Shown here piece after piece: positions 1 through 64,000 of a stretch of 64,000 nt of DNA (within the stretch, counting starts at the first letter, position 1; every line of letters starts with the position of its first letter). Source of the DNA: Anaerolineales bacterium (GTDB lineage Bacteria > Chloroflexota > Anaerolineae > Anaerolineales > Villigracilaceae); assembly GCA_016932715.1 (NCBI GenBank), contig JAFGCG010000057.1:1-64000 (forward strand), read 5' to 3'. The notes under the pieces are model-generated. The model did not search any database, was not told where the DNA came from, and saw nothing but the letters and a program-made list of their open reading frames with translations. Position numbers and translations under genes: made by a program.

Positions 1-126
1 GTAGGTAAACATCTCTGGGTGTCGATGTGGGTAAACAATACAAAATCCCATGGCTTGAGAATGTTGTCTAGTAGCGGAGAGGGCGGGAGTGACCACTAGG
101 CTCTAGACACTCTCTTCACGATATCT

Positions 127-161
127 ATTCGCAAGCCATGCGATTCTTGTGGCTTGCGAAT
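127..161 (+). promoter_or_regulatory. 12-bp perfect inverted repeat upstream of xis-like gene
   Basis: ATTCGCAAGCCA (127-138) and TGGCTTGCGAAT (150-161) are perfect complements around an 11-nt loop, followed by TTTTCATTT. This could be a terminator for an upstream transcript or an operator for the excisionase-like gene that begins 26 nt later. The T-run is short and the spacing to the ribosome site suits either role. Confidence 0.5.
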
Positions 162-186
162 TTTCATTTAAACCAGGAGATGCACT

Positions 187-384
187 ATGCCAACAACAAA
201 AGAAGAGTCGAAGCCTCAGTATCTTTCCCTACAAGAAATGGCGAAGCAGCTGAAGGTCTCAGAGAGGACCATTATTCGGTGGGTACGATCTGGGGAACTG
301 CGTGCATTTCGATTAGGGCATGTCACTCGCGTCACCAAGGAGGATTTTGATAAATTTCTTAAAAAATATACCTTAGACAGGTGA
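187..384 (+). CDS. Excisionase-family helix-turn-helix DNA-binding protein
   Basis: 65 aa. Residues about 13-60 match the excisionase/MerR-like winged HTH (HTH_17) pattern: YLSLQEMAKQLKVSERTIIRWVR, here broken as YLSLQEMAKQLKVS then ERTIIRWV, followed by GELRAFRLG and a basic wing. Such proteins bend DNA at attachment sites or act as small repressors. The start is set by AGGAGA at 175-180 just ahead of the ATG. It heads a run of small plus-strand genes with short spacing. With a tyrosine recombinase at the other end of the window, a directionality factor role is plausible, but plasmid copy or transfer control is also possible. Confidence 0.7.
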   Translation: MPTTKEESKPQYLSLQEMAKQLKVSERTIIRWVRSGELRAFRLGHVTRVTKEDFDKFLKKYTLDR

Positions 385-785
385 TGGGCAACATGGGTAA
401 CTATGAAATTGACGGCCTGTTAGTCAAAACCAAGAGGATATTTCCCATACTCTACCGCGAGGCGATGTTCCTTGGCGCTGAAGACATGTCTGTCGAGCAA
501 TTCACCAGAGCTTATGTAAAAAGGCTGAAGAAAGCCGATCTTTCGGTCTTTCAAAGCGATGAAAACCTGGTTACGTTGCCCGAGACATTGAGCATTTGGA
601 TAACTATGGAAGGCATGCTGGAAGCGCGTAGGAAAGTAACAGAATATATCTGGTCACAAGATCAAGTACGCCTCATTTACATACTGAAAATGGAGGTTGT
701 CCCTTTTTGGGGATGCGTTCAAATTCCAAATTCACAGCTTGAACTGCTGAAAGCTCAAAGGCGGCAAACTGATGTTCGCAAATAG
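381..785 (+). CDS. Hypothetical protein, 134 aa
   Basis: No family recognised. The frame opens with GTG at 381 and ATG codons at 384 and 393, so it overlaps the stop of the preceding HTH gene and is probably translationally coupled to it. The protein is soluble, mixed alpha/beta in composition, with no signal peptide or membrane segment. The last 14 nt overlap the next gene (772-1293). The position between the xis-like gene and membrane protein genes suggests an element maintenance role, but nothing in the sequence shows one. Confidence 0.55.
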   Translation: MMGNMGNYEIDGLLVKTKRIFPILYREAMFLGAEDMSVEQFTRAYVKRLKKADLSVFQSDENLVTLPETLSIWITMEGMLEARRKVTEYIWSQDQVRLIYILKMEVVPFWGCVQIPNSQLELLKAQRRQTDVRK

Positions 786-1293
786 TATTACCACTCTGAA
801 ACGTCTCATTCAGCGACTATTACGGTCATTGATCGAATTCCTCACAGTAATGATTCTTGGCCTTGTTGCAACATTTTTGATCGTCCTGCCCTGGCTATTG
901 CGAGCATTGGCATTGATGGGCTGGTTAGCTGGCACGTTCCTGGCTTGGCTGACAGTGAGCAATCTGTATAGCGCCTTCACACCCGTCCTGCCCCTCATTG
1001 CGCTGACATCGGTTCCAGCAATCTTGTCCGTTGCTCTGGTCGTCTGGCTGTTCTATCGGGGGCAGCAAGGGCATCTATGGGGCGCGATGGCGCTCTGGGG
1101 CGTAATCGGCTTTCTAGTCTGGAAAGGCTCGATGCTTTTGACCAGGTGGCAATATGGGACGCTCGTCATCCAGGTACTTCCGGCAGCACTTTGTGCTGTC
1201 CTGCTGCTCTACATCAATCTGCGCTGGGGGCTGGTCATTCGGGCAAGACGCTTCGCGGCGCGTGAATTTACCACTACAAAAGATAGACCTTGA
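772..1293 (+). CDS. Hypothetical integral membrane protein, 173 aa
   Basis: Four or five hydrophobic segments: about residues 20-45, 47-62, 70-95, 100-118 and 125-150, with a basic C-terminal tail (RARRFAAREF). The start overlaps the end of the upstream ORF by 14 nt, which points to one operon. No catalytic motif is visible and no family was recognised. Membrane proteins of this kind are common in conjugative modules, but the distance from the transfer genes leaves the role open. Confidence 0.6.
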   Translation: MFANSITTLKRLIQRLLRSLIEFLTVMILGLVATFLIVLPWLLRALALMGWLAGTFLAWLTVSNLYSAFTPVLPLIALTSVPAILSVALVVWLFYRGQQGHLWGAMALWGVIGFLVWKGSMLLTRWQYGTLVIQVLPAALCAVLLLYINLRWGLVIRARRFAAREFTTTKDRP

Positions 1294-1331
1294 TGACACA
1301 GGTTTATCTCTAGAAAACAGGAAAAAATCGA

Positions 1332-2156
1332 ATGCCAAACCAAACATTTGAACGAGAACTTATTCAGGATTTCCCCTTTGAGTTTTACGGGGCTCTATAT
1401 GTTGCACACCTTGCCAATGACCGGCAGTTCTACATTCGGCTCGCTGATGTGTGTGAAGGCATGGGCTTGGATACTGAAGGTCAACGGCAACGCATCAATA
1501 ACGATGAAGCCATTTCCGACAAGCTGGTTGTGATGAAGGCTGACACGGTTTACCAGAACACGATCCGCAGAAGGGATGTTGCCTTCCTGAACATTCGTGC
1601 TTTGCCGTACTGGTTAGGGACCATTGATGCCAAACGAGTAAAGCCTGAAATCCACGAAACGGTAGTGCGTTTCAAGCGTTCGTTTGCGGAAACTGCCTGG
1701 CAGGTATACCGATCGGATCTCATGCCGCCTGAGGTGTTGGCTGAAATGGATGCGTACGAGAGATCGGAACGTGTGGAACTTGGGCAAGCCATGGATCGCA
1801 TCCGTGGTGTCGCCAAACGGCTCGATCAGCTGGAAGGCCGCATGACTGCTATCGAAGCACGGATGAGCTCGGAAGCGATCATCAATGTCCGCCAGCAATG
1901 GCAGATCAAAACAATGATCGAATTCGTGGGTGAGGCTCTCTATGAAAGCAAAGGCGGAAAGATGCCCAAGACCCAGTGCCATGCGCTCGCGCAAAATGAC
2001 TTCAAGCGGCAATTTCAGCTCCCTGTGTACTCGTTATTGCCTGCAAGCCAGATGGCAGAAGCAGTCAACTATCTTGCCCAACGGTATCAACATCTCAAGC
2101 CAGGTGCAAAGCTCCCTCAGATCTTTACTGACGGAAACCAGCAGAGTTTGTTGTAA
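1332..2156 (+). CDS. Phage-type antirepressor (P22_AR_N family)
   Basis: 274 aa. Residues about 15-120 resemble the P22 antirepressor N-terminal domain: an FYGALYVAHL-type opening, a GMGLDTEGQRQRI segment and NIRALPYWLGTID, the signature seen in phage and element antirepressors. Residues about 150-185 form a coiled coil (RIRGVAKRLDQLEGRM...), and the C-terminal third is like the ORF6C-type domain. These proteins bind and inactivate element repressors to trigger induction. No classical CI-type repressor lies next to it; the XRE protein at 8517 is the nearest candidate target. Confidence 0.7.
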   Translation: MPNQTFERELIQDFPFEFYGALYVAHLANDRQFYIRLADVCEGMGLDTEGQRQRINNDEAISDKLVVMKADTVYQNTIRRRDVAFLNIRALPYWLGTIDAKRVKPEIHETVVRFKRSFAETAWQVYRSDLMPPEVLAEMDAYERSERVELGQAMDRIRGVAKRLDQLEGRMTAIEARMSSEAIINVRQQWQIKTMIEFVGEALYESKGGKMPKTQCHALAQNDFKRQFQLPVYSLLPASQMAEAVNYLAQRYQHLKPGAKLPQIFTDGNQQSLL

Positions 2157-2179
2157 CCCATCGACAGAGGTAGCCAACG

Positions 2180-2386
2180 ATGAATATGCCCGTCTCCCCT
2201 CGCATGTTGGAGCTGCTCGAGAAGGCAGCAGATGCTTTTGATGTTCAACTCGATCCTTTCCATGTGGACTGGCTAGCGAAAAACAAGGTCACGCTGGAGG
2301 AATGCGTGAACCTGTCCGAGCTGATTGGGAAAATCCTGCACGACTATTGGCTTGCGCAAAGGGAAGGAGGTGTACAGACAGATTGA
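2180..2386 (+). CDS. Small acidic hypothetical protein, 68 aa
   Basis: Begins 24 nt after the antirepressor gene, with AGAGG about 10 nt upstream of the ATG. All-helical, acidic, no membrane segment. No family recognised. Its tight spacing suggests cotranscription with the antirepressor. Confidence 0.5.
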   Translation: MNMPVSPRMLELLEKAADAFDVQLDPFHVDWLAKNKVTLEECVNLSELIGKILHDYWLAQREGGVQTD

Positions 2387-2433
2387 AATGCGCCAATTGA
2401 ATAGCAGTTCAAAAATCGGTTGTACCAAAGTTT

Positions 2434-2509
2434 GAGGTGCAGAAAGAAGACGGGCGCTATGAGACTTTTCAGCCTACACAACGCCCGCGCAGACGCTAGT
2501 CTGCACCTC
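2434..2509 (+). promoter_or_regulatory. Nested leader hairpin before membrane-protein gene
   Basis: Outer stem GAGGTGCAGA (2434-2443) with TCTGCACCTC (2500-2509), a perfect 10-bp match; inner stem CGGGCG (2451-2456) with CGCCCG (2482-2487). It lies 32 nt upstream of the ATG at 2541. It is followed by ATTTTAG rather than a strong T-run, so a leader structure or weak terminator is more likely than a full terminator. Confidence 0.5.
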
Positions 2510-2540
2510 CATTTTAGCATAACACTCGGAGGTAATTCAC

Positions 2541-3476
2541 ATGAATGCAAATTTTAAAAGCAACATCGACGCGATGTTTGCAAAAATATTCCCTGCGGCA
2601 GCCGATGCCGCGGACGAGGATCACGGCGGTTTCAACCTTGGCGACCTGATCGTGGTCGTGCTTGACCTGGTGCTGTTGATCTACACCGGCTACCGCTCCT
2701 GGCATTTTCTGTCTGGGTCCGTCGCAGATGGTTTCCAGATCCTTGCCATTGTGGGCTTGTGGGGTCTGGATATCGGCATGGTGGCCTGGTCACTGGTGTG
2801 GATGTTCGGCTCCACCACCCGCTTTCAGAACTGGACAAGCATGAGCTTGTTCGTGATCGATCTAATCGGTGTGTTCCTCACCAGCATTGTGGACACACTG
2901 GCGTACGGCAATGATGGCGCCCTGCCCCCTGTCATGCGATCGCTGGCATGGTATGGCATTCCGGTCATCATTGGCTTGAACGTGTTGGCTGGTTTCATCT
3001 ACCATATGAATTCTCCTTCCACCCGCAAGCGCCGCGCGGAGCGTTCACAGGATGAGGAACTTGGCAAACAGAAGGAGAAAGGTAATCTGCAGCTGCGCCG
3101 TATGAACATGCAGCTCGAGCAGGCGCAGGATTACACGACCAAGCGTGCAAGCTTTCTCGTCGCTTTTGCCGAGATCGCCGAACAGAACATTGCGATGTCG
3201 GAGATCGAGGCGCAGATGATGGCGCGCCTGAACAAAGCCGCAGGTGGCCAGCTCGGCAATTTGATGACGGGTGCAGGTCTATCGTTCCCCGGCCTCACTC
3301 CTGCCTCAGAAACTCCGCAGCATGGCATCGCTGACAAGCTCAAAGAGCTAAAAAACAAGTTCACGCCGAAAAATGAAACTGGCGATGATGCGTTGTCAAT
3401 TCCTCCCATACTGGAGCCCGCATCGCCGGAAGCTGTGAAAAACAACGGAGGGCATCCGAATCAGGACCCTCAATAA
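2541..3476 (+). CDS. Membrane protein with four TM segments and cytoplasmic coiled-coil tail, 311 aa
   Basis: An N-terminal amphipathic region is followed by hydrophobic segments at about residues 32-52, 66-90, 100-120 and 130-155. Then comes a basic linker (STRKRRAERS) and a long charged, helical region at 165-240 with coiled-coil character, ending in a proline-rich disordered tail. CGGAGG precedes the ATG. No family recognised. The shape (small TM bundle plus cytosolic coil) resembles structural or scaffold proteins of transfer machines, but this is inference. Confidence 0.65.
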   Translation: MNANFKSNIDAMFAKIFPAAADAADEDHGGFNLGDLIVVVLDLVLLIYTGYRSWHFLSGSVADGFQILAIVGLWGLDIGMVAWSLVWMFGSTTRFQNWTSMSLFVIDLIGVFLTSIVDTLAYGNDGALPPVMRSLAWYGIPVIIGLNVLAGFIYHMNSPSTRKRRAERSQDEELGKQKEKGNLQLRRMNMQLEQAQDYTTKRASFLVAFAEIAEQNIAMSEIEAQMMARLNKAAGGQLGNLMTGAGLSFPGLTPASETPQHGIADKLKELKNKFTPKNETGDDALSIPPILEPASPEAVKNNGGHPNQDPQ

Positions 3477-3532
3477 GCCGGTCGGCGAATAAAACCCTCG
3501 CCCTGAACCTGGAGACGGTAAGGCAGATCAAA

Positions 3533-3808
3533 TTGCCCAACCCGATCCAGGTCCAGCGGCGAGGGGCCAGACGCCTCCCCAATTCCAATGAGGCGCTGGC
3601 GATGGTCCTCGGGTCGCTGGGAACATTGAATCGCTCGTCCGGCGTACGAACATTGAATGCAGAACTGAATGGGCAGCCTATTGCCCTGGCACTCATCGAA
3701 GGCGCACTGTTTGGCGAAGATAACGAAGGCAACACAACTCTGGATAGCTTGATGGAAACGAATGAAGATGACGAACACAAAAAGGCTGAAGGTGACAAGG
3801 AAAGGTAA
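3533..3808 (+). CDS. Small hypothetical protein, possible frame-shifted extension of the upstream gene
   Basis: 91 aa if translation starts at TTG 3533. The frame stays open leftward past the stop of the upstream gene (3474-3476) with no ATG or GTG and no well-placed ribosome site. Composition is soluble, with an acidic C-terminus (NEDDEHKKAEGDKE). The start is therefore uncertain: either a TTG start coupled to the upstream gene, or a -1 frameshift product of it. No family recognised. Confidence 0.4.
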   Translation: MPNPIQVQRRGARRLPNSNEALAMVLGSLGTLNRSSGVRTLNAELNGQPIALALIEGALFGEDNEGNTTLDSLMETNEDDEHKKAEGDKER

Positions 3809-3817
3809 GGGCGAACT

Positions 3818-4213
3818 ATGATCACGCGCTCCGTACTCGTACTATTCGTCATTTCTTGCCTGACCGGTTGCACGGGCTTTGATCCACAGGCATATGTGCC
3901 CGGATCGGAGACATCCACTCCTTCATGCAAGTCCATGCCAGCATCGCCCGCGTCTGCCTCCCCGTCTGCCTCTCCAACATTCACAGTCGCCGCACCTACA
4001 AAGGCTGTGATTTGCACAAACATCCCCAATGGAAAACTTCATGTCCGTTTTGATCCAGGGGATCAAAGCGAAGTGCGTGGCTATCTTACTGATGGCGAGT
4101 CTGTCATCCTCAGCGGGGAGCAAAAGGAAATACAAAAAAGACTGTGGGTCAAGTTGTCTCACCCGATCGAGGGGTGGGTCAATGCCAGTTACCTGTGTGA
4201 GGCGGAACAATGA
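3818..4213 (+). CDS. SH3b-domain lipoprotein, 131 aa
   Basis: A signal peptide with lipobox LTGC places the modified Cys at residue 18. Residues about 35-60 are a Ser/Ala/Pro-rich linker (SPASASPSASPT region). Residues 65-128 form a bacterial SH3-like domain with the typical LHVRFDPGDQSEVRGYL opening and a closing GWVNASYL. Such domains bind cell-wall peptides or sugars, so the protein is probably anchored outside the membrane and contacts peptidoglycan. It overlaps the next small gene by 4 nt (ATGA). Confidence 0.75.
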   Translation: MITRSVLVLFVISCLTGCTGFDPQAYVPGSETSTPSCKSMPASPASASPSASPTFTVAAPTKAVICTNIPNGKLHVRFDPGDQSEVRGYLTDGESVILSGEQKEIQKRLWVKLSHPIEGWVNASYLCEAEQ

Positions 4214-4359
4214 AATACAGATTTTGGGATATCCACGGAACAAAGGGAGAGCACGTTTTCCTCACTGCAACCGCCAAATGTGAAACAGAAGGCGATGTAC
4301 GTGTCTGGATGAAGAAGAATTATCCAGCCATTGAAATTGCGAGTATCACAGAAGCCTGA
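4210..4359 (+). CDS. Small hypothetical protein, 49 aa
   Basis: Starts with an ATGA overlap on the lipoprotein stop codon, so translation is coupled. The peptide (MKYRFWDIHGTKGEHVFL...) is soluble with alternating strand-like segments and ends ...IASITEA. No homologue recognised. The overlap and codon use like the neighbours make it likely to be real despite its size. Confidence 0.5.
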   Translation: MKYRFWDIHGTKGEHVFLTATAKCETEGDVRVWMKKNYPAIEIASITEA

Positions 4360-4368
4360 ATAGAAGTT

Positions 4369-4406
4369 GCCGGACATCAGGCAGCGCCCCATAGGGCGAT
4401 TCCGGC
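4369..4406 (+). promoter_or_regulatory. Nested hairpin in parA leader
   Basis: Outer stem GCCGGA (4369-4374) with TCCGGC (4401-4406); inner stem CGCCC (4385-4389) with GGGCG (4394-4398) and a 4-nt loop. It lies 34 nt upstream of the parA ATG. No T-run follows. It could be an mRNA leader structure or an operator for the partition operon. Confidence 0.45.
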
Positions 4407-4440
4407 ATCGACATATCAAATATCACACTGGAGAATAACC

Positions 4441-5196
4441 ATGCCTGCAAAAATTATCGTTATTGCCAATCAAAAAGGCGGAGTAGGCAAGACCACAACC
4501 GCTGTTTCGATTTCTCATGCACTCGCTCTCAGAGACCGCCGGATTCTGCTGATCGACTTTGATCCACAGGGACAATGTGCCGTATCACTGGCAGTCAACC
4601 CGGAGCCCGGCGTGTTCAATGCGCTCGTCAATACCCGTTCCGACATTCATCAGTGGATCCGGGATACCAGCCGCCAGGGGCTCGATCTGATCCCCGGAGA
4701 CCGCACGACAGCCACGGCACAGATTGTCATCAATGCGGAGAACCGCCCGATCGATTGTATCTATCAGATCTGTAGACCACTATCGAAGGAGTATGACTTC
4801 ATTATCTTCGATACCGCTCCCTCTGTTGGCGGCATTCAGGAGCGCGCGATCTTTGCTGCCAATCTACTCCTCATCCCGACCGCTACGGAGTTCCTTTCCA
4901 TGGATGGACTCGCGCAAATGATTGAGTTGCTGACCACGCTCCGAAATAATTCAAGCTGGGACGGAGAACTGCTTGGGATACTGCCCACATTCTATGACGA
5001 GCACACCACGGAAAGCAGCAAGTCGCTGGGCGATCTTCGAGAGGGTTTTGGCGATAGTGTTCTGTCTCCAGTTCACCGCGCGACAGTCTTGCGTGAGTGC
5101 GCAGCGGAAGGCAAAACCATCTTCGAAACAGCTCCCGCCAGTCGCGCCTCGCAGGAATATGAGGAACTCGGTCGTATTGTGATCAAGAGATCGTAG
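4441..5196 (+). CDS. parA: ParA/Soj-family partition ATPase
   Basis: 251 aa. It has the deviant Walker A NQKGGVGKTTTA (residues 10-21), Walker A' LLIDFDPQGQ (about 37-46) and Walker B FIIFDTAPS (about 120-128). There is no N-terminal HTH, so it is of the short ParA/Soj type. It binds non-specific DNA as an ATP dimer and moves plasmid or element DNA with a centromere-binding partner. The downstream gene (5210-5797), 13 nt away, is the likely partner, and the repeat array at 5861-5934 a candidate centromere. Its presence argues that the element spends time as a low-copy replicon. Confidence 0.9.
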   Translation: MPAKIIVIANQKGGVGKTTTAVSISHALALRDRRILLIDFDPQGQCAVSLAVNPEPGVFNALVNTRSDIHQWIRDTSRQGLDLIPGDRTTATAQIVINAENRPIDCIYQICRPLSKEYDFIIFDTAPSVGGIQERAIFAANLLLIPTATEFLSMDGLAQMIELLTTLRNNSSWDGELLGILPTFYDEHTTESSKSLGDLREGFGDSVLSPVHRATVLRECAAEGKTIFETAPASRASQEYEELGRIVIKRS

Positions 5197-5209
5197 GAGA
5201 GGAGAAAAA

Positions 5210-5797
5210 ATGACCCGCCGAAATGCGTTTGATCATCTTCGTCAGACTCCTCAACAACCAATTTCAATCATTCCGCGCGCTCAGGAAAAGAAGCGTGATA
5301 ACCGAACCTGGGATCAGACCCACCCTGTCATCTCGTACTATATCCCCGCGCCTTTTGAGGAGCAGGCAAAGGATATCCGTGCAGTGATTCTCGCCCTGTC
5401 GCAGCAGCACATGACCACCATTACTAGTGTTGCCATCGCGTTCGTAAGTTATTCCCTAACGCATGTCCGTCAGGGAAAGTTGAGGATCATGGCACAGCCA
5501 AATCCTAGAGGCCGCAAAATGACAGTGACATGGGAAGAATCATCAGAGGGATGGCCCCAAAAAATTCATCCACCTGTAATGCCTGGCAAGAAACAGAAGA
5601 TAAAAGAGTTCTATCTGGGCTTCCGGTGGGGCAGGGATATGGACAGACAGATCAAGGCACTCGCAGATCAGTCGATCGCTGTTGGTGAGATCGTTGTATT
5701 CCTGCTGAGCTACGCCATCACTGCTCACAAAAAGGGACATTTGAGATTGAAAGAAGAGACTGTTGTTGTGGCTCAAAAAGTGAGTGCGACATGGTAG
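5210..5797 (+). CDS. Probable ParA partner with duplicated domain, 195 aa
   Basis: AGGAGAGGAG precedes the ATG and the gene follows parA by 13 nt. The protein contains the same unit twice. One copy runs from about residue 45 to 110 and ends FVSYSLTHVRQGKLRI...VTW; the second, from about 130 to 195, ends FLLSYAITAHKKGHLRL...SATW. Each has a helix-helix-strand pattern rich in basic residues, as would suit DNA binding. It is not a canonical ParB (no ParB nuclease-like N-terminus). A centromere-binding role is inferred from position only. Confidence 0.5.
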   Translation: MTRRNAFDHLRQTPQQPISIIPRAQEKKRDNRTWDQTHPVISYYIPAPFEEQAKDIRAVILALSQQHMTTITSVAIAFVSYSLTHVRQGKLRIMAQPNPRGRKMTVTWEESSEGWPQKIHPPVMPGKKQKIKEFYLGFRWGRDMDRQIKALADQSIAVGEIVVFLLSYAITAHKKGHLRLKEETVVVAQKVSATW

Positions 5798-6171
5798 CCC
5801 AAAAACGAACTTGCCGTTTTCTCGGAAAACCCAACGAATTTTTGGGAGACCCAAAGTCCCCTGAACGACACCGTTCAGATGTCGTTCAGGGAGCGTTCAG
5901 AGAACGTTCAGATGTCGTTCAGGAGACCGTTCAGGCAGACTCGCCAGGAACGATTTTGAGACGCCTGTTCAGCACATTTTGACCTGTAGTATGCCCCAAA
6001 AAAATCGTTCACTACAGGGCTTCCTGTGAAGATTCGAGAAATGTACTACACATAATGTTTTCGGGCATTTCCGTGCCCGTGATGGAGCAAAGAAATAATG
6101 ATCATTGCAATCATTTCGACAAACATAGAAGAAGGATTTGCACAGAATCTGCACATGCGCGAGGATGACAC
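5798..6171 (+). promoter_or_regulatory. 374-bp intergenic control region with repeats, upstream of the initiator gene
   Basis: It holds the CGTTCAG array (5861-5934), an inverted repeat CCTGTAGT (5983-5990) with ACTACAGG (6011-6018), and a hairpin CGGGCA (6062-6067) with TGCCCG (6074-6079). The 6080-6171 part is AT-rich with ATGATCATTGCAATCAT. No ORF of note. It probably contains the initiator promoter and its control sites; no clear consensus -35/-10 pair was found. Confidence 0.5.
5861..5934. repeat. Seven CGTTCAG heptamers at 11-bp spacing (candidate centromere/operator)
   Basis: CTGAACG (reverse orientation) at 5861, then CGTTCAG at 5872, 5883, 5894, 5905, 5916 and 5928. The step is 11 bp except the last (12 bp), so all copies face nearly the same side of the helix. 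The interspersed 4-mers are partly shared (ATGT twice). Arrays of short helically phased repeats next to parA genes are typical of plasmid centromeres or of iteron/operator sites of initiators. Confidence 0.75.
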
Positions 6172-8286
6172 ATGAACGCAGAACAGGCCTGGCAATCCGT
6201 GCTTGGGCAACTCCAAATGGAAATGCCGCGCGCCTCTTTTGATACCTGGGTGCGTGATACCAAACCCATATCCTATGTTGATGGAACGTTGACGATCGGC
6301 GTCCGCAATGCGTACGCTCGTGATTGGCTGGAGAGCCGCCTTGCCAGCACAGTCAGTCGCTTGCTCATCGGAATTATGAACGCGAGTGTGACAGTCAATT
6401 TTGTGGTTGCTGATAGCAGGAGTCAGATCGAGGGCGAAGAACCATCAAGCGTTGATATTTCCAATGATAATCCTGAACCCAGGACAGAAGAAGAGAAAGA
6501 TGTCCAGGAACTGACAGCATTGGATTATGACTCTCTGTATGAGCAAATCGTAAGACCGCGCTGTGCCGTGTATGTTCTGGGATACTTCCGCCGTTGGTTG
6601 AGGTGGCTGGGTCCAGAGCTTGCCTGGATGTACATCGCGTTCTTTCAGGCAGTTTACAAGGCGGGGTCACGTACAGGGAAAGCAACCAACCGCATTCCTG
6701 GAAAGAAAATCGCTGCACTGGCAGGCATCACAGAACGCACCTACTGGAATCGCGTCGAAAATCCAAATACCTGGAAGAAACTCAAGGGACTGGTAAACAT
6801 CAGTGATCACGGTCCGGAATGGGACAGCACCTCTTCTATACCGAAAAGGTTGCCTCGCCGCTATACGGTGGCTATGACATTGCCGCTCACGCCGGTGGAT
6901 GCCGCCTCGCTGAGCAAGTGGATTGCCATACATGCTGAGCAATGCGGCGGTCCGGAACGTGCACTGCGAGCAGCAGCCGAAGCTCCTCTTACCGAGCTGA
7001 TTCCCCTGGCTGCAACCGAAACGGCTGAGCCTGTCACCGTCCGAAAGCTGGTGCGTGATTTGTTTGGCGGAGGAGAATTATCTGATGAGCTTCTTGACAG
7101 CCTGGCTTCCGCGATCCAGAACCATATCATGCCGCAGAATGACCTGATCGTCATAACCCAATATTTCCTCGAACATGTCTTGCCCCACTTGGGTGCCGGG
7201 CCTGGATGGATGGTAACCCTCCTGCGGGATATGTGTTATGTCAACTCTGAAACAGGAGAAACCAGAAATCGCGTAACAGTTAAGGGTGGGTATGCAGAGG
7301 TTGCTGGCTGGTTGGGAATGTCCCGCCCAAAGACGATTTGGGAATGGCTCAACGAAAAGCAGCCACCGTCTCATGCGGAAGCCGGAAAGTACAGTAATGC
7401 TATCCTCCGTGTGTACGTAAACGAAATCGGTAAGGAGGGGCCGGCTCTGGATTTCAGTGGACAGCCGCGTGTATTCGATGTACTGATCGAGGAAATTCCT
7501 TCTGTATTTCTTGAAATTGCCCTCACAAATCCCGGTGGCGCGATTTTCAGTATCGCAATGGCGCGGTTTTCAGAATCCATTGGCGCGACTTTCAGTATCG
7601 GAGTGGCGCGATTTTCATACCCCGATGGCGCGATTTTCAGTATCGCAATGGCGCGATTTGCAGAAGCTATTGGCGCGACTTTCATAGTTAAAGCTCTTAA
7701 GCTCTTAAAACCGAACCCCTTTAACTCTGTTAATACCACCCCCTTAACCACCTCAGACGAGCCAGGCGAAAAATCGTCCCCATCGGTGGAGCAGGGGGCG
7801 GTGTTGCCTTCTGCCTGGGTTCTGGATCGTCTCCTCAATCTGAACAAGGTCCATCCCAAGACACAAAAGGCAGTCCGCGGAGGTTCCGCGCAAGCCCTGG
7901 TCTCCTGGCTTCTGTACGCCCTCTCCCGGGACGGTCGTGGAATCAGCATGCCCCTGAACTACGCGCTTGCGCGACTTGCCGAAGACCCGCAATGTGGCGC
8001 GGGGGATTCATACGACCAACTCGCTGGTCTGCCGCCTGCCGCCCTGATCAACCTCGCGAGCCGGGCAGCGCGCGGCATTATTTCGATGTCGCTTCTAGCC
8101 GGAGAGAAGGATGAACTCGCAGCATTGTGGGTCGGTACAGTAGGAACTGAGAAGAGATCTGGTTTGACCCTCCTGCGTTTGCTGATTGGGAACAAAACGC
8201 CACATTCGCAGGTAAATATCAGAGAGTCGGATCGTTGGCTTGACGATGGCACACATCTCATTGAGCGTAATGTTGAGGAGATCTGA
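6172..8286 (+). CDS. DnaA-N-domain replication initiator-like protein, 704 aa
   Basis: Residues about 4-70 match the DnaA N-terminal domain (AWQSVLGQLQMEMPRASFDT...; WVRDTKPI; ARDWLESR), used by DnaA to contact helicase or other partners. There is no AAA+ domain. The middle (about 115-440) includes an HTH-like GKKIAALAGITERTYWNRVENP and a second HTH-like region (AEVAGWLGMSRPKTIWEWL). Residues 455-505 are 15-aa tandem repeats encoded by the iteron array. The C-terminal 170 residues are helical. This fits a plasmid/phage initiator that uses a DnaA-like head to recruit replication proteins. No downstream helicase gene is present. Confidence 0.65.
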   Translation: MNAEQAWQSVLGQLQMEMPRASFDTWVRDTKPISYVDGTLTIGVRNAYARDWLESRLASTVSRLLIGIMNASVTVNFVVADSRSQIEGEEPSSVDISNDNPEPRTEEEKDVQELTALDYDSLYEQIVRPRCAVYVLGYFRRWLRWLGPELAWMYIAFFQAVYKAGSRTGKATNRIPGKKIAALAGITERTYWNRVENPNTWKKLKGLVNISDHGPEWDSTSSIPKRLPRRYTVAMTLPLTPVDAASLSKWIAIHAEQCGGPERALRAAAEAPLTELIPLAATETAEPVTVRKLVRDLFGGGELSDELLDSLASAIQNHIMPQNDLIVITQYFLEHVLPHLGAGPGWMVTLLRDMCYVNSETGETRNRVTVKGGYAEVAGWLGMSRPKTIWEWLNEKQPPSHAEAGKYSNAILRVYVNEIGKEGPALDFSGQPRVFDVLIEEIPSVFLEIALTNPGGAIFSIAMARFSESIGATFSIGVARFSYPDGAIFSIAMARFAEAIGATFIVKALKLLKPNPFNSVNTTPLTTSDEPGEKSSPSVEQGAVLPSAWVLDRLLNLNKVHPKTQKAVRGGSAQALVSWLLYALSRDGRGISMPLNYALARLAEDPQCGAGDSYDQLAGLPPAALINLASRAARGIISMSLLAGEKDELAALWVGTVGTEKRSGLTLLRLLIGNKTPHSQVNIRESDRWLDDGTHLIERNVEEI
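7536..7687. repeat. Seven 22/23-bp iterons inside the initiator gene (candidate origin)
   Basis: The motif TGGCGCGAYTTTCA recurs at 7536, 7559, 7581, 7604, 7626, 7649 and 7671, with steps alternating 23 and 22 bp (about two helical turns). Because 22 and 23 are not multiples of three, alternate copies are read in different frames, giving a 15-aa peptide repeat built from two DNA units. Preservation of the DNA motif across two frames indicates that the DNA itself is the selected element. Length, spacing and location match plasmid iterons and the lambda ori inside the O gene. Confidence 0.8.
7688..7750. other. AT-rich segment next to iterons (candidate unwinding element)
   Basis: Directly after the last iteron comes a TTAA-rich stretch with a tandem repeat of AGCTCTTAAA (two copies around 7690-7710) and further TTAA/TTAAT motifs up to 7750. 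It remains in the initiator reading frame. An AT-rich region beside iterons is the standard layout of iteron-type origins. Confidence 0.5.
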
Positions 8287-8419
8287 CTATGAGGGTGCTT
8301 CGATATTTCAGTCCCCCAGACACTCAAGCCATTGTGTTTATCATCAGATTCACCAACATACCTTGCAGAGGCGTCCTGCATATCGCCTAGAAATTCGCAA
8401 AAAAGAAGCCTGCTTTCCC

Positions 8420-8463
8420 TTGATTCTCTGATTGTTATTTGGTATGATGTTACAAATTGTAAC
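8420..8463 (+). promoter_or_regulatory. Promoter with overlapping operator for the XRE/ImmA operon
   Basis: TTGATT (8420-8425), 17-bp spacer, TATGAT (8443-8448). The palindrome GTTACAA-A-TTGTAAC (8449-8463) covers the expected transcription start. The following gene encodes an XRE repressor, so autoregulation by binding this palindrome is the simplest reading. Confidence 0.7.
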
Positions 8464-8516
8464 CCTGCTCTGGTTTTGCGATGAAACCAGTAACACAAAG
8501 ACTACGGAAGAAAAAA

Positions 8517-8897
8517 ATGAAAGATAAAAAGGAAACTTTCGCAATAAAACTCAATCGTCTGTTCGCCGAGAAGCGAAAACTAGACGGTTCCCAATATACG
8601 CAAACTGAAGTTGCCGAGGCCAGCAAGGGATTGCTCAATCGCGTTTACCTTTGGAGGCTACGCAAAGGCAAGGCGCCCAACCCGGGCATGCGCGAAGTCC
8701 AGTTCCTTGCAAGCTTTTTCGGGGTTGATCTGAGCTATTTTTTCGAAAGCAATGAGGCAAAGGCAACAAGCATAGTCGAGAATCTGAAGCAAGAAGTGCT
8801 GGTCAATCAAATTGCTCTACGGTCGTCGGAGCTGGATGATAGGGGAAAACAAACCATACTTCTCATGATCGATTCCATTCTGAAAACTAAAAGGTAA
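8517..8897 (+). CDS. XRE-family helix-turn-helix regulator
   Basis: 126 aa from the ATG at 8517, chosen because GGAAG (8506-8510) precedes it; an in-frame ATG at 8481 lacks a ribosome site. Residues about 8-70 form an HTH: FAIKLNRLFAEKR, YTQTEVAEAS, VYLWRLRKGKAPNPG. Downstream is the pairing of an ImmA/IrrE protease (8929) with this regulator, a common arrangement in which the protease cleaves the repressor to derepress the operon. It is probably autoregulated through the palindrome at 8449-8463. Confidence 0.8.
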   Translation: MKDKKETFAIKLNRLFAEKRKLDGSQYTQTEVAEASKGLLNRVYLWRLRKGKAPNPGMREVQFLASFFGVDLSYFFESNEAKATSIVENLKQEVLVNQIALRSSELDDRGKQTILLMIDSILKTKR

Positions 8898-8928
8898 CAA
8901 AGCATCTTATAAACAATGAGGCCTGCTA

Positions 8929-9444
8929 GTGATGAATGCAAAGTTAATAGCGGAGAAAGCTCTTAAAGAACTCCAGTACGATTTTAGAGCTTTCTCCATA
9001 CGGGGGTTGATTTCTCATATAAGCGAAATGAAAGGGCGGGAGATCATTACTATCCCCTGGGTCATGCCTGCCACCGTGTTCGGAGCCTGGATGTCAGACG
9101 ATGAAGAGCCCAAGGAGTATATTTTTTACCGTGACAATGTCCCGGTAATTCACCAGGTTCATATTCAACTTCATGAGTTGTCTCATCTGCTCCTCGGGCA
9201 TCCCACGCTGCGTATCAATCGGAAAAAGATCGCTGAGGTTTTTGAGGAAAGAGACTCTTTACCTTTTGCGGATTTGCCCCGGTTAAGATCTCCACAGCAG
9301 ACTGAGTGCGAAACACAAGCCGAAGCGCTGGCGACCTTGATTCAAGAGCGCGTCATTCAAAATTCCAACATGGACCAACTCTTGCACGATCTCTCCTCTG
9401 AAGAAAAACTTGCGAACTTTTTGAAAACGATGGGGTTGTCATGA
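8929..9444 (+). CDS. ImmA/IrrE-family metallopeptidase
   Basis: 171 aa, GTG start at 8929 with ATG at 8932 as alternative. Zinc motif HELSH at residues 82-86, extended HLLLGH, and a downstream acidic region that includes TECETQAEAL, which likely supplies the third zinc ligand. The family cleaves XRE repressors (ImmA) or DdrO (IrrE). It follows the XRE gene and overlaps the next membrane-protein gene by 4 nt, so the three act as one unit: signal, proteolysis, derepression. Confidence 0.8.
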   Translation: MMNAKLIAEKALKELQYDFRAFSIRGLISHISEMKGREIITIPWVMPATVFGAWMSDDEEPKEYIFYRDNVPVIHQVHIQLHELSHLLLGHPTLRINRKKIAEVFEERDSLPFADLPRLRSPQQTECETQAEALATLIQERVIQNSNMDQLLHDLSSEEKLANFLKTMGLS

Positions 9445-10571
9445 TCTTTGCCGTTGAACTTTCCATTTGCATCCTGGTATGGGCTTTGACGATATCCAAG
9501 ATGAAGACCATCCACTGGCAGGGCGTTAGAAAGGACGGCGGAATCGCGCTTCACGTCTGGCTGATGATGGTATTTTTCTCCATCACTACGGTCTTTCTTA
9601 TTAAGAAGTTCAATGACTTATTTGACGCTTACACCCTTAATAACCTGGACAGGTTGATCGCTTATTCCTCGCTTCTCACGGGCATGACCTTTGGTGCAAT
9701 GGCAGCCATCGAGGCGGTTGGCAAGCCTTCGGATCGGGTGATAGGCCACTGGCTCTGGAGAACACTATTTGCCACTATTATCGCCTTGGTTGTGATTTAT
9801 TCGCTTTTCCTGTCAAGGCTTCCAAATATCAACTCCTTTGTGCCCCAAAGTCTTCCGGAAGTTTTGTTTATGGTCATTACGTTCGCGTTGGGTATTTTGC
9901 TTAGCGCTACAGTATCCAGGGTCTATCTGAATTACTTGCCATCCGAAACGGCACCAATCATGCGCATCAGGTCAATTTTGATTATAGCCAGTGCGTTTGT
10001 TGTTTGTGGTTATTTCATTGTAAAGATTATCATTGCTGCCGGCTATTTCTGGCCTGCTCTAGCTTCTCAGGGATTGATTGATTTATCCTGGGCATTTCTG
10101 ATTTCCACAGTTCTTTTGTACTTTTCGTTCCTGTTGAGCAACAAAATGTATGCGCGTCTTGTGATGATTTCGAGAAACATCCAGAGTTGGAGGACCTTCC
10201 AGGATCTACGATACGTACGAGAAGGATTATTGCGGTTATTCCCGGAAGTTGTCCTTCCAGTAACAGAGCCTTCGTTTTGGAGTTTCATTTTAAATCCTGA
10301 GTATCACCTCTATCGTGCCATCATCACCATTATGGATGGCAAGACAATGTTGGAGGACCTTCTATCTGAAGGAGCGCTTCACGAAGAACCGCCGTTGTGG
10401 GAAGGTGATATGTTGCGAGAAGTTGTTCGAGTGGAACAAGCTTTGCAGCCCGTAAGTTCGTCGGGCGATTTTTGGGAGATTGTTGGTGAATACAGGAAGG
10501 CTGGCAGGAACCTGGCGCAGGTTCAACAGCAAGTCTCTGTATGGGAGAGAATCAAAAATGGCATCTATTAA
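9441..10571 (+). CDS. Seven-TM membrane protein resembling the MAB_1171c family, 376 aa
   Basis: Overlaps immA by 4 nt (ATGA). Hydrophobic segments lie at about residues 3-18, 40-57, 70-93, 105-125, 135-155, 175-200 and 210-235, then a cytosolic C-terminal region (about 240-376) with a conserved-looking helix-rich domain (WRTFQDLRYVREGLL; EYHLYRAIITIMDGK). In Actinobacteria the same set (XRE, ImmA/IrrE, MAB_1171c-like membrane protein) recurs, which supports the call. The substrate or ligand is unknown. Confidence 0.55.
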   Translation: MIFAVELSICILVWALTISKMKTIHWQGVRKDGGIALHVWLMMVFFSITTVFLIKKFNDLFDAYTLNNLDRLIAYSSLLTGMTFGAMAAIEAVGKPSDRVIGHWLWRTLFATIIALVVIYSLFLSRLPNINSFVPQSLPEVLFMVITFALGILLSATVSRVYLNYLPSETAPIMRIRSILIIASAFVVCGYFIVKIIIAAGYFWPALASQGLIDLSWAFLISTVLLYFSFLLSNKMYARLVMISRNIQSWRTFQDLRYVREGLLRLFPEVVLPVTEPSFWSFILNPEYHLYRAIITIMDGKTMLEDLLSEGALHEEPPLWEGDMLREVVRVEQALQPVSSSGDFWEIVGEYRKAGRNLAQVQQQVSVWERIKNGIY

Positions 10572-11166
10572 TCGTCGATCTGAGCAGCTGGACCATATCG
10601 CAAAGGCAATCTCGGACGCATTTCATCCATTTGTTGTCGTAATACCTACGATGGTGATCGCGATGGTTGCTCAAGGAAGCGCTCTCTGGCAAGCTTTGGT
10701 CTGGACGGTCTTGTCAGTCTGTATCGTGATACTTCCACTGTTAGTTGTGATTTACGCGGGGGTCCGATCCGGTCGTTTTAGCGATGCCTCGATCTCGGTG
10801 AGGGAGCAGCGTTCCAGTCTGTATACCCTCGCTGCCTTCCTTTTGGTACTGCTCCTCGTAATACTTGTATTGGGGAAAGCCCCATTGATCCTGATTGCCT
10901 GTTTGATCTCGGCGGTTCTCGCTACTGTGACGGGATTTGCAATCAATCAGCGCTTTACAAAGTTGAGCTTGCACTCAATAGGCATGGCAGGATGCGCCAC
11001 TGTTCTCCTCCTGGTGACGCCATGGCTAGGCCTCGCAATGGTAATTTTTGCTCTCCTGGTTGGCTGGGCAAGGATTCGTTTGAAACATCACACTCCGCTT
11101 CAAATTTTGATTGGCTGGATGGTCTCTGTATTCAGTGTACTCATCATTTTTTACCTGTTTCTATAG
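10558..11166 (+). CDS. PAP2-like membrane phosphatase relative, probably degenerate
   Basis: 202 aa from the ATG at 10558, which overlaps the upstream gene by 14 nt. It has six hydrophobic segments. The C-terminal half has the spacing of PAP2 motifs: LSLHSIGMAG in place of PSGH, and ARIRLKHHTPLQILIGW in place of SRx5Hx3D. The His residues remain but the final Asp and some Arg residues are not canonical, so lipid-phosphate phosphatase activity is uncertain. Its place in the XRE/ImmA operon suggests a membrane-stress or envelope function. Confidence 0.5.
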   Translation: MASINRRSEQLDHIAKAISDAFHPFVVVIPTMVIAMVAQGSALWQALVWTVLSVCIVILPLLVVIYAGVRSGRFSDASISVREQRSSLYTLAAFLLVLLLVILVLGKAPLILIACLISAVLATVTGFAINQRFTKLSLHSIGMAGCATVLLLVTPWLGLAMVIFALLVGWARIRLKHHTPLQILIGWMVSVFSVLIIFYLFL

Positions 11167-11322
11167 CGCTCGCCCTTGGTTGAAGTCTATAAGCGACACA
11201 ACATCGAGGATTAGCGGCTCACGAACCGGGATATTGAGCAAGCCTAACTTTAAAGTTACTTCGATTTTTTCTATCGCAAAGAAGATCGCCCAACCTTGAC
11301 ATAGATATATCGTGTTGAACAG

Positions 11323-11350
11323 CACGGTGATGTAAAAATACATTGCCGTG
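11323..11350 (+). promoter_or_regulatory. Leader hairpin upstream of receiver gene
   Basis: CACGGTGATGT (11323-11333) pairs with ACATTGCCGTG (11340-11350) over 11 positions, two of them G-U, with loop AAAAAT. It sits 22 nt before the ATG at 11373. The upstream 11167-11322 holds no ORF; a TTGACA at 11296 lacks a matching -10. Confidence 0.4.
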
Positions 11351-11372
11351 ACTCTGCCAATTGGAGGATTGA

Positions 11373-11735
11373 ATGAAGGTTCTGATCGTCGAAGATAACA
11401 GTGATATGCGAGAGGTGCTCATGAAGGTTCTTGCATTGCCCAATATAGAAACAGAGCCAGCTAAAGATGGGGAAACCGCAGTTCGGAAAATCGAAAGCGG
11501 CTATCAACCGGATCTGGCTCTTTTGGATCTCCATCTTCCTGGAATGGGCGGGGAGGAGGTCTTTCGAATCTTGCGTGAGAAGACCAGGAGCAAAATTGCG
11601 GTGATAACAGTGGATGATATGGCTGCTCCACAGTTCGTAGAGAAAGCTGATGCTGTTTTCACCAAGCCGTTCTCGACTACAGAGTTGCTTGTAAAAATTA
11701 CATCTATGGCGCTCGCTGGTGGCGAAAGTGGGTAG
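11373..11735 (+). CDS. Stand-alone response-regulator receiver protein
   Basis: 120 aa, one receiver (REC) domain and nothing else. The phospho-acceptor is Asp52 in ALLDLHLPG; the acidic pair is E7-D8, the switch Thr79 (VITVDD) and Lys98 in FTKPF. It has no DNA-binding output domain, so it acts by protein contact. No histidine kinase gene is in the window; the partner is probably elsewhere in the genome. GGAGG precedes the ATG. The next gene starts 11 nt downstream. Confidence 0.85.
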   Translation: MKVLIVEDNSDMREVLMKVLALPNIETEPAKDGETAVRKIESGYQPDLALLDLHLPGMGGEEVFRILREKTRSKIAVITVDDMAAPQFVEKADAVFTKPFSTTELLVKITSMALAGGESG

Positions 11736-11746
11736 GAGGTAGGGAG

Positions 11747-12163
11747 ATGAGAAACTATACAGCCTATGCTGTTACACGTCTTGATGGGGCCTTATTGCAT
11801 AGTAGCATTTGCGCCGGTCTGATGACGACAGGATTAACCAAATCGCCGATTGTTCATTTCAAGGTTCTGGCTGGGGTGCAGCCTCATCCTGTCTGGGCAC
11901 TGGACGACCTCGCGGTAGAGATCTTTTCATATTGCCAGGCGGCAAAGCAGGCGGGCGTGAGCGATACACATTTGCAGGTCAGCGTTACAGGGTCCCTGGT
12001 GAGCGTGGAGAACTTTTCCAATATCATTGCAGGTTACATCGAGTGGCACATTCCCTCGAGCCAACTCCGCACGGAAGCAGAGCGGGTGCTTAGCAAGATG
12101 AGGAGAAACGGTAAGACTTCATGGCCGGTGGAATCGTTGTCCCTTCCGGTACAATCGAGATAA
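11747..12163 (+). CDS. Hypothetical protein, 138 aa
   Basis: GGAGGTAGGGAG precedes the ATG and the gene follows the receiver gene by 11 nt, so the two are cotranscribed. Soluble, mixed alpha/beta, no signal or TM. No family recognised. As partner of a single-domain receiver it could be its effector, but this is only positional. Confidence 0.5.
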   Translation: MRNYTAYAVTRLDGALLHSSICAGLMTTGLTKSPIVHFKVLAGVQPHPVWALDDLAVEIFSYCQAAKQAGVSDTHLQVSVTGSLVSVENFSNIIAGYIEWHIPSSQLRTEAERVLSKMRRNGKTSWPVESLSLPVQSR

Positions 12164-12227
12164 CAACCGGCGCGTGGCGTACCCACTGGAAAAGGAAGCC
12201 AGATTTCATGCATGATAGAATCGCCCC

Positions 12228-14354
12228 ATGACTCATACTGAACAAATGGCTTCCCAACTGAATATCAGATCTTCTCAAGTAACCGCAGTCATTAACCTCC
12301 TGGATAATGGCAACACGGTCCCATTTATTGCCCGATATCGCAAGGAACTGACTGGCTCGCTGGATGATGAGCAAATCCGTATCATCGCCGACGAACTCAT
12401 CCGCCTGCGTACTCTCGATGAGCGCCGTGCGGCGATCCTTGCATCCATTGAGGAGCAAGGCAAACTTACGAGCGAATTGCGGGAAAGCATTAACGCTGCT
12501 ATGACCATGACTGCATTGGAAGACTTGTACGCGCCGTATAAAAAGAAACGCAGTACGCGAGCCATGGTCGCACGCGAAAAAGGACTGGAGCCGCTCGCCG
12601 AACTGATCATTGAACAACCTGCACAGGGTTCACCCGAAAAAATTGCAGAGAAGTTCCTCAATGATCAGGTAACAGATGTTTCCCAAGCTTTGCAGGGGGC
12701 ACGGGATATTGTGGCGGAAAGGATCAGCGTGAATGCCAACGTCCGGGCTGCAATCCGCGAAAAAGCACTCAAATTTGCCAAACTACGCGTGGAAAAAATA
12801 AGGGATGCGGTAGATGAAAAGGAAGTCTATCAATCGTACTACGAATTCGAGTGTCGGGCAGACCGCCTCCAGCCCCACCAAACCCTTGCCATCTCACGCG
12901 GCGAAAAAGAAGGCATCCTGCGCGTGCATGTCGATGTGCCGGAACGCGACTGGGTCGATGCCATCCAGGCGGAATTCGAACAGGACATCCTTTCCCCGTT
13001 TGCAGACCAGCTGGCGCTTGCCATTCAAGATTCCGCAGAACGACTCTTACTGCCTGCCATCGAACGCGACGTCCGCCGTGAAAAAGGGGAGAGCGCGGAC
13101 AACCATGCGATCCAGGTATTTGCCAGCAACCTGCGCGCCCTCATCAGCCAGCCGCCGCTTGCCCATCATGTGATCCTGGGGATCGATCCCGGCTTCCGCA
13201 CCGGCTGCAAAATTGCCGTTGTCGATGCCACCGGGAAACTGCTGGATACGGGCACGATCTATCCACATGAGCCGAAGAATGATTGGAAAGGCGCACTCGA
13301 TACTCTGCAGGATATGATCAACCGGCATCCTGTTACGCTCATCAGTATTGGGAACGGAACAGCTTCGCGTGAAACGGAAAAGCTCGTCTCCGAATTGACC
13401 CGGAATACACCGCAGACTAAATACCTGATCGTCAATGAAGCAGGCGCGTCTGTTTATTCGGCCTCGGCGCTGGCGCGTCAGGAATTCCCCGATCTGGATG
13501 TTACCATTCGCGGCGCAGTCTCCATTGCGCGCCGCGCCCAGGATCCGCTCGCTGAGTTGGTCAAGATCGATCCCAAATCCATTGGTGTGGGGCTTTACCA
13601 GCACGATGTTGATCAAGCCTCTCTGGCTCACACCCTCGACGGAGTGGTTGAAAGCGTTGTCAACCGCGTTGGGGTGGATGCCAACACTGCCAGCCCTGCG
13701 CTGCTCACACATGTTGCAGGGGTCGGTCCGAAACTCGCCGGGAACATCGTTGCTTATCGCGATGCCAATGGTCCTTTCAAATCACGCGCTGCGCTTCGCA
13801 AAGTGACCGGGCTGGGACCAAAAGCCTTCGAACAGGCCGCGGGTTTCATGCGCATTCAAAATGGGACAGATCCCTTAGATGCCTCCGCGATCCATCCTGA
13901 ATCCTATGAGATCGCGGAGGCCCTGCTCGCTCGCGCGGGACTTTCCGCGGACTCGCCTTTAAATGAGCGGATCTCTGCGCTCGATGAACTGACCGCAAAA
14001 ACATCGCCTGAAACATTAGCCAAAGAATTGAACTGTGGTGTGCCAACCCTCAATGACATTCTCGAACAGCTTGTCCGCCCGGGCAGGGACCCGCGTACGG
14101 ATGCGCCCCCGCCCATCCTGCGCTCGGACGTACTGAAAGCGGAAGATCTTGTCACAGGTATGCAACTCAAAGGCACCGTGCGCAACGTGGTGGACTTTGG
14201 TGCTTTCGTTGACATTGGTATCAAACAGGATGGTCTGCTCCATCGCACACAGATCCCAACGGGCACCGTTCTCAAAGTTGGCGACATCATTGACGTGGAA
14301 ATTCTTAAGATCGAAAGCGAGCGCGGGAGAATAGGATTGGGCTGGGTCAAGTGA
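12228..14354 (+). CDS. tex: Tex-family RNA-binding protein
   Basis: 708 aa, close to the usual Tex length. Order: N-terminal helical Tex domain (VTAVINLLDNGNTVPFIARY...; YRKELTGSLDDEQIR), YqgF/RuvC-like fold (VILGIDPGFRTGCKIAVVD, about residues 313-420), tandem helix-hairpin-helix (about 490-570; THVAGVGPKLAGNIVAYRD), and a C-terminal S1 domain (about 642-708; GTVRNVVDFGAFVDIGI). Tex contacts RNA polymerase and RNA and affects transcription and pathogen fitness. It is monocistronic here. Finding a housekeeping-type gene in cargo suggests capture or that this portion is chromosomal. Confidence 0.9.
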   Translation: MTHTEQMASQLNIRSSQVTAVINLLDNGNTVPFIARYRKELTGSLDDEQIRIIADELIRLRTLDERRAAILASIEEQGKLTSELRESINAAMTMTALEDLYAPYKKKRSTRAMVAREKGLEPLAELIIEQPAQGSPEKIAEKFLNDQVTDVSQALQGARDIVAERISVNANVRAAIREKALKFAKLRVEKIRDAVDEKEVYQSYYEFECRADRLQPHQTLAISRGEKEGILRVHVDVPERDWVDAIQAEFEQDILSPFADQLALAIQDSAERLLLPAIERDVRREKGESADNHAIQVFASNLRALISQPPLAHHVILGIDPGFRTGCKIAVVDATGKLLDTGTIYPHEPKNDWKGALDTLQDMINRHPVTLISIGNGTASRETEKLVSELTRNTPQTKYLIVNEAGASVYSASALARQEFPDLDVTIRGAVSIARRAQDPLAELVKIDPKSIGVGLYQHDVDQASLAHTLDGVVESVVNRVGVDANTASPALLTHVAGVGPKLAGNIVAYRDANGPFKSRAALRKVTGLGPKAFEQAAGFMRIQNGTDPLDASAIHPESYEIAEALLARAGLSADSPLNERISALDELTAKTSPETLAKELNCGVPTLNDILEQLVRPGRDPRTDAPPPILRSDVLKAEDLVTGMQLKGTVRNVVDFGAFVDIGIKQDGLLHRTQIPTGTVLKVGDIIDVEILKIESERGRIGLGWVK

Positions 14355-14560
14355 AATGTTGAGTTATGACTGAATTGCTAATTTACAGAAGCTATGTTAG
14401 TAGCATAGGAATCATACTGGTTTAGGTCCAAAAACTGGCGATGGAATTGAAATAGCGGAGAAAAAAGAAGTCGTATAATATTAAGATGTCTGGCAATATG
14501 CCAAACGTCCTTTTCGTGCTACACTGGTTTTAATCTCGGGGGAGACCCCGCCGAACCCTC

Positions 14561-16054
14561 ATGCCGCCAACTACAACCCTCTCCACCCTCGAATCACACC
14601 TCTGGGAAGCAGCCAACATCCTGCGCGGCAGCCCTGTGGACCGCACGGATTGGAAGAGTTACATCCTACCGCTGCTGTTCTTCAAGCGGATCTGTGATGT
14701 CTGGGATGAGGAATACCAAGAAGCGGTCGAAACATACGGCGAGGACTTCGCCGACGAGCATCGCTTTCAAATCCCGGAAGGCTGCCACTGGAACGATGTG
14801 CGCGAGACGCCGACCAATGTGGGGACTGCCCTGCAGAATGCCATGCACTGCATCGAAGCCGCTAATCAGAAGCATCTCTACGGTGTGTTTGGCGACTCAC
14901 AGTGGACCAACAAGGACCGTTTGCCGGATGCCCTGCTCAAGGACCTGATCGAGCATTTTTCGGCGATTAGCCTGGGGAATAAGAACGTCACCACGGACAT
15001 CATCGGTGACGGTTACGAATACCTGATCAAAAAATTTGCAGATGCCACCAACAAGAAGGCAGGCGAGTTCTATACCCCGCGCAGCGTGGTGAGTCTGTTG
15101 GTCGACATCCTGGACCCGCAGGAAGGGGAAACGGTTTATGACCCTGCCTGTGGGACAGGCGGTATGCTGCTCGGCGCGGTGGAGCATGTGCGCGCCAAAG
15201 GTGGAGATCCACGCACCTTTTTCGGCAAGCTCTATGGGCAGGAGAAAAATCTGACCACGGCTTCCGTGGCACGGATGAACCTGCTCCTGCATGGTATGGA
15301 AGACTTTATCGTCGAGCGTGGCGATACCCTTCGCAACCCCATCTTCACGGACCCCAGTACAGGCGGACTGGCGACCTTCGATTGTGTGATCGCCAATCCA
15401 CCATTTTCATTGGAGCAATGGGGGCGCGAGATCTGGGAGAGCGACCCGTGGGGACGCGCGTTCGCAGGTTTGCCCACCGACAGCAACGGCGACTTTGCCT
15501 GGGTGCAGCACATGGTCAAGTCGATGGCGGAGGGCAAGGGACGCATGGCTGTCGTCCTGCCGCAGGGAGCGTTATTTCGTGGCGGCGTCGAGGGGCAGAT
15601 CCGCCAGTATCTGTTGAAGCAGGACTGGGTCGAGACGGTGATCGGGCTGGCGCCCAACCTGTTCTATGGGACAGGACTTGCCGCCTGCATCCTGATCCTC
15701 AAGAAGAAGAAATCCAAAAAGCGGACCAGCAAAGTGCTGATCGTGGATGGATCGTCTTTGTTCCGCAAAGGTCGCGCACAAAACTTTCTTGACCCCGAAC
15801 ACGCGGACCAGATCTCAGCGTGGACAAAGAAATTCGAAGATGTGCAGGATCGGGCGCGGGTGGTTTCGCTAAAAGAGATCGAGGCGGAAGACTGGACGTT
15901 GAATATCTCGCGCTATGTGCTGCCGCCCATCGGCGAAGATATCCCGCCTTTGGATGTGGCAATTGAAGAGTTCAAAGCCACCTGGGGAAGGGCACAGGAA
16001 GCTGAAGCAAAGTTGCGCACATTGTTGCAGGAGGGGGGCTGGCTCGATGACTGA
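14561..16054 (+). CDS. hsdM: Type I restriction-modification DNA methyltransferase, HsdM copy 1
   Basis: 497 aa. HsdM N-terminal domain (about 8-140), then an N6-adenine MTase domain: SAM-binding motif I as DPACGTGGMLLG (about 194-205) and catalytic NPPF (about 279). The C-terminal coiled region ends in an acidic tail. RBS GGGGGAGA lies ahead of the ATG. The DNA between 14355 and this start has a TATAAT at 14475 but no good -35. A second hsdM follows, so this may form a complex with it and HsdS. Confidence 0.9.
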   Translation: MPPTTTLSTLESHLWEAANILRGSPVDRTDWKSYILPLLFFKRICDVWDEEYQEAVETYGEDFADEHRFQIPEGCHWNDVRETPTNVGTALQNAMHCIEAANQKHLYGVFGDSQWTNKDRLPDALLKDLIEHFSAISLGNKNVTTDIIGDGYEYLIKKFADATNKKAGEFYTPRSVVSLLVDILDPQEGETVYDPACGTGGMLLGAVEHVRAKGGDPRTFFGKLYGQEKNLTTASVARMNLLLHGMEDFIVERGDTLRNPIFTDPSTGGLATFDCVIANPPFSLEQWGREIWESDPWGRAFAGLPTDSNGDFAWVQHMVKSMAEGKGRMAVVLPQGALFRGGVEGQIRQYLLKQDWVETVIGLAPNLFYGTGLAACILILKKKKSKKRTSKVLIVDGSSLFRKGRAQNFLDPEHADQISAWTKKFEDVQDRARVVSLKEIEAEDWTLNISRYVLPPIGEDIPPLDVAIEEFKATWGRAQEAEAKLRTLLQEGGWLDD

Positions 16055-16100
16055 GCGCACGATGGAAATTCGCCGGGGTAAACCCCTTGCTCAGTGCATG

Positions 16101-16165
16101 GAAGCGCTTCGCGCTAATCAGTCCGCTTTAGCGGACTTCAATGGGCTGAGGCAGGACTTCAGTCC
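16101..16165. repeat. REP-like palindromic intergenic repeat
   Basis: Three palindromes in 65 nt between the two hsdM genes: GAAGCGCTTC (16101-16110), AGTCCGC-TTTA-GCGGACT (16120-16137) and GGACT-TC-AGTCC (16154-16165). Palindromes with AGTCCGC cores recur as intergenic repeats in several bacterial phyla. Copy number elsewhere cannot be judged from this window. Confidence 0.55.
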
Positions 16166-16206
16166 GACGAAGCTCATTGGGCAGGAACGTCAATGCAGAG
16201 GAAATC

Positions 16207-17694
16207 ATGACTGACCGCCTTTCGCAAGCCGAACTCGAATCCTATCTCTGGGGCGCTGCGACAATCCTGCGCGGACTTGTGGACGCGGGCGATTACAAGC
16301 AGTACATCTTCCCGCTCCTGTTCTACAAGCGCCTCTCGGATGTGTGGGATGCGGAGTATGCCGAGGCGCTCGCCGACACAAATGACGATGATTACGCGCG
16401 CTCGATGGCGGATGAACGGTTTGTCATCCCGGCGGGTGGCCATTGGAACAACGTGCGCGAGAAGCCGCGCGACGTGGGCAAAGCCATCCAGACGGCTTTC
16501 CGTGCCATCGAATCTGCCAACCCCGACCGGCTAGATGGGATCTTCGGCGATGCGCCCTGGACAAACAAGGAACGCCTGCCGGATGCCACGCTCAAGAACT
16601 TGCTGGAGCATTTCTCGCAGCAAACGCTTTCGATCGCCAACGTGCCTGAAGACGAACTGGGCAACGGCTACGAGTTCCTGATCAAGAAGTTCGCCGACGA
16701 CAGCGGGCACACTGCCCAGGAGTTTTACACCAATCGCACTGTCGTACATTTGATGGTGCAGATGCTCGAACCGAAACCTGGTGAACGCATCTACGACCCG
16801 ACCTGCGGCACGGGCGGCATGTTGATCTCGGGGCTGGACGAAGTGAAGCGCGGACACGGGGAATATCGCACGTTGAAGCTCTACGGGCAGGAACGCAACC
16901 ACATGACCGCCTCCATTGCCCGCATGAACCTGGCTCTGCATGGCGTGGACGATTTCGCTGTCGCCCGCGGCGATACACTCGAACGACCTGCCTTCACGAA
17001 TGAAAAGGGTGGACTCGCAACCTTTGATGTGGTGCTGGCAAATCCACCTTATTCCATTAAGCAATGGAGCCGCGATGCCTGGACCAGAGATCCGTGGGGA
17101 CGCAACTTCCTCGGCACCCCACCGCAGGGACGCGCGGACTATGCCTTCTTCCAGCACATCCTCAAAAGCATGGACAGCAAAACCGGCCGCTGTGCTATTC
17201 TCTTCCCACATGGAGTTTTATTCCGCAAGGAAGAAGCCGAGATGCGCCAGAAGCTGGTGGATGCCGATTTAGTAGATTGTGTGCTTGGGCTGGGACCCAA
17301 CCTGTTTTACAACTCGCCAATGGAAGCCTGCGTGGTGATCTGCAGGAATTCGAAGCCTGCCAAACGCCGCGGCAAGGTGATCCTTATCGATGCGGTGAAT
17401 GAAGTGACCCGCGAGCGCAGCATGAGTTATCTCAAGCCTGAACATCAGGGACGGATTGCGGATGCGTATCATGAGTTCAAAGATATCGAAGGCTTTGCGA
17501 AGGTGGCTTCACTGGGGGACATTCGCGCTAACGATGGCAATTTGAGCATCCCTCTGTATGTGCGCGGGAAAGCTGTCAACGAGGAAAAAGGTGAATATGC
17601 TGCGAATGGGTTGAAAGAGTCGGTGCGAACGTGGGAAGAAAGTTCGACAAGGCTCAATTCTTCCATTGAAAAGCTGCTAAAGAGTTTGGAGTAG
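16207..17694 (+). CDS. hsdM: Type I restriction-modification DNA methyltransferase, HsdM copy 2
   Basis: 495 aa from the ATG at 16207, chosen for the preceding AGAGGAAAT. Collinear with copy 1 along its whole length: the N-terminal domain, DPTCGTGGML (about 198), NPPY (about 279) and a C-terminal tail. The variant catalytic motif (NPPY against NPPF in copy 1) and clear divergence show these are old paralogues, not a recent duplication. Both copies keep the MTase motifs, so both may be active. Confidence 0.88.
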   Translation: MTDRLSQAELESYLWGAATILRGLVDAGDYKQYIFPLLFYKRLSDVWDAEYAEALADTNDDDYARSMADERFVIPAGGHWNNVREKPRDVGKAIQTAFRAIESANPDRLDGIFGDAPWTNKERLPDATLKNLLEHFSQQTLSIANVPEDELGNGYEFLIKKFADDSGHTAQEFYTNRTVVHLMVQMLEPKPGERIYDPTCGTGGMLISGLDEVKRGHGEYRTLKLYGQERNHMTASIARMNLALHGVDDFAVARGDTLERPAFTNEKGGLATFDVVLANPPYSIKQWSRDAWTRDPWGRNFLGTPPQGRADYAFFQHILKSMDSKTGRCAILFPHGVLFRKEEAEMRQKLVDADLVDCVLGLGPNLFYNSPMEACVVICRNSKPAKRRGKVILIDAVNEVTRERSMSYLKPEHQGRIADAYHEFKDIEGFAKVASLGDIRANDGNLSIPLYVRGKAVNEEKGEYAANGLKESVRTWEESSTRLNSSIEKLLKSLE

Positions 17695-17699
17695 GCGCT

Positions 17700-18788
17700 A
17701 TGGAAAGAACTCTTCTGTATTATCCGACAATTGTTATTCGGAACGATCAATGGATACGACAATCCATTCTTTATTGGGATTCCATTGGATCGATTGTTCC
17801 ATATGGAATGGAGGGCAAATTACACCAATCCTATGATATCGAAATCTTACAACGCGAAGGATTGTTCCGAGTTTACCAACCAGATGATTATGTTCAGCGC
17901 AACCAGAGACTTACCAGTGAATTTGAAGCAATAATCGATGACAAGTATTTGCTCAATAGCGAACTTCCAAAACGACTTCCAGAGCCAAGACCACTCGGCG
18001 ACACGGGGAAATTTATGCGCGATTGGTTGTTTGAAAAAAAGATGTATCACCGTCTCGCAGAAAAACTGGTTGAAAAATCGTTAGCTAGGCGGGAAGGTGA
18101 CAAGTTACTTATGAACCCGCAACTTGCCATGATCTACATGGCGTTGCTGGCAAAGCACATGGCAAATGACGATCAGGAAAGATTGACGATACCGAGCACA
18201 GATTACCCGTCAAACGTTAATCTGATATATCCTAATCGAGCATATTTAAAACGTCACTCCCCCGCTCGTGCAAACACAGAATTAACAAGTGTTATGAGCC
18301 TTTCTCTGCACAACATCTTACCCGTGCCGATTGGAAATGTTCAAGTGGCTGATATTCTTAGATTTAAATCCAAATACAGGGACGAGTTATTAAAATTCAG
18401 AAATGTAATTTATGAATATCAGGGAAAATTAAAACAGGTGACTGAACCGGCAGAGGTAAAGGAGTTGAATGCCAGGTTTGTAGAAAATATTCAACTTGAA
18501 GTAAAAAATCTCAGCAGAGCATTTCAGGGTGATCGTATTCACTTCATTCTGGGCACTCTGAGAAATCTTTTCGCAATTGATACGCCAGTAATGGTAAGCG
18601 CTATGATTGTTGGTCTTCCTCCTCAAATCCAATTCCCACTATCAATAGCAGGAGCAACAATTGCAGGTGCTCTATCCTTAGGTGAATATTTTTTGGACAC
18701 CTGCAATCACCAACTTGAAAGATTGTCGCAGAATCAATATTCATACCTTTATCAAGCCCAACGTGAAGGTATTGTTTTTCTTCCATGA
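17700..18788 (+). CDS. DUF6236-like protein, 362 aa
   Basis: Starts 5 nt after hsdM copy 2 and ends with an ATGA overlap onto the truncated hsdS. The opening LLYYPTIVIRNDQWIRQSIL and the YWDSIGSIVP block are as in DUF6236 proteins, which often sit in restriction or defence loci. A hydrophobic stretch at about 305-330 (VSAMIVGLPPQ then SIAGATIAGALSLGEYF) may contact membrane. Function unknown; the coupling to the RM genes suggests a role in defence or its control. Confidence 0.5.
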   Translation: MERTLLYYPTIVIRNDQWIRQSILYWDSIGSIVPYGMEGKLHQSYDIEILQREGLFRVYQPDDYVQRNQRLTSEFEAIIDDKYLLNSELPKRLPEPRPLGDTGKFMRDWLFEKKMYHRLAEKLVEKSLARREGDKLLMNPQLAMIYMALLAKHMANDDQERLTIPSTDYPSNVNLIYPNRAYLKRHSPARANTELTSVMSLSLHNILPVPIGNVQVADILRFKSKYRDELLKFRNVIYEYQGKLKQVTEPAEVKELNARFVENIQLEVKNLSRAFQGDRIHFILGTLRNLFAIDTPVMVSAMIVGLPPQIQFPLSIAGATIAGALSLGEYFLDTCNHQLERLSQNQYSYLYQAQREGIVFLP

Positions 18789-18907
18789 CTCTCACTCGTT
18801 TCGCTAACTTCGTCTCCCTCTGTACGGATCGCACCGCGGACCCTCTCGCCGCAGGGATCGAGCGATTCGTGGGACTGGAGCACATCAAACCAGAAAACCT
18901 GCCATGA
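18785..18907 (+). pseudogene. Truncated hsdS remnant (N-terminal 40 codons)
   Basis: The start overlaps the upstream stop (ATGA). The peptide MTLTRFANFVSLCTDRTADP... matches the N-terminus of the intact HsdS at 19275 nearly residue for residue, then stops after HIKPENLP. A long stretch of DNA (18858-18890 region) is almost identical to the intact gene. It is a leftover of a former or duplicated specificity gene, cut off before any target-recognition domain. Confidence 0.75.
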
Positions 18908-18992
18908 CGAATGGAAACCGTTGAACTGAGATAATTAATTCACCCGAGCATGTGATGTACTGAGTGCTCGCAGAAAGGAAAAGTGAACTTCA

Positions 18993-19262
18993 ATGGAAAC
19001 CACATTCATAAACCAGATAGTAACCAGACAAAAAATCCTTGATACCCTACATGAGTTTCTCAGCCAATATCCAGATACACAGACCTATGATGACTGGCTG
19101 ACGAAGGGGACTTACAAATATGCAGTTCGGTATGATGGGCGTGTATTTCCTCCCAAGCACATCCTAAGCGTGGCGACTGGTATACCTACTTCTGAGTTTA
19201 ATGGCGGTGAGCAAACGAATCGCGTCTTTCGTCAATTAGGTTTTGATGTCGAGAATAAGTAA
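18993..19262 (+). CDS. Small protein with a PPK...FxGGxxTN...LGF module, 89 aa
   Basis: AAAGGAAAAG precedes the ATG. The second half (VRYDGRVFPPKHILSVAT; FNGGEQTNRVFRQLGFDV) resembles the short domain at the N-terminus of some McrA/HNH- or McrB-type DNA-targeting proteins, which senses or positions DNA. No nuclease follows; the gene lies between the truncated and the intact hsdS. It may be a stand-alone accessory, or a piece inserted during rearrangement of the hsdS region. Confidence 0.45.
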   Translation: METTFINQIVTRQKILDTLHEFLSQYPDTQTYDDWLTKGTYKYAVRYDGRVFPPKHILSVATGIPTSEFNGGEQTNRVFRQLGFDVENK

Positions 19263-19274
19263 GGAATAATCTAG

Positions 19275-20432
19275 GTGCCACATCTCACCCGCTTCGCTGA
19301 CGTCGTCACCCTCTGCACCTCCCGCACCGCGGACCCTCTCGTCGCGGGGATCGAGCGATTCGTGGGACTGGAGCACATCCAGCCGGAGAACCTGCACATC
19401 CGTAGTTGGGGCAACGTCGCGGACGGGACAACCTTCACCAGCACCTTCAAGCGCGGACAGGTTCTCTTCGGCAAGCGCCGCGCTTACCAGCGCAAGGTGG
19501 CAGTTGCGGACTTTGAAGGCGTATGCTCCAGTGACATTTATGTTTTTGAGAGCAAACACCCTAATGTGTTGTTGCCCGAACTCCTGCCGTTCATCTGTCA
19601 ATCGGAAGGGTTTTTCGACTATGCGGTGAAAACTTCGGCAGGCTCGCTTTCGCCGCGCACCAACTGGTCTCACCTTGCCAATTATGAATTCCCCCTCTCA
19701 CCCCTGGACGAACAGCGCCGCATCGCTGACTTGCTCTGGGCAGCGGATGATGTGATGACAGATTACCAATACACTTTAGAAAAGCTGCTAACGGCAACAA
19801 CATCATTTTTAGAAACTCAAATTGCCAACGGTGTCGCAACAGATTGGCGAAAAATTCTTTTTGATGAACTACTGACGGAGACTCAATATGGAATATCTAA
19901 AAAGTCTGGACTTCGACGTGAGGGCACTGTTCCGATTTTAGGTATCCCAAATGTGGTGGCTGGCGATATCGATTTATCAAATTTATCATGGGTTGAAGTA
20001 ACCAATTCTGAATTTGAAAAATACAAACTGGAAACCGATGATATTTTGATTGTGAGAACAAACGGTAATCCAAATTATGTTGGCAGATGTGTTGCCCTAA
20101 AAACCATTCCAGAAAATGCTGTTTATGCGAGTTACTTAATTCGGTTACGAATAATGGGAGACCAGGCTAATCCATCATTTATTGAGGCCATCCTCAATTC
20201 AAACTACATGCGTAAGACCCTCATGCAAGTAATTCGTTCAAGTGCAGGTAATTACAACTTGAATACTCAAGGTATTAGAAATCAGCGTATACCTTTGCCC
20301 TCGATTGAAGTGCAAGAAAAAATAATGAAAATACTTAATGATTTCAATTCGTCAAAACGAGAGTTGGAAACGCATATTGAGAATACAAAAAAACTAAAGA
20401 GTGACTTGCTGAACAAATTTCTTATGAACTAG
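19275..20432 (+). CDS. hsdS: Type I restriction-modification specificity subunit HsdS
   Basis: 385 aa, GTG start at 19275 after AAGGAATAA. Two target-recognition domains: the first at about residues 1-165 ends with LSPLDEQRRIADLLWAADD, a conserved helix; the second at about 190-385 ends in the matching IPLPSIEVQEKIMKILNDF helix. Each domain reads half of a split recognition sequence. The 5' end is duplicated in the remnant at 18785. It is followed by hsdR 16 nt downstream. Confidence 0.88.
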   Translation: MPHLTRFADVVTLCTSRTADPLVAGIERFVGLEHIQPENLHIRSWGNVADGTTFTSTFKRGQVLFGKRRAYQRKVAVADFEGVCSSDIYVFESKHPNVLLPELLPFICQSEGFFDYAVKTSAGSLSPRTNWSHLANYEFPLSPLDEQRRIADLLWAADDVMTDYQYTLEKLLTATTSFLETQIANGVATDWRKILFDELLTETQYGISKKSGLRREGTVPILGIPNVVAGDIDLSNLSWVEVTNSEFEKYKLETDDILIVRTNGNPNYVGRCVALKTIPENAVYASYLIRLRIMGDQANPSFIEAILNSNYMRKTLMQVIRSSAGNYNLNTQGIRNQRIPLPSIEVQEKIMKILNDFNSSKRELETHIENTKKLKSDLLNKFLMN

Positions 20433-20448
20433 AAATCAGGGTTGTCCT

Positions 20449-23430
20449 ATGTTCAATGAACAGAACAGTGTCGAGAACTTCATCCGGGATGTCTTGTGTG
20501 GTCCACAACCTGCCACGATAGGCGTCGCAGAAGAAACCGCACCGTACATTCCACTTGGACGTAACACCAAAGGCTCAGGCTGGTACTATGTCTCGGCGCT
20601 GTCCCTGCCGCGCCGCATCAACGACGTATTCATCGAGCAGTATCTTCGTGATGCACTCATACGGCTCAACCCGGAAATCGCATCCCAGCCCGAGCGCGCC
20701 GACGAAGTGCTCTACAAACTGCGCGCCATTGTGCTGTCTGTCCGTTCGGATGGTTTGATCCGTGCCAATGAGGAGTTCACTGCCTGGCTGCGCGGCGAAC
20801 GTTCCATGCCGTTTGGGGAGAACAACCAGCACGTCACGGTGAAGCTGGTCGATTACAGTGAACTCGATCAGAACCAGTACATCGTCACCACGCAGTACAC
20901 CTTCCGGGCAGGCTCGTCCGAGCGCCGCGCCGACCTGGTCCTGTTCGTCAACGGACTGCCGCTGGTGCTGGTCGAAGCCAAGACGCCCGTGCGCCACGCC
21001 GTGAGTTGGTTCGACGGCGCGAAACAAATCCATGACGATTATGAGCGTTTCGTCCCGGAACTGTTTGCCTGCAACGTCTTCAGCGTCGCGACCGAAGGCA
21101 AAGACCTGCGTTACGGGGCGATCCACATGCCGCTCGACCAGTGGGGTCCCTGGCGGCCCGAGGAAACGATCACCGCAGGTGGTCTCGTAGACATTCGCAA
21201 GTCAGCCGAATCCCTGCTGCGCCCGAACATCATCCTGGATATCCTTGAACATTTCACCCTGTTTGCTACTGACAAGAAGAAACGCCGCCTGAAGATCGTC
21301 TGCCGCTACCAGCAGTACGACGGCGCCAACAAGATCGTCGAACGCGTGCTGGCAGGGAAACCGCGTAAGGGTCTCATCTGGCATTTCCAGGGCTCGGGCA
21401 AATCCCTGCTGATGGTGTTTGCCGCGCAGAAGATGCGGCTCAACCCCGCCCTGCGCAATCCCACCGTGCTGATCATCGTCGATCGCATCGACCTCGACGT
21501 GCAGATCAGCGCCACCTTCCACGCCTCGGACATTCCCAACCTGGTCAAAGCTGAGTCGCGTGAGGACCTAGAAACCATGCTGCGCCAGGACACGCGCAAG
21601 ATCATCATCACGACCATCTTCAAATTCGCTGAATTCGACGGCGTGTTGAATGACAGTCAAAAGATCATCGCCCTGGTGGATGAAGCCCATCGCACGCAGG
21701 AAGGCGATCTGGGGCTGAAGATGCGCACGGCTCTCCCGAACGCGTTCCTGTTCGGGCTGACGGGCACCCCCATCAACCGCCGGGACCGCAACACCTTCGC
21801 GGCCTTCGGCGCCGAGGAGGACGAACGCGGCTACCTCAGCCGCTACGGCTTCGAGGAGTCCATCCGGGATGGCGCCACGCTCCCGCTCCACTTCGAGCCG
21901 CGCCTAGTCGAGCTGCACATCGACAAGGACGCCATCGACTCCGCCTATGCCGAGCTGACCGGCGGTCTCTCCGACATCGACCGCGAGACCCTCACGCGCG
22001 CCGCGGCGCGCATGGCAGTGCTGGTCAAGGTGCCGGAGCGCATCGAGAAGATCTGCGCCGACGTCGCCCATCACTTCCTGGAGAAGGTCCGCCCGAACGG
22101 GTTCAAGGCTATGCTGGTCACCTTCGACCAGGAGAGCTGCCTGCTCTACAAAGCGCAGCTGGATCGACATCTCCCGCCCGAAGCCAGCGACATCGTGATC
22201 TCGGTCTCGGGCAAGGAACGGGAAGACGAGCGCTACAAACCTTACAAGCGCGATCGTGACTCCGAGGAGAAACTACTCGACCGCTTCCGCGACGCCAACG
22301 ACCCGCTCCAGATCCTGATCGTCACCGCCAAGCTGCTGACGGGCTTCGACGCGCCCATCCTGCAAGCCATGTATCTCGATAAACCCATGCGCGACCACAC
22401 GCTTCTGCAGGGCATCACGCGCACCAACCGCACCTACGGCGATAAAAAGACGCATGGTCTCATCGTGGATTATCTCGGCGTCTTCGACGACGTTGCCAAG
22501 TCCCTGCAATTCGATGAAGCCGGTTTCCGCAAGGTGATCTCGGATGTCATTGGCTTGAAAGTCAAATTACCCGAAGCGATGCAGAAATGCCTTGCCTATT
22601 TCCTGGATGTGGACCGCTCTCTGCGCGGCTACGAGGGATTGATCGCCGCCCAGCAATGTCTTCCCAACAACGACGTTCGCGATGCCTTCGCCGGAGACTA
22701 CAGCGTTCTCTCTCAGCTCTGGGAAGCGATCTCCCCCGACCCGGTCCTGGCTCCGCTCGAAACAGACTATCGCTGGCTCTCACAGGTCTACGTCTCGGTC
22801 CAGCCGACGACCGGCACGGGTGCCTTGCTCTGGCACTCCCTTGGTGCCAAGACCATCGAGCTCATCCACCAGAACATCCATGTCGAATCCGTCCGCGACG
22901 ACCTCGACGAGATCGTTCTTGACGCTGAACTGCTCGACGCGGTGCTCAACTCCAAAGACCCCGACCACAAAGCCCGGGAGATGCAGATCAAGATCACGGA
23001 ACGTCTGCGCAAGCACATGGACAATCCACGCTTCCGCAAACTCTCCGAGCGATTGGAACGGCTCAAGGAGCAGCACGAAGCCGGCCAGCTGCACAGCATT
23101 GCCTTCCTCAAAGCCCTGCTCGACCTCGCCCGCGACCTGGTCAATGCCGAGAAGGAAGTCCCCCAGGAAGTAGACGAAGACCGCGGCAAAGCTGCCCTGA
23201 CTGAGCTTTTCCAGCAAGCCCGCAGCACCGACACCCCCATCATCGTCGAGCGCATCGTCGACGACATCGACGACATCGTCCGCAAGATCCGTTTCGAAGG
23301 CTGGCAAGCCACCGATGCTGGCAAGCGCGAGGTGAGAAAAGCCTTGAGACGGACACTGTTCAAATATCATTTGCACCAGGATACAGAGTTGTTCGAAAAG
23401 GCGTATGGGTATGTGAGGGAATATTATTAG
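20449..23430 (+). CDS. hsdR: Type I restriction endonuclease subunit HsdR
   Basis: 993 aa. N-terminal PD-(D/E)xK nuclease with RADLVLFVNGLPLVLVEAK (about 160-178), then SF2 translocase: Walker A FQGSGKSLL (about 314-322), DEAH box VDEAHRT (about 409-415), motif III LTGTPI, motif VI QGITRTNR. The C-terminal helical domain binds the MTase core. It cuts DNA lacking the methyl mark after ATP-driven translocation. The ORF is full length with no frameshift, so the RM system appears functional. Confidence 0.92.
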   Translation: MFNEQNSVENFIRDVLCGPQPATIGVAEETAPYIPLGRNTKGSGWYYVSALSLPRRINDVFIEQYLRDALIRLNPEIASQPERADEVLYKLRAIVLSVRSDGLIRANEEFTAWLRGERSMPFGENNQHVTVKLVDYSELDQNQYIVTTQYTFRAGSSERRADLVLFVNGLPLVLVEAKTPVRHAVSWFDGAKQIHDDYERFVPELFACNVFSVATEGKDLRYGAIHMPLDQWGPWRPEETITAGGLVDIRKSAESLLRPNIILDILEHFTLFATDKKKRRLKIVCRYQQYDGANKIVERVLAGKPRKGLIWHFQGSGKSLLMVFAAQKMRLNPALRNPTVLIIVDRIDLDVQISATFHASDIPNLVKAESREDLETMLRQDTRKIIITTIFKFAEFDGVLNDSQKIIALVDEAHRTQEGDLGLKMRTALPNAFLFGLTGTPINRRDRNTFAAFGAEEDERGYLSRYGFEESIRDGATLPLHFEPRLVELHIDKDAIDSAYAELTGGLSDIDRETLTRAAARMAVLVKVPERIEKICADVAHHFLEKVRPNGFKAMLVTFDQESCLLYKAQLDRHLPPEASDIVISVSGKEREDERYKPYKRDRDSEEKLLDRFRDANDPLQILIVTAKLLTGFDAPILQAMYLDKPMRDHTLLQGITRTNRTYGDKKTHGLIVDYLGVFDDVAKSLQFDEAGFRKVISDVIGLKVKLPEAMQKCLAYFLDVDRSLRGYEGLIAAQQCLPNNDVRDAFAGDYSVLSQLWEAISPDPVLAPLETDYRWLSQVYVSVQPTTGTGALLWHSLGAKTIELIHQNIHVESVRDDLDEIVLDAELLDAVLNSKDPDHKAREMQIKITERLRKHMDNPRFRKLSERLERLKEQHEAGQLHSIAFLKALLDLARDLVNAEKEVPQEVDEDRGKAALTELFQQARSTDTPIIVERIVDDIDDIVRKIRFEGWQATDAGKREVRKALRRTLFKYHLHQDTELFEKAYGYVREYY

Positions 23431-23479
23431 AGGAATCATGTACAGTTAATCTATTTTAGGCTAAAGAAAGGACTTACAA

Positions 23480-26272
23480 ATGGGCGATGATGGCTGGGTC
23501 GAATGGGACTACATAAAATTCATGAATGAGCTTGAACCAGAAGAGAGGCGTAAGCTCCTCCGCGAGATTGAACTCGAGCATTCAAAATCGCCCAGACAAA
23601 AAGCCTCGGAACGTATCTCATCAGCAATGAAGGGCCAATATTCTGAACTTCATTTGGATTCACTCGGACTCGAGGATTTACCGGGAGAAATTCATAACCT
23701 GCATCATGTGACTCATCTTTATTTGCAGCAGAACAAAATAAAGTCTTTATCGAAGTTTATAAGGTCGCTACGCAATCTGCAATATCTAGACATTTCAAGA
23801 AATTGCCTTACCGCCATACCAATGGAGATCGGGCAGCTCATCAATCTAACTCATCTTGACATTTCAAGAAATTCGCTTGCATCTATATCGATGGAAATTG
23901 GGCAGCTCACCAATTTAACTCATCTTGATATTTCAAATAATTCTCTCACCTCTATACCAAAGAAAATTGGGCAGCTCATCAATCTAACTCATCTTGATAT
24001 TTCAAATAATTCTCTTGCATCCATTCCAATCGAAATTGGGCAGCTCATCAATCTGACCCATCTCAATCTTTGTAACAATGAATTGGAGAAAATACCCGAC
24101 CTGCGGCGACTTGCTCATCTCACCCATCTTGCTGTTAGCAATAATAGATTATCGAATATCCCGGAATCGGTTTATGAAATTCGGGAGTTAAAGTTTATCG
24201 ATGTCAGTCGGAATAAATTAAGTCAATTATCTCCAAGCATTGGCGATCTGTTAAATTTAGTTCATCTCGACTTAAGATTCAACAATATAAAAGTGCTGCC
24301 TCAGGAGATTGGAAAACTGGATTCACTACAGTATCTTGACATACGAGACAATTTGTTCAATATTCCGCCAGAGATCCTAAACAATGTCGGTGAAGGTGGT
24401 GTTCTGTTATCTCTGTTATTAGAATATCAAAATAACACACGATCACTTGATGAAGTAAAGTTACTCCTGGTTGGACAAGGCAGTGTTGGAAAAACATCTA
24501 TAATACAACGTATTCTGAACAACACTTTCGATCCTCATGAGAATAAAACTAATGGTATCGCCATTAACCATTGGCAAGCAAGTATCAAGGCTGAAACGGA
24601 GAACCAGCCATCGCCAATTACGTTTAATCTCTGGGACTTTGGTGGACAGGAGATCATGCATGCTACTCATCAGTTCTTCCTCACAAAACGCAGTATTTAT
24701 CTTTTGGTGCTAGATTCCCGCCTCAGCCAAGAAGAAAATCGTGTTGAATACTGGCTTAAAATTATCCAATCTTTTGGCGGTGAGTCGCCCGTCCTGGTCG
24801 TCGGAAACAAAATTGACCAGCACCCGCTTGATATTGATTGTACAGGCTTGCAAAAGAAATATCCGAATATCGTTGGGTTTCTCGAAACATCCGCTGCCAC
24901 AGGGGCAGGCATTGAGGAATTGAAGGCAGCAATCACTACACAGGCTAACTACCTGCCGCATGTCCGTGATCTTTTGCCCGAAACGTGGTTCACTGTCAAA
25001 ACAGAGGTAGAAAGTTTGGGGCGTAAGGCAAATTTCATCACTTATGACAAATACTTGGAACTGTGCGCCGAGAATGATGTCAGCGACGAGACCAGTCAAC
25101 GCACACTGATCGGTTTCTTGCACGATCTCGGCGTTGTCCTGCACTTCCAGGATGATCCCCGTCTCGAAGCGCTCGGCATTCTTAATCCGCAGTGGGTCAC
25201 CAATGGCGTGTACAAAATCATCAACTCCCATGCCTTGTTCCAAAACAAGGGTGTGCTCACCGTCTCCATGCTCGATGAGATCCTCAACCTGCCCGAATAT
25301 CCTCGCGGCAAGCGGCTCTTCATCGTGGACATGATGAAAAAGTTCGAACTGTGCTACGACATTGAATCCGATAAAACCTTCCTCGTCCCTGATTTGCTTC
25401 CTAAAGATGAACCTGCCGAACTGAAATTCAACGGTGTCCCTGCCTTTGAGTATGCCTACCCTGTCCTGCCATCCAGTGTCATCACCCGCTTCATCGTCCG
25501 CATGAATCAGAAGATTAATGATGGCTGTGTGTGGCGCACAGGCGTGGTCTTGAAGATCGCCGAAAACAAAGCCTTGGTCAAAGCGGATATTGAAGACCGC
25601 AAGATCACCATTGCCATTGATGGTCTCGAACATATGCGGCGAGATACGTTGTTGGCGATTTGTACGCACCTGGATGAAATTCATGATTCAATCAAGGGAT
25701 TGACCCCAGAGAAGCTCATCCCTGTTCCGGGCGCGCTCAACGCAAAACCCCTATCCTACATTTACCTTCTTATGCTGGAAGCCAAAGGTATCGAAATTTT
25801 GCCTGTGCCAGACGGCAATCGTTTGATTGATGTCAATATTCGTAAAGTTTTGAGCGGTGTTCCAAACGAAATTAGACCGAAAGAAGCTGGAGGCAATGTG
25901 ACACATATCCATATTGGCGGAAACTTCGATGGCAATCTCACTGTTGGTGACGGAAACCAATCTATCAAGGATAGTTACAACAAAATTTCATCGGCAAAGA
26001 TCGATCCTGAGCTCAAGCAAACGCTGAAGTTGCTGGCGGAGGCTGTCTCTGCAATGACAAAAGCAATGGCAGACGAGCAAGCTGCCGAAGTTACCGAAGA
26101 TCTGGGCAAACTCGTGGACGAAGCCACAAAGCCGAAACCAAATAAGAAGTGGTACTCGGTCAGTATTGAGGGTCTCATCAAAGCGGCTGAGAATGTGGAG
26201 AAAGTCGGGGAGCCGGTGATCAATCTGTCACAGAAAGTCTTATCCCTTTTAACGGGAGGGGCGATCCAGTAG
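23480..26272 (+). CDS. Roco-type LRR-Roc-COR GTPase, 930 aa
   Basis: Residues about 50-300 are leucine-rich repeats of about 23 residues (THLDISNNSLTSIP type), several nearly identical. Roc GTPase: P-loop LLVGQGSVGKTS (about 329-340), WDFGGQE (about 385), GNKID (about 442). COR dimerisation domain about 500-740. After a THIHIGGNFDGNLTVGDGN strand-rich linker, the C-terminal 110 residues form a helical domain (DPELKQTLKLLAEAVSAM...; KWYSVSIEGLIKAAE) seen at the ends of several bacterial conflict-type NTPases. It directly follows the RM locus, which suggests a defence or stress sensor. AAAGG precedes the ATG. Confidence 0.85.
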   Translation: MGDDGWVEWDYIKFMNELEPEERRKLLREIELEHSKSPRQKASERISSAMKGQYSELHLDSLGLEDLPGEIHNLHHVTHLYLQQNKIKSLSKFIRSLRNLQYLDISRNCLTAIPMEIGQLINLTHLDISRNSLASISMEIGQLTNLTHLDISNNSLTSIPKKIGQLINLTHLDISNNSLASIPIEIGQLINLTHLNLCNNELEKIPDLRRLAHLTHLAVSNNRLSNIPESVYEIRELKFIDVSRNKLSQLSPSIGDLLNLVHLDLRFNNIKVLPQEIGKLDSLQYLDIRDNLFNIPPEILNNVGEGGVLLSLLLEYQNNTRSLDEVKLLLVGQGSVGKTSIIQRILNNTFDPHENKTNGIAINHWQASIKAETENQPSPITFNLWDFGGQEIMHATHQFFLTKRSIYLLVLDSRLSQEENRVEYWLKIIQSFGGESPVLVVGNKIDQHPLDIDCTGLQKKYPNIVGFLETSAATGAGIEELKAAITTQANYLPHVRDLLPETWFTVKTEVESLGRKANFITYDKYLELCAENDVSDETSQRTLIGFLHDLGVVLHFQDDPRLEALGILNPQWVTNGVYKIINSHALFQNKGVLTVSMLDEILNLPEYPRGKRLFIVDMMKKFELCYDIESDKTFLVPDLLPKDEPAELKFNGVPAFEYAYPVLPSSVITRFIVRMNQKINDGCVWRTGVVLKIAENKALVKADIEDRKITIAIDGLEHMRRDTLLAICTHLDEIHDSIKGLTPEKLIPVPGALNAKPLSYIYLLMLEAKGIEILPVPDGNRLIDVNIRKVLSGVPNEIRPKEAGGNVTHIHIGGNFDGNLTVGDGNQSIKDSYNKISSAKIDPELKQTLKLLAEAVSAMTKAMADEQAAEVTEDLGKLVDEATKPKPNKKWYSVSIEGLIKAAENVEKVGEPVINLSQKVLSLLTGGAIQ

Positions 26273-26417
26273 CCAGCGACACCCTTTCATTGTGGCATTC
26301 GTGTTGCGGTCAATTAGCTATTGACAAAGAACATGAAAATCGCGTATGAAAACCCCTGCTTTCAGAAGTGAAGCTTGTTCAATTTGGCGAAAAAGATTTG
26401 TCCAATGCCAATCCTGA
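26273..26417. other. Non-coding spacer after Roco gene
   Basis: No ORF, no clear repeat. AT-rich downstream part leads into the promoter at 26418. Confidence 0.5.
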
Positions 26418-26512
26418 TATAATGGATGCAGCACTTGTGGTCTTTCCCTTGGTCCACAAGTCGCGAGACCCATGAAACATCATGCTCTGTGTCATGGGTC
26501 GCTTTTTATTTT
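26418..26512 (+). ncRNA. Candidate small RNA: promoter, two hairpins, terminator
   Basis: A TATAAT at 26418-26423 (weak -35 GATTTG, 17-bp spacer) would start transcription near 26430. Hairpin 1: CTTGTGG (26434-26440) with CCACAAG (26454-26460). Hairpin 2: GACCCATGA (26467-26475) with TCATGGGTC (26492-26500), followed by TTTTTATTTTTT, a rho-independent terminator. The result is a transcript of about 80 nt with no ORF. Alternatively it is an attenuator leader for the gene at 26604. Confidence 0.5.
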
Positions 26513-26603
26513 TTGATGTGGTTAGAGACTATATTGAAACAAATGTCTCAATACTTGACAGTTGTCGGACAGTGGGAGTATATTCCGCGGCCATCGGAAC
26601 AAA

Positions 26604-27158
26604 ATGAAAAAACTGCTCAAAACTTTATTCCAGATCATCGCGCTGGTTGTTTTGCTCGCGATCCTCACTCCTATTGTCTACTTTGCCTGGCGTATGGGGC
26701 AGCCTATGGATTTGCCGGAGTTCAACGGGTTGACTTACTACCAGGTGCGGGAATGGAAGAAGATAGCTAGCGAAGACCTGATCGCCAAATATGAGACATC
26801 TCACCCAAGCAAAGAATATAAAGGATGGGGAAATCGGTTAGGCACATGTATTGGCGGTGATATTCCTATTGCTTTATTTGTATCTGTGAGATCCGTTATT
26901 ATGGCATGGCAGTCGGAGGAGCTTCGGCTGCAATTAGTGGATCATGGTATGCCCGACGAGCCGGTAACCTTCTGGAACTTTCTGCCATCTCTCTGGAACA
27001 CATATGAAAAACTAACACTCTCAGATATTGAATATAGTCCTCACACTGCCGTTATCTATTGTCGTATTCAGCCAGATATTCCAACTCTCGAAGAATTCGA
27101 GACAATGAAGCGCGATCATGAGACGCATGCATCTGCAAACAGTCAAGTACAACCTTGA
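26604..27158 (+). CDS. Hypothetical single-TM protein, 184 aa
   Basis: The ATG at 26604 opens MKKLLKTLFQIIALVVLLAILTPIVYF, here a basic start and a TM or uncleaved signal at residues 8-28. The outside domain (about 40-170) has no recognised family. It contains YYQVREWKKIASEDL and ends polar. It lies just before the strong promoter at 27155, which overlaps its stop codon. A role in the transfer apparatus is inferred from neighbours only. Confidence 0.5.
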   Translation: MKKLLKTLFQIIALVVLLAILTPIVYFAWRMGQPMDLPEFNGLTYYQVREWKKIASEDLIAKYETSHPSKEYKGWGNRLGTCIGGDIPIALFVSVRSVIMAWQSEELRLQLVDHGMPDEPVTFWNFLPSLWNTYEKLTLSDIEYSPHTAVIYCRIQPDIPTLEEFETMKRDHETHASANSQVQP

Positions 27159-27182
27159 CAAAACGAACGTAGTGCATATAAT
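27155..27182 (+). promoter_or_regulatory. Near-consensus sigma-70-type promoter
   Basis: TTGACA (27155-27160), 16-bp spacer, TATAAT (27177-27182): both hexamers are perfect. It overlaps the stop codon of the upstream gene and drives the 27313 operon through a structured leader. Confidence 0.85.
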
Positions 27183-27204
27183 CCCGTCTCATAAGTTTTG
27201 CAAG

Positions 27205-27306
27205 CCTGCCTGATATGGTGTTTCCCAGGCAGGACTGTCTTTTAAATACGAAAGACCCCTTCCAATTGGAAGGGGTCTTTTCATTTCCCTGAAAGGGGAA
27301 AAGGAG
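27205..27306 (+). terminator. Leader with terminator-type hairpin and SD-proximal hairpin
   Basis: Hairpin 1: CCTGCCTG (27205-27212) with CAGGCAGG (27226-27233). Hairpin 2: GACCCCTTCC (27254-27263), loop AATT, GGAAGGGGTC (27268-27277) followed by TTTT; flanking AAA/TTT make it usable on both strands. Then TTTCCC (27284-27289) with GGGAAA (27296-27301) immediately before the ribosome site AAGGAG. A strong promoter followed by a terminator inside the leader points to attenuation or to a short separate RNA. Confidence 0.7.
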
Positions 27307-27312
27307 AATAAC

Positions 27313-27795
27313 ATGAAATTCGTAAAACTGTTCGCCCCAATTTTTGTTCTTCTGGTTATCGCTGTTACGTCAACGGCGGCTCATGATAACAGCAATGAGA
27401 TCGGTGATCCCGAACCATTAGCAAAACCAATCATGGTTCGGGATGAAAACGCGCCTGCGCTTGCATCTATCGCTGCGCTATATGCCCCGACTGAAAACAA
27501 GGAGTCCTGGTTGCAACTGGTCTGTGATGGAATGACGGAGGGCGGCTGCGCGTACTTCAAAGACAACCAGGCTGATGCCGTCTGGCAGGGACAACATGGA
27601 AATGATGCGAGCTGGGTTAGCGGAAATATCTCGGACACAATCGTCATCAACGAAACTGCGCAGGTCTGGAAGGCACAAACGTCCGTCTTCACCCGAGAGG
27701 AAAAAACATTTGATGTGTACATCCTGGTGGCGCGCGGTACAGATGGATACTGGCATCTCAATCGCGTCCTGAACGCTCCTGGTATTTCACAGTAG
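27313..27795 (+). CDS. NTF2/VirB8-like exported protein A, 160 aa
   Basis: Signal or anchor at residues 3-23. The outer domain has ALASIAALYAPTENKESW, a CDGMTEGGC pair of cysteines, AQVWKAQ and a closing GYWHLNRVL. The next gene encodes a paralogue with the same pattern. The shape (TM plus small alpha/beta domain with a final W-x-LNR strand) fits NTF2-like periplasmic domains such as VirB8/TcpC of transfer channels. That is a fold-level inference; identity with known families was not recognised. Confidence 0.5.
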   Translation: MKFVKLFAPIFVLLVIAVTSTAAHDNSNEIGDPEPLAKPIMVRDENAPALASIAALYAPTENKESWLQLVCDGMTEGGCAYFKDNQADAVWQGQHGNDASWVSGNISDTIVINETAQVWKAQTSVFTREEKTFDVYILVARGTDGYWHLNRVLNAPGISQ

Positions 27796-27805
27796 GGGGT
27801 AGACA

Positions 27806-28318
27806 ATGGAAGTCACGATCTCCCGAAAAGCTGCCACTCAAACGCTTGCCTACGTTGTGCTGGCCATTACGTTGATCACAGCCGGCTATTTGATCTATTC
27901 TAACGGTCTGCTTGCTCGCTGGTTCACAAAGGATGTGCAGGACTCAACTTCTGCGGCAGCAGAAGAACCTGCCATGCAAGCACTTGCCGCGTTCTATTCA
28001 CCTGACGTTACTGGTGAACAGGCTGCCTGGGAGGATAGGGTGTGTGCAGGAATGTCTATGGAAGGCTGTGATCTATTCCGCCAAATGTATGCACCTACTT
28101 TGTGGAAGAGTGCTCAAGCCAAACCATTGAATGCAACAGTAACCTTTCTCACTGACGCTGAAACACTTGAGGACAGTTCGCAGATCTGGAAGGTGAACCT
28201 CACTACAACGGAGATATCCGAGCCAATCTACATTCACGTCATTCAAAGTGAATCAGATAAGTGGCTGCTCAATCGCGTCCTTTTCGCGCAGGAAGCTGCC
28301 AAATATGAGAACCAATAA
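27806..28318 (+). CDS. NTF2/VirB8-like membrane protein B, 170 aa
   Basis: Membrane anchor at about residues 13-33, then a domain parallel to its upstream neighbour: ALAAFYSPDVTGEQAAW, CAGMSMEGC, SQIWKVN and KWLLNRVLF. The two genes are 10 nt apart and are ancient tandem duplicates with conserved paired cysteines. A pair of VirB8-like subunits in one channel would be consistent with the nearby VirB4-class ATPase. Confidence 0.5.
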   Translation: MEVTISRKAATQTLAYVVLAITLITAGYLIYSNGLLARWFTKDVQDSTSAAAEEPAMQALAAFYSPDVTGEQAAWEDRVCAGMSMEGCDLFRQMYAPTLWKSAQAKPLNATVTFLTDAETLEDSSQIWKVNLTTTEISEPIYIHVIQSESDKWLLNRVLFAQEAAKYENQ

Positions 28319-28334
28319 AGGGATGAGACTCATC

Positions 28335-29684
28335 ATGCGTACCAAACTCTTTCTGAACCTGCTCATCGACTTCGGCATTCTTCTTACTCTTGCCTCCCCA
28401 ACGTATGTCTCCGCCCAGGGAACAACTCCACCGGTTGATCCCAACGGCGCGTGGTCCGAAGTCATCAATGCTGACGGTACGATCAATTACTCCAATCTCA
28501 CCGATGGTGGAGTAGTGAAACAACAGGCAGATTGGATGCCGAATATTCCGTTGATTGGACCAATTGAGGCAGAATATCACGTCTATTACACGCCATCTGG
28601 CAACACAATCTTGATGCCAACCGCCACAACGCTTTTTTTCATGGCTGCCAACCCCAGCGAGTCCGGTTATCAGGCAGCGTCTTCCACATTGGGGACAAAC
28701 GGTGGAACCGTTAGCGCAGATGCACCCAGCGGGATAGCAAGCTTTGGCTCAATCTGGGCCTCCCTCACAAATCAACCAGGCGGCGAGCAAATGATGGCAG
28801 AGATCAATCAGGCTGGCTTCAGTGGCCCGACTGCGGCGCAGGATTTCTTTGCGGCGCTGGCAAGTGGACAAGTAGACATCTGGAGTTTAAATCCAGATGG
28901 ATTAGGCAACTTCCTAGGCAGCTTGTTGGAAGCAGGTCAGGAAGATAAGAATCTCTACACTTTCATGCTCCTCTATACTCCTGACCAGTGCGCTTCTGTA
29001 CCTGGAGGTTGCACTGCCGAACAGCTCGCCTTACTAGAAAGCCTGCTCCCTGTATCACCAACAGAAGAAGAACTTCCACCAGTTCCCGGCACATGCCCTG
29101 CACCCTCTGTGACGCCCGGGCGTATTGTCAAATCTGCTAAGTTGGTCGCTCCAGATTATCCACTCGTCGTAGGTCAGGATCTGGATAAGCGCGGCGCTGA
29201 CATTATGGCGAGCGCGCACGTCGAGCCCACGATCTATACCTATTACACCTCTGAACCGGTGACTGAGTGCAGGGAAGGTACAAGCAATAACGGTACGACT
29301 AACTGCACGACCGATGGCGGAAAGCCTGGACATGAGAAGCTTGTGGATTGGGAATGTGTCCAGCATCAGCAGATTTACCCTGAATGTATCTCATTTGCCT
29401 CCGCTACTCTCAAACTTACTGCGGCATCGCAGGGCTGGATCCTGAACGAACTTTCTATCCGTTACCCGGGTGCCTATCTTCATAACCCGCGTATTGCCTT
29501 TGGTTCGTCAAACGGTTGCCAATGGAATGAGACATATCCAAAAGTGCAGATCCAAGATCCGGGAGAATGGGATATTTTCATCAATGGACAAACTTCCGGT
29601 ACGCCAGTGTCCGCGCCTCGTACCTTTGGCGGCAAATCTGGTGAATTTGGTGCCTGGCTCAAAGAGACCGCGATCATCAAATAG
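28335..29684 (+). CDS. Large secreted protein of unknown family, 449 aa
   Basis: The ATG at 28335 is preferred over 28323 because AAAGGGATGAG then sits at a proper distance. A signal peptide (MRTKLFLNLLIDFG...; ending ...YVSAQG) is likely cleaved near residue 27. The mature protein is Gly/Ser/Pro-rich with about ten cysteines in its C-terminal half (CTAEQ; PGTCPAP; ECREGT; NCTTDGG; DWECVQHQ; YPECISF). No family recognised. By position it may be an extracellular part of the pilus or transfer machine. Confidence 0.55.
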   Translation: MRTKLFLNLLIDFGILLTLASPTYVSAQGTTPPVDPNGAWSEVINADGTINYSNLTDGGVVKQQADWMPNIPLIGPIEAEYHVYYTPSGNTILMPTATTLFFMAANPSESGYQAASSTLGTNGGTVSADAPSGIASFGSIWASLTNQPGGEQMMAEINQAGFSGPTAAQDFFAALASGQVDIWSLNPDGLGNFLGSLLEAGQEDKNLYTFMLLYTPDQCASVPGGCTAEQLALLESLLPVSPTEEELPPVPGTCPAPSVTPGRIVKSAKLVAPDYPLVVGQDLDKRGADIMASAHVEPTIYTYYTSEPVTECREGTSNNGTTNCTTDGGKPGHEKLVDWECVQHQQIYPECISFASATLKLTAASQGWILNELSIRYPGAYLHNPRIAFGSSNGCQWNETYPKVQIQDPGEWDIFINGQTSGTPVSAPRTFGGKSGEFGAWLKETAIIK

Positions 29685-29700
29685 GTGCAAGGAGGATTGA

Positions 29701-29889
29701 ATGCTTCGCATCACTCACGTCAAGCTCGAAATGCCTTCCTGGAGTACAGGTGTCAAACGTAGGTTGCGCACCATACCCGCAGGTGAGATCCGTGATGCAG
29801 TGGTCGCCCTATTCATTCTCTTCGTTCTTGCGGTTGGGATGATATCTCCGCTCATATTGGCGTTTTTGACGCCGCCTATGGTGGATTGA
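29701..29889 (+). CDS. Small single-TM protein ending in TPP motif, 62 aa
   Basis: GGAGGATTG precedes the ATG. Basic N-terminal half, TM at about 34-57, ending LTPPMVD. The next gene, overlapping its stop at the ATGA, has the same layout. No family recognised. Confidence 0.5.
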   Translation: MLRITHVKLEMPSWSTGVKRRLRTIPAGEIRDAVVALFILFVLAVGMISPLILAFLTPPMVD

Positions 29890-30027
29890 ATGAAATTAAG
29901 ACAACTGTTCAACCGGATTCTCGATGCAACGATTGTCATCACTTTCCTTCTTGCTATGGCAGTGACCGTGATTGGACTTAGTCTTATTACACCGCCAGGT
30001 CCCCCCGATATCTATCTGATTGTGTAA
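29890..30027 (+). CDS. Micro membrane protein, 45 aa
   Basis: Begins directly at the stop of the preceding gene (TGAATGA). MKLRQLFNRILDAT, then a TM at about residues 14-33 and a tail TPPGPPDIYLIV. Same plan as its upstream neighbour (TM followed by TPP), so the two are probably related. The tight spacing supports translation. Confidence 0.5.
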   Translation: MKLRQLFNRILDATIVITFLLAMAVTVIGLSLITPPGPPDIYLIV

Positions 30028-30031
30028 CACA

Positions 30032-30592
30032 ATGGAAAACTTCTTTGCCATCTTCACTGAACGCCTGATCTGGATCACCAATGGTTTTCTAGCGACTGTC
30101 TATTCGCTGGCAGATCATCTGAACGCGCTCGCATTCGCAGTAGCGATAATCGCTTTCGTTGCTACAACCGCTCGCGAGCAGCGATCCTGGGCGGCGGGGG
30201 CGGGCATTTTGTCAATGGTAGCAAGCTTGCTCGCTCCATCTCCCGTACCTCTCTTTCTGCTTGTCATGATCGGCGGTGGTTGGGCGGCGGTGGGTCTGGA
30301 GCGGTACAACCGGCCAGCCCAGAGATGGAACGTGATTCGTGGTCTTGCCCTTTATGCCCTTTCCGGGCTTGGCTTCACGCTCTACCGAAACATGGGTCTT
30401 GGCGAGTCGGTCCTGGCTGACCCCATGATGGCAAATGGGGCAGGCTACCTGAATGCGATCATCGGGATCGCGATGTACGTCATCCCGCTCGGCTACCTGG
30501 CAATGGTAGCGCAAGCGGTGTGGGCACATCCGCCGGCGATCGGAAACCCCGGCGACCTGATCACCAAGGTCAGGACAAGAGGCGGAGGATAG
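30032..30592 (+). CDS. Polytopic membrane protein, 186 aa
   Basis: ATG at 30032, 4 nt after the previous stop. It has about five hydrophobic segments (about residues 32-47, 55-68, 70-88, 105-120, 140-165) and a basic C-terminal tail (ITKVRTRGGG). No family recognised. It precedes the large ATPase gene and may form a membrane pore part for it, as VirB6- or TrbL-type proteins do, but the sequence does not show that. Confidence 0.5.
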   Translation: MENFFAIFTERLIWITNGFLATVYSLADHLNALAFAVAIIAFVATTAREQRSWAAGAGILSMVASLLAPSPVPLFLLVMIGGGWAAVGLERYNRPAQRWNVIRGLALYALSGLGFTLYRNMGLGESVLADPMMANGAGYLNAIIGIAMYVIPLGYLAMVAQAVWAHPPAIGNPGDLITKVRTRGGG

Positions 30593-30643
30593 GCGCCGCG
30601 CTGACGACCGAAGGGAGTGTCGAAGCGGCAAAGGCTCAAAAAC

Positions 30644-30708
30644 GTAACGGCGTTAAGGCGCATATGCCGTAGCCGTTACATAGGGGCCCTGGCGTATCAC
30701 GCCGTTAC
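30644..30708 (+). promoter_or_regulatory. Alternative-pairing inverted repeats before the VirB4-class gene
   Basis: GTAACGGC (30644-30651) can pair with GCCGTTAC at 30672-30679 or at 30701-30708; the last overlaps the small stem GGCGT/ACGCC (30691-30703). The palindrome TAACG-G-CGTTA (30645-30655) lies in the first arm. This is either an RNA switch with mutually exclusive stems or three operator half-sites. Confidence 0.5.
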
Positions 30709-30729
30709 TCAGGAAATTCTAAGGAAACC

Positions 30730-33700
30730 ATGACACTGACAATCCTCGACAATGGCTTATCTATCACACAGGGAGACCTCCGCTATGCCTGGTTTAGGCT
30801 GCAAAAAGGTGCGGAGCAATTCTTTCGCTGTGTTGCCTTGCGCGAACTGCAGGTGATTCCCGTCTCAGTGCGTGATGATTATGATCTGCTTGGTAAGCAG
30901 TGGGGAGCTGTGCGTGGTCTGCACAACGCCAATGTCAACTTTGTGTACGCCTCGATGGGAATTTACTCCCCGGAGTATGTCGGCATCGTGCAGTATTTTG
31001 GTGCAGCGGGGGAGGGAATAACTGAGGAAGTGGCAGCCACAAAAGCTGTGAATGGTATAGCGACTGTCGAGGCTGTACTGGCAAACTTTCCACAGTCCAG
31101 GATTGGCGCGCCCAATGTGGATTGGCTGAAGTGGTATCTGGATTTCATCACATCAAAAGCGAAAAACATCGCCGCGGTCCTTGGGCATCCGGATCCGCGC
31201 GAAGGCAAGCGAGGTTCGTCAAGTGACGGCAATGTGGGCGATGACTCCGATTCGGACCTGGCGGAAGAACAGAACGAAATCCTGTTTCGCGGTCTTGCCA
31301 AACTCCGTCAGAATTTTGTTTTCCAGGTGCTCGCCGAACATGTAGCCCGTCCGCGCATGACACAAACATTGATACGGATCAGCGAAGTTGCCTCCAATGT
31401 GGCGTCCCGGCGCAAAGGCTCGATCGGGATTGGTTTCAACCTGGGTATTCCTCTGATGGCAGCGATCGGTCAATCCCGCACGGAAGGTTTGAGTGCAGGT
31501 CATGGACACACAGAGAGTGTTCAGGATGGTGTCTCACATGGCTGGGGCGAGTCGCACCAGGTTGGAAAGGCGCATGCAGAAGGTGTCGCAAATACAGTTG
31601 GGTCTTCAGAAACCTGGGGCGAATCGGAAACAAAGTCATCCGGGAAATCACACTCTGACATGCATAGCGTGACCGATGCCACAATGAAATCGTCCATGCG
31701 CTCGTCTACCAGAGGGAGTGGTGAATCATCTGGAGGTGGATGGAACAAGAGCGAAGGGGTTGGTGTAAATGTCGATGCAGGGAAATCCGTGCTTGGCAAG
31801 ATCCCGGTCATCGGCGGGCTGCTCAAAGGAGTTTCCGCTGGCTACAACACCAGCGAGGGTGTCAGTGGCTTCAGCTCGACCAGCAGTTTCTCATCGGTGA
31901 CCAATGGAAGTATGAGTGGATCATCTCATGCAGTATCAAACGGCCAATCCGACTCGGTAATGAATGGGCAGGCTACAGGCAAATTCCACTCAGTTTCGAA
32001 AATGCAGGCTACCACCCATAGCTTCATGGATTCTCAAAGTGAGGCATGGGGCGAGAGTGAGAATTGGGGAGAGAATCACGCGATGGGAAAAGCACGGTCA
32101 GAAACCGAAGCCAGGAATTTTGGCACGGGTTTGACAGGTGGCTTCAGCACGGGACTGCTTCCAGGCATTTCCATCAACCGGACATGGCAGACAGAGGATG
32201 ATGTCGCCGAACGTCTCTCCGATGTTTTGCGCAGGCTTGAATCACTGGTCAACCAGGCTTCCATGGAAGGCGGCTTTATGACCAATGCCTTCTTGTTCAC
32301 AGATACCGATGGAGGCGCGGCAGCTGGAGATGCACTTGTGCCGCAAGCCTTTCATGGTCCGAGTGTGCCAACGCCTGTCCTCACAGTACGCCCGGATGTA
32401 CTGGACGAATCGGATCTGCGCGCTCATGCATTTACATTCACTCCGTGGACGGAGATCGAAAATGGCGATCCATTCAGCGGTGAGTTATGGACACGTTATG
32501 CGACCCTGTTGACCGCCGGCCAACTGGCGGCGCTGACTGCCCCTGGCCTCTTCGAGGAAGGCTCAGCCTCGACGACCATGGCAGAGATCCCGGATGGGAT
32601 GGGTTTCTACCCCAATATGCCAGGCGATGTTGTTTTGGGACATCAATACAGCCCGGAGACTGGCGATCTCACCAATGCCCAGATACGCCTCCACCCAGAT
32701 CACTTAATGCATACGATCGCAGTGGGGGATACCGGCTTCGGGAAATCGGTGGCGATGATCCGCATGGCATATGAGACAACCTTGCGTTGGAAACTCCGGA
32801 CGGTAGTTCTGGATTTTGGGGCAGGCTGGCGATCATTACTCAATGCACCTGGTTTGGATGGACATGTCAATATCCTGCAGCTTTGGCCGGACGCGGTGCG
32901 ACCGCTGCGCTGGAACCCCATGCAGATTGGGCGCAATATCGCACCAGAAACGCAATGGCGCGCGTTTGCGGATGTCTTCGGTGGAATTGCCCAGCTTGGC
33001 GTGAAACGCCAAAAACAGGAGCTCCTGGAGGCAATGCGAACGGTCTATATCACAAGCGGTGTTCTGGTGGATGATCCTGAAGTCCGTAGTGGTCAGATGG
33101 GTTTCGTCCAGAAAAACGAGGCTGCCCTGATCGGAGCGCGCGCTGGACGGAAGCTCTCGGAGCTTTCCATTACGGACCGTCAGGCACTTGCTGTTTTTCG
33201 CAGCTCTGCTGTTGGATTGGAAGATCTGTATGCACAGGTTGGGGAGAAACTGAAGAGCGTGCCACCGCGCGACACGATGTTGACCGGCGTCCTCGAGGGC
33301 ATTCTCTTTAGGCTGAACCCATTGGTGCAGGGGTCGGCGGCTCTGCAATTTGCTCCGGGTCCCGACACGATCCCGGTGGAGGACATGAGCAAACCCTGGG
33401 GGGTCACGATCATCGAAGGCGGTATGTTCCTGGATGATTTTGGAAAGGCTTTTCTATTGGGTTGGACTGGCTGGCACCTTTACATGGACATGGTGGCGCG
33501 CCGAGTGCATGAAGTCAACACGAATGAGCCTCTGCTGCAGATCTTCTATGAAGAAGCCAACAAGATCTTTGTCAAAGATGACAACGCGGGCGACGAGGCG
33601 GGAGGTGTATCTGCAACGCAGCGTTTTGCCGATATGTTCCGGGACGCGCGCAAGTACAAATCACGCCTGCATGTAATTACCCAGGCGCCGCACTTGATCG

Positions 33701-33987
33701 CGGATGACATTATCTCCAGTTGCTCCAATATCATCGCAGGCTTCGTCAAGAATGCCAAAGATAAGGATATTGTGTTGTCCGCGCTGGCTCGTTCGGAGAA
33801 AGGTTTCCGTGATGAGGAGTGGCGCCGCTTTGTCGATGACATACCCGTTGGAATGGCAATCGGGCGCTTTCCTTATACGGAACGCCGCGAGAACCAGCGT
33901 CCTGTATTGTTCCGGCCGCTCATGCTTGATGTGCCCGAGCCAACCGACGAGCAGATCGCACAGAAACTTGGAAGGATTACCCTATGA
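30730..33987 (+). CDS. VirB4/HerA-class conjugation ATPase with serine-rich insert, 1085 aa
   Basis: The C-terminal half (about 640-1070) is a HerA/VirB4-type motor: Walker A GDTGFGKS (about 665-672), Walker B region LLQIFYEEANK (about 936), HVITQAPHLIADDII (about 985) and a closing domain. The N-terminal third resembles the substrate-handling half of such ATPases. Residues about 250-455 are an unusual Ser/Gly/His-rich segment with repeated WGES (GWGESHQVGKAH; TWGESETKSSG; AWGESENWGEN). It powers DNA or protein export at the inner membrane. AAGGAAACC precedes the ATG. Next gene overlaps by 4 nt. Confidence 0.75.
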   Translation: MTLTILDNGLSITQGDLRYAWFRLQKGAEQFFRCVALRELQVIPVSVRDDYDLLGKQWGAVRGLHNANVNFVYASMGIYSPEYVGIVQYFGAAGEGITEEVAATKAVNGIATVEAVLANFPQSRIGAPNVDWLKWYLDFITSKAKNIAAVLGHPDPREGKRGSSSDGNVGDDSDSDLAEEQNEILFRGLAKLRQNFVFQVLAEHVARPRMTQTLIRISEVASNVASRRKGSIGIGFNLGIPLMAAIGQSRTEGLSAGHGHTESVQDGVSHGWGESHQVGKAHAEGVANTVGSSETWGESETKSSGKSHSDMHSVTDATMKSSMRSSTRGSGESSGGGWNKSEGVGVNVDAGKSVLGKIPVIGGLLKGVSAGYNTSEGVSGFSSTSSFSSVTNGSMSGSSHAVSNGQSDSVMNGQATGKFHSVSKMQATTHSFMDSQSEAWGESENWGENHAMGKARSETEARNFGTGLTGGFSTGLLPGISINRTWQTEDDVAERLSDVLRRLESLVNQASMEGGFMTNAFLFTDTDGGAAAGDALVPQAFHGPSVPTPVLTVRPDVLDESDLRAHAFTFTPWTEIENGDPFSGELWTRYATLLTAGQLAALTAPGLFEEGSASTTMAEIPDGMGFYPNMPGDVVLGHQYSPETGDLTNAQIRLHPDHLMHTIAVGDTGFGKSVAMIRMAYETTLRWKLRTVVLDFGAGWRSLLNAPGLDGHVNILQLWPDAVRPLRWNPMQIGRNIAPETQWRAFADVFGGIAQLGVKRQKQELLEAMRTVYITSGVLVDDPEVRSGQMGFVQKNEAALIGARAGRKLSELSITDRQALAVFRSSAVGLEDLYAQVGEKLKSVPPRDTMLTGVLEGILFRLNPLVQGSAALQFAPGPDTIPVEDMSKPWGVTIIEGGMFLDDFGKAFLLGWTGWHLYMDMVARRVHEVNTNEPLLQIFYEEANKIFVKDDNAGDEAGGVSATQRFADMFRDARKYKSRLHVITQAPHLIADDIISSCSNIIAGFVKNAKDKDIVLSALARSEKGFRDEEWRRFVDDIPVGMAIGRFPYTERRENQRPVLFRPLMLDVPEPTDEQIAQKLGRITL

Positions 33988-34283
33988 AATTTGATCCGCA
34001 ACAGAGGCTGGCGATCTACGGGCTAGCCGCTGTCTTCCTTCTTTTCATCGGTACATTGTTGTACTTTCATTCGAATGTGAATGAGAGTCGAAAAATCACT
34101 TCTCCTGTCTTTTCCACCTCGACCGCAGAGAGTGAGCTTGCTTCGAAAAACGGCTGGTGGACTTCTATGCCCACCGATCCATCTTTGCCTACTATGCCGG
34201 CGATCAGCTTGTTAAAGGCACCGCCCACAGGCACGCCGACTTGTACACCCATCGTTACATTAACGCCGAAGGAGTCCAAATGA
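33984..34283 (+). CDS. Single-TM protein with Thr-Pro tail, 99 aa
   Basis: Overlaps the ATPase gene by 4 nt (ATGA). TM at about residues 10-28, then a low-complexity Ser/Thr/Pro region outside. No family recognised. Coupled expression suggests it is an accessory of the ATPase or the pilus. Confidence 0.5.
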   Translation: MKFDPQQRLAIYGLAAVFLLFIGTLLYFHSNVNESRKITSPVFSTSTAESELASKNGWWTSMPTDPSLPTMPAISLLKAPPTGTPTCTPIVTLTPKESK

Positions 34284-34284
34284 A

Positions 34285-34497
34285 ATGAGTTACCCAATAA
34301 AATTTTTCACACCTGATGACCCGCTTGCCGGAGAAAGCCTGGCACGGTCCCTCGAGTCAACTGAACAGCCCATCCTTGGACTGATCGTCAAGGTCAAGCA
34401 GGAGGGTGGACAAGAAACAATCGTCAACTGGTCATTTGCTGATCCCATTTTGATCAAATCGATGGCAGCGTTGTGCCTGCCTGGTGCTGACAGTTGA
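34285..34497 (+). CDS. Small soluble hypothetical protein, 70 aa
   Basis: Starts 1 nt after the preceding stop. Soluble, strand-rich, no TM. No family recognised. Ends 25 nt before the cpaB start. Confidence 0.45.
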   Translation: MSYPIKFFTPDDPLAGESLARSLESTEQPILGLIVKVKQEGGQETIVNWSFADPILIKSMAALCLPGADS

Positions 34498-34522
34498 GAC
34501 TGTCGAAAACAAAGGAGTATTC

Positions 34523-35398
34523 ATGTTCAAAAAGCTATTTCCCATCATCATCGCATCAGCTATTTTCTTGACCGCCTTCGCGCTGCTCCGCCCTGCGCCT
34601 TCGCGTATGGTGGCGGTTGCCGCGCGTGATCTAAAAGCTGGTCATGTGCTCGGTGAGCAGGACATCGAACTGCAGTCCATACCGGCAGAGATCCTTGCCG
34701 AGGATGTTGTATCCGACGAATCCCTGGTTCTTGGTCAGCCGCTGCGCATCGATCGCGGCAAAGGGGACGTGGTCCGCCTGTCACAGCTTGGCAACCTGGT
34801 CAAACTGGAAGCGAACGAGCGCGCCATCTCCGTTCGCATCACGGACGCAAATGGGGTATCAGGCCTGCTGACGCCCGGGCAACTGGTCGGTGTAATCGCC
34901 ACTATCCCACACTCTTCGAGCAACACAGAAGTGTCCGGGACATTCTCCAAAGCTACCATCGAAAAATTGCGGGTGCTGTACATCGATCCTCGCTTCGCTG
35001 CAAGCCAGGATGCCAACGTTGTTCCCGCTGAGGCGACCCCTGTGGGTATCAGCGGCATGTCTGGTTTGAACACAGATGAACGTGCGCGCGAAGGATCGGT
35101 CATTCTGGCTGTGCCAACAGACCTGCAAACTATTTTCTATGACTTTTCCGCGACAGGCGCGATCTCGGAATCCTGTAGTGTCAACGCGCTCGAACTACTT
35201 GCGGCACTGAGCTACACCGATGGTGCATCCGTCACCCTGTACCTTATGCCTCAGGAAAATCCGTCTGAATTCTCATCTCCGGGATTGTGGCTTCCTGATC
35301 TCATCAGAACCCCATTCCCAACGGCGACACCCACACCGCTCGGGACGCCTAGTCCAACCACCCAAACCCCGGCCGTGACAGCCACCATTGTCCCGTAA
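34523..35398 (+). CDS. cpaB: Flp pilus assembly protein CpaB/RcpC
   Basis: 291 aa from the ATG at 34523 (AAAGGAG upstream). N-terminal TM (about 5-22), SAF domain (AARDLKAGHVLGEQDIELQSIP, written here in parts: AARDLKAGHVLGE, DIELQSIP) at about 34-100, then the RcpC/CpaB domain with AISVRITDANGVSGLLTPGQLV (AISVRITD...GLLTPGQLV). The C-terminus is a Thr-Pro tail. In Gram-negatives CpaB stabilises the outer-membrane secretin; here there is no secretin, so it must act at the cell wall. Confidence 0.85.
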   Translation: MFKKLFPIIIASAIFLTAFALLRPAPSRMVAVAARDLKAGHVLGEQDIELQSIPAEILAEDVVSDESLVLGQPLRIDRGKGDVVRLSQLGNLVKLEANERAISVRITDANGVSGLLTPGQLVGVIATIPHSSSNTEVSGTFSKATIEKLRVLYIDPRFAASQDANVVPAEATPVGISGMSGLNTDERAREGSVILAVPTDLQTIFYDFSATGAISESCSVNALELLAALSYTDGASVTLYLMPQENPSEFSSPGLWLPDLIRTPFPTATPTPLGTPSPTTQTPAVTATIVP

Positions 35399-35415
35399 AC
35401 AGAGAGGCGCAGACT

Positions 35416-36726
35416 ATGGCTAGCAACTGGGGCCAATCCCAAAACAATTTACCCGGGCAGGATGCACCTGTCAGTATTCTGCTCGCACATAAGGATATGA
35501 GCCGTACGACGAGCTGGTACCAGGCTTTGCAGGTGGATGCGCGTTTCCGCATTACATCGATGGCAAACGATGCTCAGGATTTTCGCTCGAAGCTGGTTTC
35601 CTCACCTGAAGTGATCCTGCTCGATGCAACCGTCTTCGATGGTCCAAAGGGTCTGGTGGACGCCCTGACATCTGTGACCGGTGCGGTCTACCTTATCGTT
35701 CCTCCCACTGTGGACGAAAAACTCATCACTGAGTTCAAATCCATTCCCTCAGTGAAAATGGTTTTCATCGGTGACGTGAACATTGCCGAATTTGAAACCC
35801 GTGCCTATGCGGATGCTCTGGCTTTGCGGCGTACTGTGCCTGCGGCAAATCAACAGGCATGGGCGGGTGGCAGGTCAGGCAGTGTGGTCGGCGGGCTTCG
35901 CATTATGACAGTCTGGAGTCGTTCGGGTGGAACTGGAAGGACCACAATCGCCCTGGCTATCGCTCAGGCTGTTGCCAGGAAAGCATTGAAGACCTTGTTG
36001 ATCGGTCTCGGTGGTCCGGATGTACTTCCACTGCAGATCGGTTTGCAACCCGAACCAAATATTCTTTCCTGGATCGCTAATCCAACAGACGAAGGATTAC
36101 GTGCCAGCATTCAGACTGCTGGAGACATGCATGTCCTGGCTGGCTTTCCCGACATCCTTTCAGAGGCACAGGGCGATAGACCCGCTGAGGCAAAAGGCTC
36201 GATCACCGAACTCGTGACAAGTGCAGCCTATGGCGGATACGCTGCCATCGTTCTTGATACCCCATCAGGAGGAATTGCCCCGCGCGCTGTATCTGCTGCC
36301 AATACATGGCTGATGATCGCACGTCCAACTGTCTCCGATGTGTGGACATCTGTGGAAGCATTTCGTACGGTCACACAGAAATCGGCAGGACAGCATCGTA
36401 TCACTCCTGGCAACATCTTCGTGGTTCTCAATCAGCATGCCAATGGGATGTTGACCCCAGATGAATGGCACCGCGCTGCGGATGCAGCCTGTCGCAAGAT
36501 GGCGTTGAATGTTGGCTTTCCACCGGTGGTCTCGGCCATTCCATATGTGCCTGAAGTGTCCATCGCACAGGACAACGGGCGCTCCGCGTTGGACTCGTCG
36601 GACGCGTTTGCCCGCCCGATCCTCAAACTCTCCGATATGTTGTTTGGCAGCTCCGTTGGCGTCCCGGTACGGGACGACTCGTCTGTCATGAAACTGGGTC
36701 CGCTCAAGATCAGGACAAAGAAATAG
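35416..36726 (+). CDS. cpaE: CpaE/TadZ-like pilus-localisation ATPase
   Basis: 436 aa. N-terminal receiver-like domain (about 20-135) without clear phosphorylation residues, then a ParA/MinD-type domain with SRSGGTGRTTIA (about 168-179). The Walker A Lys is replaced by Arg, as in some TadZ proteins with weak or no ATP hydrolysis. TadZ positions the Tad machine at the pole. It is 12 nt upstream of cpaF. Confidence 0.8.
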   Translation: MASNWGQSQNNLPGQDAPVSILLAHKDMSRTTSWYQALQVDARFRITSMANDAQDFRSKLVSSPEVILLDATVFDGPKGLVDALTSVTGAVYLIVPPTVDEKLITEFKSIPSVKMVFIGDVNIAEFETRAYADALALRRTVPAANQQAWAGGRSGSVVGGLRIMTVWSRSGGTGRTTIALAIAQAVARKALKTLLIGLGGPDVLPLQIGLQPEPNILSWIANPTDEGLRASIQTAGDMHVLAGFPDILSEAQGDRPAEAKGSITELVTSAAYGGYAAIVLDTPSGGIAPRAVSAANTWLMIARPTVSDVWTSVEAFRTVTQKSAGQHRITPGNIFVVLNQHANGMLTPDEWHRAADAACRKMALNVGFPPVVSAIPYVPEVSIAQDNGRSALDSSDAFARPILKLSDMLFGSSVGVPVRDDSSVMKLGPLKIRTKK

Positions 36727-36737
36727 GAGAAGGCAAT

Positions 36738-37982
36738 ATGTCACTTACAGGTGGATGGGGCGCATCGCTTCCTGGTCTTGCTGTGGAAGCCCGCGCTCAA
36801 ATTGTTGATGAAGTCTCATCGCAATTCCAGGGATTATCCCTTTCTGAGTTACGCGGTGATCGTGAGAAGCTTGTCCTCCGCGCGATTCCCTTGATCAATA
36901 CCTGCTTATCGCGCACCGGTCTGCATGCCTCCTCGAACGAGATCGATGAGATTGCCCGGGATGTTGTGGCGCGCGTGGGTGGTTTGGGTTTCCTTGAGCC
37001 GTTCCTACGAACGGATTCAGGTCTCTCCGAAGTAGCTCTTACACCGCAAGGTGATGTGTGGATCTTGAGGAAAGGCGCACCTTCGTTTGAGAAGCTGCCA
37101 AGCAAGCCCTCGATCACAGATGCCTGGCGCGCGGTGGAAACATTGCTCGCGCCCCTCGGTCGCGCAGTGACAGAAGCCGCGCCTTCCGTGGATGCCAAGA
37201 TCCCAAGGCAGGATGGACTGGCAGGCGGCGCGCGGGTCAAGATCATCCATCCTGTTGTTGCGCCAGGGCTTGGATATCCGAGTGTGAACGTCCGGCTCTT
37301 TGAACCGAAACCTGTTCCACCACAGCGCTTGATCGAGTGGAACGTTGCGCCTCCAGCTGTCATCCATAGTCTCGTTGATCTGGTCTTGAAGGCCTTGCGT
37401 GTCCTGGTGATCGGAGGCACAGGTTCAGGCAAGACAACGCTGTTATCCGCGCTGTGTCATGGTATCCCCAAGGAAGCGCGCGTGGTGAAGATCGAGGACC
37501 CTGAAGAGATCTGGCTCGATCATCCCCATGTGGTAACTCTTGAAGCGCGTCCAATTCAGGTGGGCAGTTCCATTGTTCCATACACCCTGGCGGCCGCGGT
37601 GGATGATGCGATGCGTATGTCGCCCAGGTGGTTGATCGTTGGCGAAATGCGAAGAGGCGATGCAGCCGCGGCGTTGTTCCGTGCCCAGATGTCCGATCAT
37701 CCCGGCCTTTCCACGTTTCACGCCGAAGGGCCGGAAGCAGCGGTCACACGTCTCAATCTGCTGCTGTATGCAGATGTCGGTATCCGCGCGGAGAGTGCGA
37801 AGGAAATGTTTGCCCAGGCAATCGACCTGGTCGTGCAGGTGGGCTGGATCGGCGGCACGCGCGCCATGCTCGGTGTCTGGGAAGTGGGCAAGCAGCTCAA
37901 AGCAGGCAATGTGCAATTCCAACAGTTGTATGCGCCTGGCGATCAGGAACTCAGGCCCGTCTGCATCGAAAGGCGGGTGTAG
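36738..37982 (+). CDS. cpaF: CpaF/TadA-family secretion ATPase
   Basis: 414 aa. Type II/IV secretion ATPase: Walker A VIGGTGSGKTTLL (about 223-235), Asp box/Walker B around LIVGEMRRGDAA (about 299-310), His box FHAEGPEAAVTRL (about 328). It drives pilin assembly (and in Tad systems also retraction). Related VirB11-type ATPases serve DNA transfer. The gene is in the middle of the Tad operon. No second assembly ATPase is present. Confidence 0.9.
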   Translation: MSLTGGWGASLPGLAVEARAQIVDEVSSQFQGLSLSELRGDREKLVLRAIPLINTCLSRTGLHASSNEIDEIARDVVARVGGLGFLEPFLRTDSGLSEVALTPQGDVWILRKGAPSFEKLPSKPSITDAWRAVETLLAPLGRAVTEAAPSVDAKIPRQDGLAGGARVKIIHPVVAPGLGYPSVNVRLFEPKPVPPQRLIEWNVAPPAVIHSLVDLVLKALRVLVIGGTGSGKTTLLSALCHGIPKEARVVKIEDPEEIWLDHPHVVTLEARPIQVGSSIVPYTLAAAVDDAMRMSPRWLIVGEMRRGDAAAALFRAQMSDHPGLSTFHAEGPEAAVTRLNLLLYADVGIRAESAKEMFAQAIDLVVQVGWIGGTRAMLGVWEVGKQLKAGNVQFQQLYAPGDQELRPVCIERRV

Positions 37983-38140
37983 TGGACAACAACCTGCGCG
38001 AGGCGATCTATCTCACCGTACTAGGAGCCGTTCTGATAATTCTTGGTTTTGTGGTGGCTGACTTCATGATCAGAATGATTCCTAAACCTTTCGGGACATT
38101 GGAAGATTTTTCCTTTGTATGGAGTTTTTATTATGGATAA
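37982..38140 (+). CDS. Small single-TM protein between cpaF and tadB, 52 aa
   Basis: GTG start shares one base with the cpaF stop. TM at about residues 9-28 (YLTVLGAVLIILGFVVADF). The last 8 nt overlap the tadB start. The double overlap supports translation. No family recognised; likely a small Tad accessory. Confidence 0.5.
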   Translation: MDNNLREAIYLTVLGAVLIILGFVVADFMIRMIPKPFGTLEDFSFVWSFYYG

Positions 38141-39101
38141 GTCGTTGACCTTATTCCAGATCCCCTTCATAGCAGTCTATATCCTGCCCTGGGTCGGCGC
38201 TGGCGCACTTGCCTGGGCTGGTTATCTGCTTGGCAAGTGGTTCACACCCAGTATCACCGGACGATCCAGGACCGCGCGTCTCGAAAACTTTGCGACAGGT
38301 TTTGCTTCACCGGATAGGAAGGCACACTCAGCGCCGGTTGGCAGCTTTGAACACAAGATTCGCATTGCGTTTGCGGATATCGGCATCGATGTGGCTGGCA
38401 ATGAAGAGTATTACCTGACCATGGGACGGCTTGTGGCTGGCGTTGCTCTGAGTCTGATCCTGATGGTGATCGGTCTGCCGTTCTTCACAAGCCTGATCGG
38501 TCTCCTCGCAGGGCATGTATTTGTCAATGGCTGGGTCAAGCGTTCCTGGAACAAGATTCGCACCGAGATGGAATCAGAGCTTCCATCCCTTTTACTGCGC
38601 CTGAATGCTACAGTCCAGACTGCTCCCAATGTGCCATCCGCACTGGAGATGGTGGCAAAGACCTTGCGTTCGGATGGTCCACTGCGCGCCTGGACGTTGG
38701 AGACGGCTGCCCGGATGCATGCGGAAGGACACAATGCAATCGAGGGGATCCGGCAATCGGCTGCAGGGATGTCTATGTCGCTCTCGATTGTGGCTGAACT
38801 CATCGGGCGCGTGTGGACAACCGGCGGCGAAGGATATGGAAAAGCCTTTGGAGCCGCAGCAGACAACCTGGAGTCCGTGTTGGATGCGCGCGTGCTGGCA
38901 CGCTCCAAGGGCGGAAGCGCGCAGGGGACCGTGAACATCCTGACAGTGATGACTTTTGTAATGATCGCCTTCATGACGCGCTCAAGCGCGATGGCTGAGA
39001 TCGCTCGTCAGCCACTTGTGCAGGTGCTGTTTGCCCTTATCGCCCTGGTGATTGTGTACGGTCACAGCCAGGTGAGCGAGATCATCGACAATGCGGTCTA
39101 G
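38133..39101 (+). CDS. tadB: Tad pilus inner-membrane platform TadB
   Basis: 322 aa, ATG 38133 preferred over the open frame upstream because it overlaps the previous stop. T2SSF fold: TM near the N-terminus (about 10-35), a TM pair at about 95-135, the conserved helical domain with ELPSLLLRLNATVQTAPNVPSAL (in parts ELPSLLLRLNATVQ...PNVPSALEM), and TMs near 270-315. With TadC it forms the platform on which CpaF acts. Confidence 0.8.
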   Translation: MDKSLTLFQIPFIAVYILPWVGAGALAWAGYLLGKWFTPSITGRSRTARLENFATGFASPDRKAHSAPVGSFEHKIRIAFADIGIDVAGNEEYYLTMGRLVAGVALSLILMVIGLPFFTSLIGLLAGHVFVNGWVKRSWNKIRTEMESELPSLLLRLNATVQTAPNVPSALEMVAKTLRSDGPLRAWTLETAARMHAEGHNAIEGIRQSAAGMSMSLSIVAELIGRVWTTGGEGYGKAFGAAADNLESVLDARVLARSKGGSAQGTVNILTVMTFVMIAFMTRSSAMAEIARQPLVQVLFALIALVIVYGHSQVSEIIDNAV

Positions 39102-39110
39102 GAGGACGTA

Positions 39111-39983
39111 ATGATTTGGAAGGATTTGGTTGCTCCTGTTGCGGCGGTCCTGATCGCCTTGCTCGCATACAGTTATTTCCGAAGGGTTGACCTGGTATTC
39201 GGACGATCTGCATCCGCGCGCCTCGAGCAGTACGCGGTCGCCGATCACAGAGGTCTTACGGATCGCATCGGCGATTCGCTCATGGATCGTTTCGGGTTGA
39301 CCTTTGAATCTCTTCAGCATGAACTACGCTGGGCGCAATTAGGAGGTTTATATGTGGGTAAGACAGTGGGGAGTGTGCTTGGAAAATCGCTCCTGTATGC
39401 AGTGCTTGGACTGACCTATGTATTGATGTTCAAGACGTTTAGTCCCATCTTTATCCTGGGCATTGCCGTAGCGGCCTATTATCCCATCCTGGGATTGAAA
39501 GGTAGAGGCGGGGATATCCGCCAGATGGTCAAGCGTGCGCTGCCAGAAGCGGCCGCCTTGATCGCAGCGGAGATGAGCGCCAGTGGTTCGGCTGAAACTG
39601 CAGTGACGCGCGCGGCGTCTCTTCCTGGTCCATTCGGCAAACTGGTGCAGGATGTGATCCAGTCTGCACAGAGAGGCGGACGCCTGATCTTCTCGCGCGA
39701 TGCGATCGATGGCGTGATGGTGGAGCAGTTTACAAAATACCGCATGACGCAACTCGAAGCCTTCGCGCGTCAGATTGACCTGGTCGCATCGAAGGGCGCT
39801 GAAGGTCCAAAACAAATGTCCGAGGTGGCGCGTGGATTGGCGCGTGAATACCGGTCTGATGTCGCGAAATCAGCCGAACAGTTGAGTAATAAATTGCTTG
39901 CGCCGATCACGCTTTACATCTTCATTCCCTTTATGCTCGCGATCTTCGTTCCGTTGTTCGCCAGCGTATTTCAATCTTTCTGA
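39111..39983 (+). CDS. tadC: Tad pilus inner-membrane platform TadC
   Basis: 290 aa. TM at about 5-20, a TM pair at about 85-130, T2SSF domain with ALPEAAALIAAEMSASGSAETAV (ALPEAAALIAAEMS...SAETAVTRA) and a final TM (about 265-288). Partner of TadB, 9 nt downstream of it. AGGAGGACGTA precedes the ATG. Confidence 0.8.
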   Translation: MIWKDLVAPVAAVLIALLAYSYFRRVDLVFGRSASARLEQYAVADHRGLTDRIGDSLMDRFGLTFESLQHELRWAQLGGLYVGKTVGSVLGKSLLYAVLGLTYVLMFKTFSPIFILGIAVAAYYPILGLKGRGGDIRQMVKRALPEAAALIAAEMSASGSAETAVTRAASLPGPFGKLVQDVIQSAQRGGRLIFSRDAIDGVMVEQFTKYRMTQLEAFARQIDLVASKGAEGPKQMSEVARGLAREYRSDVAKSAEQLSNKLLAPITLYIFIPFMLAIFVPLFASVFQSF

Positions 39984-39984
39984 C

Positions 39985-40536
39985 ATGAGCATCTTCGGCG
40001 CGCTTCTCTTTGCCTTCCTGATGATCGTGCGTATCGCACAGATGATTGGCGGCGGTGTCGATCCGCTGGGCATTCTGTTGGCGGTCCAGGCCGGAATGGC
40101 GGCGTTCTACATGATCTTCCGTCACAAGGCTTCGCAGGAAGCGCGGCTACCTGTCCAACTCCTGGCATGGACTTCCGCAATCCTGCCGCTGACAATACAA
40201 ACCACAAAGGGAGGCTGGGGGTGGCTTGCAACTCCTGGGTTATGTCTGGCTTTGTGGTCAATATGGAGCCTGGGTTCTTCATTCTCCATCGCACCGGCCG
40301 CCCGTAAGCTTGTCGTGCAGGGACCCTATCGCTTCATCAGGCATCCCATGTATGCCGGTGAGATCCTTTCGCTGTTCGGGACTTGTATTGCATCACTGGC
40401 TGCCTGGAACGTATGCGCACTTGCGATTTTTATCGCCAGCATCTGCATGAGGATCGCGAAGGAGGAGTCGTTGTTCAAGAATTATTCGATCTATGCCCAT
40501 TCAGTGAAGTGGCGTCTGATTCCAGGAGTATGGTGA
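39985..40536 (+). CDS. ICMT/PEMT-like integral-membrane methyltransferase, 183 aa
   Basis: ATG at 39985 sits 1 nt after the tadC stop. Five hydrophobic segments and the family signature near the C-terminus: VVQGPYRFIRHPMYAGEI (about 110-127), then KEESLFKNYSIYAHSVKW. Members transfer a methyl group from SAM to lipids or prenyl-cysteine carboxylates. Its place inside the Tad operon, in which the prepilin peptidase has no methyltransferase domain, raises the idea that it modifies a pilus part; that is inference. Confidence 0.7.
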   Translation: MSIFGALLFAFLMIVRIAQMIGGGVDPLGILLAVQAGMAAFYMIFRHKASQEARLPVQLLAWTSAILPLTIQTTKGGWGWLATPGLCLALWSIWSLGSSFSIAPAARKLVVQGPYRFIRHPMYAGEILSLFGTCIASLAAWNVCALAIFIASICMRIAKEESLFKNYSIYAHSVKWRLIPGVW

Positions 40537-40579
40537 TGGAGATAATTCATAATGCATCGAGCACGCGAGGGACTGAGCT

Positions 40580-42568
40580 ATGAGACTGAAAAAGAGCACT
40601 ATCTTCTTTGTAGCCATTCTTGTAACGTTGAGTATTGCCACACCCGCCCTCGCAGATTACCTGGGTCCCAATCGCACTGTGGAAGATGGCAACTGCAAAG
40701 TTGTTTTGCATAAATGCGTATGGAAGGAAAACAAGCAAGCGTACGGCTATAAGAATTCAGGTAGCTGGTCCTGTCAGAGCGAAAGCAAGCCTTGGAAGAA
40801 ATATCCGAGCAACTCGCGTAACTGCAATGCAGCAAACGTCGGCTATGAGTATTGGAGTCGGGATGGCGGAGAAACAATTACTTATCCGCCTGCGACGATC
40901 ACTGGCTCTGTACAGAACTGCACATTGCGAAACGGCTGGTGTATCACTTCTCCCGAGCTCGCTCTGCGCGCGAACGAACCTGTTTCCGGGTATTCCATTA
41001 CGTTCATCGAAGGAACGCACAATGGAGCAGCTTTCCCGTGCCCAAGTGGAGCGACGAGTTGCACTGTACCGTTGGATGAAGGTAACAACAACTTTGCATA
41101 TTGGGCGCTCTCCTCCTGGGGCGACAGCTCCAGAATGGGGACAACGACTGCCAAAGTCGATACCGTTCCTCCAACGGCGGGGTTGGACATCAACGGTACA
41201 AGTGGAGCGAATGGCTGGTATGTGTCTCCTGTCACTGTGACCGCCACAGGCTCTGATTCCACATCAGGAATAGCAAATGCCCTGCTGGTTGTTGGCGGCG
41301 GTGACTGGCAAGCCTCCGCAACACTGAATGAGGGTGTGTATTTGGTGAGTGCCACATCGACTGACAACGCAGGTCATACCGGAAGCAGCGCTACGGCCAT
41401 ATCCGTTGACACAACTCCACCCAGTTTGAGCTTCGTCTTCAATGGCACACTGGGCGATAACAGCTGGTATGTATCCGATGTTGAGATCGTCCCGAGCGCA
41501 GCAGATGTAACATCGGGTCTAAGCTATTCAGAAGTAAGTGCAGATGGGGGAGTATGGACGCCTTCACAAACCATATCGGATGGCCTACACAACCTGGATG
41601 GACGCGCGTCTGATAATGCTGGGAATACACAAGCCATTTTCGATATATTGCGCATAGACACTATGGCGCCTTCATCGGATTTTGCAAGCGATTTGAAGAG
41701 CCAGGTGGTTTCCGGTGCTATACAGCTTGACGGAGGATCATCAGATCTAACATCCGGCTTGCGATCTATTGAAGTCTCGCTGGATGGAGGAATTACTTGG
41801 GAGACCGCGACCCTTTCAGGCAATACATGGACCTACGATTGGGATACAACGATTCTTCACAATGGAGTTTACACACCTCAGATACGCGGAATAGACAATG
41901 CCGGTAATTACGAGGACCCACAATCTCTCACACTGCTCGTGGACAACTTCCCGCCTCAGGTAAAGATTACAGAGTCCTGGTGGATATGGGAGAGCGGAGT
42001 CTTCCATGTGACTCCAAGTTATTTTGATATTGGCGAGATCTCGGTGAAGATCAGTGACCCAAAAGGTCGTTGGAAGCCCGTCAGGTTGAGCTACAACCCC
42101 AGTAAGAAAACGGGAGATGTGAGATGGGATCGCCGTTTCCCGGGTGACGTGATCGCGCCGTCAGGAAACTACCGCGTAAGCATCGTGGCATGCGATGTGC
42201 ATGGCAATTGTGCCAGTGATGTGGGCGTCATCCAGATTCCAGTCATTGCAGTTGTTCCTCCAACCGCCACGTTATCGCCTGAACCGGTCATCGCGCCAAC
42301 ACAGGCCGCTACGCTTCCATCAACACAGATCGCAGCTCTCCCGCCAACATCGCGTCCGGAGCCAACGAAAACGGCTCAGGCATTTATTCCTGTTCCGAAA
42401 AAAGTTGAAGCACATGGGGACGTGCACGGGAAAGACGTCTTTCCTTTATGGGTGATTTTTATCTTCGGTCTGCTCGCCATTTTGTTTGGGACAGAAGCGT
42501 TGCTCGACCCGCGCCCGGAAGCCTTGCGCTCCCTGGCGCGAACAATAAATCAATTTGTGAAGGAGTAA
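40580..42568 (+). CDS. Secreted Ig-like repeat protein, candidate pilus-associated adhesin, 662 aa
   Basis: Signal peptide (residues 1-26, ending PALADY), then a cysteine-rich region (about 35-150 with CKVVLHKCVW; WSCQSESK; NCNAAN; NCTLRNGWC). Residues about 200-470 hold three Ig-like repeats of the Omp47/Ig_3 sort: VDTVPPTAG; VDTTPPSLS; IDTMAPSSD at each start and NAGHTG/NAGNTQ/NAGNYE near each end. A Thr-Pro linker and a C-terminal TM (about 612-632) with a charged cytosolic tail anchor it. Encoded between tadC and the prepilin peptidase, so a cell-surface adhesin working with the pilus is likely. Confidence 0.7.
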   Translation: MRLKKSTIFFVAILVTLSIATPALADYLGPNRTVEDGNCKVVLHKCVWKENKQAYGYKNSGSWSCQSESKPWKKYPSNSRNCNAANVGYEYWSRDGGETITYPPATITGSVQNCTLRNGWCITSPELALRANEPVSGYSITFIEGTHNGAAFPCPSGATSCTVPLDEGNNNFAYWALSSWGDSSRMGTTTAKVDTVPPTAGLDINGTSGANGWYVSPVTVTATGSDSTSGIANALLVVGGGDWQASATLNEGVYLVSATSTDNAGHTGSSATAISVDTTPPSLSFVFNGTLGDNSWYVSDVEIVPSAADVTSGLSYSEVSADGGVWTPSQTISDGLHNLDGRASDNAGNTQAIFDILRIDTMAPSSDFASDLKSQVVSGAIQLDGGSSDLTSGLRSIEVSLDGGITWETATLSGNTWTYDWDTTILHNGVYTPQIRGIDNAGNYEDPQSLTLLVDNFPPQVKITESWWIWESGVFHVTPSYFDIGEISVKISDPKGRWKPVRLSYNPSKKTGDVRWDRRFPGDVIAPSGNYRVSIVACDVHGNCASDVGVIQIPVIAVVPPTATLSPEPVIAPTQAATLPSTQIAALPPTSRPEPTKTAQAFIPVPKKVEAHGDVHGKDVFPLWVIFIFGLLAILFGTEALLDPRPEALRSLARTINQFVKE

Positions 42569-42573
42569 GAAAC

Positions 42574-43152
42574 ATGTACGAATACATCGCAATCCTCTTG
42601 ATTGCCATCTTATGCCTCATTCTGACACTTTACAACAGACGCATGGCGGCTGCGATCCGCGGCATCGAAAGTATTGTGCAGGACTACTACGCCATGCAGA
42701 TCCGCGCGCGCCGCGCGGATCAGATGAAGGAGATCGACGCATCTTCTTTCAATGCCCTCCAATGGATTGGCGCTCAGGCAAGTTCCGGACTGGATCGCCA
42801 GGTAGAGGTAACAGAAGTGCTTCGTCTCGTGCCCGAGGCGAGCGCGATCGATCTGCGCACCGCGGACAACCGCCGTCTGGTGGTTTCTCCACTGCCTCTG
42901 CCTGAACTTCTGCGCTTTGATAAACGGCTGCGATCCAATGGCGGGAAATCCGCATCCGTGTCCAGACGAGTGGAAGCTTTTGCATCCCGTCCACTGCTCA
43001 ATCAGTCCCGCTGGGGATGGGGAGTCACTGTGGTCGAGCGCGCGCTTTCAGAAGCGGCAGAGTTTTTTGATCTCGAAGCACATGCAGCAGGGACGCGGCT
43101 CGGAATCGATTGGCGTGCTCCTGCACGGTTATGGTTCTATGTTGTGGACTGA
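42574..43152 (+). CDS. Single-TM hypothetical protein in Tad operon, 192 aa
   Basis: ATG at 42574 after AAGGAGTAAG. N-terminal TM (about 3-20), then a helical region and a soluble domain (WGVTVVERALSEAAEFFDLEAHAAGTRL in parts). No family recognised. It overlaps the prepilin peptidase by 14 nt, so the two are coupled. Confidence 0.5.
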   Translation: MYEYIAILLIAILCLILTLYNRRMAAAIRGIESIVQDYYAMQIRARRADQMKEIDASSFNALQWIGAQASSGLDRQVEVTEVLRLVPEASAIDLRTADNRRLVVSPLPLPELLRFDKRLRSNGGKSASVSRRVEAFASRPLLNQSRWGWGVTVVERALSEAAEFFDLEAHAAGTRLGIDWRAPARLWFYVVD

Positions 43153-43570
43153 TCTTCTGATCCGTTTCGTTCTGATGGCTGCTCTCACCTGGATGGGTAT
43201 TCAGGATCGTCGAACGCGTGAAGTCTCCAATGCCCTGACCATCCCCATGCTTATCGGAGGAGTTATTGTGGTCGCTTTTCAGCTAATCGCCCGGGACCCT
43301 TTTGCAGTTGCATCCATCCTGATCATTGCACTGCTGACCTTCGCGGCTCTGCGCGGCTGGATGGGCGGCGCAGATTGGAAAGTGCTTGTGGGATTATTTG
43401 GACTCTGGCCTCTTGCTGGATTGGCATCTCTTACTGGTGCAGGATTGTTTGGCGCCGGCGCGATCTTGTGGACCGGAGATCGGAACGCCAGCTTCCCCGC
43501 TATTTATATCTTTGCAGTTTCAGCTCTCTTGACTTTTTTCGCAGAGGTCTCTATAATCACGCCCAATTAG
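43139..43570 (+). CDS. tadV: Prepilin peptidase (A24 family, TadV/CpaA-like)
   Basis: 143 aa from the ATG at 43139. The two active-site aspartates are Asp23 in IQDRRTREVSN and Asp79 in GWMGGADWK, a variant of the GxGD motif. Short form without the N-terminal methyltransferase domain of PilD. It cleaves the pilin and TadE-type leader peptides before assembly. The 3' end contains the promoter for the pilin operon. Confidence 0.8.
   Translation: MLWTDLLIRFVLMAALTWMGIQDRRTREVSNALTIPMLIGGVIVVAFQLIARDPFAVASILIIALLTFAALRGWMGGADWKVLVGLFGLWPLAGLASLTGAGLFGAGAILWTGDRNASFPAIYIFAVSALLTFFAEVSIITPN
43529..43557 (+). promoter_or_regulatory. Sigma-70-type promoter for the pilin operon
   Basis: TTGACT (43529-43534), 17-bp spacer, TATAAT (43552-43557), located inside the end of the prepilin peptidase gene. 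It gives the pilin genes their own strong promoter. Confidence 0.8.
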
Positions 43571-43605
43571 GTGTAATTCTCTTAGGAGAATTGCGCCTTT
43601 TTTTA
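43570..43605 (+). terminator. Rho-independent terminator in the pilin leader
   Basis: GGTGTAATTCTC (43570-43581), loop TTAG, GAGAATTGCGCC (43586-43597), then TTTTTTT. It lies between the promoter at 43529 and the pilin ATG, so it would end most upstream transcripts and attenuate those from the nearby promoter. A small stem CCCC-TGAC-GGGG (43609-43620) follows, then AAGGAG. Confidence 0.85.
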
Positions 43606-43646
43606 TTTCCCCTGACGGGGATAACCAATTCAAAAAGGAGTGTTCC

Positions 43647-43820
43647 ATGTTCAAGTCAATCTTCAAAGCATTCAAGCACCTCGTTCTCAACGAACGCGGC
43701 GATGACTATGGCGAGAAGGCTGTGATCCTCGTCCTGGTAGTTTTGGCAGGCGTTGGCGCTTTCTCTATGTTCGGCGGCAAGGTCGTGGAACTGATCACCC
43801 GCGCTGCCAGTGGAATATAG
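43647..43820 (+). CDS. flp: Flp-type pilin, 57 aa
   Basis: MFKSIFKAFKHLVLNERGDDYGEK opening (in parts MFKSIFKAFKHL, NERGDDYGEK), then a hydrophobic stretch of about 20 residues. Cleavage after Gly18 would put Glu23 at position +5, as in Flp/type IV pilins, and leave a mature pilin of 39 residues, at the short end of known sizes. AAGGAG at 43635-43640 precedes the ATG. Downstream are TadE- and TadG-like pseudopilins. It is the structural subunit of the pilus. Confidence 0.8.
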   Translation: MFKSIFKAFKHLVLNERGDDYGEKAVILVLVVLAGVGAFSMFGGKVVELITRAASGI

Positions 43821-43824
43821 TTTA

Positions 43825-44253
43825 ATGCGCAATCTCTTTCGTCTCTTCAGGACAACGTTTCTCTCGCGCAGAGGCGATGAGTTTGCACAGACCGCGATTG
43901 CCATGCCGGTCATTGTGCTGGTCACGGTCGCATTGATGAATCTCACCATGGCCGGCTTTGCCAGCGTGAACGCCAACAATGCTGCCAACTACGCAGCGCG
44001 CGTTGGCTCTGTCACCCAGCGGGGTGCAGGCGGCGCGGCATACAACGCGGCGATGACGTCCATCTCGCATGCGCCAATCGGTGAGTATGTCGTCTCTGTT
44101 TCCGGGGGAGGTTTTCCGGGTGCGCAGATCAATGTCCAGGTGAATTGGACCGTCCCGAATTACATGGGCGGACTGCTGAGTTTCCTGGGAGGGGACATTG
44201 GAGGCGACTTCCAGGGCACTGGCACATCGGTTTTTCGACAGGAGGGTTGGTGA
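43825..44253 (+). CDS. tadE: TadE-like pseudopilin
   Basis: 142 aa, ATG at 43825, 4 nt after the pilin stop. Leader ends SRRGDEFAQTA, then a hydrophobic helix (about 24-46), then an outer domain with NNAANYAARVGSVTQRG, the usual TadE-like region. Pilus assembly minor subunit processed by the prepilin peptidase. Confidence 0.75.
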   Translation: MRNLFRLFRTTFLSRRGDEFAQTAIAMPVIVLVTVALMNLTMAGFASVNANNAANYAARVGSVTQRGAGGAAYNAAMTSISHAPIGEYVVSVSGGGFPGAQINVQVNWTVPNYMGGLLSFLGGDIGGDFQGTGTSVFRQEGW

Positions 44254-44711
44254 TGCGCTTGCTTCTCTCACAGCGCGCGGATGCCTTTGCCTGGTTCGCA
44301 GCTCTGATGCTCTTCGTTGGCATTCCACTCGCATCCCTGAGCATTGACATCACGCGCATGATGTATGTGCGTGGTCATCTGCAGACCGCCTCTGATGCAG
44401 CCTGCCAGGCCGCCGCGGACGCGCTCGATGTCCCGCATTTCATCACAACCGGTGACGCCCGTATCAATGCTGGTCTTGGACGTTCGCAGGCTGGGCAGGT
44501 ATTTGGCGCCACGCTAATCGATGCTGAGAAGATTGGATATGGCTATGGTCTGGGAATTGATTTTCCCGGTCCCCGCTTTGCTCACTGCACAGCGACGGCC
44601 ACAGTGGATCACATCATTCCGATGACGCCGGCGATGAATATCGTGGTTGAAACCACATCCGAAATGCGCGTACGAACACTTCGACTTGGCTCAGTGCAGG
44701 CTTTGCAGTAG
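44253..44711 (+). CDS. TadG-like protein (Tad domain), short form
   Basis: 152 aa, ATG at 44253 overlapping the tadE stop. N-terminal hydrophobic helix (about 12-33: FAALMLFVGIPLASLSID) followed by DITRMMYVRGHLQTASDAACQAAADAL, the Tad-domain signature (here split as ITRMMYVRGHLQTASDAAC and QAAADAL). No von Willebrand domain, unlike long TadG proteins. Minor pilus component. Confidence 0.7.
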   Translation: MRLLLSQRADAFAWFAALMLFVGIPLASLSIDITRMMYVRGHLQTASDAACQAAADALDVPHFITTGDARINAGLGRSQAGQVFGATLIDAEKIGYGYGLGIDFPGPRFAHCTATATVDHIIPMTPAMNIVVETTSEMRVRTLRLGSVQALQ

Positions 44712-44720
44712 AGGTCAGCA

Positions 44721-45167
44721 ATGGAAATCGAACTTGATTTGCGCACTGAACAACTGAATGCCTGGCGGACGGCTGCCATCCTCATATTGATTCTGACATT
44801 GGTTGGATTAGGAGCCATTGGAGCGCGCGTTACACCTGTTGCCGCGGATAATTCTCCGAAATTGCTTTCGTGGCAGGACTGGCGTTTGCTCCAGGCGGAA
44901 CGTGCCTATCGTGCAGAGCTGGCTGTGCTTCAGGAAGATGCCGCACAACTGGCAAACATGCTCGAAGAACATCCGAGCCCGGTAGCCGCGCAGATCCTTG
45001 CTGAACGCATTGCCAGGCACGCCAAGGCGGGCGATGCTTCACTGGCTGCCGCGCGTGAAACCTTGTTGATGGCTGCATTGAACGTGCGCGACTGGTCGGC
45101 CGGAACATTGGGTCGCGATACAGCTGTCCAATCGGTCAAAGATGCCTTTGCACTGCTAGGACAATAG
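44721..45167 (+). CDS. Single-TM helical protein, 148 aa
   Basis: TM at about residues 14-35, then a long helical domain (LLQAERAYRAELAVLQEDAAQLANML region). No family recognised. Placed between tadG and the nuclease-like gene with tight spacing (9 nt and 1 nt). Confidence 0.5.
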   Translation: MEIELDLRTEQLNAWRTAAILILILTLVGLGAIGARVTPVAADNSPKLLSWQDWRLLQAERAYRAELAVLQEDAAQLANMLEEHPSPVAAQILAERIARHAKAGDASLAAARETLLMAALNVRDWSAGTLGRDTAVQSVKDAFALLGQ

Positions 45168-45168
45168 C

Positions 45169-46425
45169 ATGAGTCTCCTGGGTATTGAACACCACCGCGC
45201 TTTAGATGACCTGCTCTCTGCAGAGCGGCAGTTGCGCGCGCAGGGTGAGCTGGTCGTTCAGGATTTTCGCCAACTCCTCCTGGAGACGGCCATTCGCCTG
45301 GATGGAGAGCGGCTCGAGGCTATCCGACGGGAAAACCCACTCATTCCATCGATATGGACTGTCGGCGAGTGGCGGGAATTTCTGCGTGACATTCCAGATG
45401 TAAGAGGCTGGGGTACTCCAGTTCAATCGAGCGCGTCGACCGAGCGTGAACGTGATCTGCTCAAGCAGATCGAAGCATTACAGGCGCAGCTGGAGAATGC
45501 CTTTCATCGGTTGGATGAGGAAAAGGAGCGCGCTGAAGCCGCGGCAGCGGTGCACCCTGTTCCTGCTTCTGATGGCGCTATAGCAGGTATAGAACTGCCC
45601 AAAGGTGCAACGCCGTGCCTTCTCGATCTGAACGAACATGTGAAGAATCTCCTGCCATCTTTGCCTGCAAAACCACCTACCGCATTTGCGAAAACACTGG
45701 ATGGTGGCGGCAGGATCGGTGGAGATCTGAAGCGTGCCTATCAGCGGTACTGGATTGCCTTGTACATGATTGGGCGCTGGGGATTATCGGCTTCGATGGA
45801 AATCGAAGAAGTCCTTGCAGCAATGGCTGGTGTCTCTTCTGGGTCCGGATCCTTGCGGCGCATTTTGGTCGACCTTGCGAATGCTGCTCTTCTAACCAGC
45901 GAAATTCTGACAATGGATGCGCCCCGTACAGCCTTGCGACTTTATCGACTCTCTTCGGAAGGCGAGAAACTTTTTGAAGCTTTGTTCAAGCAGAAACCGG
46001 AAGAAAATGAGTGGTCAAAGCTTATCCGTCTTCATGAGGGTGAACGTTTTACTGAACATACGCTGGCTGTTATGACTTTTGCCATGCATGCACGTAAGCG
46101 AGGCTATGCCACGCACATCCTGCCTCAAGTAGATGGAAATGCCGAGCCTGATCTGTGGATTGGTCGAAGCGACGAACAACTCTACGTGGAAGTAGAACTT
46201 GGTCTAAAAGAACGTACTGCAAAATGGCGTCACCAGGCTGAACTAAATGGCGGCAAAGCTGCCATCTGTGCTGGGACCGAAAAGGGCCGTCAGCGTCTCA
46301 GTGGTGATTGCAAGCTGGATAACATTCCTGGCTCTGCAACCGATCTCGAAGCCTTGATCGACGCGAAGTACAAGACGGTTAATCACACAAGCTCATTATG
46401 GGTTGAGCAATGGGAAGCTGGATGA
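45169..46425 (+). CDS. Winged-helix plus nuclease-like protein, possible Replic_Relax relative, 418 aa
   Basis: Starts 1 nt after the previous stop. N-terminal helical region, a coiled coil (about 90-130), a winged-helix-like domain (about 175-270), and a C-terminal domain with EHTLAVMTFAMHARKRGY, EPDLWIGRSDEQLYVEVELG and KWRHQAELNG. The His, Pro-Asp and Glu-x-Glu pattern resembles the PD-(D/E)xK-like half of replication-relaxation proteins found in Gram-positive plasmids. If so it is the best relaxase candidate here; a restriction-type nuclease is the alternative. Confidence 0.4.
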   Translation: MSLLGIEHHRALDDLLSAERQLRAQGELVVQDFRQLLLETAIRLDGERLEAIRRENPLIPSIWTVGEWREFLRDIPDVRGWGTPVQSSASTERERDLLKQIEALQAQLENAFHRLDEEKERAEAAAAVHPVPASDGAIAGIELPKGATPCLLDLNEHVKNLLPSLPAKPPTAFAKTLDGGGRIGGDLKRAYQRYWIALYMIGRWGLSASMEIEEVLAAMAGVSSGSGSLRRILVDLANAALLTSEILTMDAPRTALRLYRLSSEGEKLFEALFKQKPEENEWSKLIRLHEGERFTEHTLAVMTFAMHARKRGYATHILPQVDGNAEPDLWIGRSDEQLYVEVELGLKERTAKWRHQAELNGGKAAICAGTEKGRQRLSGDCKLDNIPGSATDLEALIDAKYKTVNHTSSLWVEQWEAG

Positions 46426-46662
46426 TCAGTTGCGACTCATGGCATCTTCCGCCGTGGATCGCCACAGGCTATCCAGTCCCGCAGCGCGGGACGGCGCAAG
46501 GCGCCGCCTGACTTGACTACGCAGAACCTTACCAACTGAATACGCCGGACCACCTCCGGCGCGTCCCTGGAAGGGTTCACCAAGACATTTGCGTCCTGGT
46601 GAGCACTATCCCGTTTAGGGAAACGAACCAGGGCGCGCATTTCTCCATGGAGGTATCCAGAA
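46426..46662 (+). promoter_or_regulatory. Structured leader of the Rad52-like gene (237 bp without a gene)
   Basis: Hairpins in order: GTCCCGC-AGC-GCGGGAC (46476-46492), GGCGC-AAG-GCGCC (46493-46505), CGCCGGA-CCACC-TCCGGCG (about 46543-46561), CCC-TGGAA-GGG (about 46565-46575), CACCA...TGGTG (about 46579-46602). The first two recur as a pair at 48707-48738. The ribosome site is ATGGAGG before the ATG at 46663. No clear promoter was recognised inside. Confidence 0.55.
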
Positions 46663-47457
46663 ATGGAAAACTATAAGACTCTCACCGGTATGTCGATGAA
46701 CCAGGTGTATGAGCATTTGGATCGCGAACTGCCTGCAGGCGCGTATAAAGAAATCAAGGGCAGTCATGGCAAGGACGGCAAGCCTCTCACCGACATTGAC
46801 CCGAACTATGCCACAGACGTTCTCAATGAAATCTTTGGCGTGTGCGGAGTGGGTTGGGGTTACGACTACGACAGCCATGACCTGTCTCTGACAGTCGAGA
46901 CGCGCAAAACCAGAAGCGGCGATACGCGGCGCGTTTGTACTGCGATCCTGAGCAGGATGAGTTTTTGGTACAAATTGCTTGATGACCAGGAGGTCAAATC
47001 CTTTGTCATTGTTGCCGGAGGTGCGAGCGACAACGACGATGAGGCATACGCGATCAAAGGCGCGACTACCTATGCCCTCGGAAATGCCATTTCCAAGCTC
47101 GGATGGCAGAAGTCGGTGTACCAGGGCGCACGTTCTCACATGACCGTGAAGTCTGGGACGAAGGCAACAACTGCTGTAAAGGCTGGCGCAACGCCCGCAC
47201 CGAAGCCAACTCCAAAAGCCGCGAAGGCAAAGGCTTCTGATGACGAGATTGTGGACGATCCTCCCCTGAACGCCGCGGCCTTCGTCATTCCGAGCGGCAA
47301 TCGCAAGGGACAGGTGCTTGGCGATCAATCCCTTGATGTGATCAAGTGGTATGCCGAGTCTCTCAAGCCTGCAAATGAGTCCCAAAAGGCTCTGCAGTGC
47401 GCTGCCCAGCAGCTCCTCAAGGTCCGCTCCAATGGCCACGAACCTGTGGCCGCCTAG
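46663..47457 (+). CDS. Rad52-like single-strand annealing protein
   Basis: 264 aa. The N-terminal 155 residues match the Rad52/Rad22 annealing fold: LPAGAYKEI, LTDIDPNYATDVLNEIFGVCG, GWGYDYD, and AIKGATTYALGNAISKLG. Then a Lys/Ala/Pro-rich linker (about 165-200) and a helical C-terminal tail, similar to phage Sak-type proteins. It pairs complementary single strands and promotes recombination of the element. It is followed by the SSB-like gene, as recombinase and SSB are often paired. Confidence 0.75.
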   Translation: MENYKTLTGMSMNQVYEHLDRELPAGAYKEIKGSHGKDGKPLTDIDPNYATDVLNEIFGVCGVGWGYDYDSHDLSLTVETRKTRSGDTRRVCTAILSRMSFWYKLLDDQEVKSFVIVAGGASDNDDEAYAIKGATTYALGNAISKLGWQKSVYQGARSHMTVKSGTKATTAVKAGATPAPKPTPKAAKAKASDDEIVDDPPLNAAAFVIPSGNRKGQVLGDQSLDVIKWYAESLKPANESQKALQCAAQQLLKVRSNGHEPVAA

Positions 47458-47469
47458 TCCGGCGTTTAC

Positions 47470-47632
47470 TTCTGCGTAACCTTTGGGAGGCGCAAGCCGC
47501 CTCCCAAACCTACAGGTTTCCAGTCGTTCTTTTGACTGATAAGCCGTCTGCACATTAATAATTGAGAATTCGAGTTTTTTGGTGAGCATCAATTCTGTTG
47601 ACTGCTCATACTTTTCCATTTGGAGGTTCAAC
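47470..47632 (+). promoter_or_regulatory. Terminator-like hairpin and promoter between Rad52-like and SSB-like genes
   Basis: A perfect 11-bp stem TTTGGGAGGCG with CGCCTCCCAAA and loop CAAGC (about 47483-47509), without a T-run. Then TTGACT (47532-47537), 18-bp spacer, TAATAA (47556-47561) as a candidate promoter. TGAGCA...TGCTCA (about 47583-47607) forms a leader stem before GGAGG and the ATG at 47633. Confidence 0.5.
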
Positions 47633-48523
47633 ATGGCAACTAAGATTGCTACCCCTGAAAAAAAGGCGAAGCAGTTCAAACGCTCCGTCGAACAATTTGA
47701 TTTGAACACTGCGACCGTTGCCGGAACGATTATTCGATTGTGGGGTCGTTCCGGCGACGTGTTCGCCCGTCTGCGGGTTTTGCTTCGCGGCGAACTGCGT
47801 GAGAAGGATGACACACAGTCCATATATGTAACAATTCGTATTCCGGATGGGACGATCGCCGGGCAGCCGGTTACACTGCAGGCAGATGATGTGATCCTGG
47901 TCAAAGGCTATCTTACGCACACCAATTACGATGAGACCCTGCGTAAATTCCTGAACGTAGCCGGCGAGTCGAAATTCCTGGAAGAAAACATCCCGGCTGA
48001 AGATCTCGATACCTGGCGCTCCATTCAATTCAAAAGACAGAACGCAGTTCTAAATGCGATTGAACTGACACCCGTTCTTGATGGTGACCAAAAGGTGGAA
48101 ATCGTTCATTGTGTGGACCTGGAGGGTATTACCGCCCGGACGTGGGAATACAGGCATGATCGCGGTGTGGATTTGTTTCTAAGGCTTGCCATTTATGACG
48201 AATGGACGACCATCTCGCGTGAAAAACAGGGGAATTTTGGACGCCCATTCCGTATTCCTCACTATGTCAATGTCCTCTTGCCGGATGGAAAGACTATGCA
48301 AGGCAAGCCTGTCAATATCGCTGTGAAGCAACGTATTCGCGTACGTGGTGAGCTGCGTGATAAAGGATACCGGGTGACATTACGAGAGTCCCTGATGTCT
48401 CTAGGCTCTTCCGAGATCGCCGAAATGATGGGGCGCGTGATCAATGCGGAGAAACTACAGGAGATCTCGGCTCAGCAGGAAAGCCTGCATGTTCTGGCAA
48501 ATGCTGTAATTGTTTATGGTTAG
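47633..48523 (+). CDS. Tandem OB-fold SSB-like protein, 296 aa
   Basis: ATG at 47633 after TGGAGG. Two similar halves: about residues 22-130 (TVAGTIIRLWGRSGDVFARLRV; PVTLQADDVILVKGYL) and about 145-265 (a KVEIVHCVDLEGI start; DVFLRL-like DLFLRLAIYDEW; RIRVRGELRDKGYR). Each has the strand order and gV.lkG.l motif of OB-fold ssDNA-binding proteins. Probably an element-specific SSB working with the Rad52-like protein. The acidic SSB tip (DDIPF) is absent. Confidence 0.55.
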   Translation: MATKIATPEKKAKQFKRSVEQFDLNTATVAGTIIRLWGRSGDVFARLRVLLRGELREKDDTQSIYVTIRIPDGTIAGQPVTLQADDVILVKGYLTHTNYDETLRKFLNVAGESKFLEENIPAEDLDTWRSIQFKRQNAVLNAIELTPVLDGDQKVEIVHCVDLEGITARTWEYRHDRGVDLFLRLAIYDEWTTISREKQGNFGRPFRIPHYVNVLLPDGKTMQGKPVNIAVKQRIRVRGELRDKGYRVTLRESLMSLGSSEIAEMMGRVINAEKLQEISAQQESLHVLANAVIVYG

Positions 48524-48706
48524 AAGAAGTATTTATGATTGTATAGCATTCCCCTTGGGAAAATGCCTCCTCGCCAGCTCTCAAGCGTGGCGCCGCAGGT
48601 TCATGGCTTGCAGGAGGTCATCCAGACTCTTCGCCAATTTCCCTTCCCTCCTTTTTCCTTGCCTTTGGACGCAAGGTGCATCACACCCCGCGCGTTCAGT
48701 TGGCGA

Positions 48707-48738
48707 GTCCCGCAGAGCGGGATGGCGCTATAGGCGCT
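48707..48738 (+). repeat. Paired hairpin motif, second copy
   Basis: GTCCCGC-AGA-GCGGGAT (48707-48723) directly followed by GGCGC-TATAG-GCGCT (48724-48738). The same pair of stems in the same order is at 46476-46505, with compensating changes (T for C in the first stem). The surrounding text differs, so the structure seems to be what is kept. Confidence 0.55.
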
Positions 48739-48776
48739 CATCTCTGTGGAGGCGATAGCCAGGCGAGGTGTTTGTT

Positions 48777-48799
48777 GGGAGTGACCATTCGTCACTCCC
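48777..48799 (+). promoter_or_regulatory. 9-bp hairpin before the tRNA-like element
   Basis: GGGAGTGAC (48777-48785), loop CATTC, GTCACTCCC (48791-48799), then TATTTC. It is separated by 4 nt from the tRNA-like fold. May end upstream transcription weakly or be part of the RNA. Confidence 0.5.
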
Positions 48800-48803
48800 T
48801 ATT

Positions 48804-48920
48804 TCATCCCGTACAACCGCAGAACTGGCCTGCGGTCGGGTAACCCAGGTCTCGGTACATCCCGCAGAAATTATGCGGGATTACTCGACCTACCAGGTTC
48901 GACCCCTGGCGGGATGACAG
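48804..48920 (+). ncRNA. tRNA-like structured RNA (non-canonical anticodon domain)
   Basis: Acceptor-like stem TCATCCCG (48804-48811) with CGGGATGA (48910-48917). TA follows, as U8-A9 in tRNA. A D-arm-position hairpin ACCGCAG-AACTGGC-CTGCGGT (48816-48836). An extended central arm: CGGGTA (48837-48842) with TACTCG (48882-48887), holding ATCCCGCA-GAAATTA-TGCGGGAT (48859-48881). A 5-nt variable loop. A textbook T-arm CCAGG-TTCGACC-CCTGG (48893-48909) abutting the acceptor. There is no encoded CCA (CAG instead) and no usable anticodon loop, so it is not a standard tRNA gene. Confidence 0.6.
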
Positions 48921-49086
48921 ATACGAAAGTATCCTGGAATAGAAAAACCTTTATGAGCAAGTGAGCTGATCTCAACAGAGTACATTGACACTTTGTCACT
49001 GTCTCCCTGTTGTCTCCTTCACAATGCCTATAAGGCCTCCCTCTCTATTCTTGAGTTTTGGGCTAACCGCCCCATGCTGGAAGTTG

Positions 49087-49122
49087 TTTTATGTGGATTG
49101 GCTAACTGCCTTCCACATAAAA
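49087..49122. repeat. 11-bp perfect inverted repeat
   Basis: TTTTATGTGGA (49087-49097) and TCCACATAAAA (49112-49122) with a 14-nt loop; a direct repeat GGCTAACYGCC overlaps it. Possibly a terminator usable on both strands between the convergent gene blocks, though the T-runs are part of the stem. Confidence 0.5.
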
Positions 49123-49217
49123 ATCTTTGATTGCTGCTTACCCAGGGAGCCACCATGTATAGTACGCCATGCATGCTCAGGCGTGTTTGTAGTGTTGCGC
49201 TACACTACTAGCAACGA

Positions 49218-50465
49218 TCAAGGTTCCGCCATCCAACCTGCGGGCCATCCGTTCGGTACAATTTCAGTTAACTGGACAGCCCATTTTTGTTGAGTATCTA
49301 CTAAAATTACCCGTCCTGCGTTCGGTTCGTATTGATTTTGTACAGCTAGGTAACGGCTATCTAATGACCAGATAGGCGAAGGAGCATCAAGGTGGAGTGA
49401 GCCAGGAACACAATAATCCGTCACTTGTTGCGTTTCCAAGTCCAATACGGCAAGTTGTTGTTCCTCTTGAAGACTGGGGCGTAATTGAAGCCAAAATGCA
49501 ATCTTTCTTCCATCTGGTGACAAGCTGACATCGCCAATGCGTGTGTCGGCAAAGGAAGCTCCAAAGTCCGTTAACTGGCGCACTTGACCGTCTTGATTGA
49601 AACTGAAGAAATCATAAATGAAATTGCGAGGGTTGCTATTATCCCATTTGTCAACCATAGCCACATAGATCTCCTTTTGGTCCAGTGACCAAAGAGGAAG
49701 ATATGAAAATGACTTAGCCCTATCCATGACCTTTGCCAAGACGCGATTCGATTGCACATCCCACAACACAAGGTAAACATAGCCATCGTTCTCAAGCCTC
49801 GGATAAACAGCCAACGTTAAAGAAGAGTTATATAAGACAGTACTAGCGCCGAGAGCGAAATGCTCACCCGCGGCAGCCACTGTCTCAAGACCAGGAAAAT
49901 CTGGCGCAAGTTCCTGCTGTTCACCGCTAAAAGGGTTGATCACTGTTACGAGGGGCTCTGTCTTGTGACTAATCCAGACATGCTCGTTGTCCAGCCAACC
50001 ACCCAAAAGAAACCAATCATCATTCCAGGGGATTTGTTTTTGCTCTGTATCACCAAGTGTTTCGACTCGTAACCAGATTTTATTACTCTCATCCACGTAC
50101 TGAGATGCTAACCATTTCCCATCTAGAGATACGCTAAACTTCCCCTGACCATCATCCAAAGGTTTCTTCACACCAGTTTCCAGGTTGAGTAAATATGGAT
50201 GCTGTTCAAAAATGGCTAGTATTCCCTGCGGTTTGGCATCTGAAGGCGGGCTTCCCACAACATCCAAGCATTGATAAATCACAGTTTTCTCCAGTGACAA
50301 GGCTGGTACAGGAGTAGCCGATGGCTCAAAGGGAAGCAGGGTAGGCTTGGCGGTCGATGTAGAGCCTGTTGAAGATGGCGAAGGGGTAATTCCAAATGTA
50401 GAAGACACACAGCCATACAATAACAGGATGACGAACAAAGAGATTAGCGCTGTAGGCTTTTTCAT
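49218..50465 (-). CDS. Lipoprotein with TolB-like propeller, 415 aa
   Basis: Start at 50465 (GGAAG upstream); an upstream in-frame start at 50501 would leave the signal peptide internal. Signal peptide with lipobox LYGC (Cys about residue 19), Thr/Ser/Pro linker, then a beta-propeller of WD40-like/PD40 repeats (FSVSLDGKWLASQY; DVSLSPDGRKIAFWLQ; PIWSLDSRYLAVQN). Such surface propellers bind proteins or sugars. It lies last in the RHS cassette; whether it protects against the orphan tip is unknown. Confidence 0.65.
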   Translation of the reverse strand: MKKPTALISLFVILLLYGCVSSTFGITPSPSSTGSTSTAKPTLLPFEPSATPVPALSLEKTVIYQCLDVVGSPPSDAKPQGILAIFEQHPYLLNLETGVKKPLDDGQGKFSVSLDGKWLASQYVDESNKIWLRVETLGDTEQKQIPWNDDWFLLGGWLDNEHVWISHKTEPLVTVINPFSGEQQELAPDFPGLETVAAAGEHFALGASTVLYNSSLTLAVYPRLENDGYVYLVLWDVQSNRVLAKVMDRAKSFSYLPLWSLDQKEIYVAMVDKWDNSNPRNFIYDFFSFNQDGQVRQLTDFGASFADTRIGDVSLSPDGRKIAFWLQLRPSLQEEQQLAVLDLETQQVTDYCVPGSLHLDAPSPIWSLDSRYLAVQNQYEPNAGRVILVDTQQKWAVQLTEIVPNGWPAGWMAEP

Positions 50466-50497
50466 ATCATGCTTCCGTACTTTTGATAGCATTTTAG

Positions 50498-51949
50498 TCA
50501 TTCCTTAGGTTTCTTAATCCAATTTTTTGGTTCGCGACAATTTCTTACGCCATAATCATAATTCTGTCCATTAGGAGGTGCGCTCCAATGATTGTTCTGA
50601 CAATCTGTCAGAATGAACATTGTCTTTTCTGCTCCTCTACGGAGAACAACCTCATCAGTTCCTAGTCCCTCAGGAACAGACATTGCCTTGGCTTGAAGTG
50701 TCGCCATGATCATTGATATATTACCCCATTCGATTGCCTGATCAAAATAGGGGTGCATCCACTTAGGTTGGGATGGACTTCTAATGATCTCTGAGTAATC
50801 ATTATGGCTGCGATCCGGCTTCTCATTTTTCCAGTTACCATTATTTTTTGGATCATCTTCTGCTTGGAGAATGTAGCCTGGTCTGGCATCTAATAACTTC
50901 TTGCGTGCAATGTATATAAGAATATCCGCATCAGAGTCTGGTGAACATGGGTGACCAGCCCAAGCCGGGCACCTGACATAGAAGTTCCTCACAACAGTTT
51001 CCTTGAGAAGATCAATGGGTACACTGTCCATTACTTGTCCACTAAACTCAAAGGACAATAATATCTCAAGATAATCCAAAGAAGTCATGCTTCCTATTGT
51101 ATTATTGTTCCACCATCCCGCATGGTATTTTAATGCTATATATGTATTGTAAGCACGCATGTATGGATCTACGAACTTATCAGATAGCGGCGGCAAAGTC
51201 GAAGTGACTACTGGAGTTGGCGTAGTTGTTGGCGTTGGAATGGGTGTACTCGTCGCAGTTGGTGTTACAGTACATGTGTAGGTTAGTGTCGGGGTTGCAC
51301 TACCACCACCAGAAACTCCACTTCCTGTATCAGTAGCAGGCGTGATTTCAACGTGATAAGTAGTTGGCGTTGAAGTTGGAGTGGCTGTCACCTTCCATCC
51401 ACCTATTGTAAATTGACAAGCGGATAGACTCAATCCAACCGATAGGCCCAACACCAACAGAATAATCATTAAATCCCATTTGCTGGCTTTCTTCCTCTTG
51501 CCAAAGAACAGCGCCATCGCTGCCAGCGGACCCAGGATCGCGCCCGTAGGATCCCACGGCACGTAGGGATTGCTGTTGTTCGGCTTCGCATCCCTGGTCA
51601 GGAATCGTCCTGTGGCAGGATCATAATACTGCCCATCGCCTACGTACAGCAAGCCAGTGGCAGCATCCATGACGCCGCCGAAGTAGCCGAAGGTGAAATT
51701 CCCTGTGCCGTAGGTATCGAGTGTATCACCCCAGGGAGTGTAGCGAGCCGCCAGGGTAATACTGCCACTGTTATTAGACAACTGCCGCGGTGTATTTGTT
51801 CCATCGGGGAGTGAATAGCTCCACGCATCGATCTTTTCACCAATCGCGCCCAGTCCATAGAGATAGTATGTGGTGTTGCCAGCCGAGTCAGCGGTGAGTG
51901 GCTGGTCACCATCCATGACGTAATGGGCGATCACACCCGCGGCATCCAT
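50498..51949 (-). CDS. Orphan RHS core with its own tip domain, 483 aa
   Basis: Residues 1-140 match the end of the RHS shell of the large protein at 52779 (MDAAGVIAHY; YLYGLGAIGEK; RYTPWGDTLD; YDPATGRFLTRD; NPYVPWDPTGAILGPL). Then a basic cluster KRKK, a hydrophobic helix (about 158-175) and Cys in SLSAC, followed by a Thr-Pro linker (about 185-255) and a unique C-terminal domain (about 260-483). This is a displaced RHS tip module. It lacks most of the shell; homology continues a few codons upstream of the ATG and then stops. Toxin identity not recognised. Confidence 0.75.
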   Translation of the reverse strand: MDAAGVIAHYVMDGDQPLTADSAGNTTYYLYGLGAIGEKIDAWSYSLPDGTNTPRQLSNNSGSITLAARYTPWGDTLDTYGTGNFTFGYFGGVMDAATGLLYVGDGQYYDPATGRFLTRDAKPNNSNPYVPWDPTGAILGPLAAMALFFGKRKKASKWDLMIILLVLGLSVGLSLSACQFTIGGWKVTATPTSTPTTYHVEITPATDTGSGVSGGGSATPTLTYTCTVTPTATSTPIPTPTTTPTPVVTSTLPPLSDKFVDPYMRAYNTYIALKYHAGWWNNNTIGSMTSLDYLEILLSFEFSGQVMDSVPIDLLKETVVRNFYVRCPAWAGHPCSPDSDADILIYIARKKLLDARPGYILQAEDDPKNNGNWKNEKPDRSHNDYSEIIRSPSQPKWMHPYFDQAIEWGNISMIMATLQAKAMSVPEGLGTDEVVLRRGAEKTMFILTDCQNNHWSAPPNGQNYDYGVRNCREPKNWIKKPKE

Positions 51950-51962
51950 GCTCAGGCGTTGA

Positions 51963-52006
51963 CCCAGTCCGTTGTAAACTAAATGGACTGGGACGATGGA
52001 CCATCG
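51963..52006. repeat. Palindromes at the 5' edge of the orphan RHS module
   Basis: CCCAGTCC (51963-51970) with GGACTGGG (51985-51992), then CGATGG-A-CCATCG (51994-52006). The RHS homology ends inside the first palindrome. These may mark the recombination boundary at which the tip cassette was displaced. Confidence 0.5.
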
Positions 52007-52098
52007 ACCATGATCAATCGCGACAAAGTCAAAGTTATCTTGTTTGCATCAAAAAGCAATTGTTCAACACACTGCCAGTCGACCACCAAGAGCAGTTA

Positions 52099-52755
52099 TT
52101 ACTGACAATAATCTTTATAGCCCTCCCATTTGATTAGTATCGAGTCGTTGGCATTCCACTTTTCAGTTAATTCAGTGTCCAATATCCTCAAAAAAAAGAT
52201 GCTTTGCGATGACTGCACTCCCTTTGAATTATCGGCTGCGTTTAGAGTAACAGCAACTCCTGCCTTTGAATAGATCAGGTCAATTCCTAAACAACTATTG
52301 TTTGGGTCCTGAAAGACTTGGGCCCATGTTGGCTCGCCAAGAATCTCGAATAGGTTTTTAGTACTAAAATTAGCTCGCTTATCTGGATACAGCAAAATTT
52401 CACTAACAATATTATCCGAGAGAAAAATATTACCTTCACTCAGCCCATCAATAGAAGTAGCTTTCCAAGATATGTGATTGTTGTCAACAACCGATACGTT
52501 TTTGGTTCCATACCTAAGAAACAATATGTTTTTTGCCTCTTCAAAACTCGTCGTCCCTACTTGAATTCCAATCCAACAAGGTGTAGTGCAATTGGTATCT
52601 AAGATTGCATCAGCGAATGGATTAGAAACCAGATCCTCGGTGGGGACAAAAGGAGTAAATGTTGGCGTTTCAGCAATAGTTGATGTTCTACACCCAGCCA
52701 AGAACCAAAATACCAATACCACTGAAAATAAAATTGCGCCTTGTTTTTTTAGCAT
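52099..52755 (-). CDS. Lipoprotein next to RHS, possible immunity protein, 218 aa
   Basis: Signal peptide with lipobox LAGC (Cys at residue 22), then a Thr-Pro-rich stretch and a domain that starts CTTPCWIGIQVGTTSFEEA, a motif found in many Chloroflexota lipoproteins. It is encoded immediately downstream of the 3080-aa RHS protein with 23 nt between. In polymorphic-toxin loci the gene right after the tip usually encodes its immunity partner. Assignment is positional. Confidence 0.55.
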   Translation of the reverse strand: MLKKQGAILFSVVLVFWFLAGCRTSTIAETPTFTPFVPTEDLVSNPFADAILDTNCTTPCWIGIQVGTTSFEEAKNILFLRYGTKNVSVVDNNHISWKATSIDGLSEGNIFLSDNIVSEILLYPDKRANFSTKNLFEILGEPTWAQVFQDPNNSCLGIDLIYSKAGVAVTLNAADNSKGVQSSQSIFFLRILDTELTEKWNANDSILIKWEGYKDYCQ

Positions 52756-52778
52756 AGTACCACGCTCCTTATAACATA

Positions 52779-55700
52779 CTATCGACCAAGTATTCTATTA
52801 ATTGCCGTCCTTCTAGATTCATCAACATAAGCATGTGATGGCCATCCGGGGTAACTACCAGGAGGTCGAAGTTGAATGTATGTTGATAAAGTGGTAGTTC
52901 CGCCAATATTCGTTAGCCCCATATTTATGTTCGTTTCGATTACTACTGAGGCAAAGGAGCTAGCAAAATCCTCATTAGGCGCCCACTGTCCATTAGGATA
53001 ACGGAGGTAATTGTTGGCCGGCCCGTTCTCGTCTCCTACAAATTCAAATACATCAGGTGAAATCTCATGCCAGTCTGGATTCCATCCAACACCGTTCGCA
53101 TCAGCATGTTTTGAATATGGTTCTCCAAGTCCCATTTCTGCGCCGACGCTCTCGTCAACGCCATGTCCCATTTCGTGAACAAGAATTGCTAATCCATCAG
53201 GAGACATGTATTGAGATGTGTTCATTGCATGTAACTGTAGAACGCCATTCCCAACATTGCCACCTCCAAAGCTGTCACCTGTCAAGCTTATGATATTTAC
53301 AGAAGAGTTCGATCCATAGCCCACAATCCAATCAACGACTCCTTCAGGGGTTTTTCCACTTGCTCTTTGTATCATATCTAAAGCCAAAAATACTGCCTGC
53401 TTGGATGTTTCGTCATATTGTGTTTGCCCCTGTAAAAACTTAACAAGCCCTCTCCCTGCCCAATCTACGTCAGTTAGTCTGAAAATATTTTGTGATGTGT
53501 TAGGAGTTGGGCATGGAACTGCTATTGGTGTTGATGGTGCAGGTGCAGTAGCTGTGGCTATCACCTGTCCGCCAGAACTAGCCGTAGCTGTCAACATACC
53601 ATTATCTACAGTCACCGTGAAATTAACAGGCTCAGTCGGTGTTACGCTCGACTCCTCACATGCCATCCCTATGCTCAAGGGCAATACAACCAGAATAAAG
53701 AGCATAAGCAAATATGGCAGTCCCTTGCTATGCTTGCCGCGCTTTCGGGTCGCAACGAGTGAGAAGATTCCCAAAGGTCCAAGGATTGCTCCAATAGGAT
53801 TCCAAGGTACATACGGATTGGTACCATTGGGATTAATGCCTCGTGTTAGAAACCTACCAGTAAATGGATCATAGTATTGCCCATTCCCCACATAGATCAG
53901 CCCTGACGCAAGATCCATTACACCACCCAGATAGCCAAATGTAAAGTTGCCAGCGCCATGCACTTCGAGAATATCTCCCCAGGGCGTGTATCTACCTGCT
54001 AATGTTACTTCTCCAGCGGGATTGGTTAGTTGACGAGGAGTATTTAGCCCATCGGGCAATGAATATGCCCAGTCGCTTGTTTTTTCGGCAATCGGACCTA
54101 ACCCATACAAGTAAAACGTAGTGTTTTCTGAAGTAGCAGTCAGAGGCTGATTACCATCGACTACATAGTGAGCAATGACTCCAGCAGCATCCATGCTTAA
54201 ACGCTGCCCAAGTCCGTTATAGTCCATTTCGGCTTGTGCATTCCAGCCTGAGCCGTTATGCATCTCAACCTGCATTAGATAACCAGCCGTATTGTAGGTG
54301 TAGCGTTTCGCGCCACTTGCAGCATTTCCATCTGGCAAGGTTTCTATGAGACTGCCGTTCTCGTCATAATGATATTGCCAGGTCACGCCATTTTCTACAG
54401 CGGTCGCCAGTTGATTAGCAGCATCATAACTGTAGGTGGTAACAATGGTACCTGGTCCCAAGTTCTTTTGAAGCTCCAACACATTGCCAGCTGGGTCGTA
54501 GGTATAGCCGAAGTTCCTTCCGTCGCTGTAGGTCGCCCCAGTCAAGCGGTTGAGGGCGTCGTAGGTATAGTCGATGGTCAGGGGAACGGATGGAAAGATG
54601 TAATTGACATTGACTGTGTGGGCGCTGGCGGGCATGGTAACCGTGTTGGTGTTACTGGTGCTGGCGTCGTTTTCCGTGCCAGTCCAGCTATCGATCTCCC
54701 AGCCAGAATCCGGGACAGCGCCACTCAAGGATATACTCTCGCCAGCAACATATTCACCTGTGGAGCAGCCAGTGGAGTTTATCGGGGAGGCAAGCGGGTC
54801 GCTGCCCTGCCCGGTGTGTCCTAGGGTCAGGGGATAGCAAGCCGCGCCGGTCAACCCGATCACATAGGCGGGTGCGGAGCGATAGGACAACGCGCCATCG
54901 CCCAACTGACCATAGATACTCTCGCCCCAACACTTGGCGCCACCACTGGTTGTCACGGCGCAGGTATGAGAGGAGCCGGCAGTAATGGTTGTCGCCCCGC
55001 CGGTCAAGCCGCTCACATCCACCGGAGTGTTGTGGTATGTCTTTGTTCCATCGCCCAGTTGGCCATAATAGTTATTCCCCCAGCACTTGGCGATCCCATC
55101 GGACATCACAGCGCAGGTATGAGACCCACCTGCTGAAACGACGCTTACACCACTCGTCAGCCCGCTCACATCCACCGGGGTCGAGCTGTTTGTATACGTT
55201 CCATCCCCCAGACGACCACTGCCATTGCTGCCCCAACACTTGATTCCTCCGCTGGTTGTCAACGCGCAGGTATGCGAATCCCCTGCCGAAATAGCTACCA
55301 CGTCACTTAATTCACTCACATCCACCGGGGTGAGGCGTTGTGTGGTTGTGCTATCGCCCAGCTGGCCAGAAGAGTTAATGCCCCAACACTTGACCCCGCC
55401 GGCAGATGTCACAGCGCAGGTATGATTATTGCCTGCCGCAATGGCAGTCACCCCACTGGTCAAGCCGTTGACATTCACGGGTGCGGCACGCAAGGTGGTC
55501 GTCCCATCTCCTACTTGACCATTGGCATTCTTCCCCCAGCACTTGACTCCCCCGCTGGACGTTAGGGCACAACTGTGATTCGACCCTGTCACGATTGTAG
55601 TGACCCTACTGGTCAGTCCGCTGACATTCAGCGGCGTGTTGCTGCCCTGTGACACTGCTCCCTGTCCCAACTGGCCCTCACCGTTCAGTCCCCAACACTT

Positions 55701-58700
55701 GGCTCCACCACTCGTCGTCACGGCGCAGGTGTGGTATTGGCCCGTAGCGATAGACGCCACTCCGCTGGTCAAGCCACTGACATTTACTGGCGTAGTGCGG
55801 CTCGTATTCGTCCCATCGCCCAGTTGGCCATTCCCATTAATGCTCCAGCACTTGGCTCCGCCGCTGGAAGTGAGAGCACAGGTGTGGAGATAGCGTGTGA
55901 CAATCGTCGCTGTGCCGCTGGTCAATCCGCTCACATCCACCGGGGTGAGGCGTTGTGTGGTCGTCCCATCCCCCAGTTGTCCATTGCCATTGTTTCCCCA
56001 ACATTGGACGCCGCCATTGTTCATCAGAGCACAGCTATGACCATTCCCAACTGCAATCGCTACCACACCACTGGTCAATGACCCATCTCCATGCTGGCCA
56101 GAGTAGTTGCTTCCCCAGCATCTGACGCCGCCACTGGTCGTTATAGCGCAGTTGTGATAATGACTCGAATCAATGGCTGCGATCCCGCTGGTGAACCCGA
56201 TCACATCGACCGGTGTTGTGCGGTCGGTGTATGAGCCATCTCCCAATTGACCCATATTATTCCAGCCCCAGCACTTCACTCCGCCAGCATCCGTCAAGGC
56301 GCACATGTGTCCAGCGCCGGCCGTGATCGCCGTTACTTCGCTGGTCAACCCGCTAACATCCACCGGGGTAAGGCGGTCTGTTGTTGTCCCATCTCCCAGC
56401 TGACCATCACTGTTATGTCCCCAGCACTTCACGCCGCCGCTGGAAGTGAGAGCGCAGGTACTGCTTCCACTTGCTGCAAGCGCCACTACCCCGCTGCTCA
56501 ATCCGCTTACGTTCACAGGGGTAAGGCGATCCGTCGTTGTGCCATCGCCCAACTGACCATCGTAATTACTTCCCCAGCACTTGACCCCCCCACTGGACGT
56601 CACGGCACAAGTATGTCCCCCGCCCGCTGCCAGAGCCATGACATCGCTTAATCCAACAACATCCACTGGGGTAGTACGCTGGTTGGTCGTCCCATCTCCC
56701 AATTTACCACTTGTATTCTGCCCCCAGCACTTGACGCCTCCGCTGGACGTCACAGCACACGTATGATAATACCCCAGCGCGATCGCCGTTACGTCGCTGG
56801 TCAAACCGCTCACATCCACAGGTGTGCTACGCTGGGTGGTCGTTCCGTCCCCCAATTGACCGTAGCCATTCCAGCCCCAGCACTTGAGTCCGCCACTGGA
56901 AGTTATAGCACAGGTCTGACCGCTCCGTGCATTGATTGCCGTGACGATGACAGGTTCTTCCTGATAGGAAGGCGCAAGCAGCGCCTTGCTTGCCGGAACA
57001 GCCTGAACTCGAGGCACGGTAAAGTTCGCGAATGCAAAGCTGCCCGAGGAGGACAAGCTAGATTCCTCGGACGGGAAGAGGCTGTTCTCTGCAGTCTCGG
57101 TTGTGTCCGTCGCGGCGGGCATGGGTAGGTTCTCGATCTCGATGGTGTCGATATCGATATGTTTTCCACTGCCCCCAGCATGGACCAAACGCACGGTGTG
57201 ATCACCGGCTGCAAAGATTGGACTGTTCCAGGTGGATTGTCTGAGGGTATGCGGGCTGTTGGCATCGATGGTCCCGACCTTATTTCCATCCACATACACA
57301 TCGATTGAACCACCCTTGGAGTCCTTGGCAAGGGTGAGAGTGAATTGTGTGCCAGTGAAGGTCAATTCAGCATAATTGCCGGATGTTGTTGTGCGATGAA
57401 GAGTACCGCGATCGGACGCCGCATTTTTGGACGCTGTCCACGTCCCCACATACTTCCAGGCGCTATCCGTGTCGTCCACAATGCCAACGCCCACCGGCGG
57501 CCGCTTTGTGTCGATTTGATTCCCAAACGCAGGCAGGTTGGCATCATCCACGAGATTGGATTCGTCAGATGAGGAGGAGTCAGGCGATTCTGAAGCATCA
57601 GGTAGTTGAGACGCAGGCAGTGTGAGTACAGGGGTACCTGTCGCCGTAGAAGCACCCATTGGTGTTTCGATCAGGGTGGAAGTTTCTGTGGGTATTCCGG
57701 CTGGGACGGAGGTTTCTGTGGGTGTCTCGGTTGGGTCGATCTGATACGCCAGCGCGAAGAGCGCTTCATCTCTGGCTGCGGGCTTTAGCGCGATCACGTC
57801 TACGGAAGCGAAACGAGGACCCTGGGACAGTGAAGGCTGCCCGCTCGACCCGGCGAACCCACCTGGATTGGCGGAAGCCATCTGCGGGTTCTGTAGATCC
57901 TCAATAGCGCGTGTGCGGTTGCCGGCCGGGTCATATGTGTAGTTGTAGGAGGCTAATGTATTCAAACCAAAAGTATGCTCGAGCTCTTCGAGCCGCCCGG
58001 CATTATCATACACATATTGTGAGGAAACTCCATTCGGACGGGACACAGAGCTTAGCTGCCCCACTTCGTTATACGAGTACTCTGTTTCCTGTTGATCCCA
58101 ATCCGTTACACTCTTGAGACGATTGTTCCTATCATAAGTATACGTAACTGTCTTGCCATCGGGATACGTCAGTTCTATGCGATTGCCTACTGCATCGTAA
58201 CTACATTCGATTGTCTGGTTGAAGGCATCCGTGACTGCAATAAGCCGATTCAGATCATCGTAGGTCCAGGTTGTCGTGCCTAGTCCGTCAGTCATGCCGA
58301 TGCGCTGCCCGTTCAAGTCGTATGTGAAGGTTACATCCGGTTCTGTACCCGGGTAATCAATGGCGATCAACTGGTTCGCAGCATCATAGGCGTAGTAAAT
58401 AGTCTGGCTCTTGGCGTCGGTCGCCGAGATGCGGTTGCCTGCCAGGTCATAGGTATAGGACCAGGTGTTCTGAAGCGGGTCCTTCTTTTCGATCAACCGG
58501 TTGAGCGTGTCGTACCCATAGGTGGTGATCTTTCCCTTGGGATCTTCCACAGAGATGCGATTCCCAACTTCATTGTAGACAAACTCATAACGGATGTTGG
58601 TTTCCGCATCCGGATCAACGCCCGGCTTATTGTTCAGGATCACCGCGACTTGCCGGTTCAACTCATCATACTCGTAGCGCGTGACCACGCCATTTGCATC

Positions 58701-61700
58701 CACTGTCTCGGACAGATTGCCCAATGCATCATAGGAGGACTGGGTAGTGTGCTCCAGTGGATCAGTCACCGCGATCTGACGATTGAGTTCATCATATGTG
58801 TAATGTGTAGTGTGATCGAGTGCGTCCCTGACTTCGATCAGGTTCCCGGCAGCGTCGTAAGTGTTTGTGGTTGGATGCCCTTCCGCATCTGTCACCGTCA
58901 ATGGACGATTGAGCTCATCATACGCTGTTGTGGTGGTGTTGCCATTGGCATCTGTGCTCGCCAGGACATTCCCCAGGGCGTCATAGGTCGTATGTGTCGC
59001 ATTGCCATCATCATCTGTGACAGTGATCACACGATCCAATATATCGTAGGTAAATGTGGTCCGGTGTCCAGCCGCATCGATCGTCGCAGCACGGCGTCCA
59101 TATTCATCGTATTCCGTACTCGTTGTACGGTCCAGCGGGTCGGTGGTGGCGATCAGGCGCCCCACGTCATCATAGGTATACTCGGTTCGATGATTCAATG
59201 GGTCTTCCGTGGCAATGCGGTTCCCATCCTCATCGTAGAAGGTCTCCGTTTCGCCGCCATTGGGATCGATGGTCTTGACCAGACGATTCAGCTCATCGTA
59301 TTCGTAGTACGTGGTCCGACCAAGCTGATCGGTACGAGTGGCAACGTTCCCATTCGGGTCATAGGTGGTTGTTGTGAAATGCCCCAGAGGATCCACGACC
59401 TTGACCACCCGCCCGAGCGCATCATAGTGGAAGACCGTCTGTCTTCCCAGCATGTCGGTTATAGTGGATGTGTTTTCTTCCACATTGAACGTTGTGATAC
59501 CAGAATGAAAACCCAGATGATTGATCGTCTTGATCAGCCGACCTGCGGCATCATATTCATAGCTCGTCGTATGTTGAAGGGGATCGGTCGTGGAAATGAG
59601 GCGGCCCGCCGCATCATACGTATTGGTTGTCGTATTTCCCAGCGCATCAATCGTCTGAAGCAGGCGATCTGCATCATCATAGACATATTGTGTTGTCCGG
59701 CCATAGGTGTCGGTCACGGCGATCTGGTTGCCGCGCACGTCATATTCATATTCCGTGACGATGTTGTACAAGTTCTCATCGTTCTGTGGGCGGCTGGGAT
59801 CATAGTTCTGCGTCACGCGGATAGGCTTTCCTGCGGCATTGTATTCATTGTGGGTGACGCGACTGCGCGGGTCGGTGGTGTCGATTAAACGTCCAAGGGA
59901 ATCATAGGTGTAGTACCAGGTATTATTGCTTGGATCGGTCATTGTCAGGCGCTGACCAAATGAATTATAGGTATAGGACGTCTCTCGTCCGGCAGTGTCG
60001 GTAACCGATTCTAGGAAACCCTCCGGTGTATAGGCATAGGTTGTTTCTCCGTTAAGTGCATCTTTGACCTTGGTGAGCAACTTTCCATCATATGTATAGG
60101 TTGTAGGGAATCCACGTGGATCGGTCACCAGGGTCAGGTTGTTCAAGGAATCATACTCATAATTGATGGTATTCCCTGCCGGATCGGTCTTCGACAGCAG
60201 GTTGACACCATCTGCGCTCCATGTCATCTGGAGGGTCTGATCTGCCGAGTTTGTAATTTCTAGGGGACGGAAATTATGATCGTAGGTTTTATAGGTCTGT
60301 GCATCAACGGCATTGCTCTCTTCAACCAGTGTACCTCTGGTGTCATAAGCATGCATAGTTGTGTTCCCCAGGGCGTCTGTTATTGTCGTTGTGCTGTCCG
60401 CGTTGTAGGTCAATTCGACAATCAGGTGGTCGTTCCCATCGAATTGTTTCCAGGCTTTCCCATCCGGATAGTATTCATTCCGTTCCACCTGATTGCCGTC
60501 TGGATCTTCGATTTTGGTGAGCAAATGATCCTGGTATTCATATTGCCAAGTCTGATCCAGGACATCGGTGTAACTGGTCAGATCTCCCGTCGCAGCATCA
60601 TATCCAAAGGACACCGAGCGACCAGCATGATCAGTAACCGTCGTAAGTTGTCCCTGGGCATTGTAGGTAAAGTCGAAATAACGCCCTCCCCCATCCGCGC
60701 TCACACGCTCCAATCTCTCACCTGCATCGTAGTCATAGGTAATTTCCTGCCCCGTGGGATTGACAAGCGAGGTTACTTTCCCATTCTCATCAAAGGTATA
60801 GACGTTCTGCGCCTGATCGGTAAGGGTGTAGGTCACCGGCGTTCCCACATTCCTGGTCAGGCTTGCTGTGTAACCGGCATAAGGAACGTATCTTCCAATG
60901 CCAGTGTCCCAAAAGCGATACAGATTTCCACTGTAGTCTTTGAAGTGCACAAATCCTGGCTCATTTGCTGCCGGGAAGATCAACCGCAGATCTTGATTGT
61001 GGACCCATCCGTAACCAAATGGGTTGCCATGCTCAGGGTTGAATTTTTCAATGTAGGACGAGACATAGGTGTGCTCAAAGGCTAACGTGCCTGCGCTGGT
61101 CGAGATCTCCAGATCGTTTGCCGAGTAACTCAGTGCACCTGTGCGTGTGTTAATCGGGTCGGCAGCAAATCCTTGTGGGGCGCAGTAATACTCCCCCTTG
61201 CAATTGACAGCCTCTGCCGGCACTTGTAAATCAAGAAGGCTGGGGTCTAGCGAAACTTGTATAATGGAATGCACGTGTATGTAAGACATGCTCGCTTGGC
61301 CCGCTAATTCCGCCTTGATATCAAGATAGTTATTCACCCACTCGTCAGGATTTTGAGAAATGATCTCCTTGGGGATGACTCCTACTATTTCAAAATGGCA
61401 ACTCCCTACTTCCCCTATGCCACAAATGCCATCCTGAATCCCACGCGTCTGGACTGTTACGAAATGCGCATTAGTAAAAAGATCTATTAACCAAGTCTGG
61501 GGTAAACCGTATCCATTATAGTCAGCATTCACCGTTGCCCGATAGTAGATGTCTGGCGGAGCGCAATTTTCACCTTGGCACAGAAGCTTAAACCGCGCAA
61601 TTCCTCCGGCATACCAGTCAAAACGCCCTGCATCTTTTGTAAATTCCTCGGTCAGGAAAATGCTGGGATCTGAGCTTGCACAAATAGGGCTTCCCGAGAG

Positions 61701-62021
61701 GTATGTTGAACTGGAGGGGTCACATTGCAACAGCACATCCTCCGATGCTTGTAGAGCGATATTTTCTGGTTGTGATACATCGCTGCCCCTGCCGGTCGGC
61801 CGGGCAAACGTTGGATACATTTTTCTCGCTTCTGCTTGAAGCCCAGTCTCTTCAACCTTTGCAGAAGATGCCAGCTCATTCTGCACGGTGGCCGATTTTG
61901 CAGCCACTGCTGCGGTCGGTGCCAGCGCGTTGAACAAAATGACCGCAATTGAGAATATACGTGTCGCGATCTCGATCCTTGGCTTAAGTGCAAACATGGG
62001 ACCTCCCGAATACGTTTGCAA
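52779..62021 (-). CDS. Giant RHS-repeat surface protein with RCC1 propellers and metalloprotease-like tip, 3080 aa
   Basis: Signal peptide at 1-40. RHS/YD repeats (about 330-1430; TYDALGRL..TTT type). Thr-Pro linker (about 1420-1475). Galactose-binding-like domain (about 1520-1632; WTASKN, VYVDGNKVGTID). Fourteen RCC1 repeats (about 1694-2394; CAxTSSGGxKCWG...GQLGDGTTT). A small B-repeat domain (about 2420-2474). Second RHS block and core ending GRFLTRG (about 2477-2724). Then KRGK, a hydrophobic helix, Cys (about 2793), and a tip with HEMGH (about 2950). Such proteins enclose and deliver a toxic or enzymatic tip. No frameshift seen. Confidence 0.85.
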   Translation of the reverse strand: MQTYSGGPMFALKPRIEIATRIFSIAVILFNALAPTAAVAAKSATVQNELASSAKVEETGLQAEARKMYPTFARPTGRGSDVSQPENIALQASEDVLLQCDPSSSTYLSGSPICASSDPSIFLTEEFTKDAGRFDWYAGGIARFKLLCQGENCAPPDIYYRATVNADYNGYGLPQTWLIDLFTNAHFVTVQTRGIQDGICGIGEVGSCHFEIVGVIPKEIISQNPDEWVNNYLDIKAELAGQASMSYIHVHSIIQVSLDPSLLDLQVPAEAVNCKGEYYCAPQGFAADPINTRTGALSYSANDLEISTSAGTLAFEHTYVSSYIEKFNPEHGNPFGYGWVHNQDLRLIFPAANEPGFVHFKDYSGNLYRFWDTGIGRYVPYAGYTASLTRNVGTPVTYTLTDQAQNVYTFDENGKVTSLVNPTGQEITYDYDAGERLERVSADGGGRYFDFTYNAQGQLTTVTDHAGRSVSFGYDAATGDLTSYTDVLDQTWQYEYQDHLLTKIEDPDGNQVERNEYYPDGKAWKQFDGNDHLIVELTYNADSTTTITDALGNTTMHAYDTRGTLVEESNAVDAQTYKTYDHNFRPLEITNSADQTLQMTWSADGVNLLSKTDPAGNTINYEYDSLNNLTLVTDPRGFPTTYTYDGKLLTKVKDALNGETTYAYTPEGFLESVTDTAGRETSYTYNSFGQRLTMTDPSNNTWYYTYDSLGRLIDTTDPRSRVTHNEYNAAGKPIRVTQNYDPSRPQNDENLYNIVTEYEYDVRGNQIAVTDTYGRTTQYVYDDADRLLQTIDALGNTTTNTYDAAGRLISTTDPLQHTTSYEYDAAGRLIKTINHLGFHSGITTFNVEENTSTITDMLGRQTVFHYDALGRVVKVVDPLGHFTTTTYDPNGNVATRTDQLGRTTYYEYDELNRLVKTIDPNGGETETFYDEDGNRIATEDPLNHRTEYTYDDVGRLIATTDPLDRTTSTEYDEYGRRAATIDAAGHRTTFTYDILDRVITVTDDDGNATHTTYDALGNVLASTDANGNTTTTAYDELNRPLTVTDAEGHPTTNTYDAAGNLIEVRDALDHTTHYTYDELNRQIAVTDPLEHTTQSSYDALGNLSETVDANGVVTRYEYDELNRQVAVILNNKPGVDPDAETNIRYEFVYNEVGNRISVEDPKGKITTYGYDTLNRLIEKKDPLQNTWSYTYDLAGNRISATDAKSQTIYYAYDAANQLIAIDYPGTEPDVTFTYDLNGQRIGMTDGLGTTTWTYDDLNRLIAVTDAFNQTIECSYDAVGNRIELTYPDGKTVTYTYDRNNRLKSVTDWDQQETEYSYNEVGQLSSVSRPNGVSSQYVYDNAGRLEELEHTFGLNTLASYNYTYDPAGNRTRAIEDLQNPQMASANPGGFAGSSGQPSLSQGPRFASVDVIALKPAARDEALFALAYQIDPTETPTETSVPAGIPTETSTLIETPMGASTATGTPVLTLPASQLPDASESPDSSSSDESNLVDDANLPAFGNQIDTKRPPVGVGIVDDTDSAWKYVGTWTASKNAASDRGTLHRTTTSGNYAELTFTGTQFTLTLAKDSKGGSIDVYVDGNKVGTIDANSPHTLRQSTWNSPIFAAGDHTVRLVHAGGSGKHIDIDTIEIENLPMPAATDTTETAENSLFPSEESSLSSSGSFAFANFTVPRVQAVPASKALLAPSYQEEPVIVTAINARSGQTCAITSSGGLKCWGWNGYGQLGDGTTTQRSTPVDVSGLTSDVTAIALGYYHTCAVTSSGGVKCWGQNTSGKLGDGTTNQRTTPVDVVGLSDVMALAAGGGHTCAVTSSGGVKCWGSNYDGQLGDGTTTDRLTPVNVSGLSSGVVALAASGSSTCALTSSGGVKCWGHNSDGQLGDGTTTDRLTPVDVSGLTSEVTAITAGAGHMCALTDAGGVKCWGWNNMGQLGDGSYTDRTTPVDVIGFTSGIAAIDSSHYHNCAITTSGGVRCWGSNYSGQHGDGSLTSGVVAIAVGNGHSCALMNNGGVQCWGNNGNGQLGDGTTTQRLTPVDVSGLTSGTATIVTRYLHTCALTSSGGAKCWSINGNGQLGDGTNTSRTTPVNVSGLTSGVASIATGQYHTCAVTTSGGAKCWGLNGEGQLGQGAVSQGSNTPLNVSGLTSRVTTIVTGSNHSCALTSSGGVKCWGKNANGQVGDGTTTLRAAPVNVNGLTSGVTAIAAGNNHTCAVTSAGGVKCWGINSSGQLGDSTTTQRLTPVDVSELSDVVAISAGDSHTCALTTSGGIKCWGSNGSGRLGDGTYTNSSTPVDVSGLTSGVSVVSAGGSHTCAVMSDGIAKCWGNNYYGQLGDGTKTYHNTPVDVSGLTGGATTITAGSSHTCAVTTSGGAKCWGESIYGQLGDGALSYRSAPAYVIGLTGAACYPLTLGHTGQGSDPLASPINSTGCSTGEYVAGESISLSGAVPDSGWEIDSWTGTENDASTSNTNTVTMPASAHTVNVNYIFPSVPLTIDYTYDALNRLTGATYSDGRNFGYTYDPAGNVLELQKNLGPGTIVTTYSYDAANQLATAVENGVTWQYHYDENGSLIETLPDGNAASGAKRYTYNTAGYLMQVEMHNGSGWNAQAEMDYNGLGQRLSMDAAGVIAHYVVDGNQPLTATSENTTFYLYGLGPIAEKTSDWAYSLPDGLNTPRQLTNPAGEVTLAGRYTPWGDILEVHGAGNFTFGYLGGVMDLASGLIYVGNGQYYDPFTGRFLTRGINPNGTNPYVPWNPIGAILGPLGIFSLVATRKRGKHSKGLPYLLMLFILVVLPLSIGMACEESSVTPTEPVNFTVTVDNGMLTATASSGGQVIATATAPAPSTPIAVPCPTPNTSQNIFRLTDVDWAGRGLVKFLQGQTQYDETSKQAVFLALDMIQRASGKTPEGVVDWIVGYGSNSSVNIISLTGDSFGGGNVGNGVLQLHAMNTSQYMSPDGLAILVHEMGHGVDESVGAEMGLGEPYSKHADANGVGWNPDWHEISPDVFEFVGDENGPANNYLRYPNGQWAPNEDFASSFASVVIETNINMGLTNIGGTTTLSTYIQLRPPGSYPGWPSHAYVDESRRTAINRILGR

Positions 62022-62040
62022 CCAGGATACGCCCCTGATT

Positions 62041-62164
62041 GTATGTTGATGCCCGCTGGTGGTTTAATACTTCTTTGATACCCCCAGCGAGATTAGGTAT
62101 AGCCCTTAGCATGCCTAATCGCAGTGTATGAATATATAGTACAAAAAAGCACAAGCAAAGTCAA
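62041..62164 (-). promoter_or_regulatory. RHS promoter and structured 5' leader
   Basis: On the minus strand: TTGACT (62164-62159), 17-bp spacer, TACTAT (62141-62136). The leader before the ATG at 62021 holds two stems: GATTAGG with CCTAATC (about 62090-62120) and CGCTGG with CCAGCG (about 62052-62084). The rest of 62165-62283 is AT-rich without features. Confidence 0.6.
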
Positions 62165-62283
62165 TAGATTTAATGTTCTGGATATGTAATTTAACTTTGT
62201 GTTAAAAGTAGTATTGAGCAGTATATTGATTTGTGGATTTTGATGGCTATCAGATAGAATTGGCAATCATTAGGATCGTTCCC

Positions 62284-63300
62284 CTAGATTGTTGCTGCAT
62301 CATCGAGAGCCTTGACCGCTCGCTCGATCTCCGGCCGTTTGGGGCTGCCGTACTTCATGGTCGTTTCAAGCGAATGCCCTGCGAGTGCGGCACGGATTTC
62401 TGCAGAGATCCCTTTCTGGCGTAACATGTAGAGCCAGGTGTGACGCAAGATATGGGGGGTAACAAAGACCGGTGGTTTCTGGCGATCTAGCCCGGCACGT
62501 TGTCCTGCCTCTGCGATCATAGATTGCATCGAGCGCATGGACAAACGGCCGTATGTACCGCGTAGGTCCACAAAGAGTGCTTTATGTTTGATTGGAAGTT
62601 CTGCCCGAACTTCAAGCCACGCTGTCAACGCGTCGCGCGCCGGCTTGGGGAGCGGTACATCGCGTTCCTTTGCATTCTTGCCTTTACGGATGTGCATCTC
62701 TCCCGATCGAGGATAAAGCTCAATATCATCGAGATCAAGAGAGTATGCCTCTTCCACGCGCGGGCCTGCATACAACATCAGGAAGGCAATGGCTTTATCA
62801 CGCACCAATCTTTGCGGCGCCAATGTCTCATAGGTTCGTTTGCGCTTTGTTACTTTGTCAAGCCAGGGTGTCTGGAAGACGGCTTCGAAGCGGGCGCGCT
62901 GAGTATCATCGAGTCCTTTCGGATCTTCCTTTTTCTTGACTGGTAGACGCAAGCCTATAGTGGGATCGTGCTTGATTGCTTTTTCGGCATTCAGGAATGT
63001 CGAGAAAGCGCGCAGGCTAGCAGCGTATCGTAGGATTGTGGCTGCTTTGTACTTCATTGACGTTTCAAGCCAGGCAAGGAAGTCCTGTATGATTTTCTTG
63101 TTTAGCTGATAGGGATCTTTGCGTAGGAGGAGAATGGTGAGTTCATTTCCAAAGGATTGTTTCCACCATCGAAGGAACACGCTTATATCTTGCACATACC
63201 CCTTGATTGTTGTAGGAGATGCTCCGGCGCGCCGACGGGATGGTAAAGGGTTGTTCTCAAGGTAATCGTAGAAATCAACAAGTAGTTTGTTGTCGGTCAT
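62284..63300 (-). CDS. Tyrosine recombinase (Xer/integrase family)
   Basis: 338 aa. SAM-like N-terminal domain (about 5-115), catalytic domain (about 130-335): Arg in LYAGPRVEEA (about 182), Lys in RKGKNAKERDVPL, His283 and Arg286 in HILRHTW, His309 in LAGHSLE, Tyr317 in TMKYG. All six catalytic residues are present. It would integrate or resolve the element at a site such as the palindrome 85 nt upstream of its start. It could instead be a plasmid dimer resolvase. Confidence 0.9.
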   Translation of the reverse strand: MTDNKLLVDFYDYLENNPLPSRRRAGASPTTIKGYVQDISVFLRWWKQSFGNELTILLLRKDPYQLNKKIIQDFLAWLETSMKYKAATILRYAASLRAFSTFLNAEKAIKHDPTIGLRLPVKKKEDPKGLDDTQRARFEAVFQTPWLDKVTKRKRTYETLAPQRLVRDKAIAFLMLYAGPRVEEAYSLDLDDIELYPRSGEMHIRKGKNAKERDVPLPKPARDALTAWLEVRAELPIKHKALFVDLRGTYGRLSMRSMQSMIAEAGQRAGLDRQKPPVFVTPHILRHTWLYMLRQKGISAEIRAALAGHSLETTMKYGSPKRPEIERAVKALDDAATI

Positions 63301-63370
63301 CTGTGTTTTTCCGAATTTTGCGAAGTAGAATTGACACCTTATTTGCTTCGTTTTCCAGGATTATCGCCAT

Positions 63371-63376
63371 TATAAT
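63371..63376 (-). promoter_or_regulatory. -10 element of the recombinase promoter
   Basis: ATTATA on the plus strand gives TATAAT on the minus strand. The palindrome at 63385-63412 covers the -35 region, so binding by the recombinase or another factor would control this promoter. The -35 itself is weak (TTGTAC or TTGACT at non-ideal spacing). Confidence 0.5.
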
Positions 63377-63384
63377 ACAAAACA

Positions 63385-63412
63385 ACTTCGTACAAGTCAA
63401 ATTGTACGAAGT
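63385..63412. other. dif-like 11-6-11 recombination site
   Basis: Left arm ACTTCGTACAA (63385-63395), spacer GTCAAA, right arm TTGTACGAAGT (63402-63412): a perfect inverted repeat in the exact geometry of dif sites (11 bp, 6 bp, 11 bp). The left arm shares ACTTCnTAnAA with the Gram-positive dif consensus as recalled. It lies beside the tyrosine recombinase gene, as att or resolution sites do. Confidence 0.6.
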
Positions 63413-63495
63413 AGAAATAACACAAACGATGTGGTACATATAGCTCTTCTCAAGGAATCAGTCATCCTTCAAATTGATACTTTAGCATGCTATGT

Positions 63496-64000
63496 TTATA
63501 GATTCGGTGTCTCTACCTCCACCCCATGCATTGGGTGAGGCAAACGGTGAGCGCGTTGGATCACCAGCGGCCAGGCCAGCAGACTGATCAGGGCAGTCAA
63601 CAAGGTCATGGTACCCAGGGCAATAATGGTATTGCCCCAATTAAATGAGATCAATGTCATTCCCAGAGACCCCATGAGCAAGCCCGTGCAGCTCATCACC
63701 GAAACCATCGAGCCGGTGTCACCTTGTTGCTGCTCAAGCATGAGGTTGGCGGCGGGCGGTCGAAGGATACTCCCGGCAAGAGAGGATGGCAGGATACACA
63801 GTGCAAAGATATAGGGAGCCAGGTTGCCAAACAGGATCATCAATACTCCGCTGGCTAAGGAGATCATGAAGCAGGTGCGGATGATCGTTTCGGCATGGAA
63901 GCGGCGGGAAATGCGCAGGTAAATCATCGGACCCATGATCAGGAAAATGGCGTTTACCGCGAAGTAAAAGCTGTATGCCTGGCTGCTCAAGTGAAAACCA
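63496..64000 (-). CDS. Drug-efflux MFS transporter (Bcr/CflA-like), 5' part outside the window
   Basis: The frame is open to the window edge (GFHLSSQAYSFYFAVNAIF), so only the C-terminal part is seen: about 165 residues with five TM segments. ILPSSLAGSILRPPAANLMLEQ fits the Bcr/CflA pattern seen in drug-proton antiporters. It ends in a polar tail (HPMHGVEVETPNL). Likely chromosomal flank rather than element cargo; the base composition does not settle this. Confidence 0.65.
   Translation of the reverse strand, partial: GFHLSSQAYSFYFAVNAIFLIMGPMIYLRISRRFHAETIIRTCFMISLASGVLMILFGNLAPYIFALCILPSSLAGSILRPPAANLMLEQQQGDTGSMVSVMSCTGLLMGSLGMTLISFNWGNTIIALGTMTLLTALISLLAWPLVIQRAHRLPHPMHGVEVETPNL

Follow-up and report, generated by a model that had tools for sequence, protein, structure and literature searches.

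The window, the whole stretch of 64,000 nucleotides analysed here, contains between positions 26,604 and 46,425 a block of genes for a Tad pilus, a serine-rich HerA-type ATPase and several membrane proteins, all with intact open reading frames (ORFs) that run in one direction. The block and the backbone genes around it are listed below with coordinates, strand and the basis for each assignment; numbers after profile names are E values.

772–1293, +, backbone membrane protein M173 (homologues at the same place in the G025 and G008 elements)
2541–3476, +, backbone membrane protein M311 (homologues in the G025 and G008 elements)
4441–5196, +, ParA partition ATPase (AAA_31 5.7e-39; conserved in the left part of the elements)
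5210–5797, +, protein after ParA (also follows ParA in G025, G008, HRD-7 and Flexilinea)
6172–8286, +, replication-initiator-like protein with DnaA N-terminal domain (DnaA_N 1.4e-11; conserved in relatives)
26604–27158, +, small membrane protein A (hydropathy; the fetched loci, some of which overlap, contain 43 homologous ORFs)
27313–27795, +, VirB8-like protein 1 (same sequence family as 27806, iterated HMM 2.6e-36)
27806–28318, +, VirB8-like protein 2, transmembrane (TM) helix and NTF2-like domain (AlphaFold2 model, pLDDT 89.9)
28335–29684, +, C478, exported or anchored protein (73 homologous ORFs in loci, some overlapping)
29701–29889, +, small membrane protein (ORF)
30020–30592, +, D190, polytopic membrane protein, candidate channel part (three hydrophobic segments; 78 homologous ORFs, some loci overlapping)
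30730–33987, +, serine-rich HerA-type ATPase, candidate DNA motor (NF033849, 1015.6 bits; HerA-type by profile)
33984–34283 and 34285–34497, +, two small proteins (ORFs; homologues in G008 and G025)
34523–35398, +, CpaB/RcpC (RcpC 1.4e-11, SAF 4.4e-10)
35416–36726, +, CpaE/TadZ (CbiA 0.00017, below the Pfam cut-off; position and homology)
36738–37982, +, CpaF/TadA assembly ATPase (T2SSE 5.5e-26)
38133–39101, +, TadB (homology and position)
39111–39983, +, TadC (T2SSF 0.0021, below the Pfam cut-off; position)
39985–40536, +, ICMT/PEMT-type membrane methyltransferase (PEMT 1.4e-10; after TadC in many loci)
40580–42568, +, Ig-like surface protein, hydrophobic segment at the C-terminus (Big_13 1.3e-15; hydropathy)
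42571–43152, +, E192, single-TM protein (homologues in G008, G025 and G048)
43139–43570, +, prepilin peptidase, A24 (Peptidase_A24 6e-11)
43647–43820, +, Flp-type major pilin, 57 aa (ORF; motif G|DDYGE)
43825–44253, +, TadE (TadE 0.0032, below the Pfam cut-off)
44253–44711, +, TadG (Tad 2.5e-6)
44721–45167, +, F148, single-TM protein, precedes the nuclease-like gene (ORF, homologues in loci, hydropathy)
45169–46425, +, protein with coiled coil, winged helix and PD-(D/E)XK-like domain, candidate DNA-processing protein (predicted model, alignment)
46663–47457, +, Rad52/annealing-like protein (Rad52 0.023, weak; phrog_7838 1.9e-10; conserved in G008 and G025)
47633–48523, +, conserved protein (ORF 47579; conserved in G008 and G025)
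62284–63300, −, tyrosine recombinase of the backbone (Phage_integrase 1.7e-22; homologues in G008 and G025)

The original prediction, a Tad locus continuous with an ATPase gene, was borne out, and since the same gene order is repeated across many loci the block is not a chance arrangement. With the Tad/Flp (type IVc) pilus it shares CpaB, CpaE, CpaF, TadB, TadC, an A24 peptidase, a Flp pilin and TadE/G; it differs in having no secretin, in being joined to ATPase, VirB8-like and nuclease-like genes, and in being borne by mobile elements. Since CpaE, TadC and TadE fell below Pfam cut-offs and TadB had no useful match, these were assigned by gene order and by homology in relatives. The glycine and the glutamate at +5 of the pilin motif recur at the matching place in G008, Flexilinea and HRD-7. 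The absence of a secretin, also part of the original prediction, was confirmed with PF00263, which matched none of six whole genomes and 6 of 14 control genomes; as the secretin belongs to diderm versions only, its absence is expected in a one-membrane host.

The ATPase scored 1015.6 bits (cut-off 650) against NCBIfam NF033849, 'serine-rich protein' (ser_rich_anae_1), which makes it a member of a family with a merely descriptive name and no function attached in the search output. A Pfam search returned a single match below the cut-off (E 0.18), and DUF87 was unmatched at E ≤ 1. By hhalign, the probabilities were 89–92% for three HerA proteins from hosts, 82% and 95% for two other DUF87 proteins, 31–56% for FtsK, 6–17% for VirB4 and 0.5–7% for VirD4. 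The best PDB profile matches were 8yho (DUF87, 1.3e-13) and 8wiv (HerA central domain, 1e-10), followed by more HerA chains, and no chain named VirB4 appeared at E ≤ 1. By these profiles the ATPase, which belongs to the same superfamily as VirB4, lies nearer HerA, and its earlier placement in the VirB4 class shifts accordingly.

Upstream of the ATPase, the original prediction had proposed VirB8-like folds, and structure prediction agreed with it. In a VIA-align comparison of the 27806 model, rows 1–14 were all type IV secretion or conjugation entries (Z 8.8–10.7, the best being CagV at 10.7), VirB8-type as far as their titles show. The CagV score is only moderately higher than those of unrelated NTF2-like rows (Z 8–8.7), NTF2-like folds being common, and Foldseek returned no match for the model at E ≤ 0.001. 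By its predicted fold, 27806 would be the VirB8 component of type IV secretion (MPF). C478 matched no Pfam or NCBIfam family, and a D190 homologue adjoins the ATPase on the megaplasmid pRUMAL01 (E 6.9e-9).

The 45169 protein, initially considered relaxase-like, matched no relaxase family in Pfam or NCBIfam, including PF03432 and PF08751. Its predicted model (pLDDT 82.9) instead contains a winged helix (wHTH structural match, Z 9.5), and the family alignment has invariant D328 and E341 and a nearly invariant K352. The predicted order of helices and strands fits the alpha-beta-beta-beta-alpha-beta core of PD-(D/E)XK proteins, with E-V-E as the third motif and the lysine displaced. VRR_NUC matched weakly in 4 of 21 family members, and a PDB search gave 2eo0 (E 0.034), an Hjc-like structure; the nuclease domain was unmatched in the result lists of a structure search with the model. 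Downstream, for the annealing protein of the original prediction, Rad52 matched only weakly in the window, and much more clearly (4.5e-16) in one of the 64 ORFs of the Flexilinea element. The SSB identity proposed for 47579 found no support, the protein having no Pfam or NCBIfam match at E ≤ 1.

In G025, a complete single-contig genome from the window's family, the element that holds the block is 134 kb long and is bounded on both sides by an identical 65-bp copy of the 3′ end of tRNA-Leu; a recombinase-like ORF of the tyrosine type adjoins the right repeat. Sister-lineage elements occupy tRNA-Met genes in Leptolinea sp. HRD-7 (G063; 126 kb, 46-bp direct repeats; chromosome record titled complete genome) and in Flexilinea (77 kb, 44-bp direct repeats). 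The att sites were resolved in these three relatives, all chromosomal integrations; the contig of the window stops short of an att site, and in Bacillota, among clostridia and bacilli, the genes are plasmid-borne. Among seven hosts of the tRNA-Met lineage (clade b), of which four are MAGs with possible misbinning, the largest core block was 93.0–97.9% identical in DNA in all 21 of 21 pairs, against 69.7–78.1% for rpoB; for the three named strains alone the values were 94.0–95.2% and 69.7–73.9%. In the window's clade (a), mean identity reached at most 89.3%, between two MAGs and without an rpoB control. Occurrence was patchy, at 12 of 61 genomes and, within the class, at 32 of 397 above the family cut-off, the window's own included in both counts. 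These elements are site-specifically integrated and have spread between genera of Chloroflexota. The att repeats and the intergenus core identity support the mobile element originally proposed, and set against its opposite, a set fixed in chromosomes without mobility genes, the pattern favours mobility.

Within the elements, the ATPase, VirB8-like and Tad genes are one co-inherited unit under purifying selection. CpaE or CpaF was present in 47 of the 51 loci with 6 kb downstream, distances of the ATPase correlated with those of CpaE (r 0.970) and CpaF (r 0.976), and dN/dS was 0.02–0.42 across 15 core genes, in keeping with the predicted ATPase–Tad linkage. On the Clostridia megaplasmids pB6464 and pRUMAL01 the 45169 family stands alongside the ATPase and Cpa/Tad genes, and on two further Bacillota megaplasmids alongside Cpa genes; VirB8-like and C478 homologues were undetected in the stretches of the four Bacillota megaplasmids. 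In PLSDB, MOB-suite typing lists pB6464 and the Pontibacillus and Priestia megaplasmids as non-mobilizable.

Taken together, a secretin-less Tad set, a DNA-pump-like motor, two VirB8-like proteins, a polytopic membrane protein and the nuclease-like 45169 protein, linked in one block, suggest a poorly known form of DNA transfer between one-membrane bacteria. The block probably serves as the transfer system of integrative conjugative elements, and of large plasmids in Bacillota; it would work through the Tad pilus and the HerA-type motor, and the DNA would probably be processed by the nuclease-like protein. The Tad pilus (Flp pilin, CpaF, TadB/C and peptidase) would bring donor and recipient into contact or keep them there, a channel across the single membrane may be built or organised by the VirB8-like proteins together with D190, and the ATPase would drive DNA through this channel. 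The 45169 protein might recognise and process element DNA where a relaxase would otherwise act, and the Rad52-like and 47579 proteins might handle incoming DNA; against this scheme, no oriT or nick site was identified. A HerA-type motor makes transfer of double-stranded DNA possible, and either single or double strands would be compatible with the scheme. We propose only tentatively, as the doubtful part of the interpretation, a relaxase-independent conjugation shared by one-membrane bacteria of two phyla, in which the winged-helix PD-(D/E)XK-type protein and the serine-rich motor replace relaxase, VirB4 and VirD4, and the Tad pilus replaces the conjugative pilus. Of the overall reading made at the outset, the mobile element, the VirB8-like fold, the missing secretin and the ATPase–Tad unit are supported, the ATPase moves nearer HerA than VirB4, and the relaxase-like candidate falls in no known relaxase family.

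Conjugation could also be of the ordinary kind, with a relaxase and coupling protein that went unrecognised (of another family, of recombinase type or supplied in trans) and with Tad proteins and ATPase only building the channel. One carrier, pRUMAL01, does have an ordinary relaxase, being typed 'mobilizable, MOBP', and the Flexilinea and G008 elements each carry more than one tyrosine-recombinase-like gene, whose products could also act as relaxases (TcpM type). Against this, PF03432 and PF08751 (MOBP/MOBQ and MOBF) matched in none of six genomes, including the complete G025 and the HRD-7 chromosome; the genome-wide search covered these two families, so that other MOB types may be present. 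VirD4 (PF02534) matched twice, both times outside the elements, and in G025 and HRD-7 every Pfam match to HerA or FtsK likewise lay outside, leaving the serine-rich ATPase as the only FtsK/HerA/VirD4-type motor found on these two elements. Since Pfam DUF87 does not match the window ATPase, a DUF87 search may miss a further motor if it is divergent; on the Flexilinea element, a second ORF (716 aa) is weakly HerA-like (E 4.9e-8) and had no match in HRD-7. We consider ordinary conjugation rather unlikely.

Tad pili usually serve adhesion, and the pilus here might be adhesion or aggregation cargo that helps the host or raises contact while transfer follows another, unrecognised route. The Ig-like surface protein at 40580 would fit an adhesin, and PMC5696575 left open the link between the Flp pili of a Cutibacterium acnes plasmid and its conjugation genes. 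Such cargo is an unlikely explanation, as the genes for the ATPase, the VirB8-like proteins and the nuclease-like protein are placed among the Tad genes and inherited with them, unlike the DNA inserted between core blocks, for which BLAST found no match between HRD-7 and Flexilinea. A competence-like uptake or exchange machine is highly improbable. It would be in line with the HerA-type motor and a weak NCBIfam match to CedD (E 0.0012, far below the cut-off), with DNA import by archaeal Ced/Ted (PMC9905601), and with the tad requirement for transformation in Micrococcus luteus (as cited in PMC5696575); the advantage of uptake, however, would fall to the host and not to the element, and carriage by self-spreading elements would point to export.

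The preferred reading, transfer of the element by Tad pilus and HerA-type motor, bears on how conjugative elements are recognised, which is usually by relaxase, VirD4 and VirB4 profiles. If DNA does pass through this module, the elements, with their genes for BREX, CRISPR-Cas, restriction and metal transport, are an entire mobile class that has gone unnoticed, and a role of Tad pili in DNA export could be tested in strains available in culture (Levilinea, Leptolinea, Flexilinea, Ruminococcus albus 7 and Alkaliphilus B6464). Our literature searches turned up no paper on a conjugation machinery in Anaerolineae.

Among known systems, the archaeal Ced/Ted systems have a VirB4/HerA-type ATPase and no recognisable relaxase, and HerA and a nuclease are proposed to prepare the DNA; they differ as domesticated type IV secretion system (T4SS) derivatives that import rather than export, with a VirB2-like pilin and no Tad (PMC9905601). 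The backbone of the Sulfobacillus plasmids pL15/pY0017 and an integrated plasmid of S. thermotolerans combine CpaF, TadB and TadC with a VirB4-like protein on a plasmid or ICE of a monoderm, but they come with a relaxase and a coupling protein of the TraG-like kind (PMC6803676). Closest in logic are PAPI-1 and the Cutibacterium tad plasmid. Transfer of PAPI-1, a Pseudomonas aeruginosa ICE, requires a type IV pilus and only two clear T4SS homologues, VirB4 and VirD4, and so likewise depends on a pilus without a recognised full T4SS; its host is diderm, its pilus is type IVb rather than Tad, VirD4 is present, and a serine-rich HerA-type ATPase and a 45169-type protein go unmentioned in the cited passage (PMC12857230). 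The putatively conjugative linear plasmid of C. acnes, also in a monoderm, carries a VirB4-family ATPase, a TcpC-like protein (a VirB8 relative) and a tad locus together; it differs in encoding an FtsK/TraB-like translocase, and the cited passages report neither a serine-rich HerA-type ATPase nor a 45169-type protein for it (PMC5696575).

The contig is 72,124 bases long, part of a genome of 4.94 Mb in 195 contigs, and the window takes in its bases 1-64000; the genes of the proposed transfer module (26604-46425) are intact and all on the + strand. For a one-membrane host the Tad set has no gap, as originally predicted, and consists of CpaB, CpaE, CpaF, TadB, TadC, an A24 peptidase, TadE, TadG and the Flp pilin; matches for CpaE, TadC and TadE lie under the Pfam cut-offs and TadB was assigned from its position. 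Upstream are the serine-rich ATPase, two VirB8-like proteins, the exported protein C478 and the polytopic membrane protein D190. Downstream are a single-TM protein, the protein starting at 45169 and two further proteins: one, the predicted annealing protein, matches Rad52 weakly, and the other is conserved but was not confirmed as the predicted SSB. An ICMT/PEMT-type membrane methyltransferase (39985-40536) follows TadC in many loci. Since the A24 peptidase of the window is short and seems to lack the methylase domain of PilD, one idea is that the methyltransferase might act on the N-terminus of the pilin.

Features of the window, and of the element in the complete genome G025 from the same family
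Window 14561-23430: genes of a type I restriction-modification system (HsdM at 16177, another HsdM, by reading, at 14561; HsdS at 19275; HsdR at 20449; among them a DUF6236 gene)
Window 23480-26272: GTPase of the LRR-Roc-COR (ROCO) type, immediately upstream of the proposed transfer module
Window 43647-43820, + strand: Flp pilin, 57 aa, processing site G/DDYGE
Window 52779-62021, − strand: giant ORF, 3080 aa, RHS-like by reading
G025 2,155,290-2,156,249: tyrosine recombinase (read from the ORF), near the right repeat coordinate

The window gene order was largely kept in relatives, as determined by tblastn of window proteins against 11 stretches. Scanning the species-genome collection yielded 91 relatives; 80 loci were kept, and 79 of them had an ATPase match. 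Of 51 loci reaching 6 kb or further downstream from the ATPase, 47 showed CpaE or CpaF; the others were L056, L064, L068 and L121, and the miss at L056 was technical, since tblastn on the same stretch finds both genes. Among 47 loci with 4.5 kb upstream, C478 was present in 45, D190 in 40 and a VirB8-like protein in 32. Pairwise distances for the ATPase correlated closely with those for CpaE (r = 0.970, 49 loci), CpaF (0.976, 47), CpaB (0.956, 48), D190 (0.966, 45), C478 (0.903, 54) and TadC (0.872, 38), compared with a maximum of 0.32 in 500 permutations per gene. The ATPase and the Tad genes are co-inherited. They are also under purifying selection: dN/dS was 0.02-0.42 across fifteen core genes compared between Leptolinea sp. 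HRD-7 and Flexilinea, and the module has therefore been kept functional while moving. The cultured strain Bellilinea caldifistulae GOMI-1 carries two different ATPase family members (G048:C6 and G048:C1; L115 and L056), one from the window's clade (clade a) and one from the sister lineage (clade b), each with Tad genes.

The module is patchily distributed, occurring in 12 of 61 genomes, its own included. Across the class, 32 of 397 genomes exceed the NF033849 family cut-off; a looser tally of 347 of 397 was judged from its rows to be inflated by serine-rich and HerA matches. An ATPase tree of 72 rows, from which 10 of 82 were left out (nine lacked a usable ATPase motif and L105 had no ATPase ORF), contains a subclade of near-identical proteins from different genera. 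At the DNA level, seven clade-b hosts were compared (three further MAGs besides an Ornatilinea MAG, Levilinea saccharolytica, Flexilinea flocculi and Leptolinea sp. HRD-7). All 21 pairings gave 93.0-97.9% identity over the largest shared block (7.9-15.7 kb), against 69.7-78.1% over 2.8-4.0 kb of rpoB. For the three named strains alone, the block was 94.0-95.2% identical versus 69.7-73.9% for rpoB. Remaining clade-b pairs were less alike (73-91%). The argument for recent transfer rests on clade b, because mean identity in clade a was at most 89.3%, between two MAGs. A clade-b ATPase also occurs on a 5.4-kb contig of a Desulfuromonas MAG (L085), reflecting either cross-phylum transfer or misbinning.

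The ends of the elements were located by direct repeats. In HRD-7, whose record is titled a complete genome, an exact 46-bp repeat bounds the shared region, giving an element of ~125.9 kb; in Flexilinea a 44-bp repeat bounds one of ~77.3 kb. Both repeats correspond to the 3′ end of the host tRNA-Met, which ARAGORN placed at the right-hand end of each element. The complete, single-contig genome G025 carries a window-type module, with an ATPase 68% identical to that of the window, in an element of 133.7 kb bounded by exact 65-bp copies of the 3′ end of tRNA-Leu(gag) at 2,022,651 and 2,156,385. The nearest module-bearing relative of the window is a genome of the same genus (G008), on a 57,352-base contig that also appears under an Anaerolinea sp. 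MAG name. The window contig ends before any att site and a search for terminal overlap of contigs found none; from these relatives, including G008 with its shared backbone, the window's own element is presumably integrated as well. Patchy spread, intergenus DNA identity and att repeats favor the mobile element originally proposed over a set fixed in chromosomes, and a fixed housekeeping Tad system was rejected because the latter two speak against it.

The elements combine a conserved core with variable cargo. Blocks shared by HRD-7 and Flexilinea comprise ParA-Rep-45169 (91%), VirB8-ATPase-CpaF (95%), TadE/G (94.5%) and right-hand blocks that include BREX genes (83-92%); the stretches between had no BLAST match apart from a second partial copy of cpaF in HRD-7. 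This copy lies at the far side of a ~35-kb insert after CpaF (L148-L153), which by reading of its ORFs is largely metal-transport and redox-like. The Flexilinea element carries Abi, SMODS and transposases, and that of G025 a type I-C-like CRISPR-Cas system, also read from ORFs, with an array of ~10 kb (C1:2130553-2150397; L168, L169). Cargo of the window includes the ROCO protein and the restriction-modification set, which had no match in the G008 contig. A stretch related to the giant RHS-like ORF occurs in the G025 element (35.8% identity), and a smaller similar gene lies at 50498-51949 of the window. Replication-type proteins of the G008 element (L032) include beta-clamp-like, RadC, PD-(D/E)XK, exonuclease and large helicase-methylase-like proteins, and the contig beyond the window (L046) encodes, by reading, a RuvB-like protein.

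The ATPase, a member of NF033849, had been described as HerA/VirB4-type and placed in the VirB4 class; profile comparisons bring it closer to HerA than to VirB4. Its profile placed HerA-type structures first (8yho, E 1.3e-13), and hhalign gave probabilities of 89-92% for HerA of three Chloroflexota genomes, 95% and 82% for two other DUF87 proteins, 31-56% for FtsK, 17% and 6% for VirB4 of R751 and pCF10, and 7% and 0.5% for VirD4, although the lead of HerA may come partly from the use of HerA proteins from the same phylum as the ATPase. Matches to HerA (PF01935) and FtsK (PF01580) in G025 and HRD-7 all lie outside the elements, which leaves the serine-rich ATPase as the sole motor of this superfamily observed on either element, but it does not itself match PF01935. 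The Flexilinea element encodes a second, weakly HerA-like ORF of 716 aa (L154, 87014-89164 of the joined reversed stretch; E 4.9e-8 to the ATPase profile), which sits among BREX genes and has no match in HRD-7.

VirB8/VirB6-like folds had been predicted for the 27313, 27806 and 30032 products, and modeling of the 27806 product (pLDDT 89.9, 43 sequences) supports a VirB8-like one, with a TM helix and an NTF2-like domain. The first 14 VIA-align rows all belong to type IV secretion or conjugation; CagV heads them (Z 10.7, 3.0 Å, 113 residues), and they include 3ub1, an "Ntf2 like protein involved in plasmid conjugation" (Z 8.9) that we take to be TcpC; below these are TraM of pIP501 (Z 8.7) and unrelated NTF2-like proteins (Z 8-8.7). 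The best Foldseek match was DotI (E 0.0044), and a PDB sequence search with the family reached E 0.44 at best.

The 45169 protein (pLDDT 82.9, 21 sequences) is modeled as a long coiled coil, a winged helix and an alpha-beta-beta-beta-alpha-beta domain. The winged helix is PadR/MarR/RosR-like (Z up to 9.5); the VIA list spans this part only, making its lack of nuclease rows uninformative. D328 precedes the second strand of the alpha-beta domain, E341-V-E343 ends the third and K352-W353 lie in the following helix, an arrangement suggesting a PD-(D/E)XK-type nuclease fold. VRR_NUC matched the family weakly (4 of 21 members, best 0.0033), and PDB chain 2eo0, presumably Hjc-like, scored 0.034. Megaplasmids pB6464 (Alkaliphilus, 436 kb) and pRUMAL01 (Ruminococcus albus 7, 421 kb) share the order 45169-like, D190-like (weak, E 2.9e-4 and 6.9e-9), serine-rich ATPase, CpaB, CpaE, CpaF, TadB, TadC and A24 peptidase; the ATPase score of locus L047 is not independent, since its row was in the profile's training set. 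On Pontibacillus and Priestia megaterium megaplasmids a 45169-like gene adjoins Cpa genes, with an ATPase relative ~12 kb away in Pontibacillus and none within the 36.7 kb examined in Priestia. VirB8-like and C478 profiles found nothing in the stretches of these four Bacillota megaplasmids. Since 45169-like genes lie beside Cpa genes there, 45169 is part of the module rather than of the Chloroflexota backbone.

Searches of six genomes found no PF03432 or PF08751 relaxase and, in line with the original observation, no secretin; both VirD4 (PF02534) matches (G062, 254 kb; G025, 4.29 Mb) lie outside the elements. The genome search covered these two relaxase families only, and pRUMAL01 is typed MOBP, which counts against a strictly relaxase-free reading. 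A phage origin was considered and rejected: of 29 pattern matches in viral_contigs none was confirmed as a relative, and phage records yielded none either. No capsid, portal or tail family was among the best 25 of 50 PHROG matches for 64 Flexilinea element ORFs (at least 90 aa; four ORFs crossing stretches, the 45169 homologue among them, were left out). The "terminase" family phrog_2666 matched two of these ORFs, the second probably being the 716-aa HerA-like ORF; the same family also hits the window ATPase, at its HerA-like end (E 0.0017).

These elements are mobile, and in the mechanism we propose the Tad pilus would make donor-recipient contact, the serine-rich ATPase would export DNA and the 45169 protein would process it. 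Searches of open-access articles in PMC listed no description of this system. Plasmid pMP7017 of B. breve was dropped as a Tad-plasmid precedent, the Tad cluster being placed on the chromosome (PMC10832533). The idea of HerA acting with a nuclease comes from the archaeal Ced/Ted systems, which are likewise described as having no recognizable relaxase (PMC9905601). PAPI-1 requires a type IV pilus for DNA transfer with only VirB4 and VirD4 (PMC12857230). On a C. acnes plasmid a tad locus accompanies VirB4 and a TcpC-like protein, a link its authors left open (PMC5696575), and in Sulfobacillus plasmids the Tad genes are combined with a relaxase, VirB4 and TraG (PMC6803676). By analogy the present system would work alike, but it differs in its motor type, in that no relaxase or VirD4 was found, and in its nuclease-like partner.
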